Source of the DNA: Cladocopium goreaui
Lineage: Eukaryota; Sar; Dinophyceae; Suessiales; Symbiodiniaceae
NCBI GenBank assembly: GCA_947184155.2
Contig: CAMXCT020006568.1
Coordinates: 249,625-313,624 of the forward strand
Direction: 5' to 3'
DNA: 64,000 nucleotides
The notes below the pieces were generated by a model, which did not search any database, was not told the origin of the DNA, and saw only the letters and a list, made by a program, of their open reading frames with translations. The position numbers were made by a program, and so were the translations under genes. Shown one piece after another: positions 1-64,000 of the stretch. Within the stretch, counting starts at the first letter, position 1. Every line of letters starts with the position of its first letter.

Positions 1-318
1 CTTTGCCTCAGAGCCATGGGCCAGCTGAAAGATGCAGAAATGCACCACAGGAGAGTTTTGGAGGTCCGTGAGCGCACCCTCGGTGCCGAGCATCCTGACG
101 CATTGGGCTCAGTCAGCAATTTGGCAATTTGCCTCAGTGAGATGGGTCAGCTGCAAGATGCAGAAGCGCTCCACAGGAGAGCTTTGGAGGCCCGTGAGCG
201 CACCCTCGGTGCCGAGCATCCTTCCACAGTGGACTCAGTCAACAATTTGGCACTTTGCCTCAGTGAGATGGGCCAGCTGAAAGATGCAGAAGCGCTCTAC
301 AGGAGAGCTTTGGAATAG
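1..318 (+). CDS. 3' end of an ART-like/TPR array gene (copy 0, cut by window edge)
   Basis: This is the C-terminal end of a TPR protein; the 5' part lies outside the window. The open frame enters at base 1 and ends with a TAG at 316-318. It shows the last TPR units of the family, each 42 residues long, with the recurring segments LGAEHP, SVNNLA and MGQLKDAE. The final two units carry the same variable residues (HPDALGSV, then HPSTVDSV) as the end of copy 2 near 12,830-13,148, and the DNA is nearly identical to it. This copy and copy 2 are therefore recent duplicates. The protein role is inferred only: TPR superhelices bind peptides or partner proteins. Certain as a family member, unknown in length. 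Confidence 0.85.
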   Translation, partial: LCLRAMGQLKDAEMHHRRVLEVRERTLGAEHPDALGSVSNLAICLSEMGQLQDAEALHRRALEARERTLGAEHPSTVDSVNNLALCLSEMGQLKDAEALYRRALE

Positions 319-563
319 CCTGAACGGAATGGCCCGTAAATGCCTCAGCTTGGTTTATTTCGGTAAGGTTTCACCACGGAAAAAGGCGATCCTGCGGTCG
401 ACTATCACCTCGCCACTTTCCTGACATAATATTTTGAATGTGAATTGCTTTAACATCACGTCCTATAGTGAGAGTCAGAACCACCACAAGTGTCCATAAG
501 TGTTTCACTCATGTTGTAGACGCAGTCACAACCGATGATCCCCGTGGGTCAAGTTGGTTGAAG

Positions 564-851
564 ATGCACAGACCTCACCATGTGAAACGCCGCCATCGCC
601 CGAGGTTCAACAGGCATCGCCCAGTGATTCCACACGGCTTTTCCGCCCAGCCCTCAGCTTACGGAACCGACTTCATGCGACATGAGAAGCAGCAACCTGC
701 GGTTGCTTATGGAGCAATAAAAAAAAACAATGGTCCATGGTTCATTGTTGATTATACCTCTAACACTTGGCGTGATGTTTTCCGTCGAAGGTCCCGATTG
801 CATAATATTCTCTTGTTCTGTGGTGCCCACATGTGGCGGGTCACATCTTGA
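564..851 (+). CDS. Small His/Arg-rich spacer ORF, copy 0 (altered 3' end)
   Basis: Begins at the ATG conserved in all array spacers (MHRPHHVKRRHRPRF) and stays open as far as the FMRHEKQQP segment. A deletion near 711 then removes the usual stop, so the frame runs on to about 851. The shared part is basic and histidine-rich with no recognised domain. Whether it is translated is unknown; see the finding on multiple-of-three indels. This copy is probably altered compared with the 55-58-residue versions. Confidence 0.2.
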   Translation: MHRPHHVKRRHRPRFNRHRPVIPHGFSAQPSAYGTDFMRHEKQQPAVAYGAIKKNNGPWFIVDYTSNTWRDVFRRRSRLHNILLFCGAHMWRVTS

Positions 852-2508
852 ATTGGCAAGCTGTATTGGAATGCTAGGAATATTTTTTGAACCCATAGGG
901 AATCTTAAGCATCACGTTGAGGGGTGGTTCTTGTAGATGATAAAATGATTCCACCAACGTCTGACAGGGTGATATCTTTCGCATTCGGACAGCTGACTGC
1001 TCATCATGGCCATGGATGAGTGATGAAACTTAGTGCGAAATGTTGGAGGTCTGACATGTTGGAAACATTTTTTTTTTGTTCGAGAGCTCATGGCTGGCAC
1101 GTCCATTTGGAGAAACTGGCGCACATCCAAAAACTGCAGTCTTGATGCGAAATATGATGATGAACTCCAGCGCATACGCTGTATCCCATTTTGGGGTAGA
1201 CAGCATACGCACCCCATTTTGGATGCCAAAAACTGGCGAAATCGTAGATGACGGAAAATGTCGTTGAAAATTTCTCTGAGTGTTTGAAAAATAATAGCTC
1301 AACATAGCTCAACATAGCTCAACACAATTGACCCAAGAGGGAGCCAGATCCTGGACATCTAAAAATGGCGCTTATCCCTGAGTCCTAAGTGCAGGTACCC
1401 CATCATTCCTTCGCCATTCTTTCACCGAGCACGTCATGATTTGATGGTTACTTCCTGAATCCCCAATATCGGTCAAATGGTCAAATCTCCATGGTTCTTG
1501 GCCAAAATCACCGCGTTTGCGCAGTTGAACTCAGCCGTTTTGGTGGAATTCCTTTTCTTTATTTGGTTATGTTGAAGATTCCCCGTTTTGGATCGTTTCG
1601 GACCATTTTGGTAGGTTGAAGTCGGCAAATTTGGGATGGTCGAGCTGCCTTAATGAGTTTGTTTCGCTGGTGGATACCTCAAAATGACAATTTTATTGTG
1701 ACAAAGGGGATATTACATTGTCCCAATTTGAGATCTACAGGTACCTATTTTGTGTGCGCTCCCCATGAAAGTCAAGGATGGTGGATTCCAGCATGACGAA
1801 AAAAAGCCAATTGCAGATCTAAGGGGAAAATCTTGTGGACCAGCCAAGTCCAATTGCCCTGTGGACCATCTTGTTGATCTTGTTTCACGATGAAGTTTTG
1901 GGAGGTTTCCACCTGGCATAGATTCCGGAATTCCAGCTGGCAGTCGTCTCTGCGATATCCGATCGATTCCAGGTCTCCAGAGCTACAGCAGCCTTCCCCT
2001 GCAGAGCCCGACGGAATCGTTCCTTGGCACCAAGACCGGGCAGCGTGGGACACTGTTTGGTTGATATTTGATATGGGCAACTTTGCTTGCACAACACTCA
2101 TGAGCTTTGCCTTCAACAGATGCATCATGGCTGCTGTTTTTTGCTGTCCTAAGTTCCCAAGGTGCCGTTGCATCATGATTCATTTTGAGGTAGTTGGATC
2201 CAGGTTGACGGATTTTCCGGGCCACAAGCCTAGCAGAGCGCCGAGCTTGGAGGTGCATTTGGCTCGGAGGCAGGCGAATATCAAGGAGCATCTTTCAGCA
2301 GCATAGCAACGCATAGCAACCACTGCTTGGCACTAGCTGTAAGAAGGCGGAACTGTTTTAAGGTAGCTATATAATTCAAGGTACCAATGCATTCAAGGTA
2401 CCAATCCTAGCTGGGTATGGCATGGTATAGCTAAATTTAAACATGTCGTGCCACCCCCTGTATGATTGCATGAAGATCTCTAAGCTCCATAAATCTCCAT
2501 CAGAAAAC

Positions 2509-2553
2509 TGCAGATTGCACACTTGCTTCCGTCATTCAGTGTGTTTATAAGCC
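2509..2553 (+). promoter_or_regulatory. Conserved 5' leader with candidate trans-splice acceptor
   Basis: The bases just before the start codon are almost the same in all eight copies: CTGCAG, a pyrimidine-leaning run, CATTCAG, then TTTATAAGCC and ATG. Equivalent leaders end at 11474, 15989, 24742, 33128, 36521, 41353 and 49170. Dinoflagellate mRNAs usually gain a spliced leader at an AG after a pyrimidine tract, so the CATTCAG is a reasonable acceptor. This is inference; TTTATAAG could also be read as TATA-like, but dinoflagellates generally lack canonical TATA promoters. Spliced-leader 5' RACE or RNA-seq would locate the acceptor. Confidence 0.3.
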
Positions 2554-5271
2554 ATGACGGCAACTTCCACTGTGGACTTGCGGCGTTACTTCGAAACTCT
2601 CTACCGAGAGGGTGGGGAGTTCCAAAGTGAAGAGTACGAGGACAGCGAGGATTTCAATCATTCCTGGAAGCATCTTCGAACAGGCATCGTTGTATGGAAA
2701 GATGCCATTGATTTGTCAGCAAGGCCAGGTGCCAAGGCTTTCTTTCACTACACGGGGGAGCTGGCTTTCAGAAACATCACCGCCCTTGAGAAAGAAGCTG
2801 CAGAGGTATGGGCCTCACTCAAAACAGAGGGAGAAAGTGCAAACGCGTGGTGGGGGCGTGGTGTGTACAGCGTCCCTAAATCTCCCGACCGATGGGCAGA
2901 CCGAATGGAACTCTTAGATAACAATTTCCGAAACATGATGAAAAGAGATGTGGCACTTCATGGTGAAGAGCATGTGAAAAGAGAGTATCCACCACGTGCA
3001 TCGTTCTGCATTCCTTTGCTCATCGACCCAGAGAATGCCTACGACATTTCAGTGAGGCCAACGCCTGAGATGGAGGCAGCAGGAAAGCCACCGGGCACGA
3101 ATCTCGGCGGCAAGCTGTTGAATGAGCCCGGGCAGCCAGAGCGCTGCTGTGTGGTTCTCCGGGTGGCTGGGGAGGACGGCGTTGCCAATGCTCGAGCTCG
3201 CCTGTTAGATGCTCTGCGAGCACGCGAAGCGGCTGCTCAGATTCCTGGCCTCAAGATTGCCGCGAAAGCGCGTTTGGGGAACGCTCTGATGAAGCGAGGC
3301 TACTTCCCGGAAAGCAAGATCCTGCTAACAGATGTTCTGGAGGCCCGTGAGCGCACCCTCGGCGCCGAGCATCCTGACACATTGGCCTCAGTCAACAATT
3401 TGGCAACTTGCCTCACTGCCATGGGCCAGCTGAAAGATGCAGAAGTGCTGTACAGGAGAGCTTTGGAAGACCGTGAGCGCACCGTTGGTGCCGAGCATCC
3501 TTCCACATTGGCCTCAGTCAACAATTTGGCAACTTGCCTCACTGCCATGGGCCGGCTAAAAGATGCAGAAGTGCTCTACAGGAGAGCTTTGGAGGCCTGT
3601 GAGCGCACCCTCGGTGCCGAGCATCCTTCCACATTGCGCTCAGTCAACAATTTGGCGATTTGCTTCAGAAAGATGGGCCAGCTGAAAGATGCAGAAGCGC
3701 TCTACAGGAGAGCTTTGGAAGCCCAGGAGCGCACCCACGGTGCCGAGCATCCTGACACATTGGTCTCAGTCCACAATTTGGCAACTTGCCTCCAAGCGAG
3801 GGGCCAGCTGAAAGATGCAGAAGTGCTGTACAGGAGAGCTTTGGAGGCGCGTGAGTGCTCCCTCAGTGCCGAGCATCCTTCCACATTGGGCTCAGTCAAC
3901 AATTTGGCAAATTGCCTCACAGCCATGGGCCGGCTGAAAGATGCAGAAGTGCTGTACAGGAGAGCTTTGGAGGCCCGTGAGCGCACCCTCGGTGCCGAGC
4001 ATCCTGGCACGTTGGGCTCGGTCGACGGTTTGGCGATGTGCCTGAGAGACATGGGCCAGCTGAAAGATGCAGAAGTGCTCTCTAGGAGAGCTTTGGATGC
4101 CCGTGAGCGCACCTTCGGTGCCGAGCATCCTGACGCATTGGCCTCAGTCAACAATTTGGCAATTTGCCTCGAAGCCATGGGCCAGCTGACAGATGCAGAA
4201 GCGCTCTACAGGAGAGCTTTGGAGGCCCAGCAGCGCACCCTCGGTGCCGAGCATCCTTCCACATTGGGCTCAGTCAACAATTTGGCAAGGTGCCTCCAAG
4301 CTAGGGGCCAGCGGAAAGATGCAGAAGTGCTCTACAGGAGAGCTTTGGAGGCCCAGCAGCGCACCCTCGGTGCCGAGCATCCTTCCACATTGGACTCACT
4401 CAACAACTTGGCAAGGTGCCTCCAAGCCATGGGCCAGCTGAAAGATGCAGAAGTGCTCTCTAGGAGAGCTTTGGAGGCCCGTGAGCGCACCTTCGGTGCC
4501 GAGCATCGTTCCACATTAATCTCAGTCCACAATTTGGCAGGTTGCCTCCAAGATAGGGGCCAGCTGAAAGATGCAGAAGTGCTGTACAGGAGAGCTTTGG
4601 AGGCCCAGCAGCGCACCCTCGGCGCCGAGCATCCTCACACATTGTGCTCAGTCAACAGTTTGGCAACTTGCCTCGGCCAGACGGGCCGGCTGAAAAATGC
4701 AGAAGTGCTCTACAGAGCTGTGGAGGCCCAGGAGCGCACCCTCGGTGCCGAGCATCCTGAGACATTGGGCTCAGTCAACAATTTGGCATTTTGCCTCAGA
4801 GCCATGGGCCAGCTGAAAGATGCAGAAGCGCTCTACAGGAGAGCTTTGGAGGCCCGTGAGCGCACCCTCGGTGCCGAGCATCCTTCCACATTGGGCTCAG
4901 TCAACAATTTGGCATTTTGCCTCAGAGCCATGGGCCAGCTGAAAGATGCAGAAGCGCTCTACAGGAGAGCTTTGGAGGCCCAGGAGCGCACCCTCGGTGT
5001 CGAGCATCCTTCCACACTGGTCTCAGTCAAAAATTTGGCAAATTGCCTCAGTGAGATGGGCCAGCTGAAAGATGCAGAAGTGCTCTACAGGAGAGCTTTG
5101 GAGGCCAAGGAGCGCACCCTCGGTGCCCAGCATCCTTCCACATTGCGCTCAGTCAACAATTTGGCGATTTGCCGCAGAGCCATGGGCCAGCGGAAGCGCT
5201 CTACAGGAGAGCTTTGGAATTGCCTGAACGGATTAGCTAGCAAATGCCTCAGCTTGGCCTTATTTCGGTAA
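2554..5271 (+). CDS. ART-like N-terminal domain plus 15 TPRs (copy 1, 905 aa)
   Basis: Intact, intronless ORF. Residues 1-255 are the family N-terminal domain. It has F64-H65-Y66-T67 and, about 35 residues later, G101-R-G103-V-Y105 followed by a Pro-rich turn; this order resembles the HYD1-type ADP-ribosyltransferase fold, but function is inferred only. From about residue 260 there are 15 TPR units of 42 residues (one is a residue short), the KLC-like class that forms a protein-binding superhelix. No signal peptide or membrane segment is seen, so it is probably cytosolic. The start is the ATG conserved in all copies after the common leader. The last unit has a net 10-bp deletion that shifts the frame, giving a tail with KRSTGELWNCLNG in place of the usual YRRALE end; copy 8 shares this. 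The tail stops at the TAA ending at 5271. Confidence 0.85.
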   Translation: MTATSTVDLRRYFETLYREGGEFQSEEYEDSEDFNHSWKHLRTGIVVWKDAIDLSARPGAKAFFHYTGELAFRNITALEKEAAEVWASLKTEGESANAWWGRGVYSVPKSPDRWADRMELLDNNFRNMMKRDVALHGEEHVKREYPPRASFCIPLLIDPENAYDISVRPTPEMEAAGKPPGTNLGGKLLNEPGQPERCCVVLRVAGEDGVANARARLLDALRAREAAAQIPGLKIAAKARLGNALMKRGYFPESKILLTDVLEARERTLGAEHPDTLASVNNLATCLTAMGQLKDAEVLYRRALEDRERTVGAEHPSTLASVNNLATCLTAMGRLKDAEVLYRRALEACERTLGAEHPSTLRSVNNLAICFRKMGQLKDAEALYRRALEAQERTHGAEHPDTLVSVHNLATCLQARGQLKDAEVLYRRALEARECSLSAEHPSTLGSVNNLANCLTAMGRLKDAEVLYRRALEARERTLGAEHPGTLGSVDGLAMCLRDMGQLKDAEVLSRRALDARERTFGAEHPDALASVNNLAICLEAMGQLTDAEALYRRALEAQQRTLGAEHPSTLGSVNNLARCLQARGQRKDAEVLYRRALEAQQRTLGAEHPSTLDSLNNLARCLQAMGQLKDAEVLSRRALEARERTFGAEHRSTLISVHNLAGCLQDRGQLKDAEVLYRRALEAQQRTLGAEHPHTLCSVNSLATCLGQTGRLKNAEVLYRAVEAQERTLGAEHPETLGSVNNLAFCLRAMGQLKDAEALYRRALEARERTLGAEHPSTLGSVNNLAFCLRAMGQLKDAEALYRRALEAQERTLGVEHPSTLVSVKNLANCLSEMGQLKDAEVLYRRALEAKERTLGAQHPSTLRSVNNLAICRRAMGQRKRSTGELWNCLNGLASKCLSLALFR

Positions 5272-5460
5272 GGTTTCACCACGGAAAAAGGCGATCCCGC
5301 GGTCGACTATCACCTCGCCGCTTTCCTGACATGATATTTTGAATCTGAATTGCTTTAACATCATGTCCTATAGTGAGAGTCAGAACCACCACAAGTGTCC
5401 ATAAGTGTTGTTTTAGACGCAGTCACAACCGATGATCCCCGTGGGTCAAGTTTGTTGAAG

Positions 5461-5634
5461 ATGCACAGACCTCACCATGTGAAACGCCGCCATCGCCCGA
5501 GGTTCAACAGGCATCGCCCAGTGATTCCACACGGCCTTTCCGCCAAGCCCTCAGCTCACGGAACCGACTTCATGCGACATGAGAAGCAGCAAGCTGCGGC
5601 TTATGGAGCTTCATTGAGCTATCCTAAGCGATGA
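5461..5634 (+). CDS. Small His/Arg-rich spacer ORF, copy 1 (57 aa)
   Basis: Conserved ATG to a TGA in the 3' flank of copy 1. It shares MHRPHHVKRRHRPRF, FMRHEKQQ and the SLSYPK end with the other copies. It is strongly basic at the N-terminus, with no transmembrane segment or known domain. It begins about 190 bases past the stop of the large gene, so it could be a downstream cistron of a polycistronic pre-mRNA, or it could be untranslated 3' flank. Low certainty. Confidence 0.3.
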   Translation: MHRPHHVKRRHRPRFNRHRPVIPHGLSAKPSAHGTDFMRHEKQQAAAYGASLSYPKR

Positions 5635-6684
5635 TCATCAACCTAGGGACCAGCGAAAAAACAACGGTCCATGGTTCATTGTTGATTATACCTCAAACAC
5701 TTGGCGTGATGTTTGTCGTCGAAGGTGCAGATTGCATCATGAACAATATTCTCTTGTTCTGTGGTGCCCACATGTGGCGGGTCACATCTTGCATTGGCAA
5801 GCTGTATTGGAATGCTAGGAAGATTTTTGAACCCACAGGGAATCTTAAGCATCACCGTTGAGGGGTGGTTCTTGTAGATGATAAAATGATTCCACCAACG
5901 TCTGACAGGGCGATATCTTTCGCATAGGGACAGCTGACAGGTCATCATAGCCATGGATGAGTGATGAAACTTAGTGCAAAATGTTGGAGGTCTGACATGT
6001 TGGAAACATTGTTTTTTGTTTGAGATCTCATGGCTGGCACGTCCATTTGGATAAACTGGCGCACATCCAAAAACTGCAGTCTTGATGCGAAATATGATGA
6101 TGAACTCCAGTGGATTTGGGGCAGACAGCATACGCTGTACTGGCGAAATCGTAGATGACGGAAAATGTCGCTGAAAATTTCTCTGAGTGTCTGTTTGAAT
6201 ACATTACATAATAGCTCAAAATAGCTCAACACAATTGCCCCCAGAGGGTGCCAGATCCTGGACATCTAAAAATGGCGCTTATCCCTGAGTCCTAAGTGCA
6301 GGTACCCCATCATTCCTTCGCCATTCTTTCACCGAGCACGTCATGATCTGATGGTTACTTCTTGAATCCCCAATATCGGTGAGTTGGTCAAATCTCTATG
6401 GTTGGCCAAAATCACCGCGTTTGCGCAGTTGAAGTCAGCCATTTTTGGTGGAATTCCTTTTCTTTATTCGGTTATGTTGAAGATTCCCCGTTTTGGATCG
6501 TTTCGGACCATTTTGGTAGGTTGAAGTCGGCAAATTTGGGATGGTCGAGCTGCCTTAATGAGTTTGTTTCGCTGGTGGATACCTCAAAATGACCATTTTA
6601 TTGTGGCAAAGGAGATATTACACTGATTACACTGTCCCAATTTGAGATCTACAGGCCTACAGGTACCTATTTTGTGTGCGCTCC

Positions 6685-9600
6685 CGAGTCCCTAAGGAAT
6701 GGTCGGAATGGCGAAGTGCTAAGCCGCGTGGCAGATGACCAGGGCTTCCTAATGGTGCTCAGCTTGACTCATGGGACCTTTGAAGTACCTACTCGTAGGA
6801 CGGATACCCATCGGCAATGCACCCTTATGGGAAATAAATTGAAATAGTCTGTGAGTTTCTGTGATCAAAGATATGGAGCGGATTTGTTTGACAGGAGACT
6901 GGGCCCGTGGCTTCAAGGGAACAAGGGAATAAAATGAATAAAACCCAGCATGGTGAGAGGAAGCCAACTAAGCCAACTTAAATATGGTTGAATTGGTTTC
7001 AAGACGAAGATTTGACGTGCCGAAGCTAGGCAGATTCTGAGACGCTGGCTGACCATGGAACATCCAAGAAGGTTTCAGACTTTTCAGATGTTGCTATTTC
7101 AATTGAAAATTCACAGAATTTCACAGGTTGGGCCCTGGTTGGGCCGGCAATCTATATGGGATTCTGTTGGATCCCTCAATTCCCCCCAACAATCCAATCG
7201 ATTATCAACGTGAAGACGGAGCCACTAAATTATCCAACGAGAATTCAGCGATTTGAAATCGCTGAAATCGAGTTTTCACTTGTTTTCAGCACAGAATCCA
7301 ATGGGTCGAAATGGGTTGAAAGGGGTTGAAGTATGTATGGGTCATATCCACTGCAGATTACTCCATTGCGCACTCTGCTCAGGTCCGCGTTCAAATGCCG
7401 GATGGCACCAAAAATACGTGCCTCGTTTGAAATTAGAATCGGTCCAACATGGTCCAACTGTCAAAAGATGTCAAAAGCATGAATTGTATTTAAAATATGT
7501 TTAAATGTATCATCCCGCAAGTATTGATCTATGATTTTGGATGTGTTTTGTTTTATCATTTTATCCGTTTTGACCCGATATGTGTGGTTTGAAATTTGAT
7601 GAAGTTTGGTGGGAAAGCTCCCCGCCTCTCAGGAAGATCCAACCACGATGTTTGAAGCCCGTCAGGCGGGACTTTTTAGAAAGCTAGCAGGTGGTAATGT
7701 AAACTATACTATTAGCAAATAGCAACAATAAAACCATCAAATTGGGACATAGTGAATACAAAATGATACAACCAACAAGAAACTGGGTGCTGCTGTTAAG
7801 CTTCTGGTTTTCACCCATCAAAACTTGGAATTCACCAAATCAAATGGGGATCCAACCCATGTAGAAGCTTGGTGGTATGATGGGCCCACCAAACATGGGG
7901 ATGGCTCAAGAATGTGAGATAACTGAGATCACCATGTGATTCATCGTTGAACAAGCCATTTTTGGAATTGAATCATCCCATTCCTGGGCTTTTGTCGATC
8001 TGAAATCCATTAGGGCAACTTCATCGAAGTCTTGGAAACAGCGGTGAACTGATCTGGAAAAGATCACCCAGAACTCATATTTCTATGTTTTCTATGATAG
8101 AAATACCAAGATTTCTGCCAGAGTAGCTGAACACGTTGCTTTGACACGCGACACGGAAGTAGTTTGACTTCACAGTGGGTGATGTTTTTGTTTGGGGTTT
8201 GGATGTTGGATGTGGATGTTGTTTGGATGTGCCAGGCATCCCAAGGATGGCCGCATTCGAGGAGCGAGGCTCACAGCCTTCAGAGACGCAGAAGCACAAT
8301 CCGCCAGGGACACCCAGAGCGAAGCGAAAAAAACGGAACCGGAAAAAGATGTTGGGAAAGTTGGAAGTTTTGTTCGAAGTGCCTGTTTCGTTTAGAAACT
8401 TGGAGTTCCTGAAATGGAACATGCCAAAACATGCGAAACTCAAGAAAATTGGATGAAACAGAAGAGAAAATTTTGTTTTGCTGAAACAATTCATGATATT
8501 CATGGAAATGTTGAAGTTCAAAATTCATAACTTTGCAAGCCCTTTTGGCAGAAGCGAATTTCACCTAGCGTGTTGCAGGTGTGATGCTGATACACTTTTC
8601 ATGTCACCGCAATTCTTTCTTCATTCTCAGCCTTGGCGTTGGCTTTTCATGTTACTCAACTGATCTCAACTGCATATCTCAACGGCAAAATATGGGAGTC
8701 TGCGGCTTTGGAGTCACTAGGTTCTGAGACCCGAAACAACCCGTCATAGCTATGGAGATACACGTGGCTGCGTGGCTGCTGGTTTCCAGTTTTGGTGCAC
8801 CAAAAACAGAATGGCCTCAAATATACGTGAAAATAGTTTTTATAAGCATCTAATGGCATATATATAATATTATACATATATGTATATTATGTATATATGT
8901 GTATATATATATAATACATATACAAATTGAAAATCATGAGGTAGACAGTGTGAACTGCCCGACGCCGCCAGGTCCTGTCCTCCCGACCCGGAACAGCTCT
9001 GAGTGCCGCTGCGCAGAGTCTTTTGCGTCGGGGTCTCGGAGAATCTCAGAGAATGTCAGGATGTCCTCAGGATGCCCTCAGGATGTCCTGAGGGAATTTC
9101 CGGAGCCAAGGCCAAGTGAGTCAAGGGAGTGAGATTCAGCACTGTCCCGGGGATGTTTAAGATATGTGTTTAATGATCAAGAATTGGTGTTTTCAAAAGT
9201 TCAGAATCTTCATGATGACATTGCTAGGGCACACCATTGGCAAACCCGGACCCAAAATCGCAATTTGATTCAGGACGAGAAATCAATCGATTTGAAGGTA
9301 ATATTGGATCAACCCGCTCGGATTGCCCAGGTACCCAAACTTCAATGAATGAAGACTCTTCAAACTTGTCCAAAGCACCCCTTGAAGCCATTCGATGCTT
9401 GGCAGAATCTGTTCTCAGGGCGGAGTGCAATGCCGTTGCATCGGGAAATAAGATGGGTCAGAATACCCGTTGTATCATGATTTATCATTGATATCATGAT
9501 GTATTTCATCATATTCGGTGCACTAGTGCTTCCCTGGATACCAATGCAATACCATGCGCCTTGTGGAAAATGTTTCCAGGTCGCTGTCGCCATGTCATCC

Positions 9601-10653
9601 CAGGCGAAGCTCAAGTAGAGTGACCGACAGAATTTGACACCTGACAGAACTGAGATTGGCCAATCGGTCAACGCGGTCAACGCGACCTGGCAACCGGGGT
9701 GTGATCTTGTTCTGTTCGATCGGTTTGATCTCATGTCAGGCCAAACCAAAACGATGGGAAAGCTGTTCCTGTTTGGTTCACCCTTCTATCTTTGCACACT
9801 ATTTTTGGTCCAAAACTGCATTAGAGTTTGGGTAGCTATGCAGTTGTACTATGGGTAATTGTGCCATGGGCAATTGCTTTTCTTGCCGATCTGCTTTGCG
9901 CAGTTCGACCCTTGAAATCCCTTGCAAGCCTGCGAATGATCTTACGGCTGTGCTGAAAAGAGCCATCCGTGGCAACAAATGCAGGCATGCCAGTTTCACA
10001 GATCACAGATCATCATAGATCATCATAGATCACTGATGAAGTAGGTCACTAAGTAGGTGTCCTGCGTCCTAAAGCTCGGTGTGGAGTGAAAAGAAAGCTC
10101 TGCGGAACGGCAGGTCTTGCTGAAGGTGATGTTGTATTCCGAAAGGCACCATTTGGGGAATTTGTAGTGGCTCAGTGGCTCTTTATTTTGTTTCTGTGCA
10201 ATGCCTCTTAAGCAAATCCAAGACTTTGCAAAGTGCGAGCCTTTGCATTGCAAATAGTCATACGAAGGTGCACCCTCAATGCATCGCTGTATATTCGCTC
10301 CTGAGAAGCCTGTTCTGAGACGAGATTGCAATCACTGATCCACTAGATTTTGAGTCCATGATCCATGAATGAATGCCCTGGGATGACTTGACCTTAAATG
10401 TTTGTTAGGGGATTGACAATTGGGGCGGGGGAAACATTACAATGTGGCCAGTTCATTTCATGTAAGCAACCGCTACAGGACATCTTCAAGTCCCAACAGT
10501 ATCCTAGATTCAAGCCCCCCTCCACAGGGGTTCTTGAGGGGTGGTAATCCAGTCAAGTTGGCTTCACTTCTGACAAATTCCAGGGGCTTGCAATGATACC
10601 AGAATGGTTCCTGTCATTGGAACCTCCTAGGCTGTGCAGTGCCCACACCACTC
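6685..10653 (+). repeat. 4 kb spacer block, copy L1
   Basis: Present only in long spacers. Its left edge follows GTGTGCGCTCC and its right edge precedes ATGAAAGTCAAGG. It has homologs at 20089-23979 and 44036-48398. Either an insertion amplified with the array or ancestral DNA deleted from short spacers. I see no clear terminal inverted repeat, target duplication, reverse transcriptase or transposase. A frame near 8175-8456 resembles the L2 version but is frameshifted in L3, which argues against coding. Confidence 0.65.
9851..10018 (+). CDS. Small MGNC ORF, copy L1 (55 aa)
   Basis: ATG to TAG, reading MGNCAMGNCFSC at the start. Gly2 followed by Cys4 and further cysteines is the pattern of N-myristoylated and palmitoylated membrane-anchored proteins, although position 6 is Met rather than the preferred Ser/Thr. 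The body includes LEIPCKPANDLTAVLKRAIR. It is conserved in all three long spacers; the C-terminal end differs because a short CAGATCATCA repeat varies in number. It could be a first exon or a chance ORF in conserved DNA. Confidence 0.3.
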   Translation: MGNCAMGNCFSCRSALRSSTLEIPCKPANDLTAVLKRAIRGNKCRHASFTDHRSS

Positions 10654-11474
10654 ATGAAAGTCAAGGATGGTGGATTCCAGCATGACGAAAAAAAGCCAAT
10701 TGCAGATCTAAGGGGAAAATCTTGTGGACCAGCCAACTCCAATTGCCCTGTGGACCATCCTGTTGATCTTGTTTCACGATGAAGTTTTGGGAGGTTTCCA
10801 CCTGGCATAGATTGGCATAGATTCCAGAATTCCAGCTGGCAGTCGTCTCTGCGATATCCGATCGATTCCAGGTCTCCAGAGCTACAGCAGCCTTCCCCTG
10901 CAGAGCACGACTGAATCGTTCCTTGCCAAGACCTTGCAGCATGGGGCACTGTTTGGTTGATATTTAATATGGTCAACTTTGCCTGCACGACACTCATGAG
11001 CTTTGAGTTTTCTCAAGGCAGAAGTTCAGCTATTCAACAGATGCATCATGGCTGCTGTTTTTTGCTGTTCCTAAGTTCCTAAGGTGCCGTTGCATCATGA
11101 TTCATTTTGAGGTGGGCTGGATCCAGGTTGACGGATTTTCCAGGCCACAAGCCTAGCAGAGCGCCGAGCTTGGAGGTGCATTTGGCTCGGAGGCAGGCTA
11201 ATATCAAGGAGCATCTTTCAGCAGCATAGCAACGCATAGCAACCACTGCTTGGCACTAGCTGTGAGAAGGCGGAACTGTTTTAAGGTAGCTATATAATTC
11301 AAGGTACCAACGCATTCAAGGTACCAATCCTAGCTCAGTATGGTATGGTATAGCTAAATTAAAACATTTGGTGCCACCCCCTGTATGATTGCATGAAGAT
11401 CTCCAAGCTCCATAAATCTCCATCAGAAAACTGCAGATTGCAGACTTGCTTCCGTCATTCAGTGTTTATAAGCC

Positions 11475-13148
11475 ATGACGGCAACTTCCACTGTGGACTT
11501 GCGGTGTTACTTCGAAACTCTCTACCGAGAGGGTGGGGAGTTCCAAAGTGAAGAGTACGAGGGCAGCAAGGATTTCGATCATTCCTGGAAGCATCTTCGA
11601 ACAGGCATCGTTGTATGGAAAGATGCCATTGATTTGTCAGCAAGGCCAGGTGCCAAGGCTTTCTTCCACTACACCGGGGAGCTGGCTTTCAGAAACATCA
11701 CCGCCCTTGAGAAAGAAGCTGCAGAGGTATGGGCCTCACTCAAAACAGAGGGAGAAAGTGCAAACGCCTGGTGGGGGCGCGGTGTGTACAGCGTCCCTAA
11801 ATCTCCCGACCGATGGGCAGACCAAATGGAACTCTTAGATAACAATTTCCGAAACATGATGAAAAGAGATGTGGCACTTCATGGTGAAGAGTATGTGAAA
11901 AGAGAGTATCCACCACGTGCATCGTTCTGCATTCCTTTGCTCATCGACCCAGAGAATGCCTACGACATTTCAGTGAGGCCAACGCCTGAGATGGAGGCAG
12001 CGGGAAAGCCACCGGGCATGAATCTCGGTGACAAGCTGTTGAATGAGCCCGGGCAGCCAGAGCGCTGCTGTGTGGTTCTCCGGGTGGCTGGGGAGGACGG
12101 CGTTGCTAATGCTCGAGCTCGCCTGTTAGATGCTCTGCGAGCACGCGAAGCAGCTGCTCAGAGCCCTGGCCTCAAGATTACCGCGAAAGCGCGCTTGGGG
12201 AATGCTCTGAGGCAGCGAGGATACTTCCCGGAAAGCAAGATCCTGCTAACAGATGTTCTGGAGGCCCGTGAGCGCACCCTCGGTGCCGAGCATCCTTCCA
12301 CATTGGATTCAGTCAACAATTTGGCAAATTGTCTCAGAGCCATGGGCCAGCTGAAAGATGCAGAAGTGCTCTACAGGAAAGCTTTGAAGGCCCGTGAGCG
12401 CAGCCTCGGTGCCGAGCATTTTGAGACATTGGGCTCAGTCAACAATTTGGCAATTTGTCTCATAGCCATGGGCCAGCTGAAAGATGCAGAAGCGCTCCAC
12501 AGGAGAGCTTTGGAGGCCTGTGAGCGCACCCTCAGTGCCGAGCATCCTTACACATTGGGCTCAGTCAGCAATTTGGCAAATTGCCTCAGACGCATGGGCC
12601 AGCTGAAAGATGCAGAAGTGCTCTTCAGGAGAGCTTTGGAGGCCTGTGAGCGCACCCTTGGTGCCGAGCATCCTTTCACATTGGGCTCAATCAACAATTT
12701 GGCAGATTGCCTCGAAGCCATGGGCCAGCTGAAAGATGCAGAAGTGCTCCACAGGAGAACTTTGGAGGCCAAGGAGCGCACCCTCGGTGCCGAGCATCCT
12801 TCCACATTAGTCTCAGTCAACAATTTGGCACTTTGCCTCAGAGCCATGGGCCAGCTGAAAGATGCAGAAATGCACCACAGGAGAGTTTTGGAGGTCCGTG
12901 AGCGCACCCTCGGTGCCGAGCATCCTGACGCATTGGGCTCAGTCAGCAATTTGGCAATTTGCCTCAGTGAGATGGGTCAGCTGCAAGATGCAGAAGCGCT
13001 CCACAGGAGAGCTTTGGAGGCCTGTGAGCGCACCCTCGGTGCCGAGCATCCTTCCACAGTGGACTCAGTCAACAATTGGGCACTTTGCCTCAGTGAGATG
13101 GGCCAGCTGAAAGATGCAGAAGCGCTCTACAGGAGAGCTTTGGAATAG
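11475..13148 (+). CDS. ART-like N-terminal domain plus 7 TPRs (copy 2, 557 aa)
   Basis: Intact ORF with the same N-terminal domain as copy 1 (over 95% similar by eye), including FFHYTGELAF and WWGRGVYSVP, then seven 42-residue TPR units and the standard YRRALE end with TAG. Variable TPR sites include rare residues: HFETL, HPYTL, HPFTL and SINN. The last units and the 3' flank match the partial gene at 1-318 almost exactly, so these two are a recent duplication. One visible difference is NNWA in place of NNLA in the last unit, a core Leu-to-Trp change that may disturb packing. The predicted role is a partner-binding scaffold linked to an ART-like domain; catalysis is unproven. Confidence 0.85.
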   Translation: MTATSTVDLRCYFETLYREGGEFQSEEYEGSKDFDHSWKHLRTGIVVWKDAIDLSARPGAKAFFHYTGELAFRNITALEKEAAEVWASLKTEGESANAWWGRGVYSVPKSPDRWADQMELLDNNFRNMMKRDVALHGEEYVKREYPPRASFCIPLLIDPENAYDISVRPTPEMEAAGKPPGMNLGDKLLNEPGQPERCCVVLRVAGEDGVANARARLLDALRAREAAAQSPGLKITAKARLGNALRQRGYFPESKILLTDVLEARERTLGAEHPSTLDSVNNLANCLRAMGQLKDAEVLYRKALKARERSLGAEHFETLGSVNNLAICLIAMGQLKDAEALHRRALEACERTLSAEHPYTLGSVSNLANCLRRMGQLKDAEVLFRRALEACERTLGAEHPFTLGSINNLADCLEAMGQLKDAEVLHRRTLEAKERTLGAEHPSTLVSVNNLALCLRAMGQLKDAEMHHRRVLEVRERTLGAEHPDALGSVSNLAICLSEMGQLQDAEALHRRALEACERTLGAEHPSTVDSVNNWALCLSEMGQLKDAEALYRRALE

Positions 13149-13393
13149 CCTGAACGGAATGGCCCGTAAATGCCTCAGCTTGGTTTATTTCGGTAAGGTT
13201 TCACCACGGAAAAAGGCGATCCTGCGGTCGACTATCACCTCGCCACTTTCCTGACATGATATTTTGAATGTGAATTGCTTTAACATCACGTCCTATAGTG
13301 AGAGTCAGAACCACCACAAGTGTCCATAAGTGTTTCACTCATGTTGTAGACGCAGTCACAACCGATGATCCCCGTGGGTCAAGTTGGTTGAAG

Positions 13394-13570
13394 ATGCACA
13401 GACCTCACCATGTGAAACGCCGCCAGCGCCCGAGGTTCAACATGCATCACCCAGTGGTTCCACACGGCCTTTCCGCCCAGCCCTCAGCTTACGGAACCGA
13501 CTTCATGCGACATGAGAAGCAGCAACCTGCGGTTGCTTATGCAGCTTCATTGAGCTATCCTAAGCAATGA
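13394..13570 (+). CDS. Small His/Arg-rich spacer ORF, copy 2 (58 aa)
   Basis: Conserved ATG to TGA. It shares MHRPHHVKRR and FMRHEKQQPAVAY with copy 0 and has the SLSYPKQ end. Compared with other copies it has one extra codon (GTT/GCT region) without loss of frame. Function unknown and translation unproven. Confidence 0.3.
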   Translation: MHRPHHVKRRQRPRFNMHHPVVPHGLSAQPSAYGTDFMRHEKQQPAVAYAASLSYPKQ

Positions 13571-13762
13571 TCATCAATAACTTAGGCACTAGCAAAAAAA
13601 AACAATGGTCCATGGTTCATTGTTGATTATACCTCTAACACTTGGCGTGATGTTTTCCGTCGAAGGTCCCGATTGCATAATATTCTCTTGTTCTGTGGTG
13701 CCCACATGTGGCGGGTCACATCTTGAATTGGCAAGCTGTATTGGAATGCTAGGAATATTTTT

Positions 13763-14384
13763 CCCCACCTGCCAGGTGAGGGTTGTTAGATTTTATGTCA
13801 GTTGCCTCCTCCTCCTTCTCCTCCTCCGCCTCCTCCTGCCTCGTCCTCCTCTCCTCCTCCTCCTCGTCGTCCTCGTCGTCCTCGTCTCCTGCTCAACTGC
13901 GACCCGCGCCCAGTGTTCTCTGCCGGACCTCAACCACGACCATCCACGCCCAGTGTTCCCTGCCGGACCTCAACCACGACCATCCCCGCCCAGTGTTCCC
14001 TGCCGGACCTCAACCACGACCATCCACGCCCAGTGTTCCCTGCCGGACCTAATCCACGCCCAGTGTTCCCTGCCGGACCTCAACCACGACCATCCACGCC
14101 CAGTGTTCCCTGCCGGACCTAGTGGATATGCCCATAGAATGCCAGAAGATATGCCAGTAGAATGCCCAGAAGATATGCCAGATAGAATGCCAGAAGATGC
14201 CAGATAGATATGCCAGATAGAATGCCAGAAGATTTGCCAGATAGAATGCCAGAAGATATGCCAGAAGATATGCCAGATAGAATGTCAAATAGAATGTCAG
14301 AAGATATGTCAGATAGAATGCCAGAAGATTTGCCAGTAAGAAAATGTATAAATGTCATGGTGGGGATCACACGAAGTAAAGTAA
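13763..14384 (+). repeat. Minisatellite insertion (CTC-rich, 40-bp and 12-bp arrays)
   Basis: Absent at the same place in copy 0. The order is a CTC/CTCCTCCG-rich tract (about 13805-13890), a 40-bp repeat with CAGTGTTCCCTGCCGG at 13911, 13951, 13991, 14031, 14061 and 14101 (one unit short by 10 bp), then 12-bp units of the ATGCCAGATAGA/ATGCCAGAAGAT type (about 14125-14335), and an end containing GGTGGGGATCAC. The 12-bp part encodes RMPEDMPDR-like peptide and ends in VMVGITRSK. The same array and end occur inside the 5 kb insertion at about 25850-26010. TTT flanks both sides. Confidence 0.7.
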
Positions 14385-15989
14385 TTTGAACCCATAGGGA
14401 ATCTTAAGCATCACGTTGAGGGGTGGTTCTTGTAGATGATAAAATGATTCCACCAACGTCTGACAGGGTGATATCTTTCGCATTCGGACAGCTGACAGGT
14501 CATCATGGCCATGGATGAGTGATGAAACTTAGTGCGAAATGTTGGAGGTCTGACATGTTGGAAACATTGTTTTTTTGTTCGAGAGCTCATGGCTGGCACG
14601 TCCATTTGGAGAAACTGGCGCATATCCAAAAACTGCAGTCTTGATGCGAAATATGATGATGAACTCCAGCGCATACGCTGTATCCCATGGATGCCAAAAC
14701 TGGCGAAATCGTAGATGACGGAAAATGTCGTTGAAAATGTCTCACTGAGTGTTTGAAAAAATAATAGCTCAACATAGCTCAACACAATTGACCCAAGAGG
14801 GAGCCAGATCCTGGACATCTAAAAATGGCGCTTATCCCTGAGTCCTAAGTGCAGGTACCCCATCATTCCTTCGCCGTGCTTTCACCGAGCAAGTCATGAT
14901 CTGATGGTTACTTCCTGAATCTCCATGGTTCTTGGCCAAAATCACCACGTTTGCGCAGTTGAACTCAGCCGTTTTGGTGGAATTCCTTTTCTTTATTTGG
15001 TTATGTTGAAGATTCCCCGTTTTGGATCGTTTCGGACCATTTTTGTAGGTTGAAGTCGGCAAATTTGGGATGGTCGAGCTGCCTTAATGAGTTTGTTTCG
15101 CTGGTGGATACCTCAAAATGACAATTTTATTGTGGCAAAGGGGATATTACATTGTCCCAATTTGAGATCTACAGGTACCTATTTTGTGTGCGCTCCCCAT
15201 GAAAGTCAAGGATGGTGGATTCCAGCTGCAGATCTAAGGGGAAAATCTTGTGGACCAGCCAACTCCAATTGCCCTGTGGACCATCTTGTTGATCTTGTTT
15301 CACGATGAAGTTTTGGGAGGTCTCCTGGCGTAGATTCCAGAATTCCCGCTGGCAGTGGTCTCTGCGATATCCGATCAATTCCAGGTCTCCAGAGCTACAG
15401 CAGCCTTCCCCTGCAGAGCCCGACTGAATCGTTCCTTGCCAAGACCTTGCAGCATGGGGCACTGCTTGGTTGATATTTAATATGGTCAACTTTGCCTGCA
15501 CGACACCCATGAGCTTTGAGTTTTCTCAAGGCAGAAGTTCAGCTATTCAACAGATGCATCATGGCTGCTGTTTTTTGCTGTTCCTAAGTTCCTAAGGTGC
15601 CGTTGCATCATGATTCATTTTGAGGTGGGCTGGATCCAGGTTGACGGATTTTCCAGGCCACAAGCCTAGCAGAGCGCCGAGCTTGGAGGTGCATTTGGCT
15701 CGGAGGCAGGCGAATATCAAGGAGCATCTTTCAGCAGCATAGCAACGCATAGCAACCACTGCTTGGCACTAGCTGTAAGAAGGCGGAACTGTTTTAAGGT
15801 AGCTATATAATTCAAGGTACCAATGCATTCAAGGTACCAATCCTAGCTGGGTATGGCATGGTATAGCTAAATTTAAACATGTCGTGCCACCCCCTGTATG
15901 ATTGCATGAAGATCTCTAAGCTCCATAAATCTCCATCAGAAAACTGCAGATTGCACACTTGCTTCCGTCATTCAGTGTGTTTATAAGCC

Positions 15990-18674
15990 ATGACGGCAAC
16001 TTCCACTGTGGACGACATGCGGCGTTACTTCGAAACCTTCTACCGAGAGGGTGGGGTGTTCCAAAGTGAAGAGTACGAGGACAGCGAGGATTTCGATCAT
16101 TCCTGGAAGCATCTTCGAACAGGCATCGTTGTGTGGAAAGATGCCATTGATTTGTCAGCAAGGCCAGGTGCCAAGGCTTTCTTCCACTACACGGGGGAGC
16201 TGGCTTTCAGAAACATCACGGCCCTTGAGAAAGAAGCTGCAGAGGTATGGGCCTCACTGAAAACAGAAGGAGAAGGTGCAAACGCTTGGTGGGGGCGTGG
16301 TGTGTACAGCGTCCCTAAATCTCCCGACCGATGGGCAGACCGAATGGAACTCTTAGATAACAATTTCCGAAACATGATGAAAAGAGATGTGGCACTTCAT
16401 GGTGAAGAGTATGTGAAAAGAGAGTATCCACCACGTGCATCGTTCTGCATTCCTTTGCTCATCGACCCAGAGAATGCCTACGACATTTCAGTGAGGCCAA
16501 CGCCTGAGATGGAGGCAGCGGGAAAGCCACCGGGCACGAATCTCGGTGACAAGCTGTTGAATGAGCCCGGACAGCCAGAGCGCTGCTGTGTGGTTCTCCG
16601 GGTGGCTGGGGAGGACGGCGTTGCCAATGCTCGAGCTCGCCTGTTAGATGCTCTGCGAGCACGCGAAGCGGCTGCTCAGAGTCCTGGCCTCGAGATTGCT
16701 GCCAAAACGCGTTTGGGGGTTGCTCTGATGAAGCGAGGCTACTTCCCAGAGAGCAAGATCCTGCTGACCGACGTTCTGGAGGCCCGTGAGCGCACCCTCG
16801 GTGCCGAGCATCCTGCCACGTCACACTCAGTCAACAATTTGGCAGCTTGCATCCAAGCCATGGGCCAGCTGAAAGATGCAGAAGCGCTCTTCAGGAGAGT
16901 TTTGGAGGCCCGTGAGCGCACCCTCGGTGCCGAGCATCCTTCCACATTGGTCTCAGTCAGCAATTTGGCAGTTTGCCTCCAAGCTAGGGGCCAGCTGAAA
17001 GATGCAGAAGTGCTCCACAGGAGAGCTTTGGAGGCCGAGGAGCGCAGCCTCCGTGCCGAGCATCATGACACATTGGGCTCAGTCAACAATTTGGCAGAGT
17101 GCCTCAGAGCCATGGGCCAGCTGAAAGATGCAGAAGTGCTCCACAGGAGAGCTTTGGAGGCCCAGGAGCGCACCCTCGGTGCCGAGCATCCTTCCACATT
17201 GGTCTCAGTCAGCAATTTAGCAACTTGCCTCCAAACTAGGGGCCAGCTGAAAGATGCAGAAGTGCTCTACAGGAGAGCTTTGAAGGCCCAGGAGCGCACC
17301 CTCGGTGCCGAGCATCCTTCCACATTGGACTCAGTCAACAATTTGGCGATTTGCCTCAGAGACATGGGCCAGCTGAAAGATGCAGAAGTGTTCCACAGGA
17401 GAGCCTTGGAGGCCCGTGAGCGCACCCTCGGTGCCGAGCATCCTTCCACATTGGACTCAGTGACCAATTTCGCGATTTGCCTTGAAGCCATGGGCCAGCA
17501 GAAAGATGCAGAAGTGCTCCACAGGAGAGCCTTGGAGGCCCATGAACGCACCCTCGGTGTCGAGCATCCTGCCACATTGTGCTCAGTCAGCAATTTGGCA
17601 ATTTGTTTCTGTGAGATGGGCCAGCTGAAAGATGCAGAAGTGCTCTACAGGAGAGCTTTGGAGGCCAATGAGCGCACCCTCGGTGCCGAGCATCATGACA
17701 CATTGGGCTCAGTCAACAATTTGGCAGGGTGCCTCAGAGCCATGGGCCAGCTGAAAGATGCAGAAGTGCTCCACAGGAGAGCTTTGGAGGCCCAGGAGCG
17801 CACCCTCGGTGCCGAGCATCCTGACGCATTGGGCTCAGTCAACAATTTGGCAGAGTGCCTCAGAGCCATGGGCCAGCTGAAAGATGCAGAAGTGCTCCAC
17901 AGGAGAGTTTTGGAGGCCCGTGAGCGCACCCTCGGTGCCGAGCATCATGGCACATTGGGCTCAGTCAACAATTTGGCAGAGTGCCTCAGAGCCATGGGCC
18001 AGCTGAAAGATGCAGAAGTGCTCCACAGGAGAGCTTTGGAGGCTCATGAGCGCACCCTCGGTGTCGAGCATCCTTCCACACTGTGCTCAGTCAGCAATTT
18101 GGCAATTTGTTTCTGTGAGATGGGCCAGCTGAAAGATGCAGAAGTGCTCCACGGGAGAGCCTTGGAGGCCCGTGAACGCACCCTCGGTGTCGAGCATCCT
18201 GCCACATTGTGCTCAGTCAGCAATTTGGCAATTTGTTTCAGTGACACGGGCCAGCTGAAAGATGCAGAAGCGCTCCACAGGAGAGCTTTGGAGGCCCATG
18301 AGCGCACCCTCGGTGCCGAGCATCCTTCCACATTGGACTCAGTCAACAATTTGGCAGTTTGCCTCAGAGCCATGGGCCAGCTGAAAGATGCAGAAGTGTT
18401 CCACAGGAGAGCCTTGGAGGCCGGTGAGCGCACCCTCGGTGCCGAGCATCCTGACGCATTGTTCTCAGTCAACAATGTGGCAGTTTGCCTGGAAGCCATA
18501 GGCCAGCTGAAAGATGCAGAAGTGCTGTACAGGAGAGCTTTGGAGGCCCATGAGCGCACCCTCGGTGCCGAGCATCCTTCCACATTGCGCTCAGTCAAAA
18601 ATTTGGCAAATTGCCTCAGAAAGATGGGCCAGCTGAAAGATGCAGAAGCGCTCTACAGGAGAGCTTCGGAATAG
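15990..18674 (+). CDS. ART-like N-terminal domain plus 15 TPRs (copy 3, 894 aa)
   Basis: Intact ORF. The N-terminus reads STVDDMRRYF, one Asp longer than copies 1 and 2, so the HYT motif lies at 66-68. The N-terminal domain keeps FFHYTGELAF and WWGRGVYSVP. Fifteen TPR units follow and the standard YRRASE end. This copy has units not seen elsewhere in the window: HHDTL and HHGTL in place of HPSTL, and GVEHPATLCSV used repeatedly with ICFCEMG, suggesting local duplication of two- or three-unit blocks inside the gene. No membrane segment or signal peptide. Probably a cytosolic protein-binding scaffold; the enzymatic role is inferred from the N-terminal motifs. Confidence 0.85.
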   Translation: MTATSTVDDMRRYFETFYREGGVFQSEEYEDSEDFDHSWKHLRTGIVVWKDAIDLSARPGAKAFFHYTGELAFRNITALEKEAAEVWASLKTEGEGANAWWGRGVYSVPKSPDRWADRMELLDNNFRNMMKRDVALHGEEYVKREYPPRASFCIPLLIDPENAYDISVRPTPEMEAAGKPPGTNLGDKLLNEPGQPERCCVVLRVAGEDGVANARARLLDALRAREAAAQSPGLEIAAKTRLGVALMKRGYFPESKILLTDVLEARERTLGAEHPATSHSVNNLAACIQAMGQLKDAEALFRRVLEARERTLGAEHPSTLVSVSNLAVCLQARGQLKDAEVLHRRALEAEERSLRAEHHDTLGSVNNLAECLRAMGQLKDAEVLHRRALEAQERTLGAEHPSTLVSVSNLATCLQTRGQLKDAEVLYRRALKAQERTLGAEHPSTLDSVNNLAICLRDMGQLKDAEVFHRRALEARERTLGAEHPSTLDSVTNFAICLEAMGQQKDAEVLHRRALEAHERTLGVEHPATLCSVSNLAICFCEMGQLKDAEVLYRRALEANERTLGAEHHDTLGSVNNLAGCLRAMGQLKDAEVLHRRALEAQERTLGAEHPDALGSVNNLAECLRAMGQLKDAEVLHRRVLEARERTLGAEHHGTLGSVNNLAECLRAMGQLKDAEVLHRRALEAHERTLGVEHPSTLCSVSNLAICFCEMGQLKDAEVLHGRALEARERTLGVEHPATLCSVSNLAICFSDTGQLKDAEALHRRALEAHERTLGAEHPSTLDSVNNLAVCLRAMGQLKDAEVFHRRALEAGERTLGAEHPDALFSVNNVAVCLEAIGQLKDAEVLYRRALEAHERTLGAEHPSTLRSVKNLANCLRKMGQLKDAEALYRRASE

Positions 18675-18918
18675 CCTGAACGGAATAGCCAGTAAACGTC
18701 AGCTTGTCTTTATTTCGGTAAGGTTTCACCACGGAAAAAGGCGATCCTGCGGTCGACTATCACCTCGCCACTTTCCTGACATGATATTTTGAATCTGAAT
18801 GGATTTAACATCGTGTCCTATAGTGAGAGTCAGAAGCACCACAAGTGTCCAGAAGTGTTTCACTCATGTTGTAGACGCAGTCACAACCGATGATCCCCGT
18901 GGGTCAAGTTGGTTGAAG

Positions 18919-19095
18919 ATGCACAGACCTCACCATGCGAAACGCCACCATCGCCCGAGGTTCAACATGCGCCATCGCCCAGTGGTTCCACACGGCCTTT
19001 CTGCCCAGCCCTCAGCTTGCGGAACCGACTTCATGCGACATGAGAAGCAGCAACCTGCGGCTTATGGAGCTTTATTGAGCTATCCTAAGCAATGA
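18919..19095 (+). CDS. Small His/Arg-rich spacer ORF, copy 3 (58 aa)
   Basis: Conserved ATG to TGA. It begins MHRPHHAKRHHRPRFNMRHRP and has one additional codon (an extra Arg) without loss of frame; the end is LLSYPKQ. It is highly basic. Same caveats as the other copies. Confidence 0.3.
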   Translation: MHRPHHAKRHHRPRFNMRHRPVVPHGLSAQPSACGTDFMRHEKQQPAAYGALLSYPKQ

Positions 19096-20088
19096 TCATC
19101 AACCTAGGGACCAGCAAAAAACAATGGTCCATGGTTCATTGTTGATTATACTTCTAACACTTGGCGTGATGTTTTCCGCCAAAGGCCCAGATTGCATAAT
19201 GAACAATATTCTCTTGTTCTGTGGTGCCCACATGTGGCGGGTCACATCTTGAATTGGCAAGCTGTATTGGAATGCTAGGAATATGTTTTGAACCCATAGG
19301 GAATCTTAAGCATCACGTTGAGGGGTGGTTCTTGTAGATGATAAAATGATTCCACCGACGTCTGACAGGGTGATATCTTTCGCATGGGGACAGCTGACAG
19401 GTCATCATGGCCATGGATGAGTGATGAAACTTAGTGCGAAATGTTGGAGGTCTGACATGTTGGAAACATTGTTTTTTGGTTTGAGAGCTCATGGCTGGCA
19501 CGTCCATTTGGATAAACTGGGGCACATCCAAAAACTGCAGTCTTGATGCGAAATATGATGAACTCCAGTGGATTTGGGGCAGACAGCAGACGCTGTATCC
19601 CATGGATGCCAAAAACTGGCGAAATCGTAGATGACGGAAAATGTCGTTGAAAATTTCTCTGAGTGTTTGAAAATAATAGCTCAACATAGCTCAACATAGC
19701 TCAACACAATTGACCCAAGAGGGAGCCAGATCCTGGACATCTAAAAATGGCGCTTATCCCTGAGTCCTAAGTGCAGGTACCCCATCATTCCTTCGCCATT
19801 CTTTCACCGAGCACGTCATGATTTGATGGTTACTTCCTGAATCCCCAATATCGGTCAAATGGTCAAATCTCCATGGTTCTTGGCCAATATCAGCCGTTTT
19901 GGTGGAATTCCTTTTCTTTATTTGGTTATGTTGAAGATTCCCCGTTTTGGATCGTTTCGGACCATTGCTGCCGTAATGAGTTTGTTTCAAAATGCTGGTG
20001 GATACCTCAAAATGACCATTTTATTGCGGCAAATGGGGTATTACACTGTCCCAATTTGAGATCTACAGGTACCTATTTTGTGTGCGCT

Positions 20089-23000
20089 CGAGGGAGTCCC
20101 TAAGGCTCCCAAGTCCCTAAGGAATGGTCGGAATGGCGAAGTGCTGAGCCGCGTGGCAGATGACCAGGGCTTCCTAATGGTCGCTCAGCTTGACTCATGG
20201 GACCTTTGAAGTACCTACTCATACGACGGATACCCACCTGCAATGCACCTATATGGGACAGAATTTGAAATAATCTGTGAATTTTTGTGATAAAAGGGAA
20301 CAAGGGAATAAAACCCAGCATGGTAAAAAAGGTGGCAAAGGTGACTCATGCCATAGCTTCAGAAGGAACATCCAAGAATTGGCACTTTGACTTTTCAGAT
20401 GTTGCTATTTCAATTGAAAATTCACAGAATTTCACAGGTTGGGCCCGGTGGGCCGGCAATCTATATGGGATTCTGTTGGATCCCTCAATTCCTCCCAACA
20501 ATCCAATCGACTATCAACCTGAAGACGGAGCCACTAAATTATCCAACGAGAATTCAGCGATTTGAAATCGCTGAAATCGAGCTTTCACAGGTTTTCAGCA
20601 CGGAATCCAATGGGTCATACCCACTGCAGAGCGCTCCATTGCGCACTCTGCCCAGGTCCGCGTTCAAATGCCGGATGGCACCAAAACTATGTGCCTCGTT
20701 TGAAATTAGAATAGGTCCAACATGGTCCAACTGTCAAAAGATGTCAAAAGCATGAATTGTATTTAAAATATGTTTAAATGTATCATCCCGCAAGTATTGA
20801 TCTATGATTTTGGATGTGTTTTGTTTTATCATTTTATCCGTTTTGACCCGATATGTGTGGTTTGAAATTTGATGAAGTTTGGTGGGAAAGCTCCCCGCCT
20901 CTCAGGAAGATCCAACCACGATGTTTGAAGCCCGTCAGGCGGGACTTTTTAGAAAGCTAGCAGGTGGTAATGTAAACTATACTATTAGCAAATAGCAACA
21001 ATAAAACCATCAAATTGGGACATAGTGAATACAAAATGATACAACCAACAAGAAACTGGGTGCTGCTGTTAAGCTTCTGGTTTTCGCCCATCAAAACTTG
21101 GAATTCACCAAATCAAATGGGGATCCAACTCATGTAGAAGCTTGGTGGTATGATGGGCCCACCAAACATGGGGATGGCTCAAGAATGTGAGATAACTGAG
21201 ATCACCATGTGATTCATCGTTGAACAAGCCATTTTTGGAATTGAATCATCCCATTCCTGGGCTTTTGTCGATCTGAAATCGGGGCTCCAAACTTCATCGA
21301 AGCCTCGGAAACAGCAGTGAACTGATCTGGAAAAGATCACCCAGAACTCTGCTTGGAATACCAAGATTTCCAGAGTAAAAGCTGAACATGCGACACGGAA
21401 GTAGTTTGACTTCACAGTGGGGGGTGTTTTTTTGGGGGTTTGGATGTTGGATGTGGATGTTGTTTGGATGTTGTTTGGATGCTGCCAGGCATCCCAAGGA
21501 TGGCCGCATTCGAGGAGCGAGGCTCACAGCCTTCATGGGAGACGCAGAAGCACAATCCGCCAGGGACACCCAGAGCGAAGCAAAAAAAACGGAACCGGAA
21601 AAAGATGTTGGGAAAGTTGGAAGTTTTGTTCGAAGTGCCTGTTTCGTTTAGAAACTTGGAGTTCCTGAAATGGAACATGCCAAAACATGCGAAACTCAAG
21701 AAAATTGGATGAAACAGAAGGGAAAGTTTTGTTTTGCTGAAACAATTCATGATATTCATGGAAATGTTGAAGTTAAAAATCCATAACTTCGCAAGCCCTT
21801 TTGGCAGAAGCGAATTTCACCTATTGTAGTGCAGGTGTGATGCTGATACACTTTTCATGTCACCGCAATTCTTTCTTCATTCTCAGCCTTGGCGTTTAAC
21901 TTTCCTCCCACAGGAATAGAAAGCTACTCAACTGATCTCAACTGCATATCTCAACGGCAAAATATGGGAGTCTGCGGCTTTGGAGTCACTAGGTTCTGAG
22001 ACCCGAAACAACCCATCATAGCTATGGAGTTGATACACGTGGCTGCGTGGCTGCTGGTTTCCAGTTTTGGTGCACCACCGAACAGAACGGCCCCAAATAT
22101 ATGTGAAAATAGTTTTATACGCATATAATGTGTATATATATATATACATACAAATTGAAAATCATGAGGTAGACAGTGTGAACATGTCACATGTTCCAAA
22201 GCGTTTGTTTTCTCATCGTTTTGGGTCGCAGTACGTGGCCATGAAACCTTGGTGATCTGCCCGACTCTGCCCGACGCCAGGTCCTGTCCTCCCGACCCGG
22301 AACAGCTCTGAGTGCCGCTGCGCAGAGTCTTTTGCGTCGGGGTCTCGGAGAATCTCAGGATGTCACCAGGACCTCAGGATGTCCTCAGGGAATTTCCGGA
22401 GCCAAGGCCAAGTGAGTCAAGGGAGTGAGCCGTCAGCACTGTCCTGGGGATGTTGAAAATAGGTTTATAATGATCAAGAAATTTTGACGTTTTCAAAAGT
22501 TTAAAATCTGCATGGTGACATTACCAGGGTAACACACCATTGGCAAACCCGGATCCAAAATTGCAAGTTGATTCAGGACGACGAGAAGTCGATTTGAGGG
22601 TACTCAATGATCAACCCGCTCGGATTGCCCAGGTACCCAAACTTCAATGAATGAAGACTCTTCTAACTTGTCCAAAGCACCCCTTGAAGCCATCCGATAC
22701 TTGGCAGAATCTGTGCTCAGTGCGGAGTGCGCAATGCCGTTGGGGTCAGAATACCCGTTGTATCATGATGTATCATACATCTATCATGATGTATTTCATC
22801 ATATTCCGTGCACTAGTGCTTCCCTGGATACCAATGCAATACCATGCCCCTCGTGGAAAATGTTTCCAGGTCGCTGTCGCCATGTCATCCCAGGCGAAGC
22901 TCAAGTAGAGTGACCGACAGAACCTGACACCTGACAGAACTGAGATTGGCCAATCGGTCAACGCGGTCAACGCGACCTGACAACCGGGGTGTGATCTTGT

Positions 23001-23979
23001 TCTGTTCGATCGGTTTGATGTCAGGCCAAACCAAAACGATGGGAAAGCTGTTCCTGTTTGGTTCACCCTTCCATCTTTGCACACTATATTTGGTCCAAAA
23101 CTGCATTAGAGTTTGGGTAGCTATGCAGTTGTACTATGGGTAATTGTGCCATGGGCAATTGCTTTTCTTGTCGATCTGCTTTGCGCAGTTCGACCCTTGA
23201 AATCCCTTGCAAGCCTGCGAATGATCTTACGGCTGTGCTGAAAAGAGCCATCCGTGGCAACAAATGCAGGCATGCCAGTTTCACAGATCACAGATCATCA
23301 CAGATCATCATAGATCACTGATGAAGTAGGTCACTAAGTAGGTGTCCTACGTCCTAGAGCTCGGTGTGGAGTGAAAAGAAAGCTGTGCGGAACCGCAGGT
23401 ATTGCTGAAGGTGATGTTGTATTCCGAAAGGCACCATTTGGGGAATTTGTAGTGGCTTCATGGCTCTTTATTTTGTTTCTGTGGAATGCCACAATGCCTC
23501 TTAAGCAAATCCAAGACTTTGCAAAGTGCGAGCCTTTGGGAGAATCATCACAAGCAAATAGTGATACGAAGGTGCACCCGCAATGCATCGCTGTATATTC
23601 GCACCTGAGAAGCCTGTTTTGAGACGAGATTGCAATCACTGATCCACTAGATTTTGAAACGATCCATGAATGAATGCTGACCTGCTGACCTGGAATGACT
23701 TGACCTTAAATGTTTGTTAGGGGATTGACAATTGGGGCGGGTGAAACATTACAATGTGGCCAGTTCATTTCATGTAAGCAACCGCTACAGGACATCTTCA
23801 AGTCCCAACAGTATCCTGTCAGTAACTCCTGCAGATTCAAGCCCCCCTCCACAGGGGTTCTTGAGGGGTGGTACTGCAGTCAAGTTGGCTTCACTTCTGA
23901 CAAATTCAAGTGCAATGATACCAGAATGGTTCCCCCTCATTGGAACCGCCTCCTAGGCTGCGCAGTGCCCACACCACTC
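20089..23979 (+). repeat. 4 kb spacer block, copy L2
   Basis: Second copy of the block specific to long spacers. Left edge after GTGTGCGCTC, right edge before ATGAAAGTCAAGG. It aligns along its length with the L1 and L3 blocks, with scattered indels. It contains the MGNC ORF. No transposon protein is seen. Confidence 0.65.
23136..23321 (+). CDS. Small MGNC ORF, copy L2 (61 aa)
   Basis: Reads MGNCAMGNCFSCRSAL and ends after HRSSQIIIDH. It is identical to the L1 version through the first 55 residues and longer because the CAGATCATCA repeat has one more unit. The N-terminus looks like an acylation signal (Gly2, Cys4, Cys9, Cys12). Function unknown. Confidence 0.3.
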   Translation: MGNCAMGNCFSCRSALRSSTLEIPCKPANDLTAVLKRAIRGNKCRHASFTDHRSSQIIIDH

Positions 23980-24742
23980 ATGAAAGTCAAGGATGGTGGA
24001 TTCCAGCATGACGAAAACCATGCCAATTGCAGATCTAAGGGGAAAATCTTGTGGACCAGCCAACTCCAATTGCCCTGCGGACCAAGTTTTGGGAGGTCTC
24101 CTGGCATAGATTCCAGAATTCCAGCTGGCAGTGGTCTCTGCGATATTATCCGATCAATTCAGGTCTCCAGAGCTGCAGCAGCCTTCCTCTGCAGGGCACG
24201 ACTGAATCGTTCCTTGCCAAGACCTTGCAGCATGGGGCACTGTTTGGTTGATATTTGATATGGGCAACTTTGCTTGCACAACACTCATGAGCTTTGCCTT
24301 CAACAGATGCATCATGGCTGCTGTTTTTTGCTGTTCCTAAGTTCCTAAGGTGCCGTTGCATCATGATTCATTTTGAGGTGGGCTGGATCCAGGTTGACGG
24401 ATTTTCCAGGCCACAAGCCTAGCAGAGCGCCGAGCTTGGAGGTGCATTTGGCTCGGAGGCAGGCGAATATCAAGGAGCATCTTTCAGCAGCATAGCAACG
24501 CATAGCAACCACTGCTTGGCACTAGCTGTAAGAAGGCGGAACTGTTTTAAGGTAGCTATATAATTCAAGGTACCAATGCATTCAAGGTACCAATCCTAGC
24601 TGGGTATGGCATGGTATAGCTAAATTTAAACATGTCGTGCCACCCCCTGTATGATTGCATGAAGATCTCTAAGCTCCATAAATCTCCATCAGAAAACTGC
24701 AGATTGCACACTTGCTTCCGTCATTCAGTGTGTTTATAAGCC

Positions 24743-25551
24743 ATGACGGCAACTTCCACTGTGGACGACTTGCGGCGTTACTTCGAAAGTTTCTACCGAG
24801 AGGGCGGGGAGTTCCAAAGTGAAGAGTACGAGGACAGCGAGGATTTCGATCATTCCTGGAAGCATCTTCGAACAGGCATCGTTGTGTGGAAAGATGCCAT
24901 TGATTTGTCAACAGGGCCAGGTGCCAAGGCCTTCTTTCACTACACGGGGGAGCTGGCTTTCAGAAACATCACGGCCCTTGAGAAAGAAGCTGCAGAGGTA
25001 TGGGCCTCACTCAAAACAGAGGGAGAAAGTGCAAACGCCTGGTGGGGGCGCGGTGTGTACAGCGTCCCCAAATCTCCCGACCAATGGGCAGACCAAATGG
25101 AACTCTTAGATAACAATTTCCGAAACATGATGAAGAGGGATGTGGCACTTCATGGTGAAGAGTATGTGAAAAGAGAGTATCCACCACGTGCATCGTTCTG
25201 CATTCCTTTGCTCATTGACCCAGAGAATGCCTACGACATTTCAGTGAGGCCAACGCCTGAGATGGAGGCAGCAGGAAAGCCACCGGGCACGAATCTCGGC
25301 GGCAAGCTGTTGAATGAGCCCGCGCAGCCAGAGCGCTGCTGTGTGGTTCTCCAGGAGAGCTTTGAAGGCCCAGGAGCGCACCCTCGGTGCCGAGCATCCT
25401 TCCACATTAAACTCAGTCGGCAATTTGGCGATTTGCCTCGAAGCCATGGGCCAGCTGCAAGATGCAGAAGTGCTCCACAGGAGAGCTTTGGAGGCCCGTG
25501 AGCGCACCCTCGGTGCCGAGCATCCTTCCACATTAAACTCAGTCGGCAATT
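24743..25551 (+). pseudogene. Copy 4, 5' part: N-terminal domain, frameshift, then interrupted TPRs
   Basis: The N-terminal domain is intact to about residue 203 (QPERCCVVL), including FFHYTGELAF and WWGRGVYSVP. DNA coding for the end of the domain and the first TPRs is missing: the sequence jumps from GTGGTTCTC to CAGGAGAGCTTTG, which lies inside a TPR unit, and the frame shifts. The original frame then reads non-TPR sequence to a stop at 25501; the TPR frame (from about 25350) has two units and reaches a TAA created at 25551-25553 by the insertion. Copy 5 has the same internal deletion, so that change came before the duplication. Possibly still expressed as a 252-residue N-terminal-domain protein. 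Confidence 0.8.
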
Positions 25552-25844
25552 AACCCAGCTTTGCAACCCAACAGCATACCTGAATCTTCCACCTACGTCT
25601 TTTTTCAGACCCTGTGCCAAAGTCTTGTTTTTTCAGTACCCAGAAAACTTTTCAGGACCTACTCTCAAATTCAGGACCTGGCCATTTTGGGGTATCAATG
25701 GTAATGGCAATCATTGGGTGCAAACATGTGAAACCAACATTTGGTGGATATTCAAGCCATTGGCATTGCATTGATCCACGCAAATAAAAGAACTCCCAGC
25801 CCAAACTCATGGCAAGGCAGGATCAGAATATAGTATATTCCAGA

Positions 25845-26015
25845 AAGTATGTCAGAATAGATGCCAGATAGGATGCCAGAAAGAATGTCAAATAGAATCT
25901 CAGAAAAGAATGTAAGATAGTATGTCAGAACATATATGCCACATATACGTCCAGATGATATGTCAGAAACTATGTCAGAATAGTGTGTCAGGGTGGGGAT
26001 CACTCTTAGTAAGGC
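25845..26015 (+). repeat. Degenerate 12-bp minisatellite with GGGGATCAC end
   Basis: Irregular 11-12-bp units of the ATGCCAGATAG/ATGTCAGAATAG type, ending in GGTGGGGATCAC and a following AGTAAG. The final part still reads VGITLSK in one frame. Same family as the array at about 14125-14384, in another spacer of this gene array. Confidence 0.6.
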
Positions 26016-26319
26016 AATTTTGAAAATATATTTCAGGTTCGGAATTTTCAAACTGTTGTCCTTCAGGCGCCGAAGCTCCCGTTGAAGGTCAGCATCGCCC
26101 CATGTCAACTGGTCCAGTCCCACTTCCATTTCAACAAGTCCAACTTCATCGATTAGGGTGTTGGTTGAATGGACTTGGGACTCTAGCTGGCACGGCATCC
26201 CTTGTAACCCTGTAGACACTGTAGTGGGCAAAAAGATTGTAACACACAGAATCAGCATCATTTTGATCAGGCATTCTTTTTGCTAATCCTTTCTCCCTAT
26301 TACGAAAAATACCCCCAAA

Positions 26320-28375
26320 TGACAAAAACTAGGTGCGATTTCCAATTTTGGGAAATGTCAAATTGGTTAATTTGATTTTTAATTGATCCCCTTGAGGAAA
26401 CAATTTTAAAAATGAAGGTACCATGTGAGGGTTTCACCCCCAAAGAATAAAAAACTAGTCAACACCGGGGTGTCTTTTATTGGGGTCCGTCCTTTAAAAT
26501 CGTCAATTTTAGTTTTTTTAATTCAGGTGTTGGTGTTTTATTTGATACTAGGCGAAAGCTTCGAAATCCTATTCTTGGCAGTATTCTATTTAAAGATTAT
26601 TTTCATGGATTTTGAAATTAGAAACAAAAAACGGTTTAATCCCTTCCCCCTGTTGCTAAACAGTCGCCCCTTCACCCACCCACCCAAATAACAAACACCT
26701 GGAGGAGTTTTTAGTATTGGGGGGGTCTTTAGTATTAGGGTACGAAGCTTCCCCCTAATACTGATAAAAAACACACACACACATATATATATACACATAT
26801 TTCTATTTCAAAATCGATCAGATTTCTTTCTTTTTAAATCCAATTAAAATATGGCAAACAAGTGGATTCCGAAGCTTAATATCAAATAAAAACCCCCAAC
26901 ATAAAAAACTATGTATGTTTTTCTATTTCGAAATCGATTAGATTTCCTTTTAAAAATTAAATAAAATATGGCCAAAAAATTGGATGTCGAAGCTTTTCCC
27001 TTATATTAAACCCTAATATCATTTTGTTTTTTTTCCTGTTTCAAAATCGATTAGATTTCCTTTTGAAATCTAATGAAAAAAACAAAAAATGATTTTGAAG
27101 CTTTCCCCTAATATCAAATTAAAATCCAATTATTAAAATATGTTCAAAAATTGGATTTCGATGCTTCCCCTAATCTTGCATGAAAAATTCCAATATAAAA
27201 AACTAAATTTGTTCTATTTCAGAATCGATTAGATTTCCTTGTAAATTCAAATTAAGATATTGCCAGAAATTGGATTTCGAAGCTTTCCCCTCATATTAAA
27301 CCCTCATATCAAAGACTATTTTTTCTATATCAAAATTCATTAGATTTCCTTTTGAAATCTAATTAGAATATGGTCAAAAATTGGATTTTGAAGTTTTCCC
27401 CTCATATTACAGTAAAAAAACCTAATATAAAATATTATTTTTTCTTTTTTGAAATCGATTCGATTTCCTTTTAAATTGTAGTAACAAAAATAAAAACAAA
27501 AACCGGATTTCGAAATGTTTCCTCTAATATTAAATTACCAGCCCTGATATATTTTAAAAAACTGTTTCAAAATCGATTAGTTTTCTGTCTAACATATAAT
27601 TAAGATATTGCTAAAAATTGGATTTCGAAGTTTTCCCCTAAGATTAAATTAAAAACACTAATTAAAAAAAAACTATGTTTTTTCGATTTCAAGAATCGAT
27701 TAGATTTCCTTTTGACATCCAGCAAAAAAATATTGCCAGGAAATGCCAAAAAGTGGATTTCGAAGTTTTCCCCCAATATTATATAAACGTTGTAATATAA
27801 AATACTTATTTTTTCGACCTTAAAAGACCCTAGTTTAAAAAATCACCGGGGCTGACTAGTTTTTATTTTTTGGTGGTGAAATCCTGAAATGGGACCTTCA
27901 TGTTTAATTTGTTTTTGAAAAGGTATCAATTAAAAGTCAAACTGGCCAGCCTGAAATTTCCCAAAATTTAACGCGGACCCTAGTAAAAGGAATCAATGTA
28001 ATATTTTAGTATTTAGGGTACGTTTAGTAAAAGGAGGTGGGGATTAGTAAGGTTTTCAATTTAATATAAGGGGAAGCTTCGAAATCCAATTTGGCAAGAT
28101 TTGAGTTAGATTTTGAATAGGAATTCAATCGGTTTTGAAATATAAAGTTCATTTTTTAAAACGAATGTTTTCAATTTAATGTCAGGGGGAAGCTTCGGAA
28201 TCCAATTTTGGCAATATTTTAGTTAGATGTTATTTAAAAAATGTTTTCCAATTTAGTTTTTTTTAACCAAGGGGGAAGTTTCGCACCCTCATACTAAATA
28301 CCCACTAAATACAAAAAACTATTCCGTGTGTTCATTATTGGGTGGGGAGGGGCAGACGGTTTATTATGACGCAGG
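26320..28375. repeat. Large foldback inverted-repeat structure
   Basis: The segment at about 26320-26490 (key pieces: TTTTGGGAAAT, AATTGAT, ATGAAGGT, AACTAGTCA, CCGGGGTG) matches the reverse complement of about 27830-28000. The segment at about 26640-26700 (CACCCACCCA region) matches the reverse complement of about 28318-28375. Units with AAGCTTCGAAATCC at about 26558 and 28060-28290 are inverted relative to the central tandem array. Together this is an AT-rich nested palindrome, by eye about 70% similar between arms. No protein is seen. Confidence 0.6.
26760..27830 (+). repeat. Diverged tandem array of about 115-125 bp units
   Basis: About eight units share ATCGATTAGATTTCC (about 26814, 26933, 27045, 27222, 27334, 27459, 27573, 27694) and GGATTTCGAAGC with CCCCTAATAT between. 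Strongly AT-rich and diverged from unit to unit, so older than the gene array duplications. No coding potential seen. Confidence 0.65.
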
Positions 28376-28599
28376 GATTGGTCAGGCATCACTTGCTGGA
28401 ATTATTGGATTCTTTTGGGATGATTGGTATGATGTTTAGTCAGGCATGGTTCCCTTCAGTCATGCACGATTTTTGCAAAAATCCTATTTAGGCACGACCC
28501 CAAAATCCCAGCCCGGCAAATTCCGGCCCGGGCCCCAAATTCCGGCCCGCGCCCTGCAAATTCCGGCCCTGCGTTTTTCCAAAATCAGGCAAAACCAGT

Positions 28600-28885
28600 A
28601 AATCAGGTATTAAGTCAGGTGTAGTTACCTTTTAAGTCATTAAGGCTAGTCAGGCATGGTTCCAGTGGGTACCTTTTAATTGTGAAGGCTAGTCAGGCAT
28701 GGTTCCCTGAATTCAGGGGCATGGGTACCTTTTAATTATGAAGGCTAGTCAGGCATGGGTTCTGTTAAGTCAGGCGTGGGTGGGTACCTCTTAATTATGA
28801 AGGCTAGTCAGGCATGGTTCCCTTAAGTCGGGTGTGGTTACGCTTTAAGTCATGAAGGCTAGTCAGGCATGGGTACCTTTTAAGT
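28600..28885 (+). repeat. Roughly 56-bp minisatellite
   Basis: GCTAGTCAGGCATGG recurs at about 28646, 28688, 28744, 28802 and 28858, separated by GTACCTTTTAA-like spacers. It is preceded at about 28515-28570 by three AAATTCCGGCCC units. Confidence 0.65.
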
Positions 28886-29179
28886 GATGAAATCTGAATC
28901 AGGCGGAGCTCCTATTCTAAATGTGTTAAATGGAATTGTTCAGTGTGGAAAATCGATTTTTTGGCTGGTCTACGGGCAAACCCTGTGTCTTCCAATACCA
29001 TAGCGTGCTGATGTCGCTTGCCTGCATAATAGTTAAGGCCAAAGCTTAGGTCATCAGTGTGATCCTGAAACGGCGCCACGACCAAGAAGATGACATGTGT
29101 AAAATGGGCCCTGGATTAACAAAGGCTGACTAATGAATTTGGAGGATGCCACTAAAGTATGGCATGTAATCACTTTTGA

Positions 29180-29970
29180 GGAGCACTCTATGGCACGCAG
29201 CGCGCGCAGCCTGCTTTACGGTTTAGCGTTTGAAAGTTTTAGGTTTTGCCTCTATGGCACGCAGCGTTTGAAAGTTTAACCGTTTACCTCTATGGCAGGC
29301 TGTGCGCGCAGTACGCGTTACGGTTTAAAGTTTGAAAGTTTTTGGGTTTATGTGTGTGGCACGCAGTGCGCGCAGCGCGCATTAGGGTTTAGGGTTTGGA
29401 AGTTTTATAGTTTATTTTATTGCATGCAGCGTGCACAGCGTGGGTTGAACTTTAGGGTTTCGAAGTTTTAGGGTTAACCTCCATGACACGATGGTTTAGG
29501 GTTTGGAGATTTTAAGGGGTACTTCTATGGCACACAGCGCGCGCAGCGCGCGTTAGGGTTTAGGGTTTAGGGTTTGGAAATTTTAGGGTTTACCTCTATG
29601 ACACGAGAGTTTCAGGTTTGAAGATTTTAGGGTTTATTTCTATTGCACAAAGCGCGCGCAGCGCGCATTAGTGTTTAGGGTTTGAAGGTTTTAGGGTTTA
29701 TCTCTGGCACGCAGCGCGCACAGCACGCATTAGGGTTTAGGGTTTGGAAGTTTTAGGGTTTATTTTATTGCATGCAGCGCGCACACCGCGGGTTAAACTT
29801 TAGGGTTTGGAAGTTGCATAACACGATGGTTTAGGGTTTGGAAATTTTAGGGTTTACTTCTCTGGGACACAGCGCGCGCACCGCGCATTAGGGTTTAGGG
29901 TTTGGAAGTTTTAGGGTTTACTTTATTGCATGCAGCGCGCGCAGCGCGCATAGAGTTTAGGGTTTGGAAG
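29180..29970 (+). repeat. Telomere-like TTTAGGG and GCGCGC interstitial array
   Basis: Repeated TTAGGGTTTAGGGTTT runs alternate with CAGCGCGCGCAGCGCGC and TATGGCAC segments, in irregular units of about 60-115 bp. TTTAGGG is the plant- and dinoflagellate-type telomere repeat; here it is degenerate, mixed with other sequence and internal to the insertion, so it is an interstitial relic or telomere-derived satellite, not a chromosome end. Confidence 0.7.
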
Positions 29971-30455
29971 TTTTAGGGTTTCAAGGGTTCCAAGGTTCCA
30001 GTGTACCAGGGTCCCACGGTTTCAGGGTTCCAAGGTTTCCAGGGTTCCAGGGTTCCGGGGTTCCAAGGTTTCAGGGTTCCAGGGTTCCAGGGTACCAGGG
30101 TCCCACGGTTTCAGGGTTCCAAGGTTTCCAGGGTTCCAAGGGTTCCAATGGTTCCAGGGTTTCGGGGTTCCAGGATCCCAGCAGGGTGCCAGGTGTGCAG
30201 GGTTGCAGGGTTCCAAGGTTCCAGGGTTCCAAGGTTGCAGGGTTCCAGAATCCTTGAGGGTTCCAGGGTGCCAAGGTTCCAAGGTTTCAGGGTTTGACGG
30301 TCGGAGGGTTTGAACGTTTGAGGGTTTCAGGGTTCCAGGGTTCCGGGGTTCCAGGGTTCCAGGGTTCCGGGGTTCCAAGGTTTCAGGGTTCCAGGGTTCC
30401 AGGGTTCCAGGGTTCCGGGGTTCCAAGGTTTCAGGGTTCCAGGGTTCCAGGGTTC
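29965..30455 (+). repeat. GGGTTCCA-type short tandem array
   Basis: Units of 8-10 bases (GGGTTCCAG, AAGGTTCC, GGGTTTCA) over about 490 bp. It is open in several frames on both strands, giving low-complexity peptides rich in GFQGS or NPGTLEP; these are repeat shadows, not genes. It follows the telomere-like array directly, and GGGTT is common to both, so it may have arisen by drift of the telomere-like unit. Confidence 0.75.
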
Positions 30456-30536
30456 ATTCCGGATTTTGAAGGCTGCAAGTCCCCGCGAGCCAGCCCCAGC
30501 CCTAGAGATTGAAACCCAACAGGCCCTGCTGTTGGG

Positions 30537-30989
30537 AATTTGGCGATTTGCCTCGAAGCCATGGGCCAGCTGCAAGATGCAGAAGTGCTCCACAGGAGAG
30601 CTTTGGAGGCCCGTGAGCGCACCCTCGGTGCCGAGCATCCTTCCACATTGGACTCAGTCAACAATTTGGCGATTTGCCTCAAAAACATGGGCCAGCTGAA
30701 AGATGCAGAAGTGCTCCACAGGAGAGCTTTGGAGGCCCGTGAGCGCACCCTCGGTGCGGGGCATCCTGACACATTGGGCTCAGTCAACAATTTGGCAGTT
30801 TGCCTCAGAGCCATGGGCCAGCTGAAAGATGCAGAAGCGCTCTACAGGAGAGCTTTGGAGGCCCATGAGCGCACCCTCAGTGCCGAGCATCCTTCCACAT
30901 TGGCCACAGTCAACAATTTGGCAGAGTGCCTAAGAGCCATGGGCCAGCTGAAAGATGCAGAAGTGCTCTACAGGAGAGCTTCGGAATAG
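30537..30989 (+). pseudogene. Copy 4, 3' part: three TPRs after the insertion
   Basis: The TPR frame resumes at AAT TTG GCG exactly where it was cut at 25551. The units read LAICLEAMGQLQDAE, then HPSTLDSV, GHPDTLGSV (with AGH in place of AEH) and HPSTLATV, ending YRRASE and TAG. Without its 5' part it lacks a normal start. It matches the 3' half of copy 5 almost exactly. Confidence 0.85.
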
Positions 30990-33128
30990 CCTGAACGGAA
31001 TAGCCAGTAAATGCCTCAGCGGCTTTATCACCACGGAAAAAGGCGATCCTGCGGTCGACTATCACCTATAGTGAGGAACTACCACAAGTGTCCACAAGTG
31101 CTTCATGTTACAGACACCGATGATCTCCGTGGGTCAAGTTGGTTGAAGATGCACAGACCTCACCATGTGAAACGCCGCCATCGCCCGAGGTTCAACATGC
31201 ATCGCCCAGTGATTCCACACGGCCTTTCCGCCCAGCCCTCAGCTCACGGAACCGACTTCATGCGACATGAGAAGCAGCAACCTGCGGCTTATGGAGCTTC
31301 ATTGAGCTATCCTAAGTAATGATCATCAACCTAGGGACCAGCGAAAAAACAATGGTCCATGGTTCATTGTTGATTATACCTCTTACACTTGGCGTGATGT
31401 TTTCCGTCGAAGGTCCAGATTGTATAATGAATCATATTCTCTTGTTCTGTGGTGCCCACATGTGGCGGGTCGCATCTTGAATTGGCAAGCTGTATTGGAA
31501 TGCTAGGAATATTTTTTGAACCCATGGGGAATCTTAAGCATCACGTTGAGGGGTGGTTCTTGTAGATGATAAAATGATTCCACCGACGTCTGACAGGGTG
31601 ATATCTTTCGCATGGGGACAGCTGACAGGTCATCATAGCCATGGATGAGTGATGAAACTTAGTGCGAGATGTTGGAGGTCTGACATGTTGGAAACATATG
31701 TTTTTCGTTTGAGATCTCATAACTGGCGTCCATGTGGAGAAACTGGCGCACATCCAAAAACTGCAGTCTTGATGCGAAATATGATGAACTCCAGTGGATT
31801 TGGGGCAGACAGCATACGCTGTATCCCATGGATGCCAAAAACTGGCGAAATCGTAGATGACGGAAAATGTCGTTGAAAATTTCTCTGAGCGTTTGAATAA
31901 ATAATAGCTCAACATAGCTCAACACAATTGACCCAGAAAGGAGGAAGCCAGATCCTGGACATCTAAAATTGGTGCTTATCCCTGAGTCCCAACTGCAGGT
32001 ACCCCATCATTCCTTCGCCATTCTTTCACCGAGCACGTCATGATTTGATGGTTACTTCCCGAATCCCCAATATCGGTCAGTTGGTCAAATCTCCATGGTT
32101 CTTGGCCAATATCAGCCGTTTTGGTGGAATTCCTTTTCTTTATTTGGTTATGTTGAAGATTCCCCGTTTTGGATCGTTTCGGACCATTTTGGTAGGTTGA
32201 AGTCGGCAAATTTGGGATGGTCGAGCTGCCTTAATGAGTTTGTTTCGCTGGTGGATACCTCAAAATGACAATTTTATTGTGACAAAGGGGATATTACATT
32301 GTCCCAATTTGAGATCTACCTATTTTGCGCGCGCTCCCCATGAAAGTCAAGGATGGTGGATTCCAGCATGACGAAAACCACGCCAATTGCAGATCTAAGG
32401 AGAAAATCTTGTGGACCAGCCAACTCCAATTGCCCTGTGGACCATCTTGTTGGAATGTTTCACGATGAAGTTTTGGGAGGTCTCCTGGCATAGATTCCAG
32501 AATTCCAGCTGGCAGTCGTCTCTGCGATATCCGATCGATTCCAGGTCTCCAGAGCTACAGCAGCCTTCCCCTGCAGAGCCCGACGGAATCGTTCCTTGGC
32601 ACCAAGACCGGGCAGCATGGGGCACTGTTTGGTTGATATTTGATATGGGCAACTTTGCTTGCACAACACTCATGAGCTTTGCCTTCAACAGATGCATCAT
32701 GGCTGCTGTCTTTTGCTGTTCCTAAGTTCCTAAGGTGCCGTTGCATCATGATTCATTTTGAGGTGGGCTGGATCCAGGTTGACGGATTTTCCAGGCCACA
32801 AGCCTAGCAGAGCGCCGAGCTTGGAGGTGCATTTGGCTCGGAGGCAGGCTAATATCAAGGAGCATCTTTCAGCAGGCATAGCAACGCATAGCAACCACTG
32901 CTTGGCACTAGCTGTGAGAAGGCGGAACTGTTTTAAGGTAGCTATATAATTCAAGGTACCAATGCAGTCAAGATACCAATCCTAGCTGGGTATGGCATGG
33001 TATAGCTAAATTAAAACATTTGGTGCCACCCCCCGTATGATTGCATGAAGATCTCTAAGCTCCATAAATCTCCATCAGAAAACTGCAGATTGCACACTTG
33101 CTTCCGTCATTCAGTGTGTTTATAAGCC
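30990..33128 (+). repeat. Short array spacer S4
   Basis: Short-class spacer (no 4 kb block; junction near 32335-32341). Nearly identical to 34387-36521, showing that copies 4 and 5 with their spacers duplicated recently. The 3' flank of both has a distinctive contraction (TATAGTGAGGAACTACC) compared with other copies. It contains one small spacer ORF. Confidence 0.75.
31149..31319 (+). CDS. Small His/Arg-rich spacer ORF, copy 4 (56 aa)
   Basis: Conserved ATG to TAA. Same product type as the other spacers; the sequence upstream of the ATG differs by frame-changing indels while the ORF from the ATG stays in frame, which supports this ATG as the start if it is translated at all. Confidence 0.3.
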   Translation: MHRPHHVKRRHRPRFNMHRPVIPHGLSAQPSAHGTDFMRHEKQQPAAYGASLSYPK

Positions 33129-34386
33129 ATGACGGCAACTTCCACTGTGGACGACTTGCGGCGTTACTTCGAAAGTTTCTACCGAGAGGGCGGGGAGTTC
33201 CAAAGTGAAGAGTACGAGGACAGCGAGGATTTCGATCATTCCTGGAAGCATCTTCGAACAGGCATCGTTGTGTGGAAAGATGCCATTGATTTGTCAGCAA
33301 GGCCAGGTGCCAAGGCTTTCTTCCACTACACGGGGGAGCTGGCTTTCAGAAACATCACGGCCCTTGAGAAAGAAGCTGCAGAGGTATGGGCCTCACTCAA
33401 AACAGAGGGAGAAAGTGCAAACGCCTGGTGGGGGCGCGGTGTGTACAGCGTCCCTAAATCTCCCGGCAAATGGGCAAACCAGATGGAACTCTTAGATAAC
33501 AATTTCCGAAACATGATGAAGAGGGATGTGGCACTTCATGGTGAAGAGTATGTGAAAAGAGAGTATCCACCACGTGCATCGTTCTGCATTCCTTTGCTCA
33601 TTGACCCAGAGAATGCCTACGACATTTCAGGGAGGCCAACGCCTGAGATGGAGGCAGCAGGAAAGCCACCGGGCACGAATCTCGGCGGCAAGCTGTTGAA
33701 TGAGCCCGCGCAGCCAGAGCGCTGCTCTGTGGTTCTCCAGGAGAGCTTTGAAGGCCCAGGAGCGCACCCTCGGTGCCGAGCATCCTTCCACATTAAACTC
33801 AGTCGGCAATTTGGCGATTTGCCTCGAAGCCATGGGCCAGCTGCAAGATGCAGAAGTGCTCCACAGGAGAGCTTTGGAGGCCCGTGAGCGCACCCTCGGT
33901 GCCGAGCATCCTTCCACATTAAACTCAGTCGGCAATTTGGCGATTTGCCTCGAAGCCATGGGCCAGCTGCAAGATGCAGAAGTGCTCCACAGGAGAGCTT
34001 TGGAGGCCCGTGAGCGCACCCTCGGTGCCGAGCATCCTTCCACATTGGACTCAGTCAACAATTTGGCGATTTGCCTCAAAAACATGGGCCAGCTGAAAGA
34101 TGCAGAAGTGCTCCACAGGAGAGCTTTGGAGGCCCGTGAGCGCACCCTCGGTGCCGAGCATCCTTCCACATTGGACTCAGTCAACAATTTGGCAGTTTGC
34201 CTCAGAGCCATGGGCCAGCTGAAAGATGCAGAAGCGCTCTACAGGAGAGCTTTGGAGGCCCATGAGCGCACCCTCAGTGCCGAGCATCCTTCCACATTGG
34301 CCACAGTCAACAATTTGGCAGAGTGCCTCAGAGCCATGGGCCAGCTGAAAGATGCAGAAGTGCTCTACAGGAGAGCTTCGGAATAG
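33129..34386 (+). pseudogene. Copy 5: N-terminal domain frameshifted from 5 TPRs
   Basis: The first frame (33129-33887, 252 aa) has the intact ART-like motifs FFHYTGELAF and WWGRGVYSVP up to QPERCSVVL, then runs out of the TPR frame after the join GTGGTTCTC/CAGGAGAGC. The TPR frame is open from about 33700 to 34386 with five units (NSVGN twice, DSVNN twice, ATVNN once) and the normal TAG. The frames differ by one base, so no single protein is encoded unless by frameshifting or splicing. The deletion is shared with copy 4. Residues SPGKWANQ differ from SPDRWADR of other copies. Either a decayed gene or a source of a short N-terminal-domain protein. Confidence 0.8.
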
Positions 34387-36521
34387 CCTGAACGGAATAG
34401 CCAGTAAATGCCTCAGCGGCTTTATCACCACGGAAAAAGGCGATCCTGCGGTCGACTATCACCTATAGTGAGGAACTACCACAAGTGTCCACAAGTGCTT
34501 CATGTTACAGACACCGATGATCTCCGTGGGTCAAGTTGGTTGAAGATGCACAGACCTCACCATGTGAAACGCCGCCATCGCCCGAGGTTCAACATGCATC
34601 GCCCAGTGATTCCACACGGCTTTTCCGCCCAGCCCTCAGCTCACGGAACCGACTTCATGCGACATGAGAAGCAGCAACCTGCGGCTTATGGAGCTTCATT
34701 GAGCTATCCTAAGTAATGATCATCAACCTAGGGACCAGCGAAAAAACAATGGTCCATGGTTCATTGTTGATTATACCTCTTACACTTGGCGTGATGTTTT
34801 CCGTCGAAGGTCCAGATGAATAATATTCTCTTGTTCTGTGGTGCCCACATGTGGCGGGTCGCATCTTGAATTGGCAAGCTGTATTGGAATGCTAGGAATA
34901 TTTTTTGAACCCATGGGGAATCTTAAGCATCACGTTGAGGGGTGGTTCTTGTAGATGATAAAATGATTCCACCGACGTCTGACAGGGTGATATCTTTCGC
35001 ATGGGGACAGCTGACAGGTCATCATAGCCATGGATGAGTGATGAAACTTAGTGCGAGATGTTGGAGGTCTGACATGTTGGAAACATATGTTTTTCGTTTG
35101 AGATCTCATAACTGGCGTCCATGTGGAGAAACTGGCGCACATCCAAAAACTGCAGTCTTGATGCGAAATATGATGAACTCCAGTGGATTTGGGGCAGACA
35201 GCATACGCTGTATCCCATGGATGCCAAAAACTGGCGAAATCGTAGATGACGGAAAATGTCGTTGAAAATTTCTCTGAGCGTTTGAATAAATAATAGCTCA
35301 ACATAGCTCAACACAATTGACCCAGAAAGGAGGAAGCCAGATCCTGGACATCTAAAATTGGTGCTTATCCCTGAGTCCCAACTGCAGGTACCCCATCATT
35401 CCTTCGCCATTCTTTCACCGAGCACATCATGATTTGATGGTTACTTCCCGAATCCCCAATATCGGTCAGTTGGTCAAATCTCCATGGTTCTTGGCCAATA
35501 TCAGCCGTTTTGGTGGAATTCCTTTTCTTTATTTGGTTATGTTGAAGATTCCCCGTTTTGGATCGTTTCGGACCATTTTGGTAGGTTGAAGTCGGCAAAT
35601 TTGGGATGGTCGAGCTGCCTTAATGAGTTTGTTTCGCTGGTGGATACCTCAAAATGACAATTTTATTGTGACAAAGGGGATATTACATTGTCCCAATTTG
35701 AGATCTACCTATTTTGTGCGCGCTCCCCATGAAAGTCAAGGATGGTGGATTCCAGCATGACGAAAACCACGCCAATTGCAGATCTAAGGAGAAAATCTTG
35801 TGGACCAGCCAACTCCAATTGCCCTGTGGACCATCTTGTTGGAATGTTTCACGATGAAGTTTTGGGAGGTCTCCTGGCATAGATTCCAGAATTCCAGCTG
35901 GCAGTCGTCTCTGCGATATCCGATCGATTCCAGGTCTCCAGAGCTACAGCAGCCTTCCCCTGCAGAGCCCGACGGAATCGTTCCTTGCCAAGACCGGGCA
36001 GCGTGGGGCGTGGGGCACTGTTTGGTTGATATTTGATATGGTCAACTTTGCTTGCACAACACTCATGAGCTTTGCCTTCAACAGATGCATCATGGCTGCT
36101 GTTTTTTGCTGTTCCTAAGTTCCCAAGGTGCCGTTGCATCATGATTCATTTTGAGGTGGGCTGGATCCAGGTTGACGGATTTTCCGGGCCACAAGCCTAG
36201 CAGAGCGCCGAGCTTGGAGGTGCATTTGGCTCGGAGGCAGGCGAATATCAAGGAGCATCTTTCAGCAGCATAGCAACGCATAGCAACCAGTGCTTGGCAC
36301 TATAGTGTAAGAAGGCGGAACTGTTTTAAGGTAGCTATATAATTCAAGGTACCAACGCATTCAAGGTACCAATCCTAGCTGGGTATGGCATGGTATAGCT
36401 AAATTTAAACATGTCGTGCCACCCCCTGTATGATTGCATGAAGATCTCTAAGCTCCATAAATCTCCATCAGAAAACTGCAGATTGCACACTTGCTTCCGT
36501 CATTCAGTGTGTTTATAAGCC
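34387..36521 (+). repeat. Short array spacer S5
   Basis: Short-class spacer, nearly identical to S4, with a few differences such as GTGGGGCGTGGGGCAC near 36002 and CTATAGTGTAAG near 36300. It contains one small spacer ORF; otherwise no gene seen. Confidence 0.75.
34546..34716 (+). CDS. Small His/Arg-rich spacer ORF, copy 5 (56 aa)
   Basis: Conserved ATG to TAA; differs from copy 4 by one residue (GFSAQ versus GLSAQ). Function and translation unknown. Confidence 0.3.
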   Translation: MHRPHHVKRRHRPRFNMHRPVIPHGFSAQPSAHGTDFMRHEKQQPAAYGASLSYPK

Positions 36522-38669
36522 ATGACGGCAACTTCCACTGTGGACGACTTGCGGTGTTACTTCGAAACCTTCTACCGAGAGGGCGGGGAGTTCCAAAGTG
36601 AAGAGTACGAGGACAGCGAGGATTTCGATCATTCCTGGAAGCATCTTCGAACAGGCATCGTTGTGTGGAAAGATGCCATTGATTTGTCAGCAAGGCCAGG
36701 TGCCAAGGCTTTCTTCCACTACACGGGGGAGCTGGCTTTCAGAAACATCACGGCCCTTGAGAAAGAAGCTGCAGAGGTATGGGCCTCACTCAAAACAGAG
36801 GGAGAAAGTGCAAACGCCTGGTGGGGGCGCGGTGTGTACAGCGTCCCCAAATCTCCCGACCAATGGGCAGACCAAATGGAACTCTTAGATAACAATTTCA
36901 GAAATATGATGAGGCGAGATATGGCACTTCATGGTGAAGAGTATGTGAAAAGAGAGTATCCACCACGTGCATCGTTCTGCATTCCTTTGCTCATCGACCC
37001 AGAGAATGCCTGCGACATTTCAGTGAGGCCAACGCCTGAGATGGAGGCAGCGGGAAAGCCACCGGGCATGAATCTCGGTGACAAGCTGTTGAATGAGCCC
37101 GGGCAGCCAGAGCGCTGCTGTGTGGTTCTCCGGGTGGCTGGGGAGGACGGCGTTGCCAATGCTCGAGCTCGCCTGTTAGATGCTCTGCGAGCACGCGAAG
37201 CGGCTGCTCAGAGTCCTGGCCTCGAGATTGCTGCCAAAACGCGTTTGGGGGTTGCTCTGATGAAGCGAGGCTACTTTCCCGAGAGCAAGATCCTGTCAAC
37301 AAATGTTCTGGAGGCCCAGGAGCGCACCCTCGGTGCCGAGCATCCTTCCACATTGGCCTCAGTCCACAATTTGGCAGATTGCCTCAAAGCTAGGGGCCGG
37401 CTGAAAGATGCAGAAGCGCTCCACAGGAGAGCTTTGGAGGCCCGTGAGCGCACCCTCGGTGCCGAGCATCCTTCCACATTGGCCTCAGTCAACAATTTGG
37501 CAAATTGCCTCAAAGACATGGGCCAGCTGAAAGATGCAGAAGCGCTCTACAGGAGAGCTTTGGAGGCCCGTGAGCGCACCCTCGGTGCCGAGCATCCTGA
37601 CACATTGGGATCAGTCAACGATTTAGCAAATTGCCTCAGAGAGATGGGCCAGCTGAAAGATGCAGAAGCGCTCGACAGGAGAGCTTTGGAGGCCCGTGAG
37701 CGCACCCTCGGTGCCGAGCATCCTTCCACATTGGGCTCAGTCAACAATTTGGCAAATTGCTTCAGAGCCAGGGGCCAGCTGAAAGATGCAGAAGTGCTCT
37801 ACAGGAGAGCTTTGGAGGCCAAGGAGCGCACCCTCGGTGCCGAGCATCCTTCCACATTGTTCTCAGTCGGCAATTTGGCAGAGTGCCTCAGACAGATGGG
37901 CCAGCTGAAAGATGCAGAAGTGCTCCACAGGAGAGCTTTGGAGGCCCAGGAGCGCACCCTCGGTGCTGAGCATCCTTCCACATTGGGCTCAGTCAACAAT
38001 TTGGCGATTTGCTTCCGAGATAGGGGCCAGCTGAAAGATGCAGAAGTGCTCCACAGGAGAGCTTTGGAGGCCAACGAGCGCACCCTCGGTGCCGAGCATC
38101 CTTCCACATTGGGCTCAGTCAACAATTTGGCAGATTGCCTCAGTGAGATGGGCCAGCTGAAAGATGCAGAAGCGCTCTACAGGAGAGCTTTGGAGGCCCG
38201 TGAGCGCACCCTCGGTGCCGAGCATCCTTCCACATTGAGCTCAGTCGGCAATTTGGCGATTTGCCTCAGAGAGATGGGCCAGCTGAAAGATGGAGAAGCG
38301 CTCTACAGGAGAGCTTTGGGCACCCTCGGTGCCGAGCATCCTTCCACACTGCGCTCAGTCGGCAATTTGGCAGAGTGCCTCAGACAGATGGGCCAGCTGA
38401 AAGATGCAGAAGTGCTCCACAGGAGAGCTTTGGAGGCCGAGGAGCGCACCCTCGGTGCCGAGCATCCTTCCACATTGGGCTCAGTCAACAATTTGGCAAG
38501 GTGCCTCCAAGCTAGGGGCCAGCGGAAAGATGCAGAAGCGCTTTACAGGAGAGCTTTGGAGGCCCAGGAGCGCATCCTCGGTGCCGAGCATCCTGACACA
38601 TTGCGCTCAGGCAGCAATTTGGCAAATTGTCTCAGAGCCATGGGCCAGCTGAAAGATGCTTTGAAATAG
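36522..38669 (+). CDS. ART-like N-terminal domain plus 11 TPRs (copy 6, 715 aa)
   Basis: Intact ORF starting at the conserved ATG (STVDDLRCYF). The N-terminal domain keeps FFHYTGELAF and WWGRGVYSVP; it has ACDIS where others have AYDIS, and MMRRDMAL where others have MMKRDVAL. Eleven TPR units follow. One has lost several residues in helix B (YRRALGTLGAEHP), an in-frame shortening that would alter repeat packing. The end is abrupt, GQLKDALK and TAG, so the last helix is cut short. It is followed by a partial 3' flank and then an orphan TPR piece at 38854. Probably a partner-binding protein; activity of the N-terminal domain is inferred. Confidence 0.85.
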   Translation: MTATSTVDDLRCYFETFYREGGEFQSEEYEDSEDFDHSWKHLRTGIVVWKDAIDLSARPGAKAFFHYTGELAFRNITALEKEAAEVWASLKTEGESANAWWGRGVYSVPKSPDQWADQMELLDNNFRNMMRRDMALHGEEYVKREYPPRASFCIPLLIDPENACDISVRPTPEMEAAGKPPGMNLGDKLLNEPGQPERCCVVLRVAGEDGVANARARLLDALRAREAAAQSPGLEIAAKTRLGVALMKRGYFPESKILSTNVLEAQERTLGAEHPSTLASVHNLADCLKARGRLKDAEALHRRALEARERTLGAEHPSTLASVNNLANCLKDMGQLKDAEALYRRALEARERTLGAEHPDTLGSVNDLANCLREMGQLKDAEALDRRALEARERTLGAEHPSTLGSVNNLANCFRARGQLKDAEVLYRRALEAKERTLGAEHPSTLFSVGNLAECLRQMGQLKDAEVLHRRALEAQERTLGAEHPSTLGSVNNLAICFRDRGQLKDAEVLHRRALEANERTLGAEHPSTLGSVNNLADCLSEMGQLKDAEALYRRALEARERTLGAEHPSTLSSVGNLAICLREMGQLKDGEALYRRALGTLGAEHPSTLRSVGNLAECLRQMGQLKDAEVLHRRALEAEERTLGAEHPSTLGSVNNLARCLQARGQRKDAEALYRRALEAQERILGAEHPDTLRSGSNLANCLRAMGQLKDALK

Positions 38670-38853
38670 CCTGAACGGATTAGCCAGTAAATGCCTCAGT
38701 TTGGCCTTATTTTGCTAAAGTTTCACCATGGAAAAAGGTGATCCTGCGGTCGACCACCTCGCCACTGTCCTGACATGATATTTTGAATTTGAATTGCTTT
38801 AACATCATATCATGTCCTATAGTGAGAGTCAGAACCACCACAAGTGTCCATAA
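38670..38853 (+). repeat. Truncated family 3' flank after copy 6
   Basis: Matches the first roughly 180 bases of the normal gene 3' flank (CCTGAACGGATTAGCCAG to CACAAGTGTCCATAAGTG) and then stops inside the small-ORF region, joined directly to TPR-coding sequence. Confidence 0.7.
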
Positions 38854-39132
38854 GTGCTCCACAGGAGAGCTTTGGAGGCCCAGCAGCGCACCCTCGGTGC
38901 CGAGCATCCTGACACATTGGTCTCAGTCAACAGTTTGGCGATTTGGTTCAGACAGATGGGCCAGCTGAAAGATGCAGAAGTGCTCCACAGGAGAGCTTTG
39001 GAGGCCCAGGAGCGCACCCTTGGTGCCGAGCATCCTGACGCATTGGATTCAGTCAACAATTTGGCAGCTTGCCTCAGAGCCATGGGCCAGCTGAAAGATG
39101 CAGAAGCGCTCTACAGGAGAGCTTTGGAATAG
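38854..39132 (+). pseudogene. Orphan TPR fragment (2 TPRs) fused to a 3' flank
   Basis: The sequence changes from a 3' flank to the middle of a TPR unit at AAGTG/CTCCAC, where AAGTG is common to both parents (CATAAGTG in the flank, GCAGAAGTGCTCCAC in the TPR). The fragment reads LHRRALEAQQRTLGAEHPDTL and ends YRRALE and TAG; it includes an unusual AIWFRQMG. No N-terminal domain and no conserved start. It is the footprint of unequal, microhomology-driven recombination between array members. Confidence 0.75.
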
Positions 39133-41353
39133 CCTGAACGGAATAGCCCGCAAATGCCTCCGCTTGGCTTTATTTCGGTAAGGTTTCACCACGGAAAAAG
39201 GCGATCCTGCGGTCGACTATCACCTCGCCACTTTCCCGACATGATATTTTGAATCTGAATTGCTTCAACATCATGTCCTATAGTGAGGAACCACCACAAG
39301 TGTCCATAAGCGTTTCACTCATGTTGTAGACACGGTCACAACCCATGATCCCCGTGGGTCAAGTTGGTTGAAGATGCACAGACCTCACCATGTGAAACGC
39401 CGCCATCGCCCGAGGTTCAACAGGCATCGCCCAGTCCACACGGCCTCCGCCCAGCCCTCAGCTCACGGAACAGACTTCATGCGACATGAGAAGCAGCAAC
39501 CTGCGGCTTATGGAGCTTCTTCATTGAGCTATCCTAAGCAATGATCATCTACCTAAGGACCAACAAAAAAAACAATGGTCCATGGTTCATTGTTTATTAT
39601 GCCTCTAACACTTGGCGTTATGTTTTCCGTCAAAGGTCCAGATTGCATCATGAATAATATTCTCCTGTTCTGTGGTGCCCACATGTGGCGGGTCACATCT
39701 TGAATTGGCAAGCTGTATTGGAATGCTAGGAATATTTCTTGAACCCATGGGGAATCTTAAGCATCACCGTTGAGGGGTGGTTCTTGTAGATGATAAAATG
39801 ATTCCACCAACGTCTGACAGGGTGATATCTTTCGCATGGGGACAGCCGACAGGTCATCATAGCCATGGATGCGTGATGAAACTTCGCGCGAAATGTTGGA
39901 GGTCTGACATGTTGGAAACATTTACAATGTTTTTTTGTTTGAGATCTCATGGCTGGCACGTCCATTTGGATAAACTGGCGCACATCCAAAAGCTGCAGTC
40001 TTGATGCGAAATATGATGAACTCCAGTGGATTTGGGGCAGACAGCATACGCACCCCATTTTGGATGCCAAAAACTGGCGAAATCGTAGATGACGGAAAAT
40101 GTCGCTGAAAATGTCTCACTGAGTGTTTGAATAAATATGAATAAATAATAGCTCAACATAGCTCAACACAATTGACCCAGAAAGGAGGGAGCCAGATCCT
40201 GGACATCTAAAAATGGCGCTTATCCCCGAGTCCTAAGTGCAGGTACCCCATCATTCCTTCGCCATTCTTTCACCGAGCACGTCATGATTTGATGGTTACT
40301 TCCTGAATCCCCAATATCGGTCAGTTGGTCAAATCTCCATGGTTCTTGGCCAATATCAGCCGTTTTGGTGGAATTCCTTTTCTTTATTTGGTTATGTTGA
40401 AGATTCCCCGTTTTGGATCGTTTCGGACCATTTTGGTAGGTTGAAGTCGGCAAATTTGGGATGGTCGAGCTGCCTTAATGAGTTTGTTTCGCTGGTGGAT
40501 ACCTCAAAATGACAATTTTATTGTGACAAAGGGGATATTACATTGTCCCAATTTGAGATCTACAGGTACCTATTTTGTGTGCGCTCCCCATGAAAGTCAA
40601 GGATGGTGGATTCCAGCATGACGAAAACCATGCCAATTGCAGATCTAAGGGGAAAATCTTGTGGACCAGCCAACTCCAATTGCCCTGCGGACCAAGTTTT
40701 GGGAGGTCTCCTGGCATAGATTCCGGAATTCCCGCTGGCAGTGGTCTCTGCGATATCCGATCGATTCCAGGTCTCCAGAGCTACAGCAGCCTTCCCCTGC
40801 AGAGCCCGACGGAATCGTTCCTTGGCACCAAGACCGGGCAGCGTGGGACACTGTTTGGTTGATATTTGATATGGGCAACTTTGCTTGCACAACACTCATG
40901 AGCTTTGCCTTCAACAGATGCATCATGGCTGCTGTTTTTTGCTGTTCCTAAGTTCCCAAGGTGCCGTTGCATCATGATTCATTTTGAGGTGGGCTGGATC
41001 CAGGTTGACGGATTTTCCGGGCCACAAGCCTAGCAGAGCGCCGAGCTTGGAGGTGCATTTGGCTCGGAGGCAGGCGAATATCAAGGAGCATCTTTCAGCA
41101 GCATAGCAACGCATAGCAACCACTGCTTGGCACTAGCTGTAAGAAGGCGGAACTGTTTTAAGGTAGCTATATAATTCAAGGTACCAATGCATTCAAGGTA
41201 CCAATCCTAGCTGGGTATGGCATGGTATAGCTAAATTTAAACATGTCGTGCCACCCCCTGTATGATTGCATGAAGATCTCTAAGCTCCATAAATCTCCAT
41301 CAGAAAACTGCAGATTGCACACTTGCTTCCGTCATTCAGTGTGTTTATAAGCC
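39133..41353 (+). repeat. Short array spacer S6
   Basis: Short-class spacer with a complete family 3' flank, a small ORF, and the direct join near 40585-40591 in place of the 4 kb block. No other gene seen. Confidence 0.75.
39374..39544 (+). CDS. Small His/Arg-rich spacer ORF, copy 6 (56 aa)
   Basis: Conserved ATG to TGA. Compared with copies 1-5 it has lost 4 + 2 bases around RPVHTASAQ and gained 3 bases (ASSLSYPK), leaving the frame intact. Upstream of the ATG a 5-base deletion breaks the frame, so the ATG is the likely start. Confidence 0.3.
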   Translation: MHRPHHVKRRHRPRFNRHRPVHTASAQPSAHGTDFMRHEKQQPAAYGASSLSYPKQ

Positions 41354-42649
41354 ATGACGGCAACTTCCACTGTGGACTTGCGGCGTTACTTCGAAACTCT
41401 CTACCGAGAGGGTGGGGAGTTCCAAAGTGAAGAGTACGAGGACAGCGAGGATTTCAATCATTCCTGGAAGCATCTTCGAACAGGCATCGTTGTATGGAAA
41501 GATGCCATTGATTTGTCAGCAAGGCCAGGTGCCAAGGCTTTCTTCCACTACACGGGGGAGCTGGCTTTCAGAAACATCACGGCCCTTGAGAAAGAAGCTG
41601 CAGAGGTATGGGCCTCACTCAAAACAGAGGGAGAAAGTGCAAACGCCTGGTGGGGGCGTGGTGTGTACAGCGTCCCTAAATCTCCCGACAAATGGGCAAA
41701 CCAGATGGAACTCTTAGATAACAATTTTAGAAATATGATGAAGAGGGATGTGGCACTTCATGGTGAAGAGTATGTGAAAAGAGAGTATCCACCACGTGCA
41801 TCGTTCTGCATTCCTTTGCTCATTGACCCAGAGAATGCCTACGACATTTCAGTGAGGCCAACGCCTGAGATGGAGGCAGCAGGAAAGCCACCGGGCACGA
41901 ATCTCGGCGGCAAGCTGTTGAATGAGCCCGGGCAGCCAGAGCGCTGCTGTGTGGTTCTCCGGGTGGCTGGGGAGGACGGCGTTGCCAATGCTCGAGCTCG
42001 CCTCTTGGATGCTCTGCGAGCACGCGAAGCGGCTTCTCAGAGTCTTGGCCTCAAGATTGCTGCGAAAGCGCGTTTGGGGGATGCTCTGCGGATGCGCGGC
42101 TACTTCCCGGAAAGCAAGATCCTGCTAACAGATGTTCTGAAGGCCCGTGAGCACACCCTCGGTGCCGAGCATCCTGACACATTGGGCTCAGTCAACAGTT
42201 TGGCAGAGTGCCTCGGAGCCATGGGCCAGCTGAAAGATGCAGAAGCGCTCTACAGGAGAGCTTTGGAGGCCCGTGAGCGCACCCTCGGTGCCGAGCATCC
42301 TTCCACATTGCGCTCAGTCAACAATTTGGCAACTTGCCTCCAAACTAGGGGTCAGCTAAAAGATGCAGAAGTGCTCTACAGGAGAGCTTTGGAGGCCCAG
42401 GAGCGCACCTTCAGTGCCGAGCATCCTTCCACATTGGTCTCAGTCAGCAATTTGGCAGTTTGCCTCAAAGCCATGGGCCAGCTGAAAGATGCAGAAGTGC
42501 TTTACAGGAGAGCTTTGGAGGCCCAGGAGCGCACCCTCGGTGCCGAGCATCCTTCCACATTGGTCTCAGTCAGCAATTTGGCAATTTGCCTCGAAGCCAT
42601 GGGCCAGCTGAAAGATGCAGAAGTGCTCTACAGGAGAGCTTCGGAATAG
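41354..42649 (+). CDS. ART-like N-terminal domain plus 4 TPRs (copy 7, 431 aa)
   Basis: The shortest intact copy. The N-terminal domain is complete (FFHYTGELAF, WWGRGVYSVP) and is closest to copy 1 at its start (STVDLRRYFETLY, EDFNHSW), but it has SPDKWANQ as in copy 5's SPGKWANQ, suggesting gene conversion between neighbours. Four TPR units follow (HPDTLGSV, HPSTLRSV, HPSTLVSV twice) and the standard YRRASE end. It shows that a copy can be reduced to a few repeats without losing the frame. Role as for the family. Confidence 0.85.
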   Translation: MTATSTVDLRRYFETLYREGGEFQSEEYEDSEDFNHSWKHLRTGIVVWKDAIDLSARPGAKAFFHYTGELAFRNITALEKEAAEVWASLKTEGESANAWWGRGVYSVPKSPDKWANQMELLDNNFRNMMKRDVALHGEEYVKREYPPRASFCIPLLIDPENAYDISVRPTPEMEAAGKPPGTNLGGKLLNEPGQPERCCVVLRVAGEDGVANARARLLDALRAREAASQSLGLKIAAKARLGDALRMRGYFPESKILLTDVLKAREHTLGAEHPDTLGSVNSLAECLGAMGQLKDAEALYRRALEARERTLGAEHPSTLRSVNNLATCLQTRGQLKDAEVLYRRALEAQERTFSAEHPSTLVSVSNLAVCLKAMGQLKDAEVLYRRALEAQERTLGAEHPSTLVSVSNLAICLEAMGQLKDAEVLYRRASE

Positions 42650-42895
42650 CCTGAACAGAATAGCCAGTAAATGCCTCAGCTTGGCTTTATTTCGGTAAGG
42701 TTTCACCACGCAAAAAGGCGATCCTGCGGTCGACTATCACCTCGCCACTTTCCTGACATGACATTTTGAATGTGAATTGCTTTAACATCATGTCCTATAG
42801 TGAGAGTCAGAACCACCACAAGTGTCCATAAGCGTTTCACTCATGTTGTAGACACGGTCACAACCCATGATCCCCGTGGGTCAAGTTGGTTGAAG

Positions 42896-43063
42896 ATGCA
42901 CAGACCTCACCATGTGAAACGTTGCCAGCGCCCGAGGTTCAACATGCATCGCCCAGTCCACACGGCCTCCGCCCAGCCCTCAGCTTACGGAACCGACTTC
43001 ATGCGACATGAGAAGCAGCAACCTGCGGCTTATGGAGCTTCATTGAGCTATCCTAAGCAATGA
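42896..43063 (+). CDS. Small His/Arg-rich spacer ORF, copy 7 (55 aa)
   Basis: Conserved ATG to TGA, with the same 4 + 2 base loss as copies 6 and 8 (RPVHTASAQ). The first part reads MHRPHHVKRCQRPRF. Function unknown. Confidence 0.3.
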   Translation: MHRPHHVKRCQRPRFNMHRPVHTASAQPSAYGTDFMRHEKQQPAAYGASLSYPKQ

Positions 43064-45293
43064 TCATCAACCTAGGGACAAGCAAAAAAACAATGGTCCA
43101 TGGTTCGATGGTTCATTGTTGATTATACCTCTAACACTTGGCGTGATGTTTTCCTTCGAAGGTCCAGATTGCATGATATTCTCCTGTTCTGTGGTGCCCA
43201 CATGTGGCGGGTCACATCTTGAATTGGCAAGCTGTATTGGAATGCTAGGAATATTTTTGAGCCCATGGGGAGTCTCAAGCATCATGTTGAGGGGTGGCTC
43301 TTGTAGATGATAAAAAGATTCCCTGACAGGTCATCATAGCCATGGATGAATGATGAAACTTATTGCGAAATGTTGGAGGTCTGACATGTTGGAAACATAT
43401 GTTTTTCGTTTGAGATCTCATAACTGGCGTCCATGTGGAGAAACTGGCGCACATCCAAAAGCTGCAGTCTTGATGCGAAATATGATGAACTCCAGTGGAT
43501 TTGGGGCAGACAGCATACGCTGTATCCCATGGATGCCAAAAACTGGCGAAATCGTAGATGACGGAAAATGTCGTTGAAAATTTCTCTGAGCGTTTGAATA
43601 AATAATAGCTCAACATAGCTCAACACAATTGACCCAGAAAGGAGGGTGCCAGATCCTGGACAAATCTAAAAATGGCGCTTTTCCCTGAGTCCTAAGTGCA
43701 GGTACCCCATCATTCCTTCGCCATTCTTTCACCGAGCACGTCATGATCTGATGGTTACTTCTTGAATCCCCAATATCGGTCAGTTGGTCAAATCTCTAGG
43801 GTTCTTGGCCAAAATCACCTTGTTTGCGCAGTTGAAAATCTGCCATTTTGGTGGAATTCCTTTTCTTTATTTGGTTATGTTGAAGATTCCCCCGTTTTGC
43901 ATTGCTGCCGTAATGAGTTTGTTTCAAAATGCTGGTGGATACCTCAAAATGACCATTTTATTGTGGCAAATGGGATATTACACTGATTACACTGTCCCAA
44001 TTTGAGATCTACAGGTACCTATTTTGTGTGCGCTCACGAGTCCCTAAGGAAATGGTCGGAATGGCGAAGTGCTAAGCCGCGTGGCAGATGACCAGGGCTT
44101 CCTAATGGTTGCTCAGCTTGGCTCATGGGACCTTTGAAGTACCGACGGATACCCATCTGCAATGCACCCATATGAGGCTCTTATGGGAAATAATTTGAAA
44201 TAATCTGTGAATTTCTGTGATAGATATGAAGCGGAATTGTCTGCTAGGTGTACTGGAGACTGGGCCCGTGGCTTCAAGGGAACAAGGGAATAAAATGAAT
44301 AAGACCCAGCATGGTGAGAGGAAGCCAACTAAGCCAACTTAAATATGGTTGAATTGGTTTCAAGACGAAGATTTGATGTGCCGAAGCTAAGCAAATTCTG
44401 AGTCGCTGGCTGACCATGGGAGAAAGTCAAAAAGAGGTGGCAAAGGTGAGTCATGCCGGAGCTTCAGGAGGAACATCCAAGAAGGTTTCAGACTTTTCAG
44501 ATGTTGCTATTTCAATTGAAAATTCACAGAATTTCACAGGTTGGGCCCTGGTTGGGCCGGCAATCTATATGGGATTCTGTTGGATCCCTCAATTCCTCCC
44601 AACAATCCAATCGACTATCAACCTGAAGACGGAGCCACTAAATTATCCAACGAGAATTCAGCGATTTGAAATCGCTGAAATCGAGCTTTCACTTGTTTTC
44701 AGCACCGAATCCAATGGGTCGAAATGGGTTGAAAGGGGTTGAAGTATGTATGGGTCATATCCACTGCAGATTACTCCATTGCGCACTCTGCCCAGGTCCG
44801 CGTTCAAATGCCGGATGGCACCAAAAATATGTGCCTCGTTTGCAATTAGAATAGGTCCAACATGGTCCAACTGTCAAAAGATGTCAAAAGCATGAATTGT
44901 ATTTAAAATATGTTTAAATGTATCATCCCCCAAGTATTGATCCATGATTTTGGATGTGTTTTTGTTTATCATGTTCACCGTTTTGACCCGATATGTGTAG
45001 TTTGAAATTTGATGAAGTTTGGTGGGAAAGCTCCCCGCCTCTCAGGAAGATCCAACCACGATGTTTGAAGCCCGTCAGGCGGGACTTTTTAGAAAGCTAG
45101 CAGGTGGTAATGTAAACTATACTATTAGCAAATAGCAACAATAAAACCATCAAATTGGGACATAGTGAATACAAAATGATACAACCAACAAGAAACTGGG
45201 TGCTGCTGTTAAGCTTCTGGTTTTCGCCCATCAAAACTTGGAATTCACCAAATCAAATGGGGATCCAACCCATGTAGAAGCTTGGTGGTTTAT

Positions 45294-45556
45294 GTGCGGC
45301 CCCTTCACCGTGCCCCTCTTATAACCACTTCCCTCTTCTGTTTCTCCCCCCCCCTCCGTGTTCCCCCCATTTCCTCCCGCCCCCTTCCCCTCCCTTTTCT
45401 TCTCCTTTCTCCCCTTCTCTGTCCCACCCCCCCTTCTTTCATTAACCTTTGTTCCCCTACTCCCCCTCTGACTCTTCCATCACTGTCCCCCACCGCTATA
45501 TCTCAATCCCTCCTTCATTCTCTTCCTCCTCGCCCTCGCCCCAACCAAACATGGGG
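45294..45556 (+). repeat. C/T-rich polypyrimidine tract
   Basis: About 260 bases nearly all C and T (runs such as CTCCCCCCCCCTCC and CCCACCCCCCCTTC). In L1 and L2 this place holds ordinary sequence (ATGATGGGCCCACC); the tract replaces or is inserted in it. It could form a purine-pyrimidine triplex. Open frames in it on either strand are low-complexity artefacts. Confidence 0.7.
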
Positions 45557-47556
45557 TTAGGCATGGCTCCAAGGGAATGATGAAAGATAGGATCCAGGGA
45601 TGCGCATAACTGAGATCACCATGTGATTCATCGTTGAACAAGCCATTTTTGGAATTGAATCATCCCATTCCTGGGCTTTTGTCGATCTGAAATCGGGGCT
45701 CCAAACTTCATCGAAGCCTCGGAAACAGCAGTGAACTGATCTGGAAAAGATCACCCAGAACTCTGCTTGGAATACCAAGATTTCCAGAGTAAAAGCTGAA
45801 CATGCGACACGGAAGTAGTTTGACTTCACAGTGGGGGGTGTTTTTTTTGGGTTTGGATGTTGGATGTGCATGTTGTTTGGATGTTGTTTGGATGCTGCCA
45901 GGCATCCCAAGGATGGCCGCATTCGAGGAGCGAGGCTCACAGCCTTCATGGGAGACGCAGAAGCACAATCCGCCAGGGACACCCAGAGCGAAGCAACAAA
46001 CGGAACCGGAAAAAGATGTTGGGAAAGTTGGAAGTTTTGTTCGAAGTGCCTGTGTCGTTTAGAAACTTGGAGTTCCTGAAATGGAACATGCCAAAACATG
46101 CGAAACTCAAGAAAATTGGATGAAACAGAAGGGAAAACTGTGTTTTTCTTGAAACAATTTATGGAAATGTTGAAGTTCAAAATTCATAACTTTGCAAGCC
46201 CTTTTGGCAGAAGCGAATTTCACCTATTGTATTGCAGGTGTGATGCTGATACACTTTTCATGTCACCGCAATTCGTTCTTCATTCTCAGCCTTGGCGTTT
46301 GCTTTTCACAGGAATAGAAAAGTTACATCTCAACTGATCTCAACTGCATATCTCAACGGCAAAATATGGGATTCTGCGGCTTTGGAGTCACTAGGTTCTG
46401 AGACCCGAAACAACCCGTCATATCTACGGAGATACACGTGGCTGCGTGGCTGCTGCTGTCCAGTTTTGGTGCACCACCGAATAGAATAGCCCCAAATATA
46501 TGTCAATGTGAAAATAGTTTTTATAAGCATCTAATGGCATATGTATATATATATACTTTGAAAATCATGAGGTAGACAGTGTGAACATGTCACATGTTCC
46601 AAAGCGTTTTTTTCTCATTGTTTCGGGTCGCAGTACGTGGCCATGAAACCTTGGTGATCTGCCCGACGCCAGGTCCTGTCCTCCCGACCCGGAACAGCTC
46701 TGAGTGCCGCTGCGCAGAGTCTTTTGCGTCGGGGTCTCGGAGAATCTCAGAGAATCTCAGAGAATGTCACCAGGACCTCAGGATGTCCTCAGGATGTCAC
46801 CAGGGAATTTCCGGAATGGCCAAGGCCAAGTGAGTCAAGGGAGTGAGATTCAGCACTGTCCTGGGGATGTTGAAAATAGGTTTATAATGATCAAGAAATT
46901 TTGATGTTTTCAAAAGTTTAAAATCTGCATGGTGACATTACCAGGGCACACCATTGGCACACCATTGGCAAACCCGGACCCAAAATCGCAATTTGATTCA
47001 GGACGACGAGAAGTCGATTTGAGGGTACTCAATGATCAACCCGCTCGGATTGCCCAGGTACCCAAACTTCAATGAATGAAGACTCTTCTAACTTGTCCAA
47101 AGCAACCCTTGAAGCCATTCGATGCTTGGCAGAATCTGTGCTCAGTGCGGAGTGCGCAATGCCGTTGGGGTCAGAATACCCGTTGTATAATGATGTATCA
47201 TGATGTATTTCATCATATTCCGTGCACTAGTGCTTCCCTGGATACCAATGCGATACCATGCGCCTCGTGGAAAATGTTTCCCACAGCTGTCGCCATGTCA
47301 TCCCAGGCGAAGCTCAAGTAGAGTGACCGACAGAACTTGACACCTGACAGAACTGAGATTGGCCAATTGGTCAACGCGATCAACGCGACCTGGCTACCGG
47401 GGTGTGATCTTGTTCTGTTCGATCGGTTTGATCTCATGTCAGGCCAAACCAAAACGATGGGAAAACTGTTCCTCATGTTTGGTTCACCCTTCCATCTTTG
47501 CACACTATATTTGGTCCAAAACTGCATTAGAGTTTGGGTAGCTATGCAGTTGTACT

Positions 47557-47745
47557 ATGGGTAATTGTGCCATGGGCAAGTGCTTTTCTTGTCGATCTGC
47601 TTTGCGCAGTTCGACCCTTGAAATCCCTTGCAAGCCTGCGAATGATCTTACGGCTGTGCTGAAAAGAGCCATCCGTGGCAACAAATGCAGGCATGCCAGT
47701 TTCACAGATCATCACAGATCATCACAGATCATCATAGATCACTGA
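47557..47745 (+). CDS. Small MGNC ORF, copy L3 (62 aa)
   Basis: Reads MGNCAMGKCFSCRSAL with one change from the other two copies (Asn8 to Lys), and ends HHRSSQIIIDH. It has one more CAGATCATCA-type unit than L2. Possible N-terminal acylation signal; function unknown. Confidence 0.3.
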   Translation: MGNCAMGKCFSCRSALRSSTLEIPCKPANDLTAVLKRAIRGNKCRHASFTDHHRSSQIIIDH

Positions 47746-49170
47746 TGAAGTAGGTCACTAAGTCGGTGTCCTGCGTCCTAGAGCTCGGTGTGGAGTGAAA
47801 AGAAAGCTCTGCGGAACGGCAGGTCTTGCTGAAGGTGATGTTGTATTCCGAAAGGCACCATTTGGGGAATTTGTAGTGGCTCAGTGGCTCTTTATTTTGT
47901 TTCTGTGGAATGCCACAATGCCTCTTAAGCAAATCCAAGACTTTGCAAAGTGCGAGCCTTTGCATTGCAAATAGTGATACGAAGGTGCACCCGCAATGCA
48001 TCGCTGTATATTCGCACCTCCTGAGAAGCCTGTTTTGAGACGAGATTGCAATCACTGATCCACTAGATTTTGAAACGATCCATGAATGAATGCTGACCTG
48101 CTGACCTGGAATGACTTGACCTTAAATGTTTGTTAGGGGATTGACAATTGGAGCGGGTGAAATGTTACAATGTGGTCAGTTTATTTCATTTAACTGTGCG
48201 ACCGCTACAGGACATCTTCAAGTCCCAACAGTATCCTGTCAGTAACTCCTGCAGATTCAAGCCCTCCACAGCGGTTCTTGAGGGGTGGTACTGTAGTCAA
48301 GTTGGCCCCACTTCTGACAAATTCAAGGGGCTTGCAATGGTACCAGAATGGTTCCCCCTCATTGGAACCTCCTGGGCTGTGCAGTGCCCACACCACTCAT
48401 GAAAGTCAAGGATGGTGGATTCCAGCATGACGAAAACCACGCCAATTGCAGATCTAAGGGGAAAATCTTGTGGACCAGCCAACTCCAATTGCCCTGCGGA
48501 CCAAGTTTTGGGAGGTCTCCTGGCATAGATTCCAGAATTCCAGCTGGCAGTGGTCTCTGCGATATTATCCGATCAATTCCAGGTCTCCAGAGCTACAGCA
48601 GCCTTCCCCTGCAGAGCCCGACGGAATCGTTCCTTGCCAAGACCGGGCAGCATGGGGCACTGTTTGGTTGATATTTGATATGGGCAACTTTGCTTGCACA
48701 ACACTCATGAGCTTTGCCTTCAACAGATGCATCATGGCTGCTGTTTTTTGCTGTTCCTAAGTTCCCAAGGTGCCGTTGCATCATGATTCATTTTGAGGTG
48801 GGCTGGATCCAGGTTGACGGATTTTCCGGGCCACACGCCTAGCAGAGCGCCGAGCTTGGAGGTGCATTTGGCTCGGAGGCAGGCGAATATCAAGGAGCAT
48901 CTTTCAGCAGGCATAGCAACGCATAGCAACCACTGCTTGGCACTAGCTGTGAGAAGGCGGAACTGTTTTAAGGTAGCTATATAATTCAAGGTACCAACGC
49001 ATTCAAGGTACCAATCCTAGCTCGGTATAGCATGGTATAGCTAAATTAAAACATTGGTGCCACCCCCTGTATGATTGTTTGATTGCATGAAGATCTCTAA
49101 GCTCCATAAATCTCCATCAGAAAACTGCAGATTGCACACTTGCTTCCGTCATTCAGTGTGTTTATAAGCC

Positions 49171-51009
49171 ATGACGGCAACTTCCACTGTGGACTTGCGG
49201 CGTTACTTCGAAAGTTTCTACCGAGAGGGCGGGGAGTTCCAAAGTGAAGAGTACGAGGACAGCGAGGATTTCGATCATTCCTGGAAGCATCTTCGAACAG
49301 GCATCGTTGTGTGGAAAGATGCCATTGATTTGTCAACAGGGCCAGGTGCCAAGGCTTCCTTTCACTACACCGGGGAGCTGGCTTTCAGAAACATCACAGC
49401 CCTCGAGAAAGAAGCTGCAGAGGTATGGGCTTCACTGAGAACGGAGGGAGAAAGTGCAAACGCCTGGTGGGGGCGCGGTGTGTACAGCGTCCCTAAATCT
49501 CCCGACCGATGGGCAGACCGAATGGAACTCTTAGATAACAATTTCCGAAACATGATGAAAAGAGATGTGGCACTTCATGGTGAAGAGTATGTGAAAAGAG
49601 AGTATTCCCCACGTGCATCGTTCTGCATTCCTTTGCTCATCGACCCAGAGAATGCCTACGACATTTCAGTGAGGCGAACGCCTGAGATGGAGGCAGCGGG
49701 AAAGCCACCGGGCACGAATCTCGGTGACAAGCTGTTGAATGAGCCCGGGCAGCCAGAGCGCTGCTGTGTAGTTCTCCGGGTGGCTGGGGACGACGGTGTT
49801 GCCAGTGCTCGAGCTCGCCTGTTAGATGCTCTGCGAGCTCGCGAAGCGGCTGCTCAGAGTCCTGGCCTCAAGGTTGACGCAAAAGCGCGTTTGGGGAATG
49901 CTCTGCGGATGCGAGGCTACTTCCCGGAAAGCAAGATCCTGCTGACCAACGTTCTGGAGGCCCGTGAGCGCACCCTCGGTGCCCAGCATCCTTCCACATT
50001 GAGCTCAGTCAGCAATTTGGCAACTTGCCTCAGAGCCATGGGCCAGCTGAAAGATGCAGAAGTGCTCCACAGGAAAGCTTTGGAGGCCCGTGAGCGCACC
50101 CTCGGTGCCGAGCATCCTGTAACATTGGGCTCAGTCAGCAATTTGGCGATTTGCCTCGAAGCCATGGGCCAGCTGAAAGATGCAGAAGTGCTCTACAGGA
50201 GAGCTTTGGAGGCCTTTGAGCGCACCCTCGGTGCCGAGCATCCTTCCACATTGAGCTCAGTTGGCAATTTGGCAAATTGCCTCAGAGAGATGGGCCAGCT
50301 GAAAGATGCAGAGGTGCTCTACAGGAGAGCTTTGAAGGCCCAGGAGCGCACCCTCGGTGCCGAGCATCCTTCCACGTTGGCCTCAGTCCACAATTTGGCA
50401 ACTTGCCTCCAAGTTAGAGACCAGCGAAAAGATGCAGAAGTGCTCCACAGGAGAGCTTTGGAGGCCAAGGAGCGCACCCTCGGTGCCGAGCATCCTTCCA
50501 CATTGGGCTCAGTCAACAATTTGGCAAATTGTCTCAAAGCCATGGGCCAGCTGAAAGATGCAGAAGTGCTCTACAGGAGAGCTTTGGAAGCCCAGGAGCG
50601 CACCCTCGGTGCCGAGCATCCTTCCACATTGGCCTCAGTCTACAATTTGGCAACTTGCCTCCAAGCTAGGGGCCAGCTGAAAGATGCAGACGTGCTCCAC
50701 AGGAGAGCTTTGGAGGCCAAGGAGCGCACCCTCGGTGCCGAGCATCCTGGCACATTGCGCTCAGTCAACAATTTGGCAGATTGCCTCAGGGAGATGGGCC
50801 AGCTGAAAGATGCAGAAGTGCTGTACAGGAGAGCTTTGGAGGCCCAGGAGCAGACCCTCGGTGCCGAGCATCCTGACACATTGGTCTCAGTCAACAATTT
50901 GGCAGTTTGCCTCAGAGCCATGGGCCAGCCGAAGCGCTCTACAGGAGAGCTTTGGAATTGCCTGAACGGAATAGCCAGTAAATGCCTCAGCTTGTCTTTA
51001 TTTCGGTAA
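49171..51009 (+). CDS. ART-like N-terminal domain plus 8 TPRs (copy 8, 612 aa)
   Basis: Intact ORF and the last member of the array. The N-terminal domain begins STVDLRRYFESFY and keeps HYTGELAF and WWGRGVYSVP; it has KASFHYT where others have KAFFHYT, REYSPRA for REYPPRA, and VRRTPEM for VRPTPEM. Eight TPR units follow, including HPVTLGSV and SVYNLA, which appear only here in the window. The last unit carries the same kind of 10-bp loss as copy 1, giving the alternative tail KRSTGELWNCLNGIASKC and the TAA at the same position in the flank. Role as for the family. Confidence 0.85.
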   Translation: MTATSTVDLRRYFESFYREGGEFQSEEYEDSEDFDHSWKHLRTGIVVWKDAIDLSTGPGAKASFHYTGELAFRNITALEKEAAEVWASLRTEGESANAWWGRGVYSVPKSPDRWADRMELLDNNFRNMMKRDVALHGEEYVKREYSPRASFCIPLLIDPENAYDISVRRTPEMEAAGKPPGTNLGDKLLNEPGQPERCCVVLRVAGDDGVASARARLLDALRAREAAAQSPGLKVDAKARLGNALRMRGYFPESKILLTNVLEARERTLGAQHPSTLSSVSNLATCLRAMGQLKDAEVLHRKALEARERTLGAEHPVTLGSVSNLAICLEAMGQLKDAEVLYRRALEAFERTLGAEHPSTLSSVGNLANCLREMGQLKDAEVLYRRALKAQERTLGAEHPSTLASVHNLATCLQVRDQRKDAEVLHRRALEAKERTLGAEHPSTLGSVNNLANCLKAMGQLKDAEVLYRRALEAQERTLGAEHPSTLASVYNLATCLQARGQLKDADVLHRRALEAKERTLGAEHPGTLRSVNNLADCLREMGQLKDAEVLYRRALEAQEQTLGAEHPDTLVSVNNLAVCLRAMGQPKRSTGELWNCLNGIASKCLSLSLFR

Positions 51010-51786
51010 GGTTTCACCACGGAAAAATGCGATCCTGCGGTCGACTATCACCTCGCCACTTTCCTATAGTGAGAACATGATATTTTGAATCTGAATTGCT
51101 TCAACATCATGTCCTATAGTGAGAGTCAGAACCACCACAAGTGTCAAAAAGTGCTTCACTCATGTTGTAGACGCAGTCACAACCGATGATCCCCGTGGGT
51201 CAAGTTGGTTGAAGATGCACAGACCTCACCATGTGAAACGACGCCAGCGCCCGAGGTTCAACAGGCATCGCCCAGTCCACACGGCCTCCGTCCAGCCCTC
51301 AGCTCACGGAACCGACTTCATGCGACATGAGAAGCAGCAAACTGCGGTTGCTTATGGAGCTTCATTGAGCTATCCTAAGCAATGATCATCAACCTAGGGA
51401 CCAGCAAAAAAACAATGGTCCATGGTTCATTGTTGATTATACCTCTAACACTTGGCGTGATGTTTTCCGTCGAAGGTCCCGATTGCATGATATTCTCCTG
51501 TTCTGTGGTGCCCACATGTGGCGGGTCACATCTTGAATTGGCAAGCTGTATTGGAATGCTAGCATTATATTTTTGAACCCATAGGGAATCTTAAGCATCA
51601 CGTTGAGGGATGGTTCTTGTAGATGATAAAATGATTCCACCGACGTCTGACAGGGTGATATCTTTCGCACGGGACAGCCGACAGGTCATCATGGCCATGG
51701 ATGAGTGATGAAACTTAGTGCGAAATGTTGGAGGTCTGACATGTTGGAAACATTGTTTTTTGTTTGAGATCTCATGGCTGGCACGT
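51010..51786 (+). repeat. Terminal spacer remnant of the array
   Basis: The family 3' flank and the first part of the common spacer continue to GGCTGGCACGTCC at about 51786 and then stop; the following sequence matches nothing else in the array. An extra TATAGTGAGAACATGATA duplication is seen near 51064-51082. Confidence 0.7.
51215..51385 (+). CDS. Small His/Arg-rich spacer ORF, copy 8 (56 aa)
   Basis: Conserved ATG to TGA, with the 4 + 2 base loss (RPVHTASVQ) and the extra codon near QQTAVAYG. Function unknown. Confidence 0.3.
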   Translation: MHRPHHVKRRQRPRFNRHRPVHTASVQPSAHGTDFMRHEKQQTAVAYGASLSYPKQ

Positions 51787-53932
51787 CCCGGTCATGATGT
51801 TTTATCCTGGTCGGATCCATTGGAACAATTGAGCCTTGAGCATTGTTGCGGGCACCGTTGTGCGTCGTGCCGGATCTTCCAACTTCATGATCAGATTGTT
51901 CGGACAACACGCCACCTTGTCACTGGGTTTGGTACCCCTGGCTGGTTGAGTGAGATGTGTCAAGTGCAGAACTTTCTGTAGGATGTTTTATGTTGCTGCA
52001 TGATTGTTATCGGTCAAAGCCAATTGTTTCATTGTAGGGATGGTTACCGGTACCATATGCTACCATCCATGTGCAAGCAGTTTTGGGGGGGCAACCAGGG
52101 TGCAAGAATTTGACCCACCCACAATCCTCACGCGGACTTGGAAGATGAACACATTTGAAGGGCCTAAGCATGCCATGCTTGTCTTGAATACATTTGAATC
52201 TTGGATTGACTCCCTGGGAATAATACTTGTTAGCAATCAATGGTTGACTGGTGGCTTGGGTTGATGGCTGCAGGCTTTACCATAACATTGGCCTTTGACA
52301 TTTTGAGAGATTGGTTATTTTAGCGGAAGCGCCTAAAAACTTTTTCTCTCTTTGTCTCTTCTGCTTTTGGTATTGAACCTCTTCTTGATACTAAAGCAGA
52401 CCACAGACACCGAGAAAAAAGAGGACTCAATATTAATGCAAAGTGCGCGCACACCACACACACCAAACACTCCCGGTCTAAATGGACTAATCAATTCAAC
52501 CTGACGAGGCTAACAAGTACGACTTGCTGCTTGCGTCAAACAGTACTGCAAGTCTTAGGGTTCACATTGGGGTTCACAGGATTTCAATCCACCAGCCAAC
52601 AACAACGTGACTGAAGTCGTGGTACTTATGGACATGTCAAATCTAACTATGTGAAACTTGAGACTGCAAGCAGGCGCTTCTAGACGCTTCTAGCATACCT
52701 TCATTGCTCTTTCCAAACATAACAGGTATCAACAGCAAGCAAACAGTTGCAACGTTCAGCTAGCTGGGTTCCTCACTCGTGCCATCGTTGATCCGAAGAT
52801 TTGTGCCACAGGGCGTACTAGATGTGCCACAAGATGCTAGGATGAATGCTCTAGATGTGCCATAAGATGTGCTAGTGCTTGTCGTCTCTTGTTGTCAGCA
52901 GCATGGGCTTGGTAGGTGAGCACAAGTTTTACTACTGAGATCACCTGTTCGTTTGAAATTATGTCGTCTTTTCTGTTTTATTGAAATCAGGTGAATAAAT
53001 TGACAATGTTTGTTTATGTGCGTTTATGTTTGCTGTTTCAGACTTTTGCAGGTGCTGGCACCAACAACACGACGTTGGCTGGCTTGTTGAGGCCTCTTTC
53101 AGATTGGGAAGGTTTCTGAACAGATGCTTCTTGCATACATAGATTCGAGACCAACAGTACCCACAGCCAACAGCTGCAGGCCGCTGGCAGTACATGATGC
53201 AAAGGACCCCATTGTCCGTGACGAGAATCGCTCAAAGCGGAGTGCATCAAGTCTTTTTGCATGGTTTTGCCATTCTTTCCCGCGTCGCTACCGCACTTCA
53301 GCAGTCCATTCCTGCTAGGTAACCGGATTCAAGTTTGCACAGCGCCGTCATGCGGTGAGGATATAACGAATTGAAGTGGCTGTTCGCATTGGTCAGGCAG
53401 TGGATGTAGTGAGCCGAGAACATTCCAGGATTTTTTGAGTTTTCCAGTGTTGTTTCGGATAGTTTTGGTATGTTGGTTTGGCTCTTGCAAACAGGTCTTG
53501 AAACCAAGGTCACAGGCATGGCAGGCCGAAACAAATCACTGGCTTCCAGACCAGAACAAGGCCGGTGCTGCTCAATTTCCAGGATTTGATTCCGTGACAG
53601 TCGTGACAGTCTATGAGCTGCACGGAGCATCTAGCTCTTGAACTGCAGGAGGGGGCGGAGCTGGTGGGGCTGGCCACAGAGGAGTACTTGACAGTCACAC
53701 ACAGTGCATCGATTTCTTTCCCCTGGTGGAGATGGTTCAACAAAATTCAACAAAGAATGCTTTGTTGATTTTGATGGTTCACTAGCTTGGAATTGCACTT
53801 GACTCGACGTTGCAAGCTTTGGGTTTAAGGTCAAGTTGTTGCTAGCATGCTTACGTGGAACGTTTGCTGCACCGCACAAAGCACCGACGGATAGATAGCC
53901 AATGATTATTACGAGTATATAAATATATATAC
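51787..53932. other. Unique DNA beyond the array, no gene recognised
   Basis: Single-copy in this window. Open frames of 60-110 codons occur on both strands (for example 52004-52264 + and 53298-53630 -), but none has a motif I recognise, and they overlap on opposite strands. Exons of a larger gene with introns cannot be excluded. Confidence 0.5.
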
Positions 53933-54208
53933 ATGTGCTTTTTCATGATTATCGAAGGAAGTTTAGAAGTCAAACTTCCGACAATATGGACAGATGAAAA
54001 GCAGAGCAGCGCAGAGGCAGATAGAAGAGAAAGATTGGAAGAGAGAAGATCAGAGAAGAGAAAGAGTCAGAAGAAAGAAGATGCAGATGCGCGAAAAGGT
54101 AGGAAAGTCGCGAAACACTGTGTTTTTCCAATGATTTGGGGCTCCGGAGGGTCGAAAAGTAGGCTCGCTAAAGCGGCGGGTGCGGAGCCAGCTAGCCAGA
54201 TGAGATGA
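53933..54208 (+). CDS. Dispersed-repeat ORF (SLEVKLPTIWTDEK family)
   Basis: Open frame including GSLEVKLPTIWTDEKQ, a charged coiled-coil-like Arg/Glu/Lys stretch (ERREERRSEKRKSQKKE region), then KHCVFPMIWGSGGSKSRLAKA and a stop. I recall this peptide pattern as very common in Symbiodiniaceae gene predictions, which points to a dispersed repeat rather than a host gene; this is memory and was not checked. It leads directly into the 94-bp tandem array. Confidence 0.35.
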   Translation: MCFFMIIEGSLEVKLPTIWTDEKQSSAEADRRERLEERRSEKRKSQKKEDADARKGRKVAKHCVFPMIWGSGGSKSRLAKAAGAEPASQMR

Positions 54209-55050
54209 AAAAGCGCACGCCGTTGTGGCGCGAAGCACATTTGCAAGTCAAAATGTAAAAACATTACATGTTCGCGCCATTTTTGGAGGTTCAGATGTCG
54301 AAAAAGTGCACGCCGTTGTGGCGCGAAGCACATTTGGAAGTCAAAATGTACAAAACACTAGGGGTTCGGACCACTTTTGGAAGTTGAGATGTCCAAAAAG
54401 TGCACGCCGTTGTGGCACGAAACACATTTGGAAGTCAAGATGTTAAAAACACTAGGGGTACGGACCACTTTTGGAAGTTGAGATGTCGAAAAAGTGCACG
54501 TCGCTGTGGTGCGAAGCACATTTGGAAGTCAAAATGCACAAAACACTACATGTTCGCGCCACTTTTGGAGGTTCAGATGTCGAAAAAGTGTACGCCGTTG
54601 TGGCGCGAAGCACATTTGGAAGTCAAAATGTTAAAAACACTAGGGGTTCGGACCACTTTTGGAAGTTGAGATGTCGAAAAAGTGCACGCCGTTGTGGCGC
54701 GAAGCACATTTGGAAGTCAAAATGTTAAAAACACTACATGTTCGCGCCACTTTTGGAGGTTCAGATGTCGAAAAAGTGCACGCCGTTGTGGCGCGAAGCA
54801 CATTTGGAAGTCAAAATGTACAAAACACTAGGGGTTCGGACCACTTTTGGAAGTTGAGATGTCCAAAAAGTGCACGCCGTTGTGGCGCGAAGCACATTTA
54901 GAAGTCAAGATGTTAAAAACACTAGGGGTACGGACCACTTTTGGAAGTTGAGATGTCGAAAAAATGCACGCCGTTGTGGCGCGAAGCACATTTGGAAGTC
55001 AAAATGCACAAAACACTAGGGGTTCGGACCACTTTTGGAGGCTCAGATGT
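54209..55050 (+). repeat. 94-bp tandem array, about nine units
   Basis: The core CGTTGTGG recurs at 54221, 54314, 54408, 54502 (as CGCTGTGG), 54596, 54690, 54784, 54878 and 54972, almost always 94 apart. Two sub-types alternate: one with ACATGTTCGCGCCA and GGAGGTTCAG, the other with GGGGTTCGGACCA and GGAAGTTGAG. Units one to three resemble six to eight, suggesting a five-unit (470-bp) higher-order repeat. Because 94 is not a multiple of three, all frames cycle through the array, and its ORFs are shadows. Confidence 0.85.
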
Positions 55051-55055
55051 CGCTT

Positions 55056-55155
55056 CGCTTCACTACTCTACTACATTACACTACGCTACGCTACCCTCCA
55101 CTACACTACATTACACTACACTCCACAACACTACAACTACAACTACACTCCACAG
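55056..55155 (+). repeat. CTACA/CTACATTACA simple repeat
   Basis: Irregular CTACA, CTACG and ACTCC units immediately after the 94-bp array. Confidence 0.75.
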
Positions 55156-55275
55156 ATAGTTAGATAGATGGATAGATAGATAGATCGATAGATAGGTAAT
55201 TAGATGAAAGAGAGAGAGAGAGATAGATCGATAGATAGATAGATACATAGAAGATAGATAGGCAGGTAGGTACAT
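55155..55275 (+). repeat. GATA simple repeat
   Basis: Interrupted GATA/GATAGATC runs with an AGAGAGAG stretch and GGTAGGTA variants. Confidence 0.8.
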
Positions 55276-58200
55276 AGTCAGAGAAAGAGAGAGCAAGAGT
55301 GGGAGACCTCAAGCACCTTGCGGTCCATCAGTGGATTCGTTCTGCCATCCCTGATTCACAACAACCAACCTCTCCTATAGGTTTCCTATTTTTGAAACTT
55401 CCGCCACCGCCTTGTGCGGTACTACTGGTACTATGATTATCTAATATGATGCTTTCATCATGGTGTTGTCCATTTCTTCGATGCCGGCTTGGCTAGCAAA
55501 AGACCAAAAGTAGCAGCAGGCCCTACACTGGCATGTCCACAGCTGGACGAACGGCGCGGCCAATGGCCATGACGCAAACGGGCAGCCAAGTCCCACATCT
55601 AAGTCCAACAGATGGCAGGGCGGATGACAATGATGACAGTTCTTTGATTGAGTGGAAGTTGATGGCAAGAAGGATTGAGACAATCTCCATCAGACCTCCA
55701 TTTGCATCCATTTGCACCCATTTGCTATTACTATTTATGTTAGCGTACCTGCAGAAGTCAGGAAGTGCCCGTCCAGCATACAGTTTAGCGTTGAAGAATG
55801 GAGCAGACAAGGTAGATTGATGTAGATTGCTTTCGCACAGATGGTTGCAGGATGTTATGGGACATGATGGATGCAGAGTCATATGTGCATGGTGCATTTT
55901 TGCACCCGATGCATCCGCATCAGATCGCGCCAGAACCCGGCAGTGGCTGGTCATTTTGGCTGATGAGCATTAGACACGGCTATGAGTCAACATGTTTGCC
56001 CCAAGTTTGAGTGTATTATCATCCCAACACTGCGGCCCCTCAGTTTGCTTGCATTGCCGCCTTGGTTCGAGTTTCTTTTGGTTTCTTCACTAGACTTCAG
56101 CTGAAGATCTGTCGAGGCAGGTTGTAACTGGATTCCAGGTTGTTTCATCCAAATCTTTACATGTTCGATAACACCGCGTGTCTTTACATATTGGATAACC
56201 CCAGGTTTCATCGTAGCAAATAACATCAAATAACAGATGACCAATTTTCTGTAATCCAAACGGGCACCCCACTAGCTCGATAACTCGACCCATCAGGTTA
56301 TACAGTTTGCCATGGAAGCCATGGCCCATTTAATTCGATGGTGATGTTCCACTTCGCTACGTTAGTCAGAACCAGAGGCTTCATCATAATTCACAATTGT
56401 TATGTATCATTCCATCACTCATCATTACCATTATCAACCATGTGTTCTAGATAGTCATTGGATAACCATTATTAGCCATTAAGAATCATAATTCGTAATG
56501 GATGACAATGGTGATTTCATCATAACTATGGTTTTACCGAACTTAACAATTCTGATTTCATGGTCATTCACGTATGAATCACCATGAAAATCATGGTGAA
56601 TCCCATGTTTTCATCGCCATATCTTTGATGTTTTTTGGATCACCCGCTGGGGGCACAAAGGAAATCTTGGAACACGGCCGACAACGGCCTCACCCTCCTC
56701 AACTAACTATCATATTATATCCAACTATATAACTATCTATCATATAGTAGGAATATGTCAATATCAACTATCATAATAACTACTAGGGTTTAGTGATGGT
56801 AACTATCAACTAACTAGGTTTAGGGATATAGCTAAGTATCAACTAACGAACTATCATGATGTAGCAGGAATCATGGGGAATCATCATTAACAGGGATTGA
56901 TCATCAATGTTGCTAAAGCAATTATAAATGGAGCGGACTCAGCTATTTCGAACAAGTCTGACACATGTGAGGTTGTCTTAATCAGTGACCTTCCTTATTT
57001 CACACGATGCAATGCTAAGTGCATCAAACATCATCAAAGTGTATCAGGCCATATTCAACAGGATTTGAGGTTTTGGAGTTCATGAAATTTCACGGCAATT
57101 TCGGTTCAAGATTCGCTGGCGTAGACCTAAAGACAAATACGCATGAGCATATCCTGGCTACGAGGCATCAGCACTTGGAACTAGTGAGAAAATGTGAGAA
57201 GTGAGTGTTACACATGACATCACACGTGAACAACCTAAAGCCTGTTTTTCCCTTGGGATGGGAAACCCTCCTCCATCTTTTGATCAAATCCTGCAACAAG
57301 TGTCATAAGTGTCATAAGTGTCATAAAGTCATGGCTTTTCAGCTTTGCAAACCCTTAGATTTGTTCAAACCAAATCAAAGCAATTCGCAAAACTCCCAAA
57401 ACTCCCAAAACTCTTTGTGCCGCATGCACATTTTGGATCGCCAGGCCGGAAACTGGAGGTATCACATGGTATCAATGGATACCAGCACGGCGGATGATTT
57501 CACATACATCTGTATATAGTATATATGATTATATAACTATGTATATGTATATATATATACAAAGTTATTAAGGTTTGTTAATGCATAATTTTGCCTTACA
57601 TCTCACACATAACCATACATATAATTTCCTCATAAATATATTACTTGAAAAACCAGTATAGGATTATATGATTATAAGATATATATATATATACAAATAT
57701 CATATATATGTATATATAGTGAAGATGTAGAAATCTATATCTGTGCCGAATCTGTGCATAGGAAAACCCATGGAGAGTGAAGTTCTGAAGCCAGGGCAAT
57801 GCCGCGCTCCGAGTCCGAGCGCTCCGAGCGGACCGGATTCACGATGCATCGGATGCCCATCATGGGAGGAAGAGCCTGGAAGCCCTGGCTGCAACGTGAC
57901 CGGGACACGACGGATGGGTATTGAAAAGACTTATTTTTTTCCAGGGATTTAGTAAATTTAGCGCTAGAAAATTGTATGAAACCTATCATTTCACCGGGAC
58001 ATATGGGATGGAATAACGAAATAAGCAACAATGTGATATGGATTTGTGCAAGAATCGTGTATGTACGATGGGGAAAATGATCTCTTAAACTCTTAAACTA
58101 TTGGATTTGGGAGTACCCATATATTGGAATCAGTTGTCCAAATATGATCCCGAAGCTACCATAAAGAAGTGGCAGTAATCTTAAGCCAATGGTTTTGGAT

Positions 58201-61200
58201 TCGCCATTCGAAACCCTTTTGCATGGACATGTGGATGAAGCTTCAGAGATGAGACTTGATGAGCGGTGCAAGTTCTGTTTTGCCCATCAAATTGACCCTT
58301 ATGGTCCATATATGGTTCTTTATGGTCCTTTCAAATTGTGAGTTTTTTGAATTCAAAATATTCTGGGATGATCTCGATGATCTCGAAGTCTTCGAATTTG
58401 TCGTCGTCAGGCAGGGCGAGACTTGCAGTGGTGTACCACCACCTTGAAGATCTTGGTGGTGCTGTTGGTACCGCCTTCAGCCGTGAAACTGATGCGGTGA
58501 ATGCCATTGATTCGGTTTAATCAATGTTAGAGCCAATGTTGATCATGATTTTCCCTCTTGACATGGCCATGAAGTGGGATGTATGCACAATTATGCATAC
58601 CATTCTTGGACAAACGGTGCGACAAAGGGTGTCTTTGTTGAGGTGCCAGTGGTTCTGATCCGGTTCCTCTTCCTGGATGTGCTGAGCTCTGCCAGAGGAT
58701 GGAAATGATGAAAGTTCTTTCATTAGTTGCATCAGAGATGATCTATGATGATCCATGATCCAAAGAAATCTAACCAGTGTTCTTGGGATGTGTCCAATTT
58801 CGGGATTTCTTCCAAACACATCTCATGGGGATGTTTTTTCTGCTGAACACTTGAAGATTTCGGAAGCCTTTCGGAAGCCAACGCGACATGTCCCAGGTGT
58901 GGGGAAGCCTCAACGATGCAGCCGTGCCCATCTTGGGGTTGTTCCTCCTCCGTGGTGAGGATGAATATTTTTTTGCTTGCCATGGCCTCAGGGAAAAGGG
59001 GAACAAATTCCAATTGATGTATTTGATGTTCCTGCATAATTTGTATATGCAAATTCTATGTGTCAAAAAAGTTCTGGATCTTGGACATATGACAATGTTT
59101 TGGATGCTTCGCTTCTTACAGTTGTGATGAAGGCTACGAGCGGATGTCGAAGATTTGGCTCTTCAACGAGTGCTGTGGTCTGCAAAAAGATGTGCCGCAC
59201 ACTCAGACTCTGTCAGACGCTGACGGTCCGCAGCTGAGCGGAGAAAAGTTTGAAAATCCTCGTCGAAAATAATTTCATCTGCCGAATTCAAAGTACAAAA
59301 GCCTCGTGAATTCACGGTCTTTCACATCAACAGTGCTTGTTTTGGTGGAGTTTTATTGACCAATCCTTTTGGAATATGATAGCAGTCTCTGTAGACTTAT
59401 AATCACTGGGCATTATTTTCCATTCATGGCCTGTCATGGATTATTCTTTGGGCCAGTCTCAATCCACTGAGGACCTTCGTCAGTGCTTTGACTGTCTTCG
59501 TCCTCATATCCATCGTGAGTGGGTTGGAGTCCAAGTTTTGAATCACTAGGTAGAGATTTGCAACGGAAAACGGAGTCATTTTGTAACTGAAAATTCGATT
59601 TTTCTTCAGAGTTCTCCCCTTCATCCCATTCAAATGTTCTTACATTCCTTTCTTGATACTGCACTGCATTGATTTCGTGTCGAAGGCTGAACGATTTGTA
59701 CCTTTTGTGCCTCCACGACGCCAGCGTAATGAAGTGGCCAGGCAGGGAAATCAAGGCCATCGAATTACCGTAGATCAGTCTGATATATCAACATCCATAT
59801 GATAGCGTATACAATATTTTTGTGTAAATACATATATACATATATGTACATGTAAAAATGTAGAAATGTACCAATCTACATGATTTGTGGCTTTATCTTT
59901 GCACAAGACATCCTCGCTCTCACATCACTGACGTCAACGATGCCAAGTTCAGGCCTCGTGGCCAGCAACGCTGTGGCAGACTTCGTTTGCACAGCAATCG
60001 CCCCTCGGAGCTGTGAATGTTCAGAAGGATTTCCCGGAAGATCCCATGTTTTTGGCAAAATTGGTTGCTGAAATGTGCACAGTGGCGCAGTGCTGTAATT
60101 TTGGTACTGCCTTGATTTTCTATTTCATTGTTGATGGTGACATATTTCCCTTTTAGGCAGATGTTCTCAATATCCAAAGATGGCATACTACATATGTGTT
60201 TAATACTTTGCTGAGTTGTAGCGGCTGATCCCACGAAGTTGTGAACATGTGACATAGATCCGGAAACTGAATCTTTCGTTGTGTTTTTTCAAGGCTGTTC
60301 ATATGTGGCGTGTTTTGCATGGTGCCGGTCTCAGCTGCGTTCTTGTTGCAATTTTACTCGTTATCACAACCAGGGTTGGGCTTCGAAAAAATCATGGGGC
60401 GAAAGGATCCGATTATTCGATTACTTTTTTGGACTTGACTGTTTTGATTTGTTTTGAAAGTGCAGGGATTACATCTCCCTACACGGCCTTGAAGACTAGC
60501 AGGATACATGCGACCATTTGACGAAGAAAAATAAGGAGCAAATGGGCAAGCGTGGAAGTCGTGCACCAAAACGCAGACGTAAAAGATGGGCCAAGAGAAA
60601 CTGAAAGATGACCATCCTAACCGTCCTAACTATTCTTCCAAGCAACGAGGTAACAAGGCCTTAAAGCTCGCAAAAATCAAAAATGTACAAAAAAGCTGAC
60701 AATAATATGCAATAATCACTGAAATCACAATTTTTCGTATGACAATTTTCGACAAATGGATATGAAAGTAGGGATGCGAAGTCATCCACATATCAGATCT
60801 TGCCTTTCATGCTGGTGATATGGAGTCCTTCACAGGTGAGGCCGTCCCTAAATAAGACACAAGGAATCACCCTCAACGTATTGTGGGGCCGAAACCACCA
60901 TCAACTCAGGTTTTTGGGGTTTACTAAAACCCGGGATGTAGATCATCTATACAAAAAAGCGGGAATCTGAGAATCACTATCCACCAGCAGAACCACTCCA
61001 TAAGAGAGATTCTGAGACTTCGCCCAGGCATGGCAGAGTTTCAGAAAGTGGTGTCCATCGTTGAACCAACAGTTGGAAGCCGAGTTGCCAATTCCTTGTT
61101 GCACCTAAGGATGCTGCTGGAAGTCGTGTCCAGAAGATGGTTGCGTAGTTCAACCTCAGGATGGCTTCACTGGTGTCACGTAGTTTCAAGCTTCTCAAAC

Positions 61201-62500
61201 AAATTAAACAATCCTTGAACAGGATCCTCACACAGGATACAGCAGGACCATCTAAAGGAACGCTGGGATCATTAATGAATTCAGGACCCATCGGGAACTG
61301 AGGCGCAACCTCAACGACCTTCCAGAGGTCCCAGCAAAGAGCTGGAAATGGACAGCGAAAGTCTTCTCAGGCACCGAAAACCTTGGAAAGTACATCTGGA
61401 AATAGAAAAACTACAGAAGCTCCTTAATCGGCTGTTATAGGTAGTTTTCTGCAAAAGAATGGCTTTGACTATACATAAATCATCAAAATGACGTAAGTTA
61501 TCAAAAAAGACGCGTTTGTCTCAAAATGGACGGAGGGGTGCCATTTTATGGCCAAGAAAAATTGTGAATGTGATGATGAAACAGTCAATTTGGGATATAC
61601 TGAATTTTGGACGGCCCAAGTGGTGGTGAATGGGTCGAAGAGCTTGTCTCTTCCAAGAATGCGGGGTGAACTTTTGTGGTTCTTCAAAGTTTCTTCATCG
61701 TTGGGATGTTTGTTCGCTTGTAGTGTAGAATTAGTTGAAATGAAATACTTATATATATATATATACATCAGAAAGTCCTGATTTGATGGTAGAAACCCGG
61801 GATTCCTGAGGTGTTTCCGAAATCCCTTGCATTCTTCCATTGAAAATTTGGATTCGGGATTCGTTCATTAATCATTTAACCACTACCACACAACCACCAA
61901 ATCAAGCTTTTCTCAAAAATTGGAGCATTCCCGTCTCATGTCCGGTGCGACATATCGTCACTGCATGCTGCTGTGTCCTCGCTTCAGGGTATCTCCTACG
62001 AAACGTTCAGACAGAGAGCTCCGTGGCTCATCTGTGCGAAGACCCAGGACCCAAAGGATCCAAAGGAAGCCCCTGGTGACGAAATGTGATGGACATGTGA
62101 TGGAAACATGATGGATTCAGACTCAGACTCAGACAAAGGGATTTTACGATTAAGGCACTACTGGATGTTGGGGTTTAACCGGGCATGGCAAAACTTAAGC
62201 TGTTTGCGGGATTTGACAATGGGCACGGGATACAGGGATTGTCCCAAACAAAATGCATAGAATCAAAGACCAACTACAGGTATATAATCAAGAAACAGTG
62301 GATGATTAGCAGCAGCAAATGGGATAAGAATGAGGGATACAAACAACAACGCTAACAATCATGAAGCAAAATCTTTCAGAGATAGTTTGGAAAGCTATGG
62401 AAAGCCTTTGTCACAGACTTGCGTAAATCTTCTGCAGTCGATATGTCGGTGTCGTCGTGTCGGTTGGCAGCTTCACCTTGGTTCAAAAAGAAGATTGCAG
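55276..62500. other. Low-coding unique DNA, no gene recognised
   Basis: No ORF over about 145 codons and none with a motif I can name. Contents seen: ACTATC-rich irregular repeats (about 56700-56850), CATAAGTGT repeats (about 57296-57330), CAAAACTCC repeats (about 57398-57412), and AT microsatellites (about 57520-57560, 57670-57720, 59825-59850, 61745-61770). Overlapping open frames on both strands at 58517-59127 are of similar length, so coding cannot be assigned. Intron-containing genes with short exons could be missed. Confidence 0.45.
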
Positions 62501-62544
62501 AGGAAGGGAAGGAAGGGAAGGAAGGGAAGGAAGGGAAGGAAGGG
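62501..62544 (+). repeat. GGAAGGGAA 9-bp repeat
   Basis: Five near-perfect 9-bp units; open in several frames (EGK or RKG peptides). Confidence 0.85.
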
Positions 62545-62994
62545 ATCGCGAAAGAGGGCCAAGTTTTGCCCCAAGCAACAGAGATATCTGAGATATTCTG
62601 AGATGATACATCCAGAATCATCCAGATACATCCAGATACATGGAACCCAACAATTTATTGAAATAGATGAAGCAATGATTAGGCAATGATTCACCGCATT
62701 CATCGTTGCTGAAAACCGGTGAAAACTTCGACAGCCGATTTTTCAAGGCCGCCATCATCCGTCACCTCACTGTGCCCGTGCCGCCTGGGGGCCTGGCCTC
62801 GCCGTCCTGGTTTCGGTGGGTTCGGTGGTTTCGGTTTCTGAAAACATGTTTTTTGCCAAATAGGAAAAACCGTAGATATGCGTAGGTTTTCACCATGGCT
62901 GAAAATGATTAGATATGGTTCTGAATGGTTCCAACTATGGTATCAGGATATTTAAGCGCTTACGCGCGACAGCCGGCCAGGGGCCCAACTATGT

Positions 62995-63390
62995 AGGCCC
63001 ATTTTGTGGCTATGCTGGCCTATGTTGGCCTATCTTGCGGGCAATGTGGGCCCATCTTGTGGCTATGTTGGCCTCATGTTGATTCATGTTGAGCCAAAAG
63101 AGCCGAAAAATGGGAACAGCAAAAAACACACTGTAAAACGCAGGATATTTTGATGGTCGGCGGCCTATCTTGGGGCTATGTTGGCTCATCTTGGGGCTAC
63201 GTTGGCCTATCTTGAAGGCAATGTGGGCCCATTTTGGGGCTCTATGGGCCCATCTTGGGGCGATGTTGGCCCATCTTGGGGCTATGTTGGCCCATCTTGG
63301 GGCTATGTTGGCCCATCTTGGGGCTATGTTGGCCCATCTTGAGGCCTATGTTGGCCCATCTTGAGGCTTATGTTGGCCCATGTTGACCCA
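62995..63390 (+). repeat. 21-22-bp minisatellite (GGGGCTATGTTGGCCCATCTT)
   Basis: Two clusters (about 62995-63085 and 63165-63390), the second with regular 21-bp units reading GAMLAHL in one frame. Each cluster is followed by a similar block with GAAAAATGGGAA and GTAAAACGC (about 63103-63140 and 63410-63452), so a larger segment has been duplicated. One open frame (63170-63364) is a repeat product. Confidence 0.75.
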
Positions 63391-63502
63391 TCTTAAACCA
63401 CAAGATCCGAAAAATGGGAAAAAGTGGGAAGAGCACAAAACACCGTAAAACGCGGGGGTTTTTGGCCGGACCGGGTGGTCGGCGGCAGGGGCGGCGGCCC
63501 CT

Positions 63503-63564
63503 CTCTCCTACGGAGAGGAGAGAACTGCCGTACGGCAATGCCACGGCCAGGGGGCCCCTGGCCG
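63503..63564. repeat. Cluster of three short palindromes
   Basis: CTCTCC-TAC-GGAGAG (63503-63517), TGCCGTACGGCA (63526-63537) and CGGCCAGGGG-G-CCCCTGGCCG (63544-63564) lie within 62 bases, GC-rich against an AT-rich neighbourhood. They could form adjacent hairpins in DNA or RNA. Confidence 0.7.
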
Positions 63565-63718
63565 GATTTATGAGGCTTACGCCTGACAGCCGGGCGCCGG
63601 CAAAAGCAGACCCGTCAGCCTGAGCTGGGTTTGAATTCGACCCTGGTGGCGCACAGCTTGGGCGAGGTTGCGCCTACCTCGGCCTAGGTTGGCGCCATCT
63701 AGGTGGCTTTACCAAGTT

Positions 63719-63725
63719 GTTGTGG

Positions 63726-63759
<34 letters not shown>

Positions 63760-63773
63760 GGTTGTTCTTGTGG

Positions 63774-63804
<31 letters not shown>

Positions 63805-63917
63805 GGTGGTTGTTGTTGTTGTTGCTGTTGTTATGGTTGTTGTTGTGGTTGTGGTTGTTGTTGTTGTTGTTGTTGTTCTTGTTGTTGGTGCTATTGTCGT
63901 TGCCGCCCTGGTTGGTT

Positions 63918-63951
<34 letters not shown>

Positions 63952-64000
63952 GGTTGTTGTTGTTGTGGTTGTTGTTGTTGTTCTTGTTGTCGTTGTTCTT
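63719..64000 (+). repeat. GTT microsatellite running off the window
   Basis: More than 280 bases of GTT triplets with occasional GGTT, CTT and CGTT interruptions; the end lies outside the window. Confidence 0.9.

Follow-up and report, generated by a model that had tools for sequence, protein, structure and literature searches.

A 64,000-nucleotide stretch of Cladocopium goreaui DNA (the window) encodes many TPR units of near-constant sequence in which a few codons vary widely, and this raises the question of what drives that variation and what proteins built in this way could be for. A unit scan of both strands of the window located 71 TPR units, all of them on the + strand. Positions 2554–51009 do not form a single array: they hold eight separate copies of one gene with intervening DNA, and the 3′ end of a ninth copy lies at the window start. 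Every copy starts with MTATSTVD, and its N-terminal part of ~270 residues is followed by units of 126 bp (42 residues each), whose number ranges from 4 to 15 across the paralogues. The tandem arrangement is ordinary, since many dinoflagellate genes sit in tandem arrays according to the cited passage of a review (PMC11453091).

All copies are on the + strand. G0 (1–318) is the 3′ end of a copy cut by the window start, with its last TPR units, at 91 and 217, and then a stop. Five copies are continuous open reading frames (ORFs) of 431–905 amino acids, readable without introns: G1 (2554–5271; 905 amino acids), with the N-terminal domain, 14 scan-found units, a partial last unit and an alternative C-terminus; G2 (11475–13148; 557 amino acids, 7 units); G3 (15990–18674; 894 amino acids, 15 units); G7 (41354–42649; 431 amino acids, 4 units), the basis of the structure model; and G8 (49171–51009; 612 amino acids), with 7 scan-found units, a partial last one and the same alternative C-terminus as G1. 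In the other three of the eight, the frame is broken. G4 (24743–30985) loses it past the N-terminal domain, and its array is split by ~5 kb of repeat-rich DNA (about 25.5 to 30.5 kb). G5 (33129–34386) has its N-terminal domain (33129–33887) and array (33700–34386) in different frames, and two of its consecutive units (33781 and 33907) are identical. G6 (36522–39128) comprises a 715-amino-acid ORF (36522–38669) with 10 scan-found units, and two more units, at 38905 and 39031, past the ORF stop. The six ORFs scanned against Pfam all matched TPR_12 and TPR_10 above cut-off (E 4e-163 and 1e-144, respectively, in G1).

The three broken frames would fit a decaying repeat cluster, or an assembly artefact, that has no protein function. 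This is very unlikely given the five continuous ORFs, the purifying selection on the N-terminal domain and the recurrence of the same pattern in homologous proteins encoded outside the window (both described below); moreover, two short units, one at 4630 (123 bp) and one at 38223 (114 bp), keep the frame.

Units were numbered from the Pro of HP as position 0. Codon counts were made on 61 in-register units that equal the consensus at 105 or more of 126 bases, 59 of them distinct; 10 units (terminal, truncated or indel-bearing) were excluded. The first-pass annotation had described positions 1, 4, 7, 11, 14 and 15 as hypervariable amid a near-constant remainder, with one further variable site in helix B, and both entropy and pN/pS of the 59 distinct units agree with that description, the helix-B site being position 33, which is as variable as those of helix A. 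Amino-acid entropy was 1.8–3.1 bits at these seven positions, followed by positions 26 (1.46), 24 (0.98) and 16 (0.96), with all remaining positions at or below 0.65 bits. Mean pairwise identity between units was 88% in the framework and 28% at the variable positions, giving ~78% overall, a measure other than the one behind the >85% identity by which internal repeats of fungal NLRs are recognized. Read as words, the residues at the variable sites formed 57 distinct combinations among the 59 units.

The alignment of units by codon that had been proposed as a check, with entropy and dN/dS per position, revealed a nonsynonymous excess at the variable sites. Pairwise pN was 0.469 at the seven variable codons, compared with a framework pN of 0.054 and pS of 0.088, so that pN(variable)/pS(framework) was 5.3 (about 4.4–7.2 in a bootstrap over units with 60 resamples). 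Non-consensus bases at codon positions 1, 2 and 3 made up 27%, 42% and 18% in the seven codons versus 3.7%, 3.4% and 3.5% in the framework. Every codon that had been listed for positions 4 and 11 was present. The accompanying statement that the third base stays C is accurate for position 4 (57 of 59 units) and extends to positions 1 (56) and 7 (58), but it does not describe positions 11, 14, 15 and 33, where the third base varies. The pS at the seven codons (0.207) also exceeded that of the framework, driven by positions 14, 15 and 33; this tilts the evidence towards faster change at these codons, although their pS is also raised by path averaging where a codon has multiple changes.

Several of these features bear on targeted mutagenesis, for example by a diversity-generating retroelement or a site-directed hypermutator. 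In its favor, the codon sets at positions 1, 4 and 7 are NNC-like, pS is raised at the seven codons, and the variable codons are rich in transversions (145 transitions and 218 transversions, versus 159 and 60 in the framework). A low transition share is, however, also produced by selected sites close to saturation, and a mutator would need to leave the third base of codons 1, 4 and 7 untouched. The 24 framework sites with a consensus adenine, which an adenine-directed process would hit, are nearly constant (mean 2.8% non-consensus), and adenine-directed mutagenesis, the criterion for a diversity-generating retroelement, was rejected on this basis. Targeted mutagenesis is thus a highly improbable source of the diversity.

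The location of the variable sites was assessed on an AlphaFold2 model of G7, in which the TPR part was confident (block pLDDT 85–96 from residue 261) and the N-terminal part poor. Helix A spans unit positions 0–15 and helix B positions 19–37; in the example unit at 42170–42295 (+ strand), His-Pro occupies positions −1 and 0, and the variable codons are 1, 4, 7, 11, 14, 15 and 33. The six helix-A sites fall inside a 140-degree arc (100-degree wheel; R 0.50, permutation p 0.011), so that the helical wheel bears out a single variable face of helix A, with sites clustered and not scattered. Variability along helix B had no significant facing on the wheel (p 0.31). The units were also aligned to the 34-residue TPR by hand, via NLA..CL..MG. 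In this alignment, positions 4, 7, 11, 14 and 15 correspond to canonical TPR positions 2, 5, 9, 12 and 13, which are published as variable and ligand-binding, and these five are among the top seven variable sites (hypergeometric p 2.5e-5). Asn occupies position 8 (canonical 6) in 55 of the 59 units, and the published TPR positions 33 and 34 fall by direct offset on unit positions 35 and 36, neither of which is variable here. As for the other two variable sites, position 1 sits in the first turn, which is longer in the 42-residue unit, and position 33 sits on helix B. Codon statistics, predicted structure and published TPR binding positions together back the view, put forward in the first-pass annotation, that the TPR scaffold is conserved and the groove residues have diversified.

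Location alone is no proof of selection, because the groove face is also the most variable face in diverged TPR relatives. The same observation is what speaks for relaxed constraint, in which folding would fix the scaffold and leave the groove residues free to change. Selection was examined using a per-site likelihood test (MG94-type, with kappa set at 2 and a shared framework synonymous rate). At the seven sites, beta/alpha was 3.8–8.2 when the tree was built from all codons and 6.2–20.6 when it was built from framework codons alone, with p < 3e-6 at every site in either case. The all-codon tree, but not the framework tree, also gave significance at positions 26 (p 2e-4) and 24 (p 0.04). As recombination between units violates the assumptions of tree tests, a tree-free check was added, itself to be read with the caveat that unit pairs are not independent. 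In 13 mutual nearest-neighbor pairs (one identical), the seven codons had 23 nonsynonymous and 1 synonymous differences, against 12 and 11 in the other 35 codons (Fisher p 7e-4). Drift should not exceed the silent rate, whereas nonsynonymous diversity at the seven codons is ~5 times the silent levels of both the framework and the N-terminal domain, and the excess holds in the nearest unit pairs. Relaxed constraint was accordingly rejected, and we regard it as very improbable. By these sequence statistics, the groove-lining residues and one helix-B site are under positive selection. In the N-terminal domain (195 codons, eight copies), pS was 0.090 and pN 0.021, and that domain is under purifying selection. 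Between G2 and a near-identical protein found in the homologue search (P0004), 4 of 557 residues differ, none of them at the seven sites.

The location of the variable face also bears on variation of the antigenic type, in which the proteins would be targets, or variable ligands directed at a host, that escape or match a partner such as the animal host, instead of sensors. Escape from a binder would give the same codon pattern. However, the variable face of helix A lines the concave groove, where receptors vary, and the N-terminus, MTATSTVDLRRYF, looks cytosolic by eye. Antigenic-type variation is therefore improbable.

The evolution of the arrays was examined by comparing units within and between genes, using 53 units of six genes (G0, G4 and G5 units were left out). 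The framework third positions differed by 0.070 within genes and 0.068 between genes (permutation p 0.69), the variable codons by 0.410 and 0.421, respectively (p 0.12), and adjacent units were no more similar than others (0.066); no gene-specific homogenization was found in this set. Scaffold homogenization, which had been suggested as the counterpart of diversification at the recognition residues, is not supported as an active process within genes and is not specific to the repeat scaffold: the silent diversity of the scaffold (0.088) equals that of the N-terminal domain between gene copies (0.090), and units are not more alike within genes. Traces of sharing and duplication are seen in individual units. 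G1 and a homologue from the protein search (P0005) have two consecutive units in common letter for letter, flanked by different neighbors, and in one pair of units from G4 and G5 the differences are confined to positions 1 and 4. The DNA upstream of the genes is of two types ~20% apart (G2, G4 and G8 versus the rest), and the coding N-terminal parts differ by 2–6%. Of 990 polymorphic-site pairs, 503 had all four gametes, and this did not clearly depend on distance. Association was seen for 6 of the 45 variable-position pairs (p ≤ 0.02, uncorrected), for which reason shuffling is incomplete. Because recurrent change at the variable codons also yields four gametes, these two results alone do not show free shuffling. 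The sequences indicate that array units have been duplicated and are shared among genes, and may be pictured as a pool common to the gene copies.

A protein search with the N-terminal region returned 58 relatives, 56 of them tagged PF26928, and a profile search of shorter proteins returned 114. The named source organisms were Durusdinium trenchii and Cladocopium goreaui (protein search) and Prorocentrum cordatum (profile search), most matches being unnamed. Relatives of the N-terminal domain were not found in the collections phages, viral_contigs and genome_contigs, the last two searched from short patterns that distant relatives could escape. A close set of 28 relatives (P0001–P0029 without P0004), some of them possibly from the same species or genome, contained 135 units, 128 of which are distinct. 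Their six most variable positions were 11, 4, 14, 1, 33 and 15, and the entropy of position 7 was 0.97, compared with 1.81 in the window units. The hypervariable pattern thus recurs in 28 homologous proteins, position 7 excepted. Mean within-array identity was 0.68–0.87 in the 27 close relatives with at least two units and 0.21–0.69 in 25 distant relatives (P0041, P0052, P0057 and P0058 left out; loose unit threshold). Near-identity of units is therefore largely a trait of the close group.

The N-terminal domain was seen in dinoflagellates only, among named matches. Its alignment contains the conserved motifs FHYT, ANAWWGxGxYTVP, LLDNNFRNMM, TPEM and LLNEPG. A model of the N-terminal part had mixed strands and helices (pLDDT 82.5; residues 71–96 pLDDT < 50), and structural searches with this model, Foldseek among them, matched its C-terminal TPR helices. 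Neither NACHT nor NB-ARC was present among the listed Pfam matches of the six ORFs (25 of 26 families for one ORF) or among the Pfam matches of the N-terminal part alone, and a NOD domain was rejected on that evidence. By eye, the motif FHYT..WWGKGIY resembles HG[ST]..GKGIY of PARP. Comparison with the PARP catalytic domain using hhalign gave a probability of 1.8% over 15 columns with a score of 21.7, against 10.6–19.4 for 20 column-shuffled controls; there was no PARP match in Pfam for the N-terminal part, and open-licence PMC literature yielded no paper that connects an ADP-ribosyltransferase with TPR in dinoflagellates. At that profile probability, a PARP-like effector was not upheld as a finding and stays a lead.

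Proteins of known structure place the repeats in the 42PR class, which was reportedly defined by Marold et al. in 2015. The same two-helix fold and 42-residue units are found in the TPR domain of kinesin light chain and in a repeat protein from Podospora (PDB 4y6c/4y6w), and kinesin light chain TPR domains were the best sequence matches of known structure and headed the fold list, tied by Z with LGN. In the cited parts of PMC5642895, kinesin light chains are also described as having a conserved Pro behind a mostly-His position, as here, and six TPR motifs, of which TPR5 and TPR6 are separated by 40 residues of non-TPR insertion. No such insertion was found in the five continuous ORFs. Kinesin light chain binds kinesin cargo, whereas the window family consists of 4–15 near-identical units behind an unrelated N-terminal domain. 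An adaptor family, in which the arrays bind varied endogenous partners and the groove was diversified by division of labor among paralogues and not by conflict, would account for these matches and for the names 'Kinesin light chain' and 'Nephrocystin-3' that the Durusdinium and Cladocopium relatives carry at source. Nevertheless, 57 words in 59 units, with units of one gene no more similar than units of different genes, exceed the needs of stable paralogue specialization, and the mixed strands and helices modeled for the N-terminal part likewise speak against an adaptor, making this explanation unlikely, if less so than those considered above.

A comparison with TAL effectors had been made at the outset. 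In TAL effector and PPR codes, a few residues per repeat, at fixed positions on a constant scaffold, read nucleic acid, and TAL effectors use two specificity residues per repeat. The window family resembles both in its constant scaffold and fixed variable positions, but theirs is a nucleic-acid code and it has no known code or nucleic-acid ligand; the analogy is weaker than that with the repeats of fungal NLRs. PRDM9 zinc fingers, which bind DNA and belong to a recombination protein, change at contact residues only, again on a fixed scaffold. As in the window family, PRDM9 repeats are paralogous and have a mean dN/dS above 1 (2.7 in the cited part of PMC5120217).

The closest likeness is to the NLR-like TPR, ankyrin and WD repeats of fungi, such as Podospora anserina Pa_2_10340 and HNWD/het-d and het-e, where the cited passages describe near-identical repeats with few selected codons each (PMC4986451, PMC12222747), selected sites on the concave or interaction face, differences in repeat number, and exchange within and between genes. 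In the Podospora TPR repeats, the cited part of Dyrka et al. (PMC4986451) reports three positively selected positions, each of them on the concave side, together with repeat-number polymorphism and inferred recombination between repeats, and the WD repeats of het-d and het-e are described as behaving similarly (PMC12222747; see also PMC1805685 and PMC2873952). Positive selection at groove or interaction codons, as recognized in fungal NLRs, is found here too on codon tests and helix-A placement, position 33 not being placed. Three differences stand beside this likeness: fungal NLR-like proteins carry NACHT or NB-ARC, neither of which was found in the window family; the N-terminal part of the latter is confined to dinoflagellates among named matches; and it has seven selected sites per repeat, versus three TPR positions in the sole fungal TPR locus tested, as given in the cited part. 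The window family would thus work like the fungal receptors, yet it is not classed as one because no NACHT or NB-ARC was found.

The first-pass annotation knew of no described system of this form in dinoflagellates. For dinoflagellates, no account of a TPR pattern with hypervariable groove codons was found among titles and abstract openings of open-licence PMC papers or in the TPR passages cited here; the form as such, however, has a fungal precedent (PMC4986451). The cited sections of papers on dinoflagellate genomes or coral-dinoflagellate symbiosis describe TPR domains as abundant or expanded in several species, and one passage links varied TPR abundance to host-symbiont recognition without a mechanism (PMC8045281); the TPR passage of PMC4083563 concerns coral proteins only. 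The design logic itself is already on record from fungi, in the TPR, ankyrin and WD repeats of NLRs. What is new here is that no NOD domain was found and that the N-terminal domain was seen only in dinoflagellates, among named matches.

The scaffold and the N-terminal domain are constrained, and array length varies between copies. The locus probably holds a family of dinoflagellate recognition proteins, encoded in tandem and made of 42-residue TPR units of the kinesin-light-chain type, with a groove under positive selection and with non-self or allo-recognition as the likeliest use, a view that draws on sequence patterns and on analogy. Weighing against it are the raised pS at the seven codons, the lower variability of position 7 in the homologues, the lack of differences at the seven sites between G2 and P0004, the incomplete shuffling and the three broken frames. 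The groove of each array would be modular and fit a different ligand, point change and shuffling of units would give rise to new specificities, and the conserved N-terminal domain may be a shared output part, with an effector or signaling function. By analogy with fungal NLR repeats, the most likely use would be intracellular recognition of non-self or of other individuals (viruses, bacteria, other cells); a role in non-self recognition is what we infer from that comparison. A more specific proposal, which we put forward tentatively, is that a unicellular alga has a germline-encoded, combinatorial repertoire for intracellular recognition, resembling immune or allo-recognition, in which shuffled TPR modules with near-unique seven-residue words and no NOD are joined to an output domain so far seen only in dinoflagellates.

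If this explanation is correct, an alga of, or near, the coral-symbiont lineage keeps recognition proteins that evolve like the repeats of fungal NLRs, minus the NLR core. This would be an independent use of a single design, in which the repeat scaffold is fixed and the groove residues are under selection. With seven defined codons per unit, the family would be open to direct allele surveys and binding tests.

DNA 5′ of the eight tandem gene copies (G1–G8) fell into two types, ~20% apart, one preceding G2 (11475), G4 (24743) and G8 (49171) and the other preceding G1 (2554), G3 (15990), G5 (33129), G6 (36522) and G7 (41354). The N-terminal coding parts are not divided along this line of G2/G4/G8 versus G1/G3/G5/G6/G7. 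Because upstream types are joined to N-terminal parts without a matching split, the sequences suggest exchange between the upstream and coding regions.

In G1, G8 and P0001, a homologous protein not encoded in the window, the final unit is incomplete and carries a common alternative C-terminus, RSTGELWNCLNG.ASKCLSL..FR (5131-5271 in G1, 50869-51009 in G8). As it is common to all three, this ending is inherited rather than the product of a random break. The broken G4 and G5 arrays have a relative among the ENA proteins, P0062, whose reading frame is continuous; the first units of P0062 and G4 differ at variable position 33.

The interior of the G4 array (25501-30536) contains ~5 kb rich in short tandem repeats. 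Within it, units containing TTTAGGG (29.4-30.0 kb) and a AGGGTTCC array (29975-30455) resemble telomere-type repeats. Outside the gene cluster, a 94-bp tandem repeat is present in nine copies (54207-55052). Two long antisense ORFs across arrays on the minus strand (18044-18598 and 33627-34211), which stay open because the 126-bp period is a multiple of three, are probably not genes.

Counted against the consensus, transitions and transversions numbered 145 and 218 at variable sites and 159 and 60 at framework sites, a strong difference. Saturation under selection can explain this contrast; a different mutation source is a less likely explanation.
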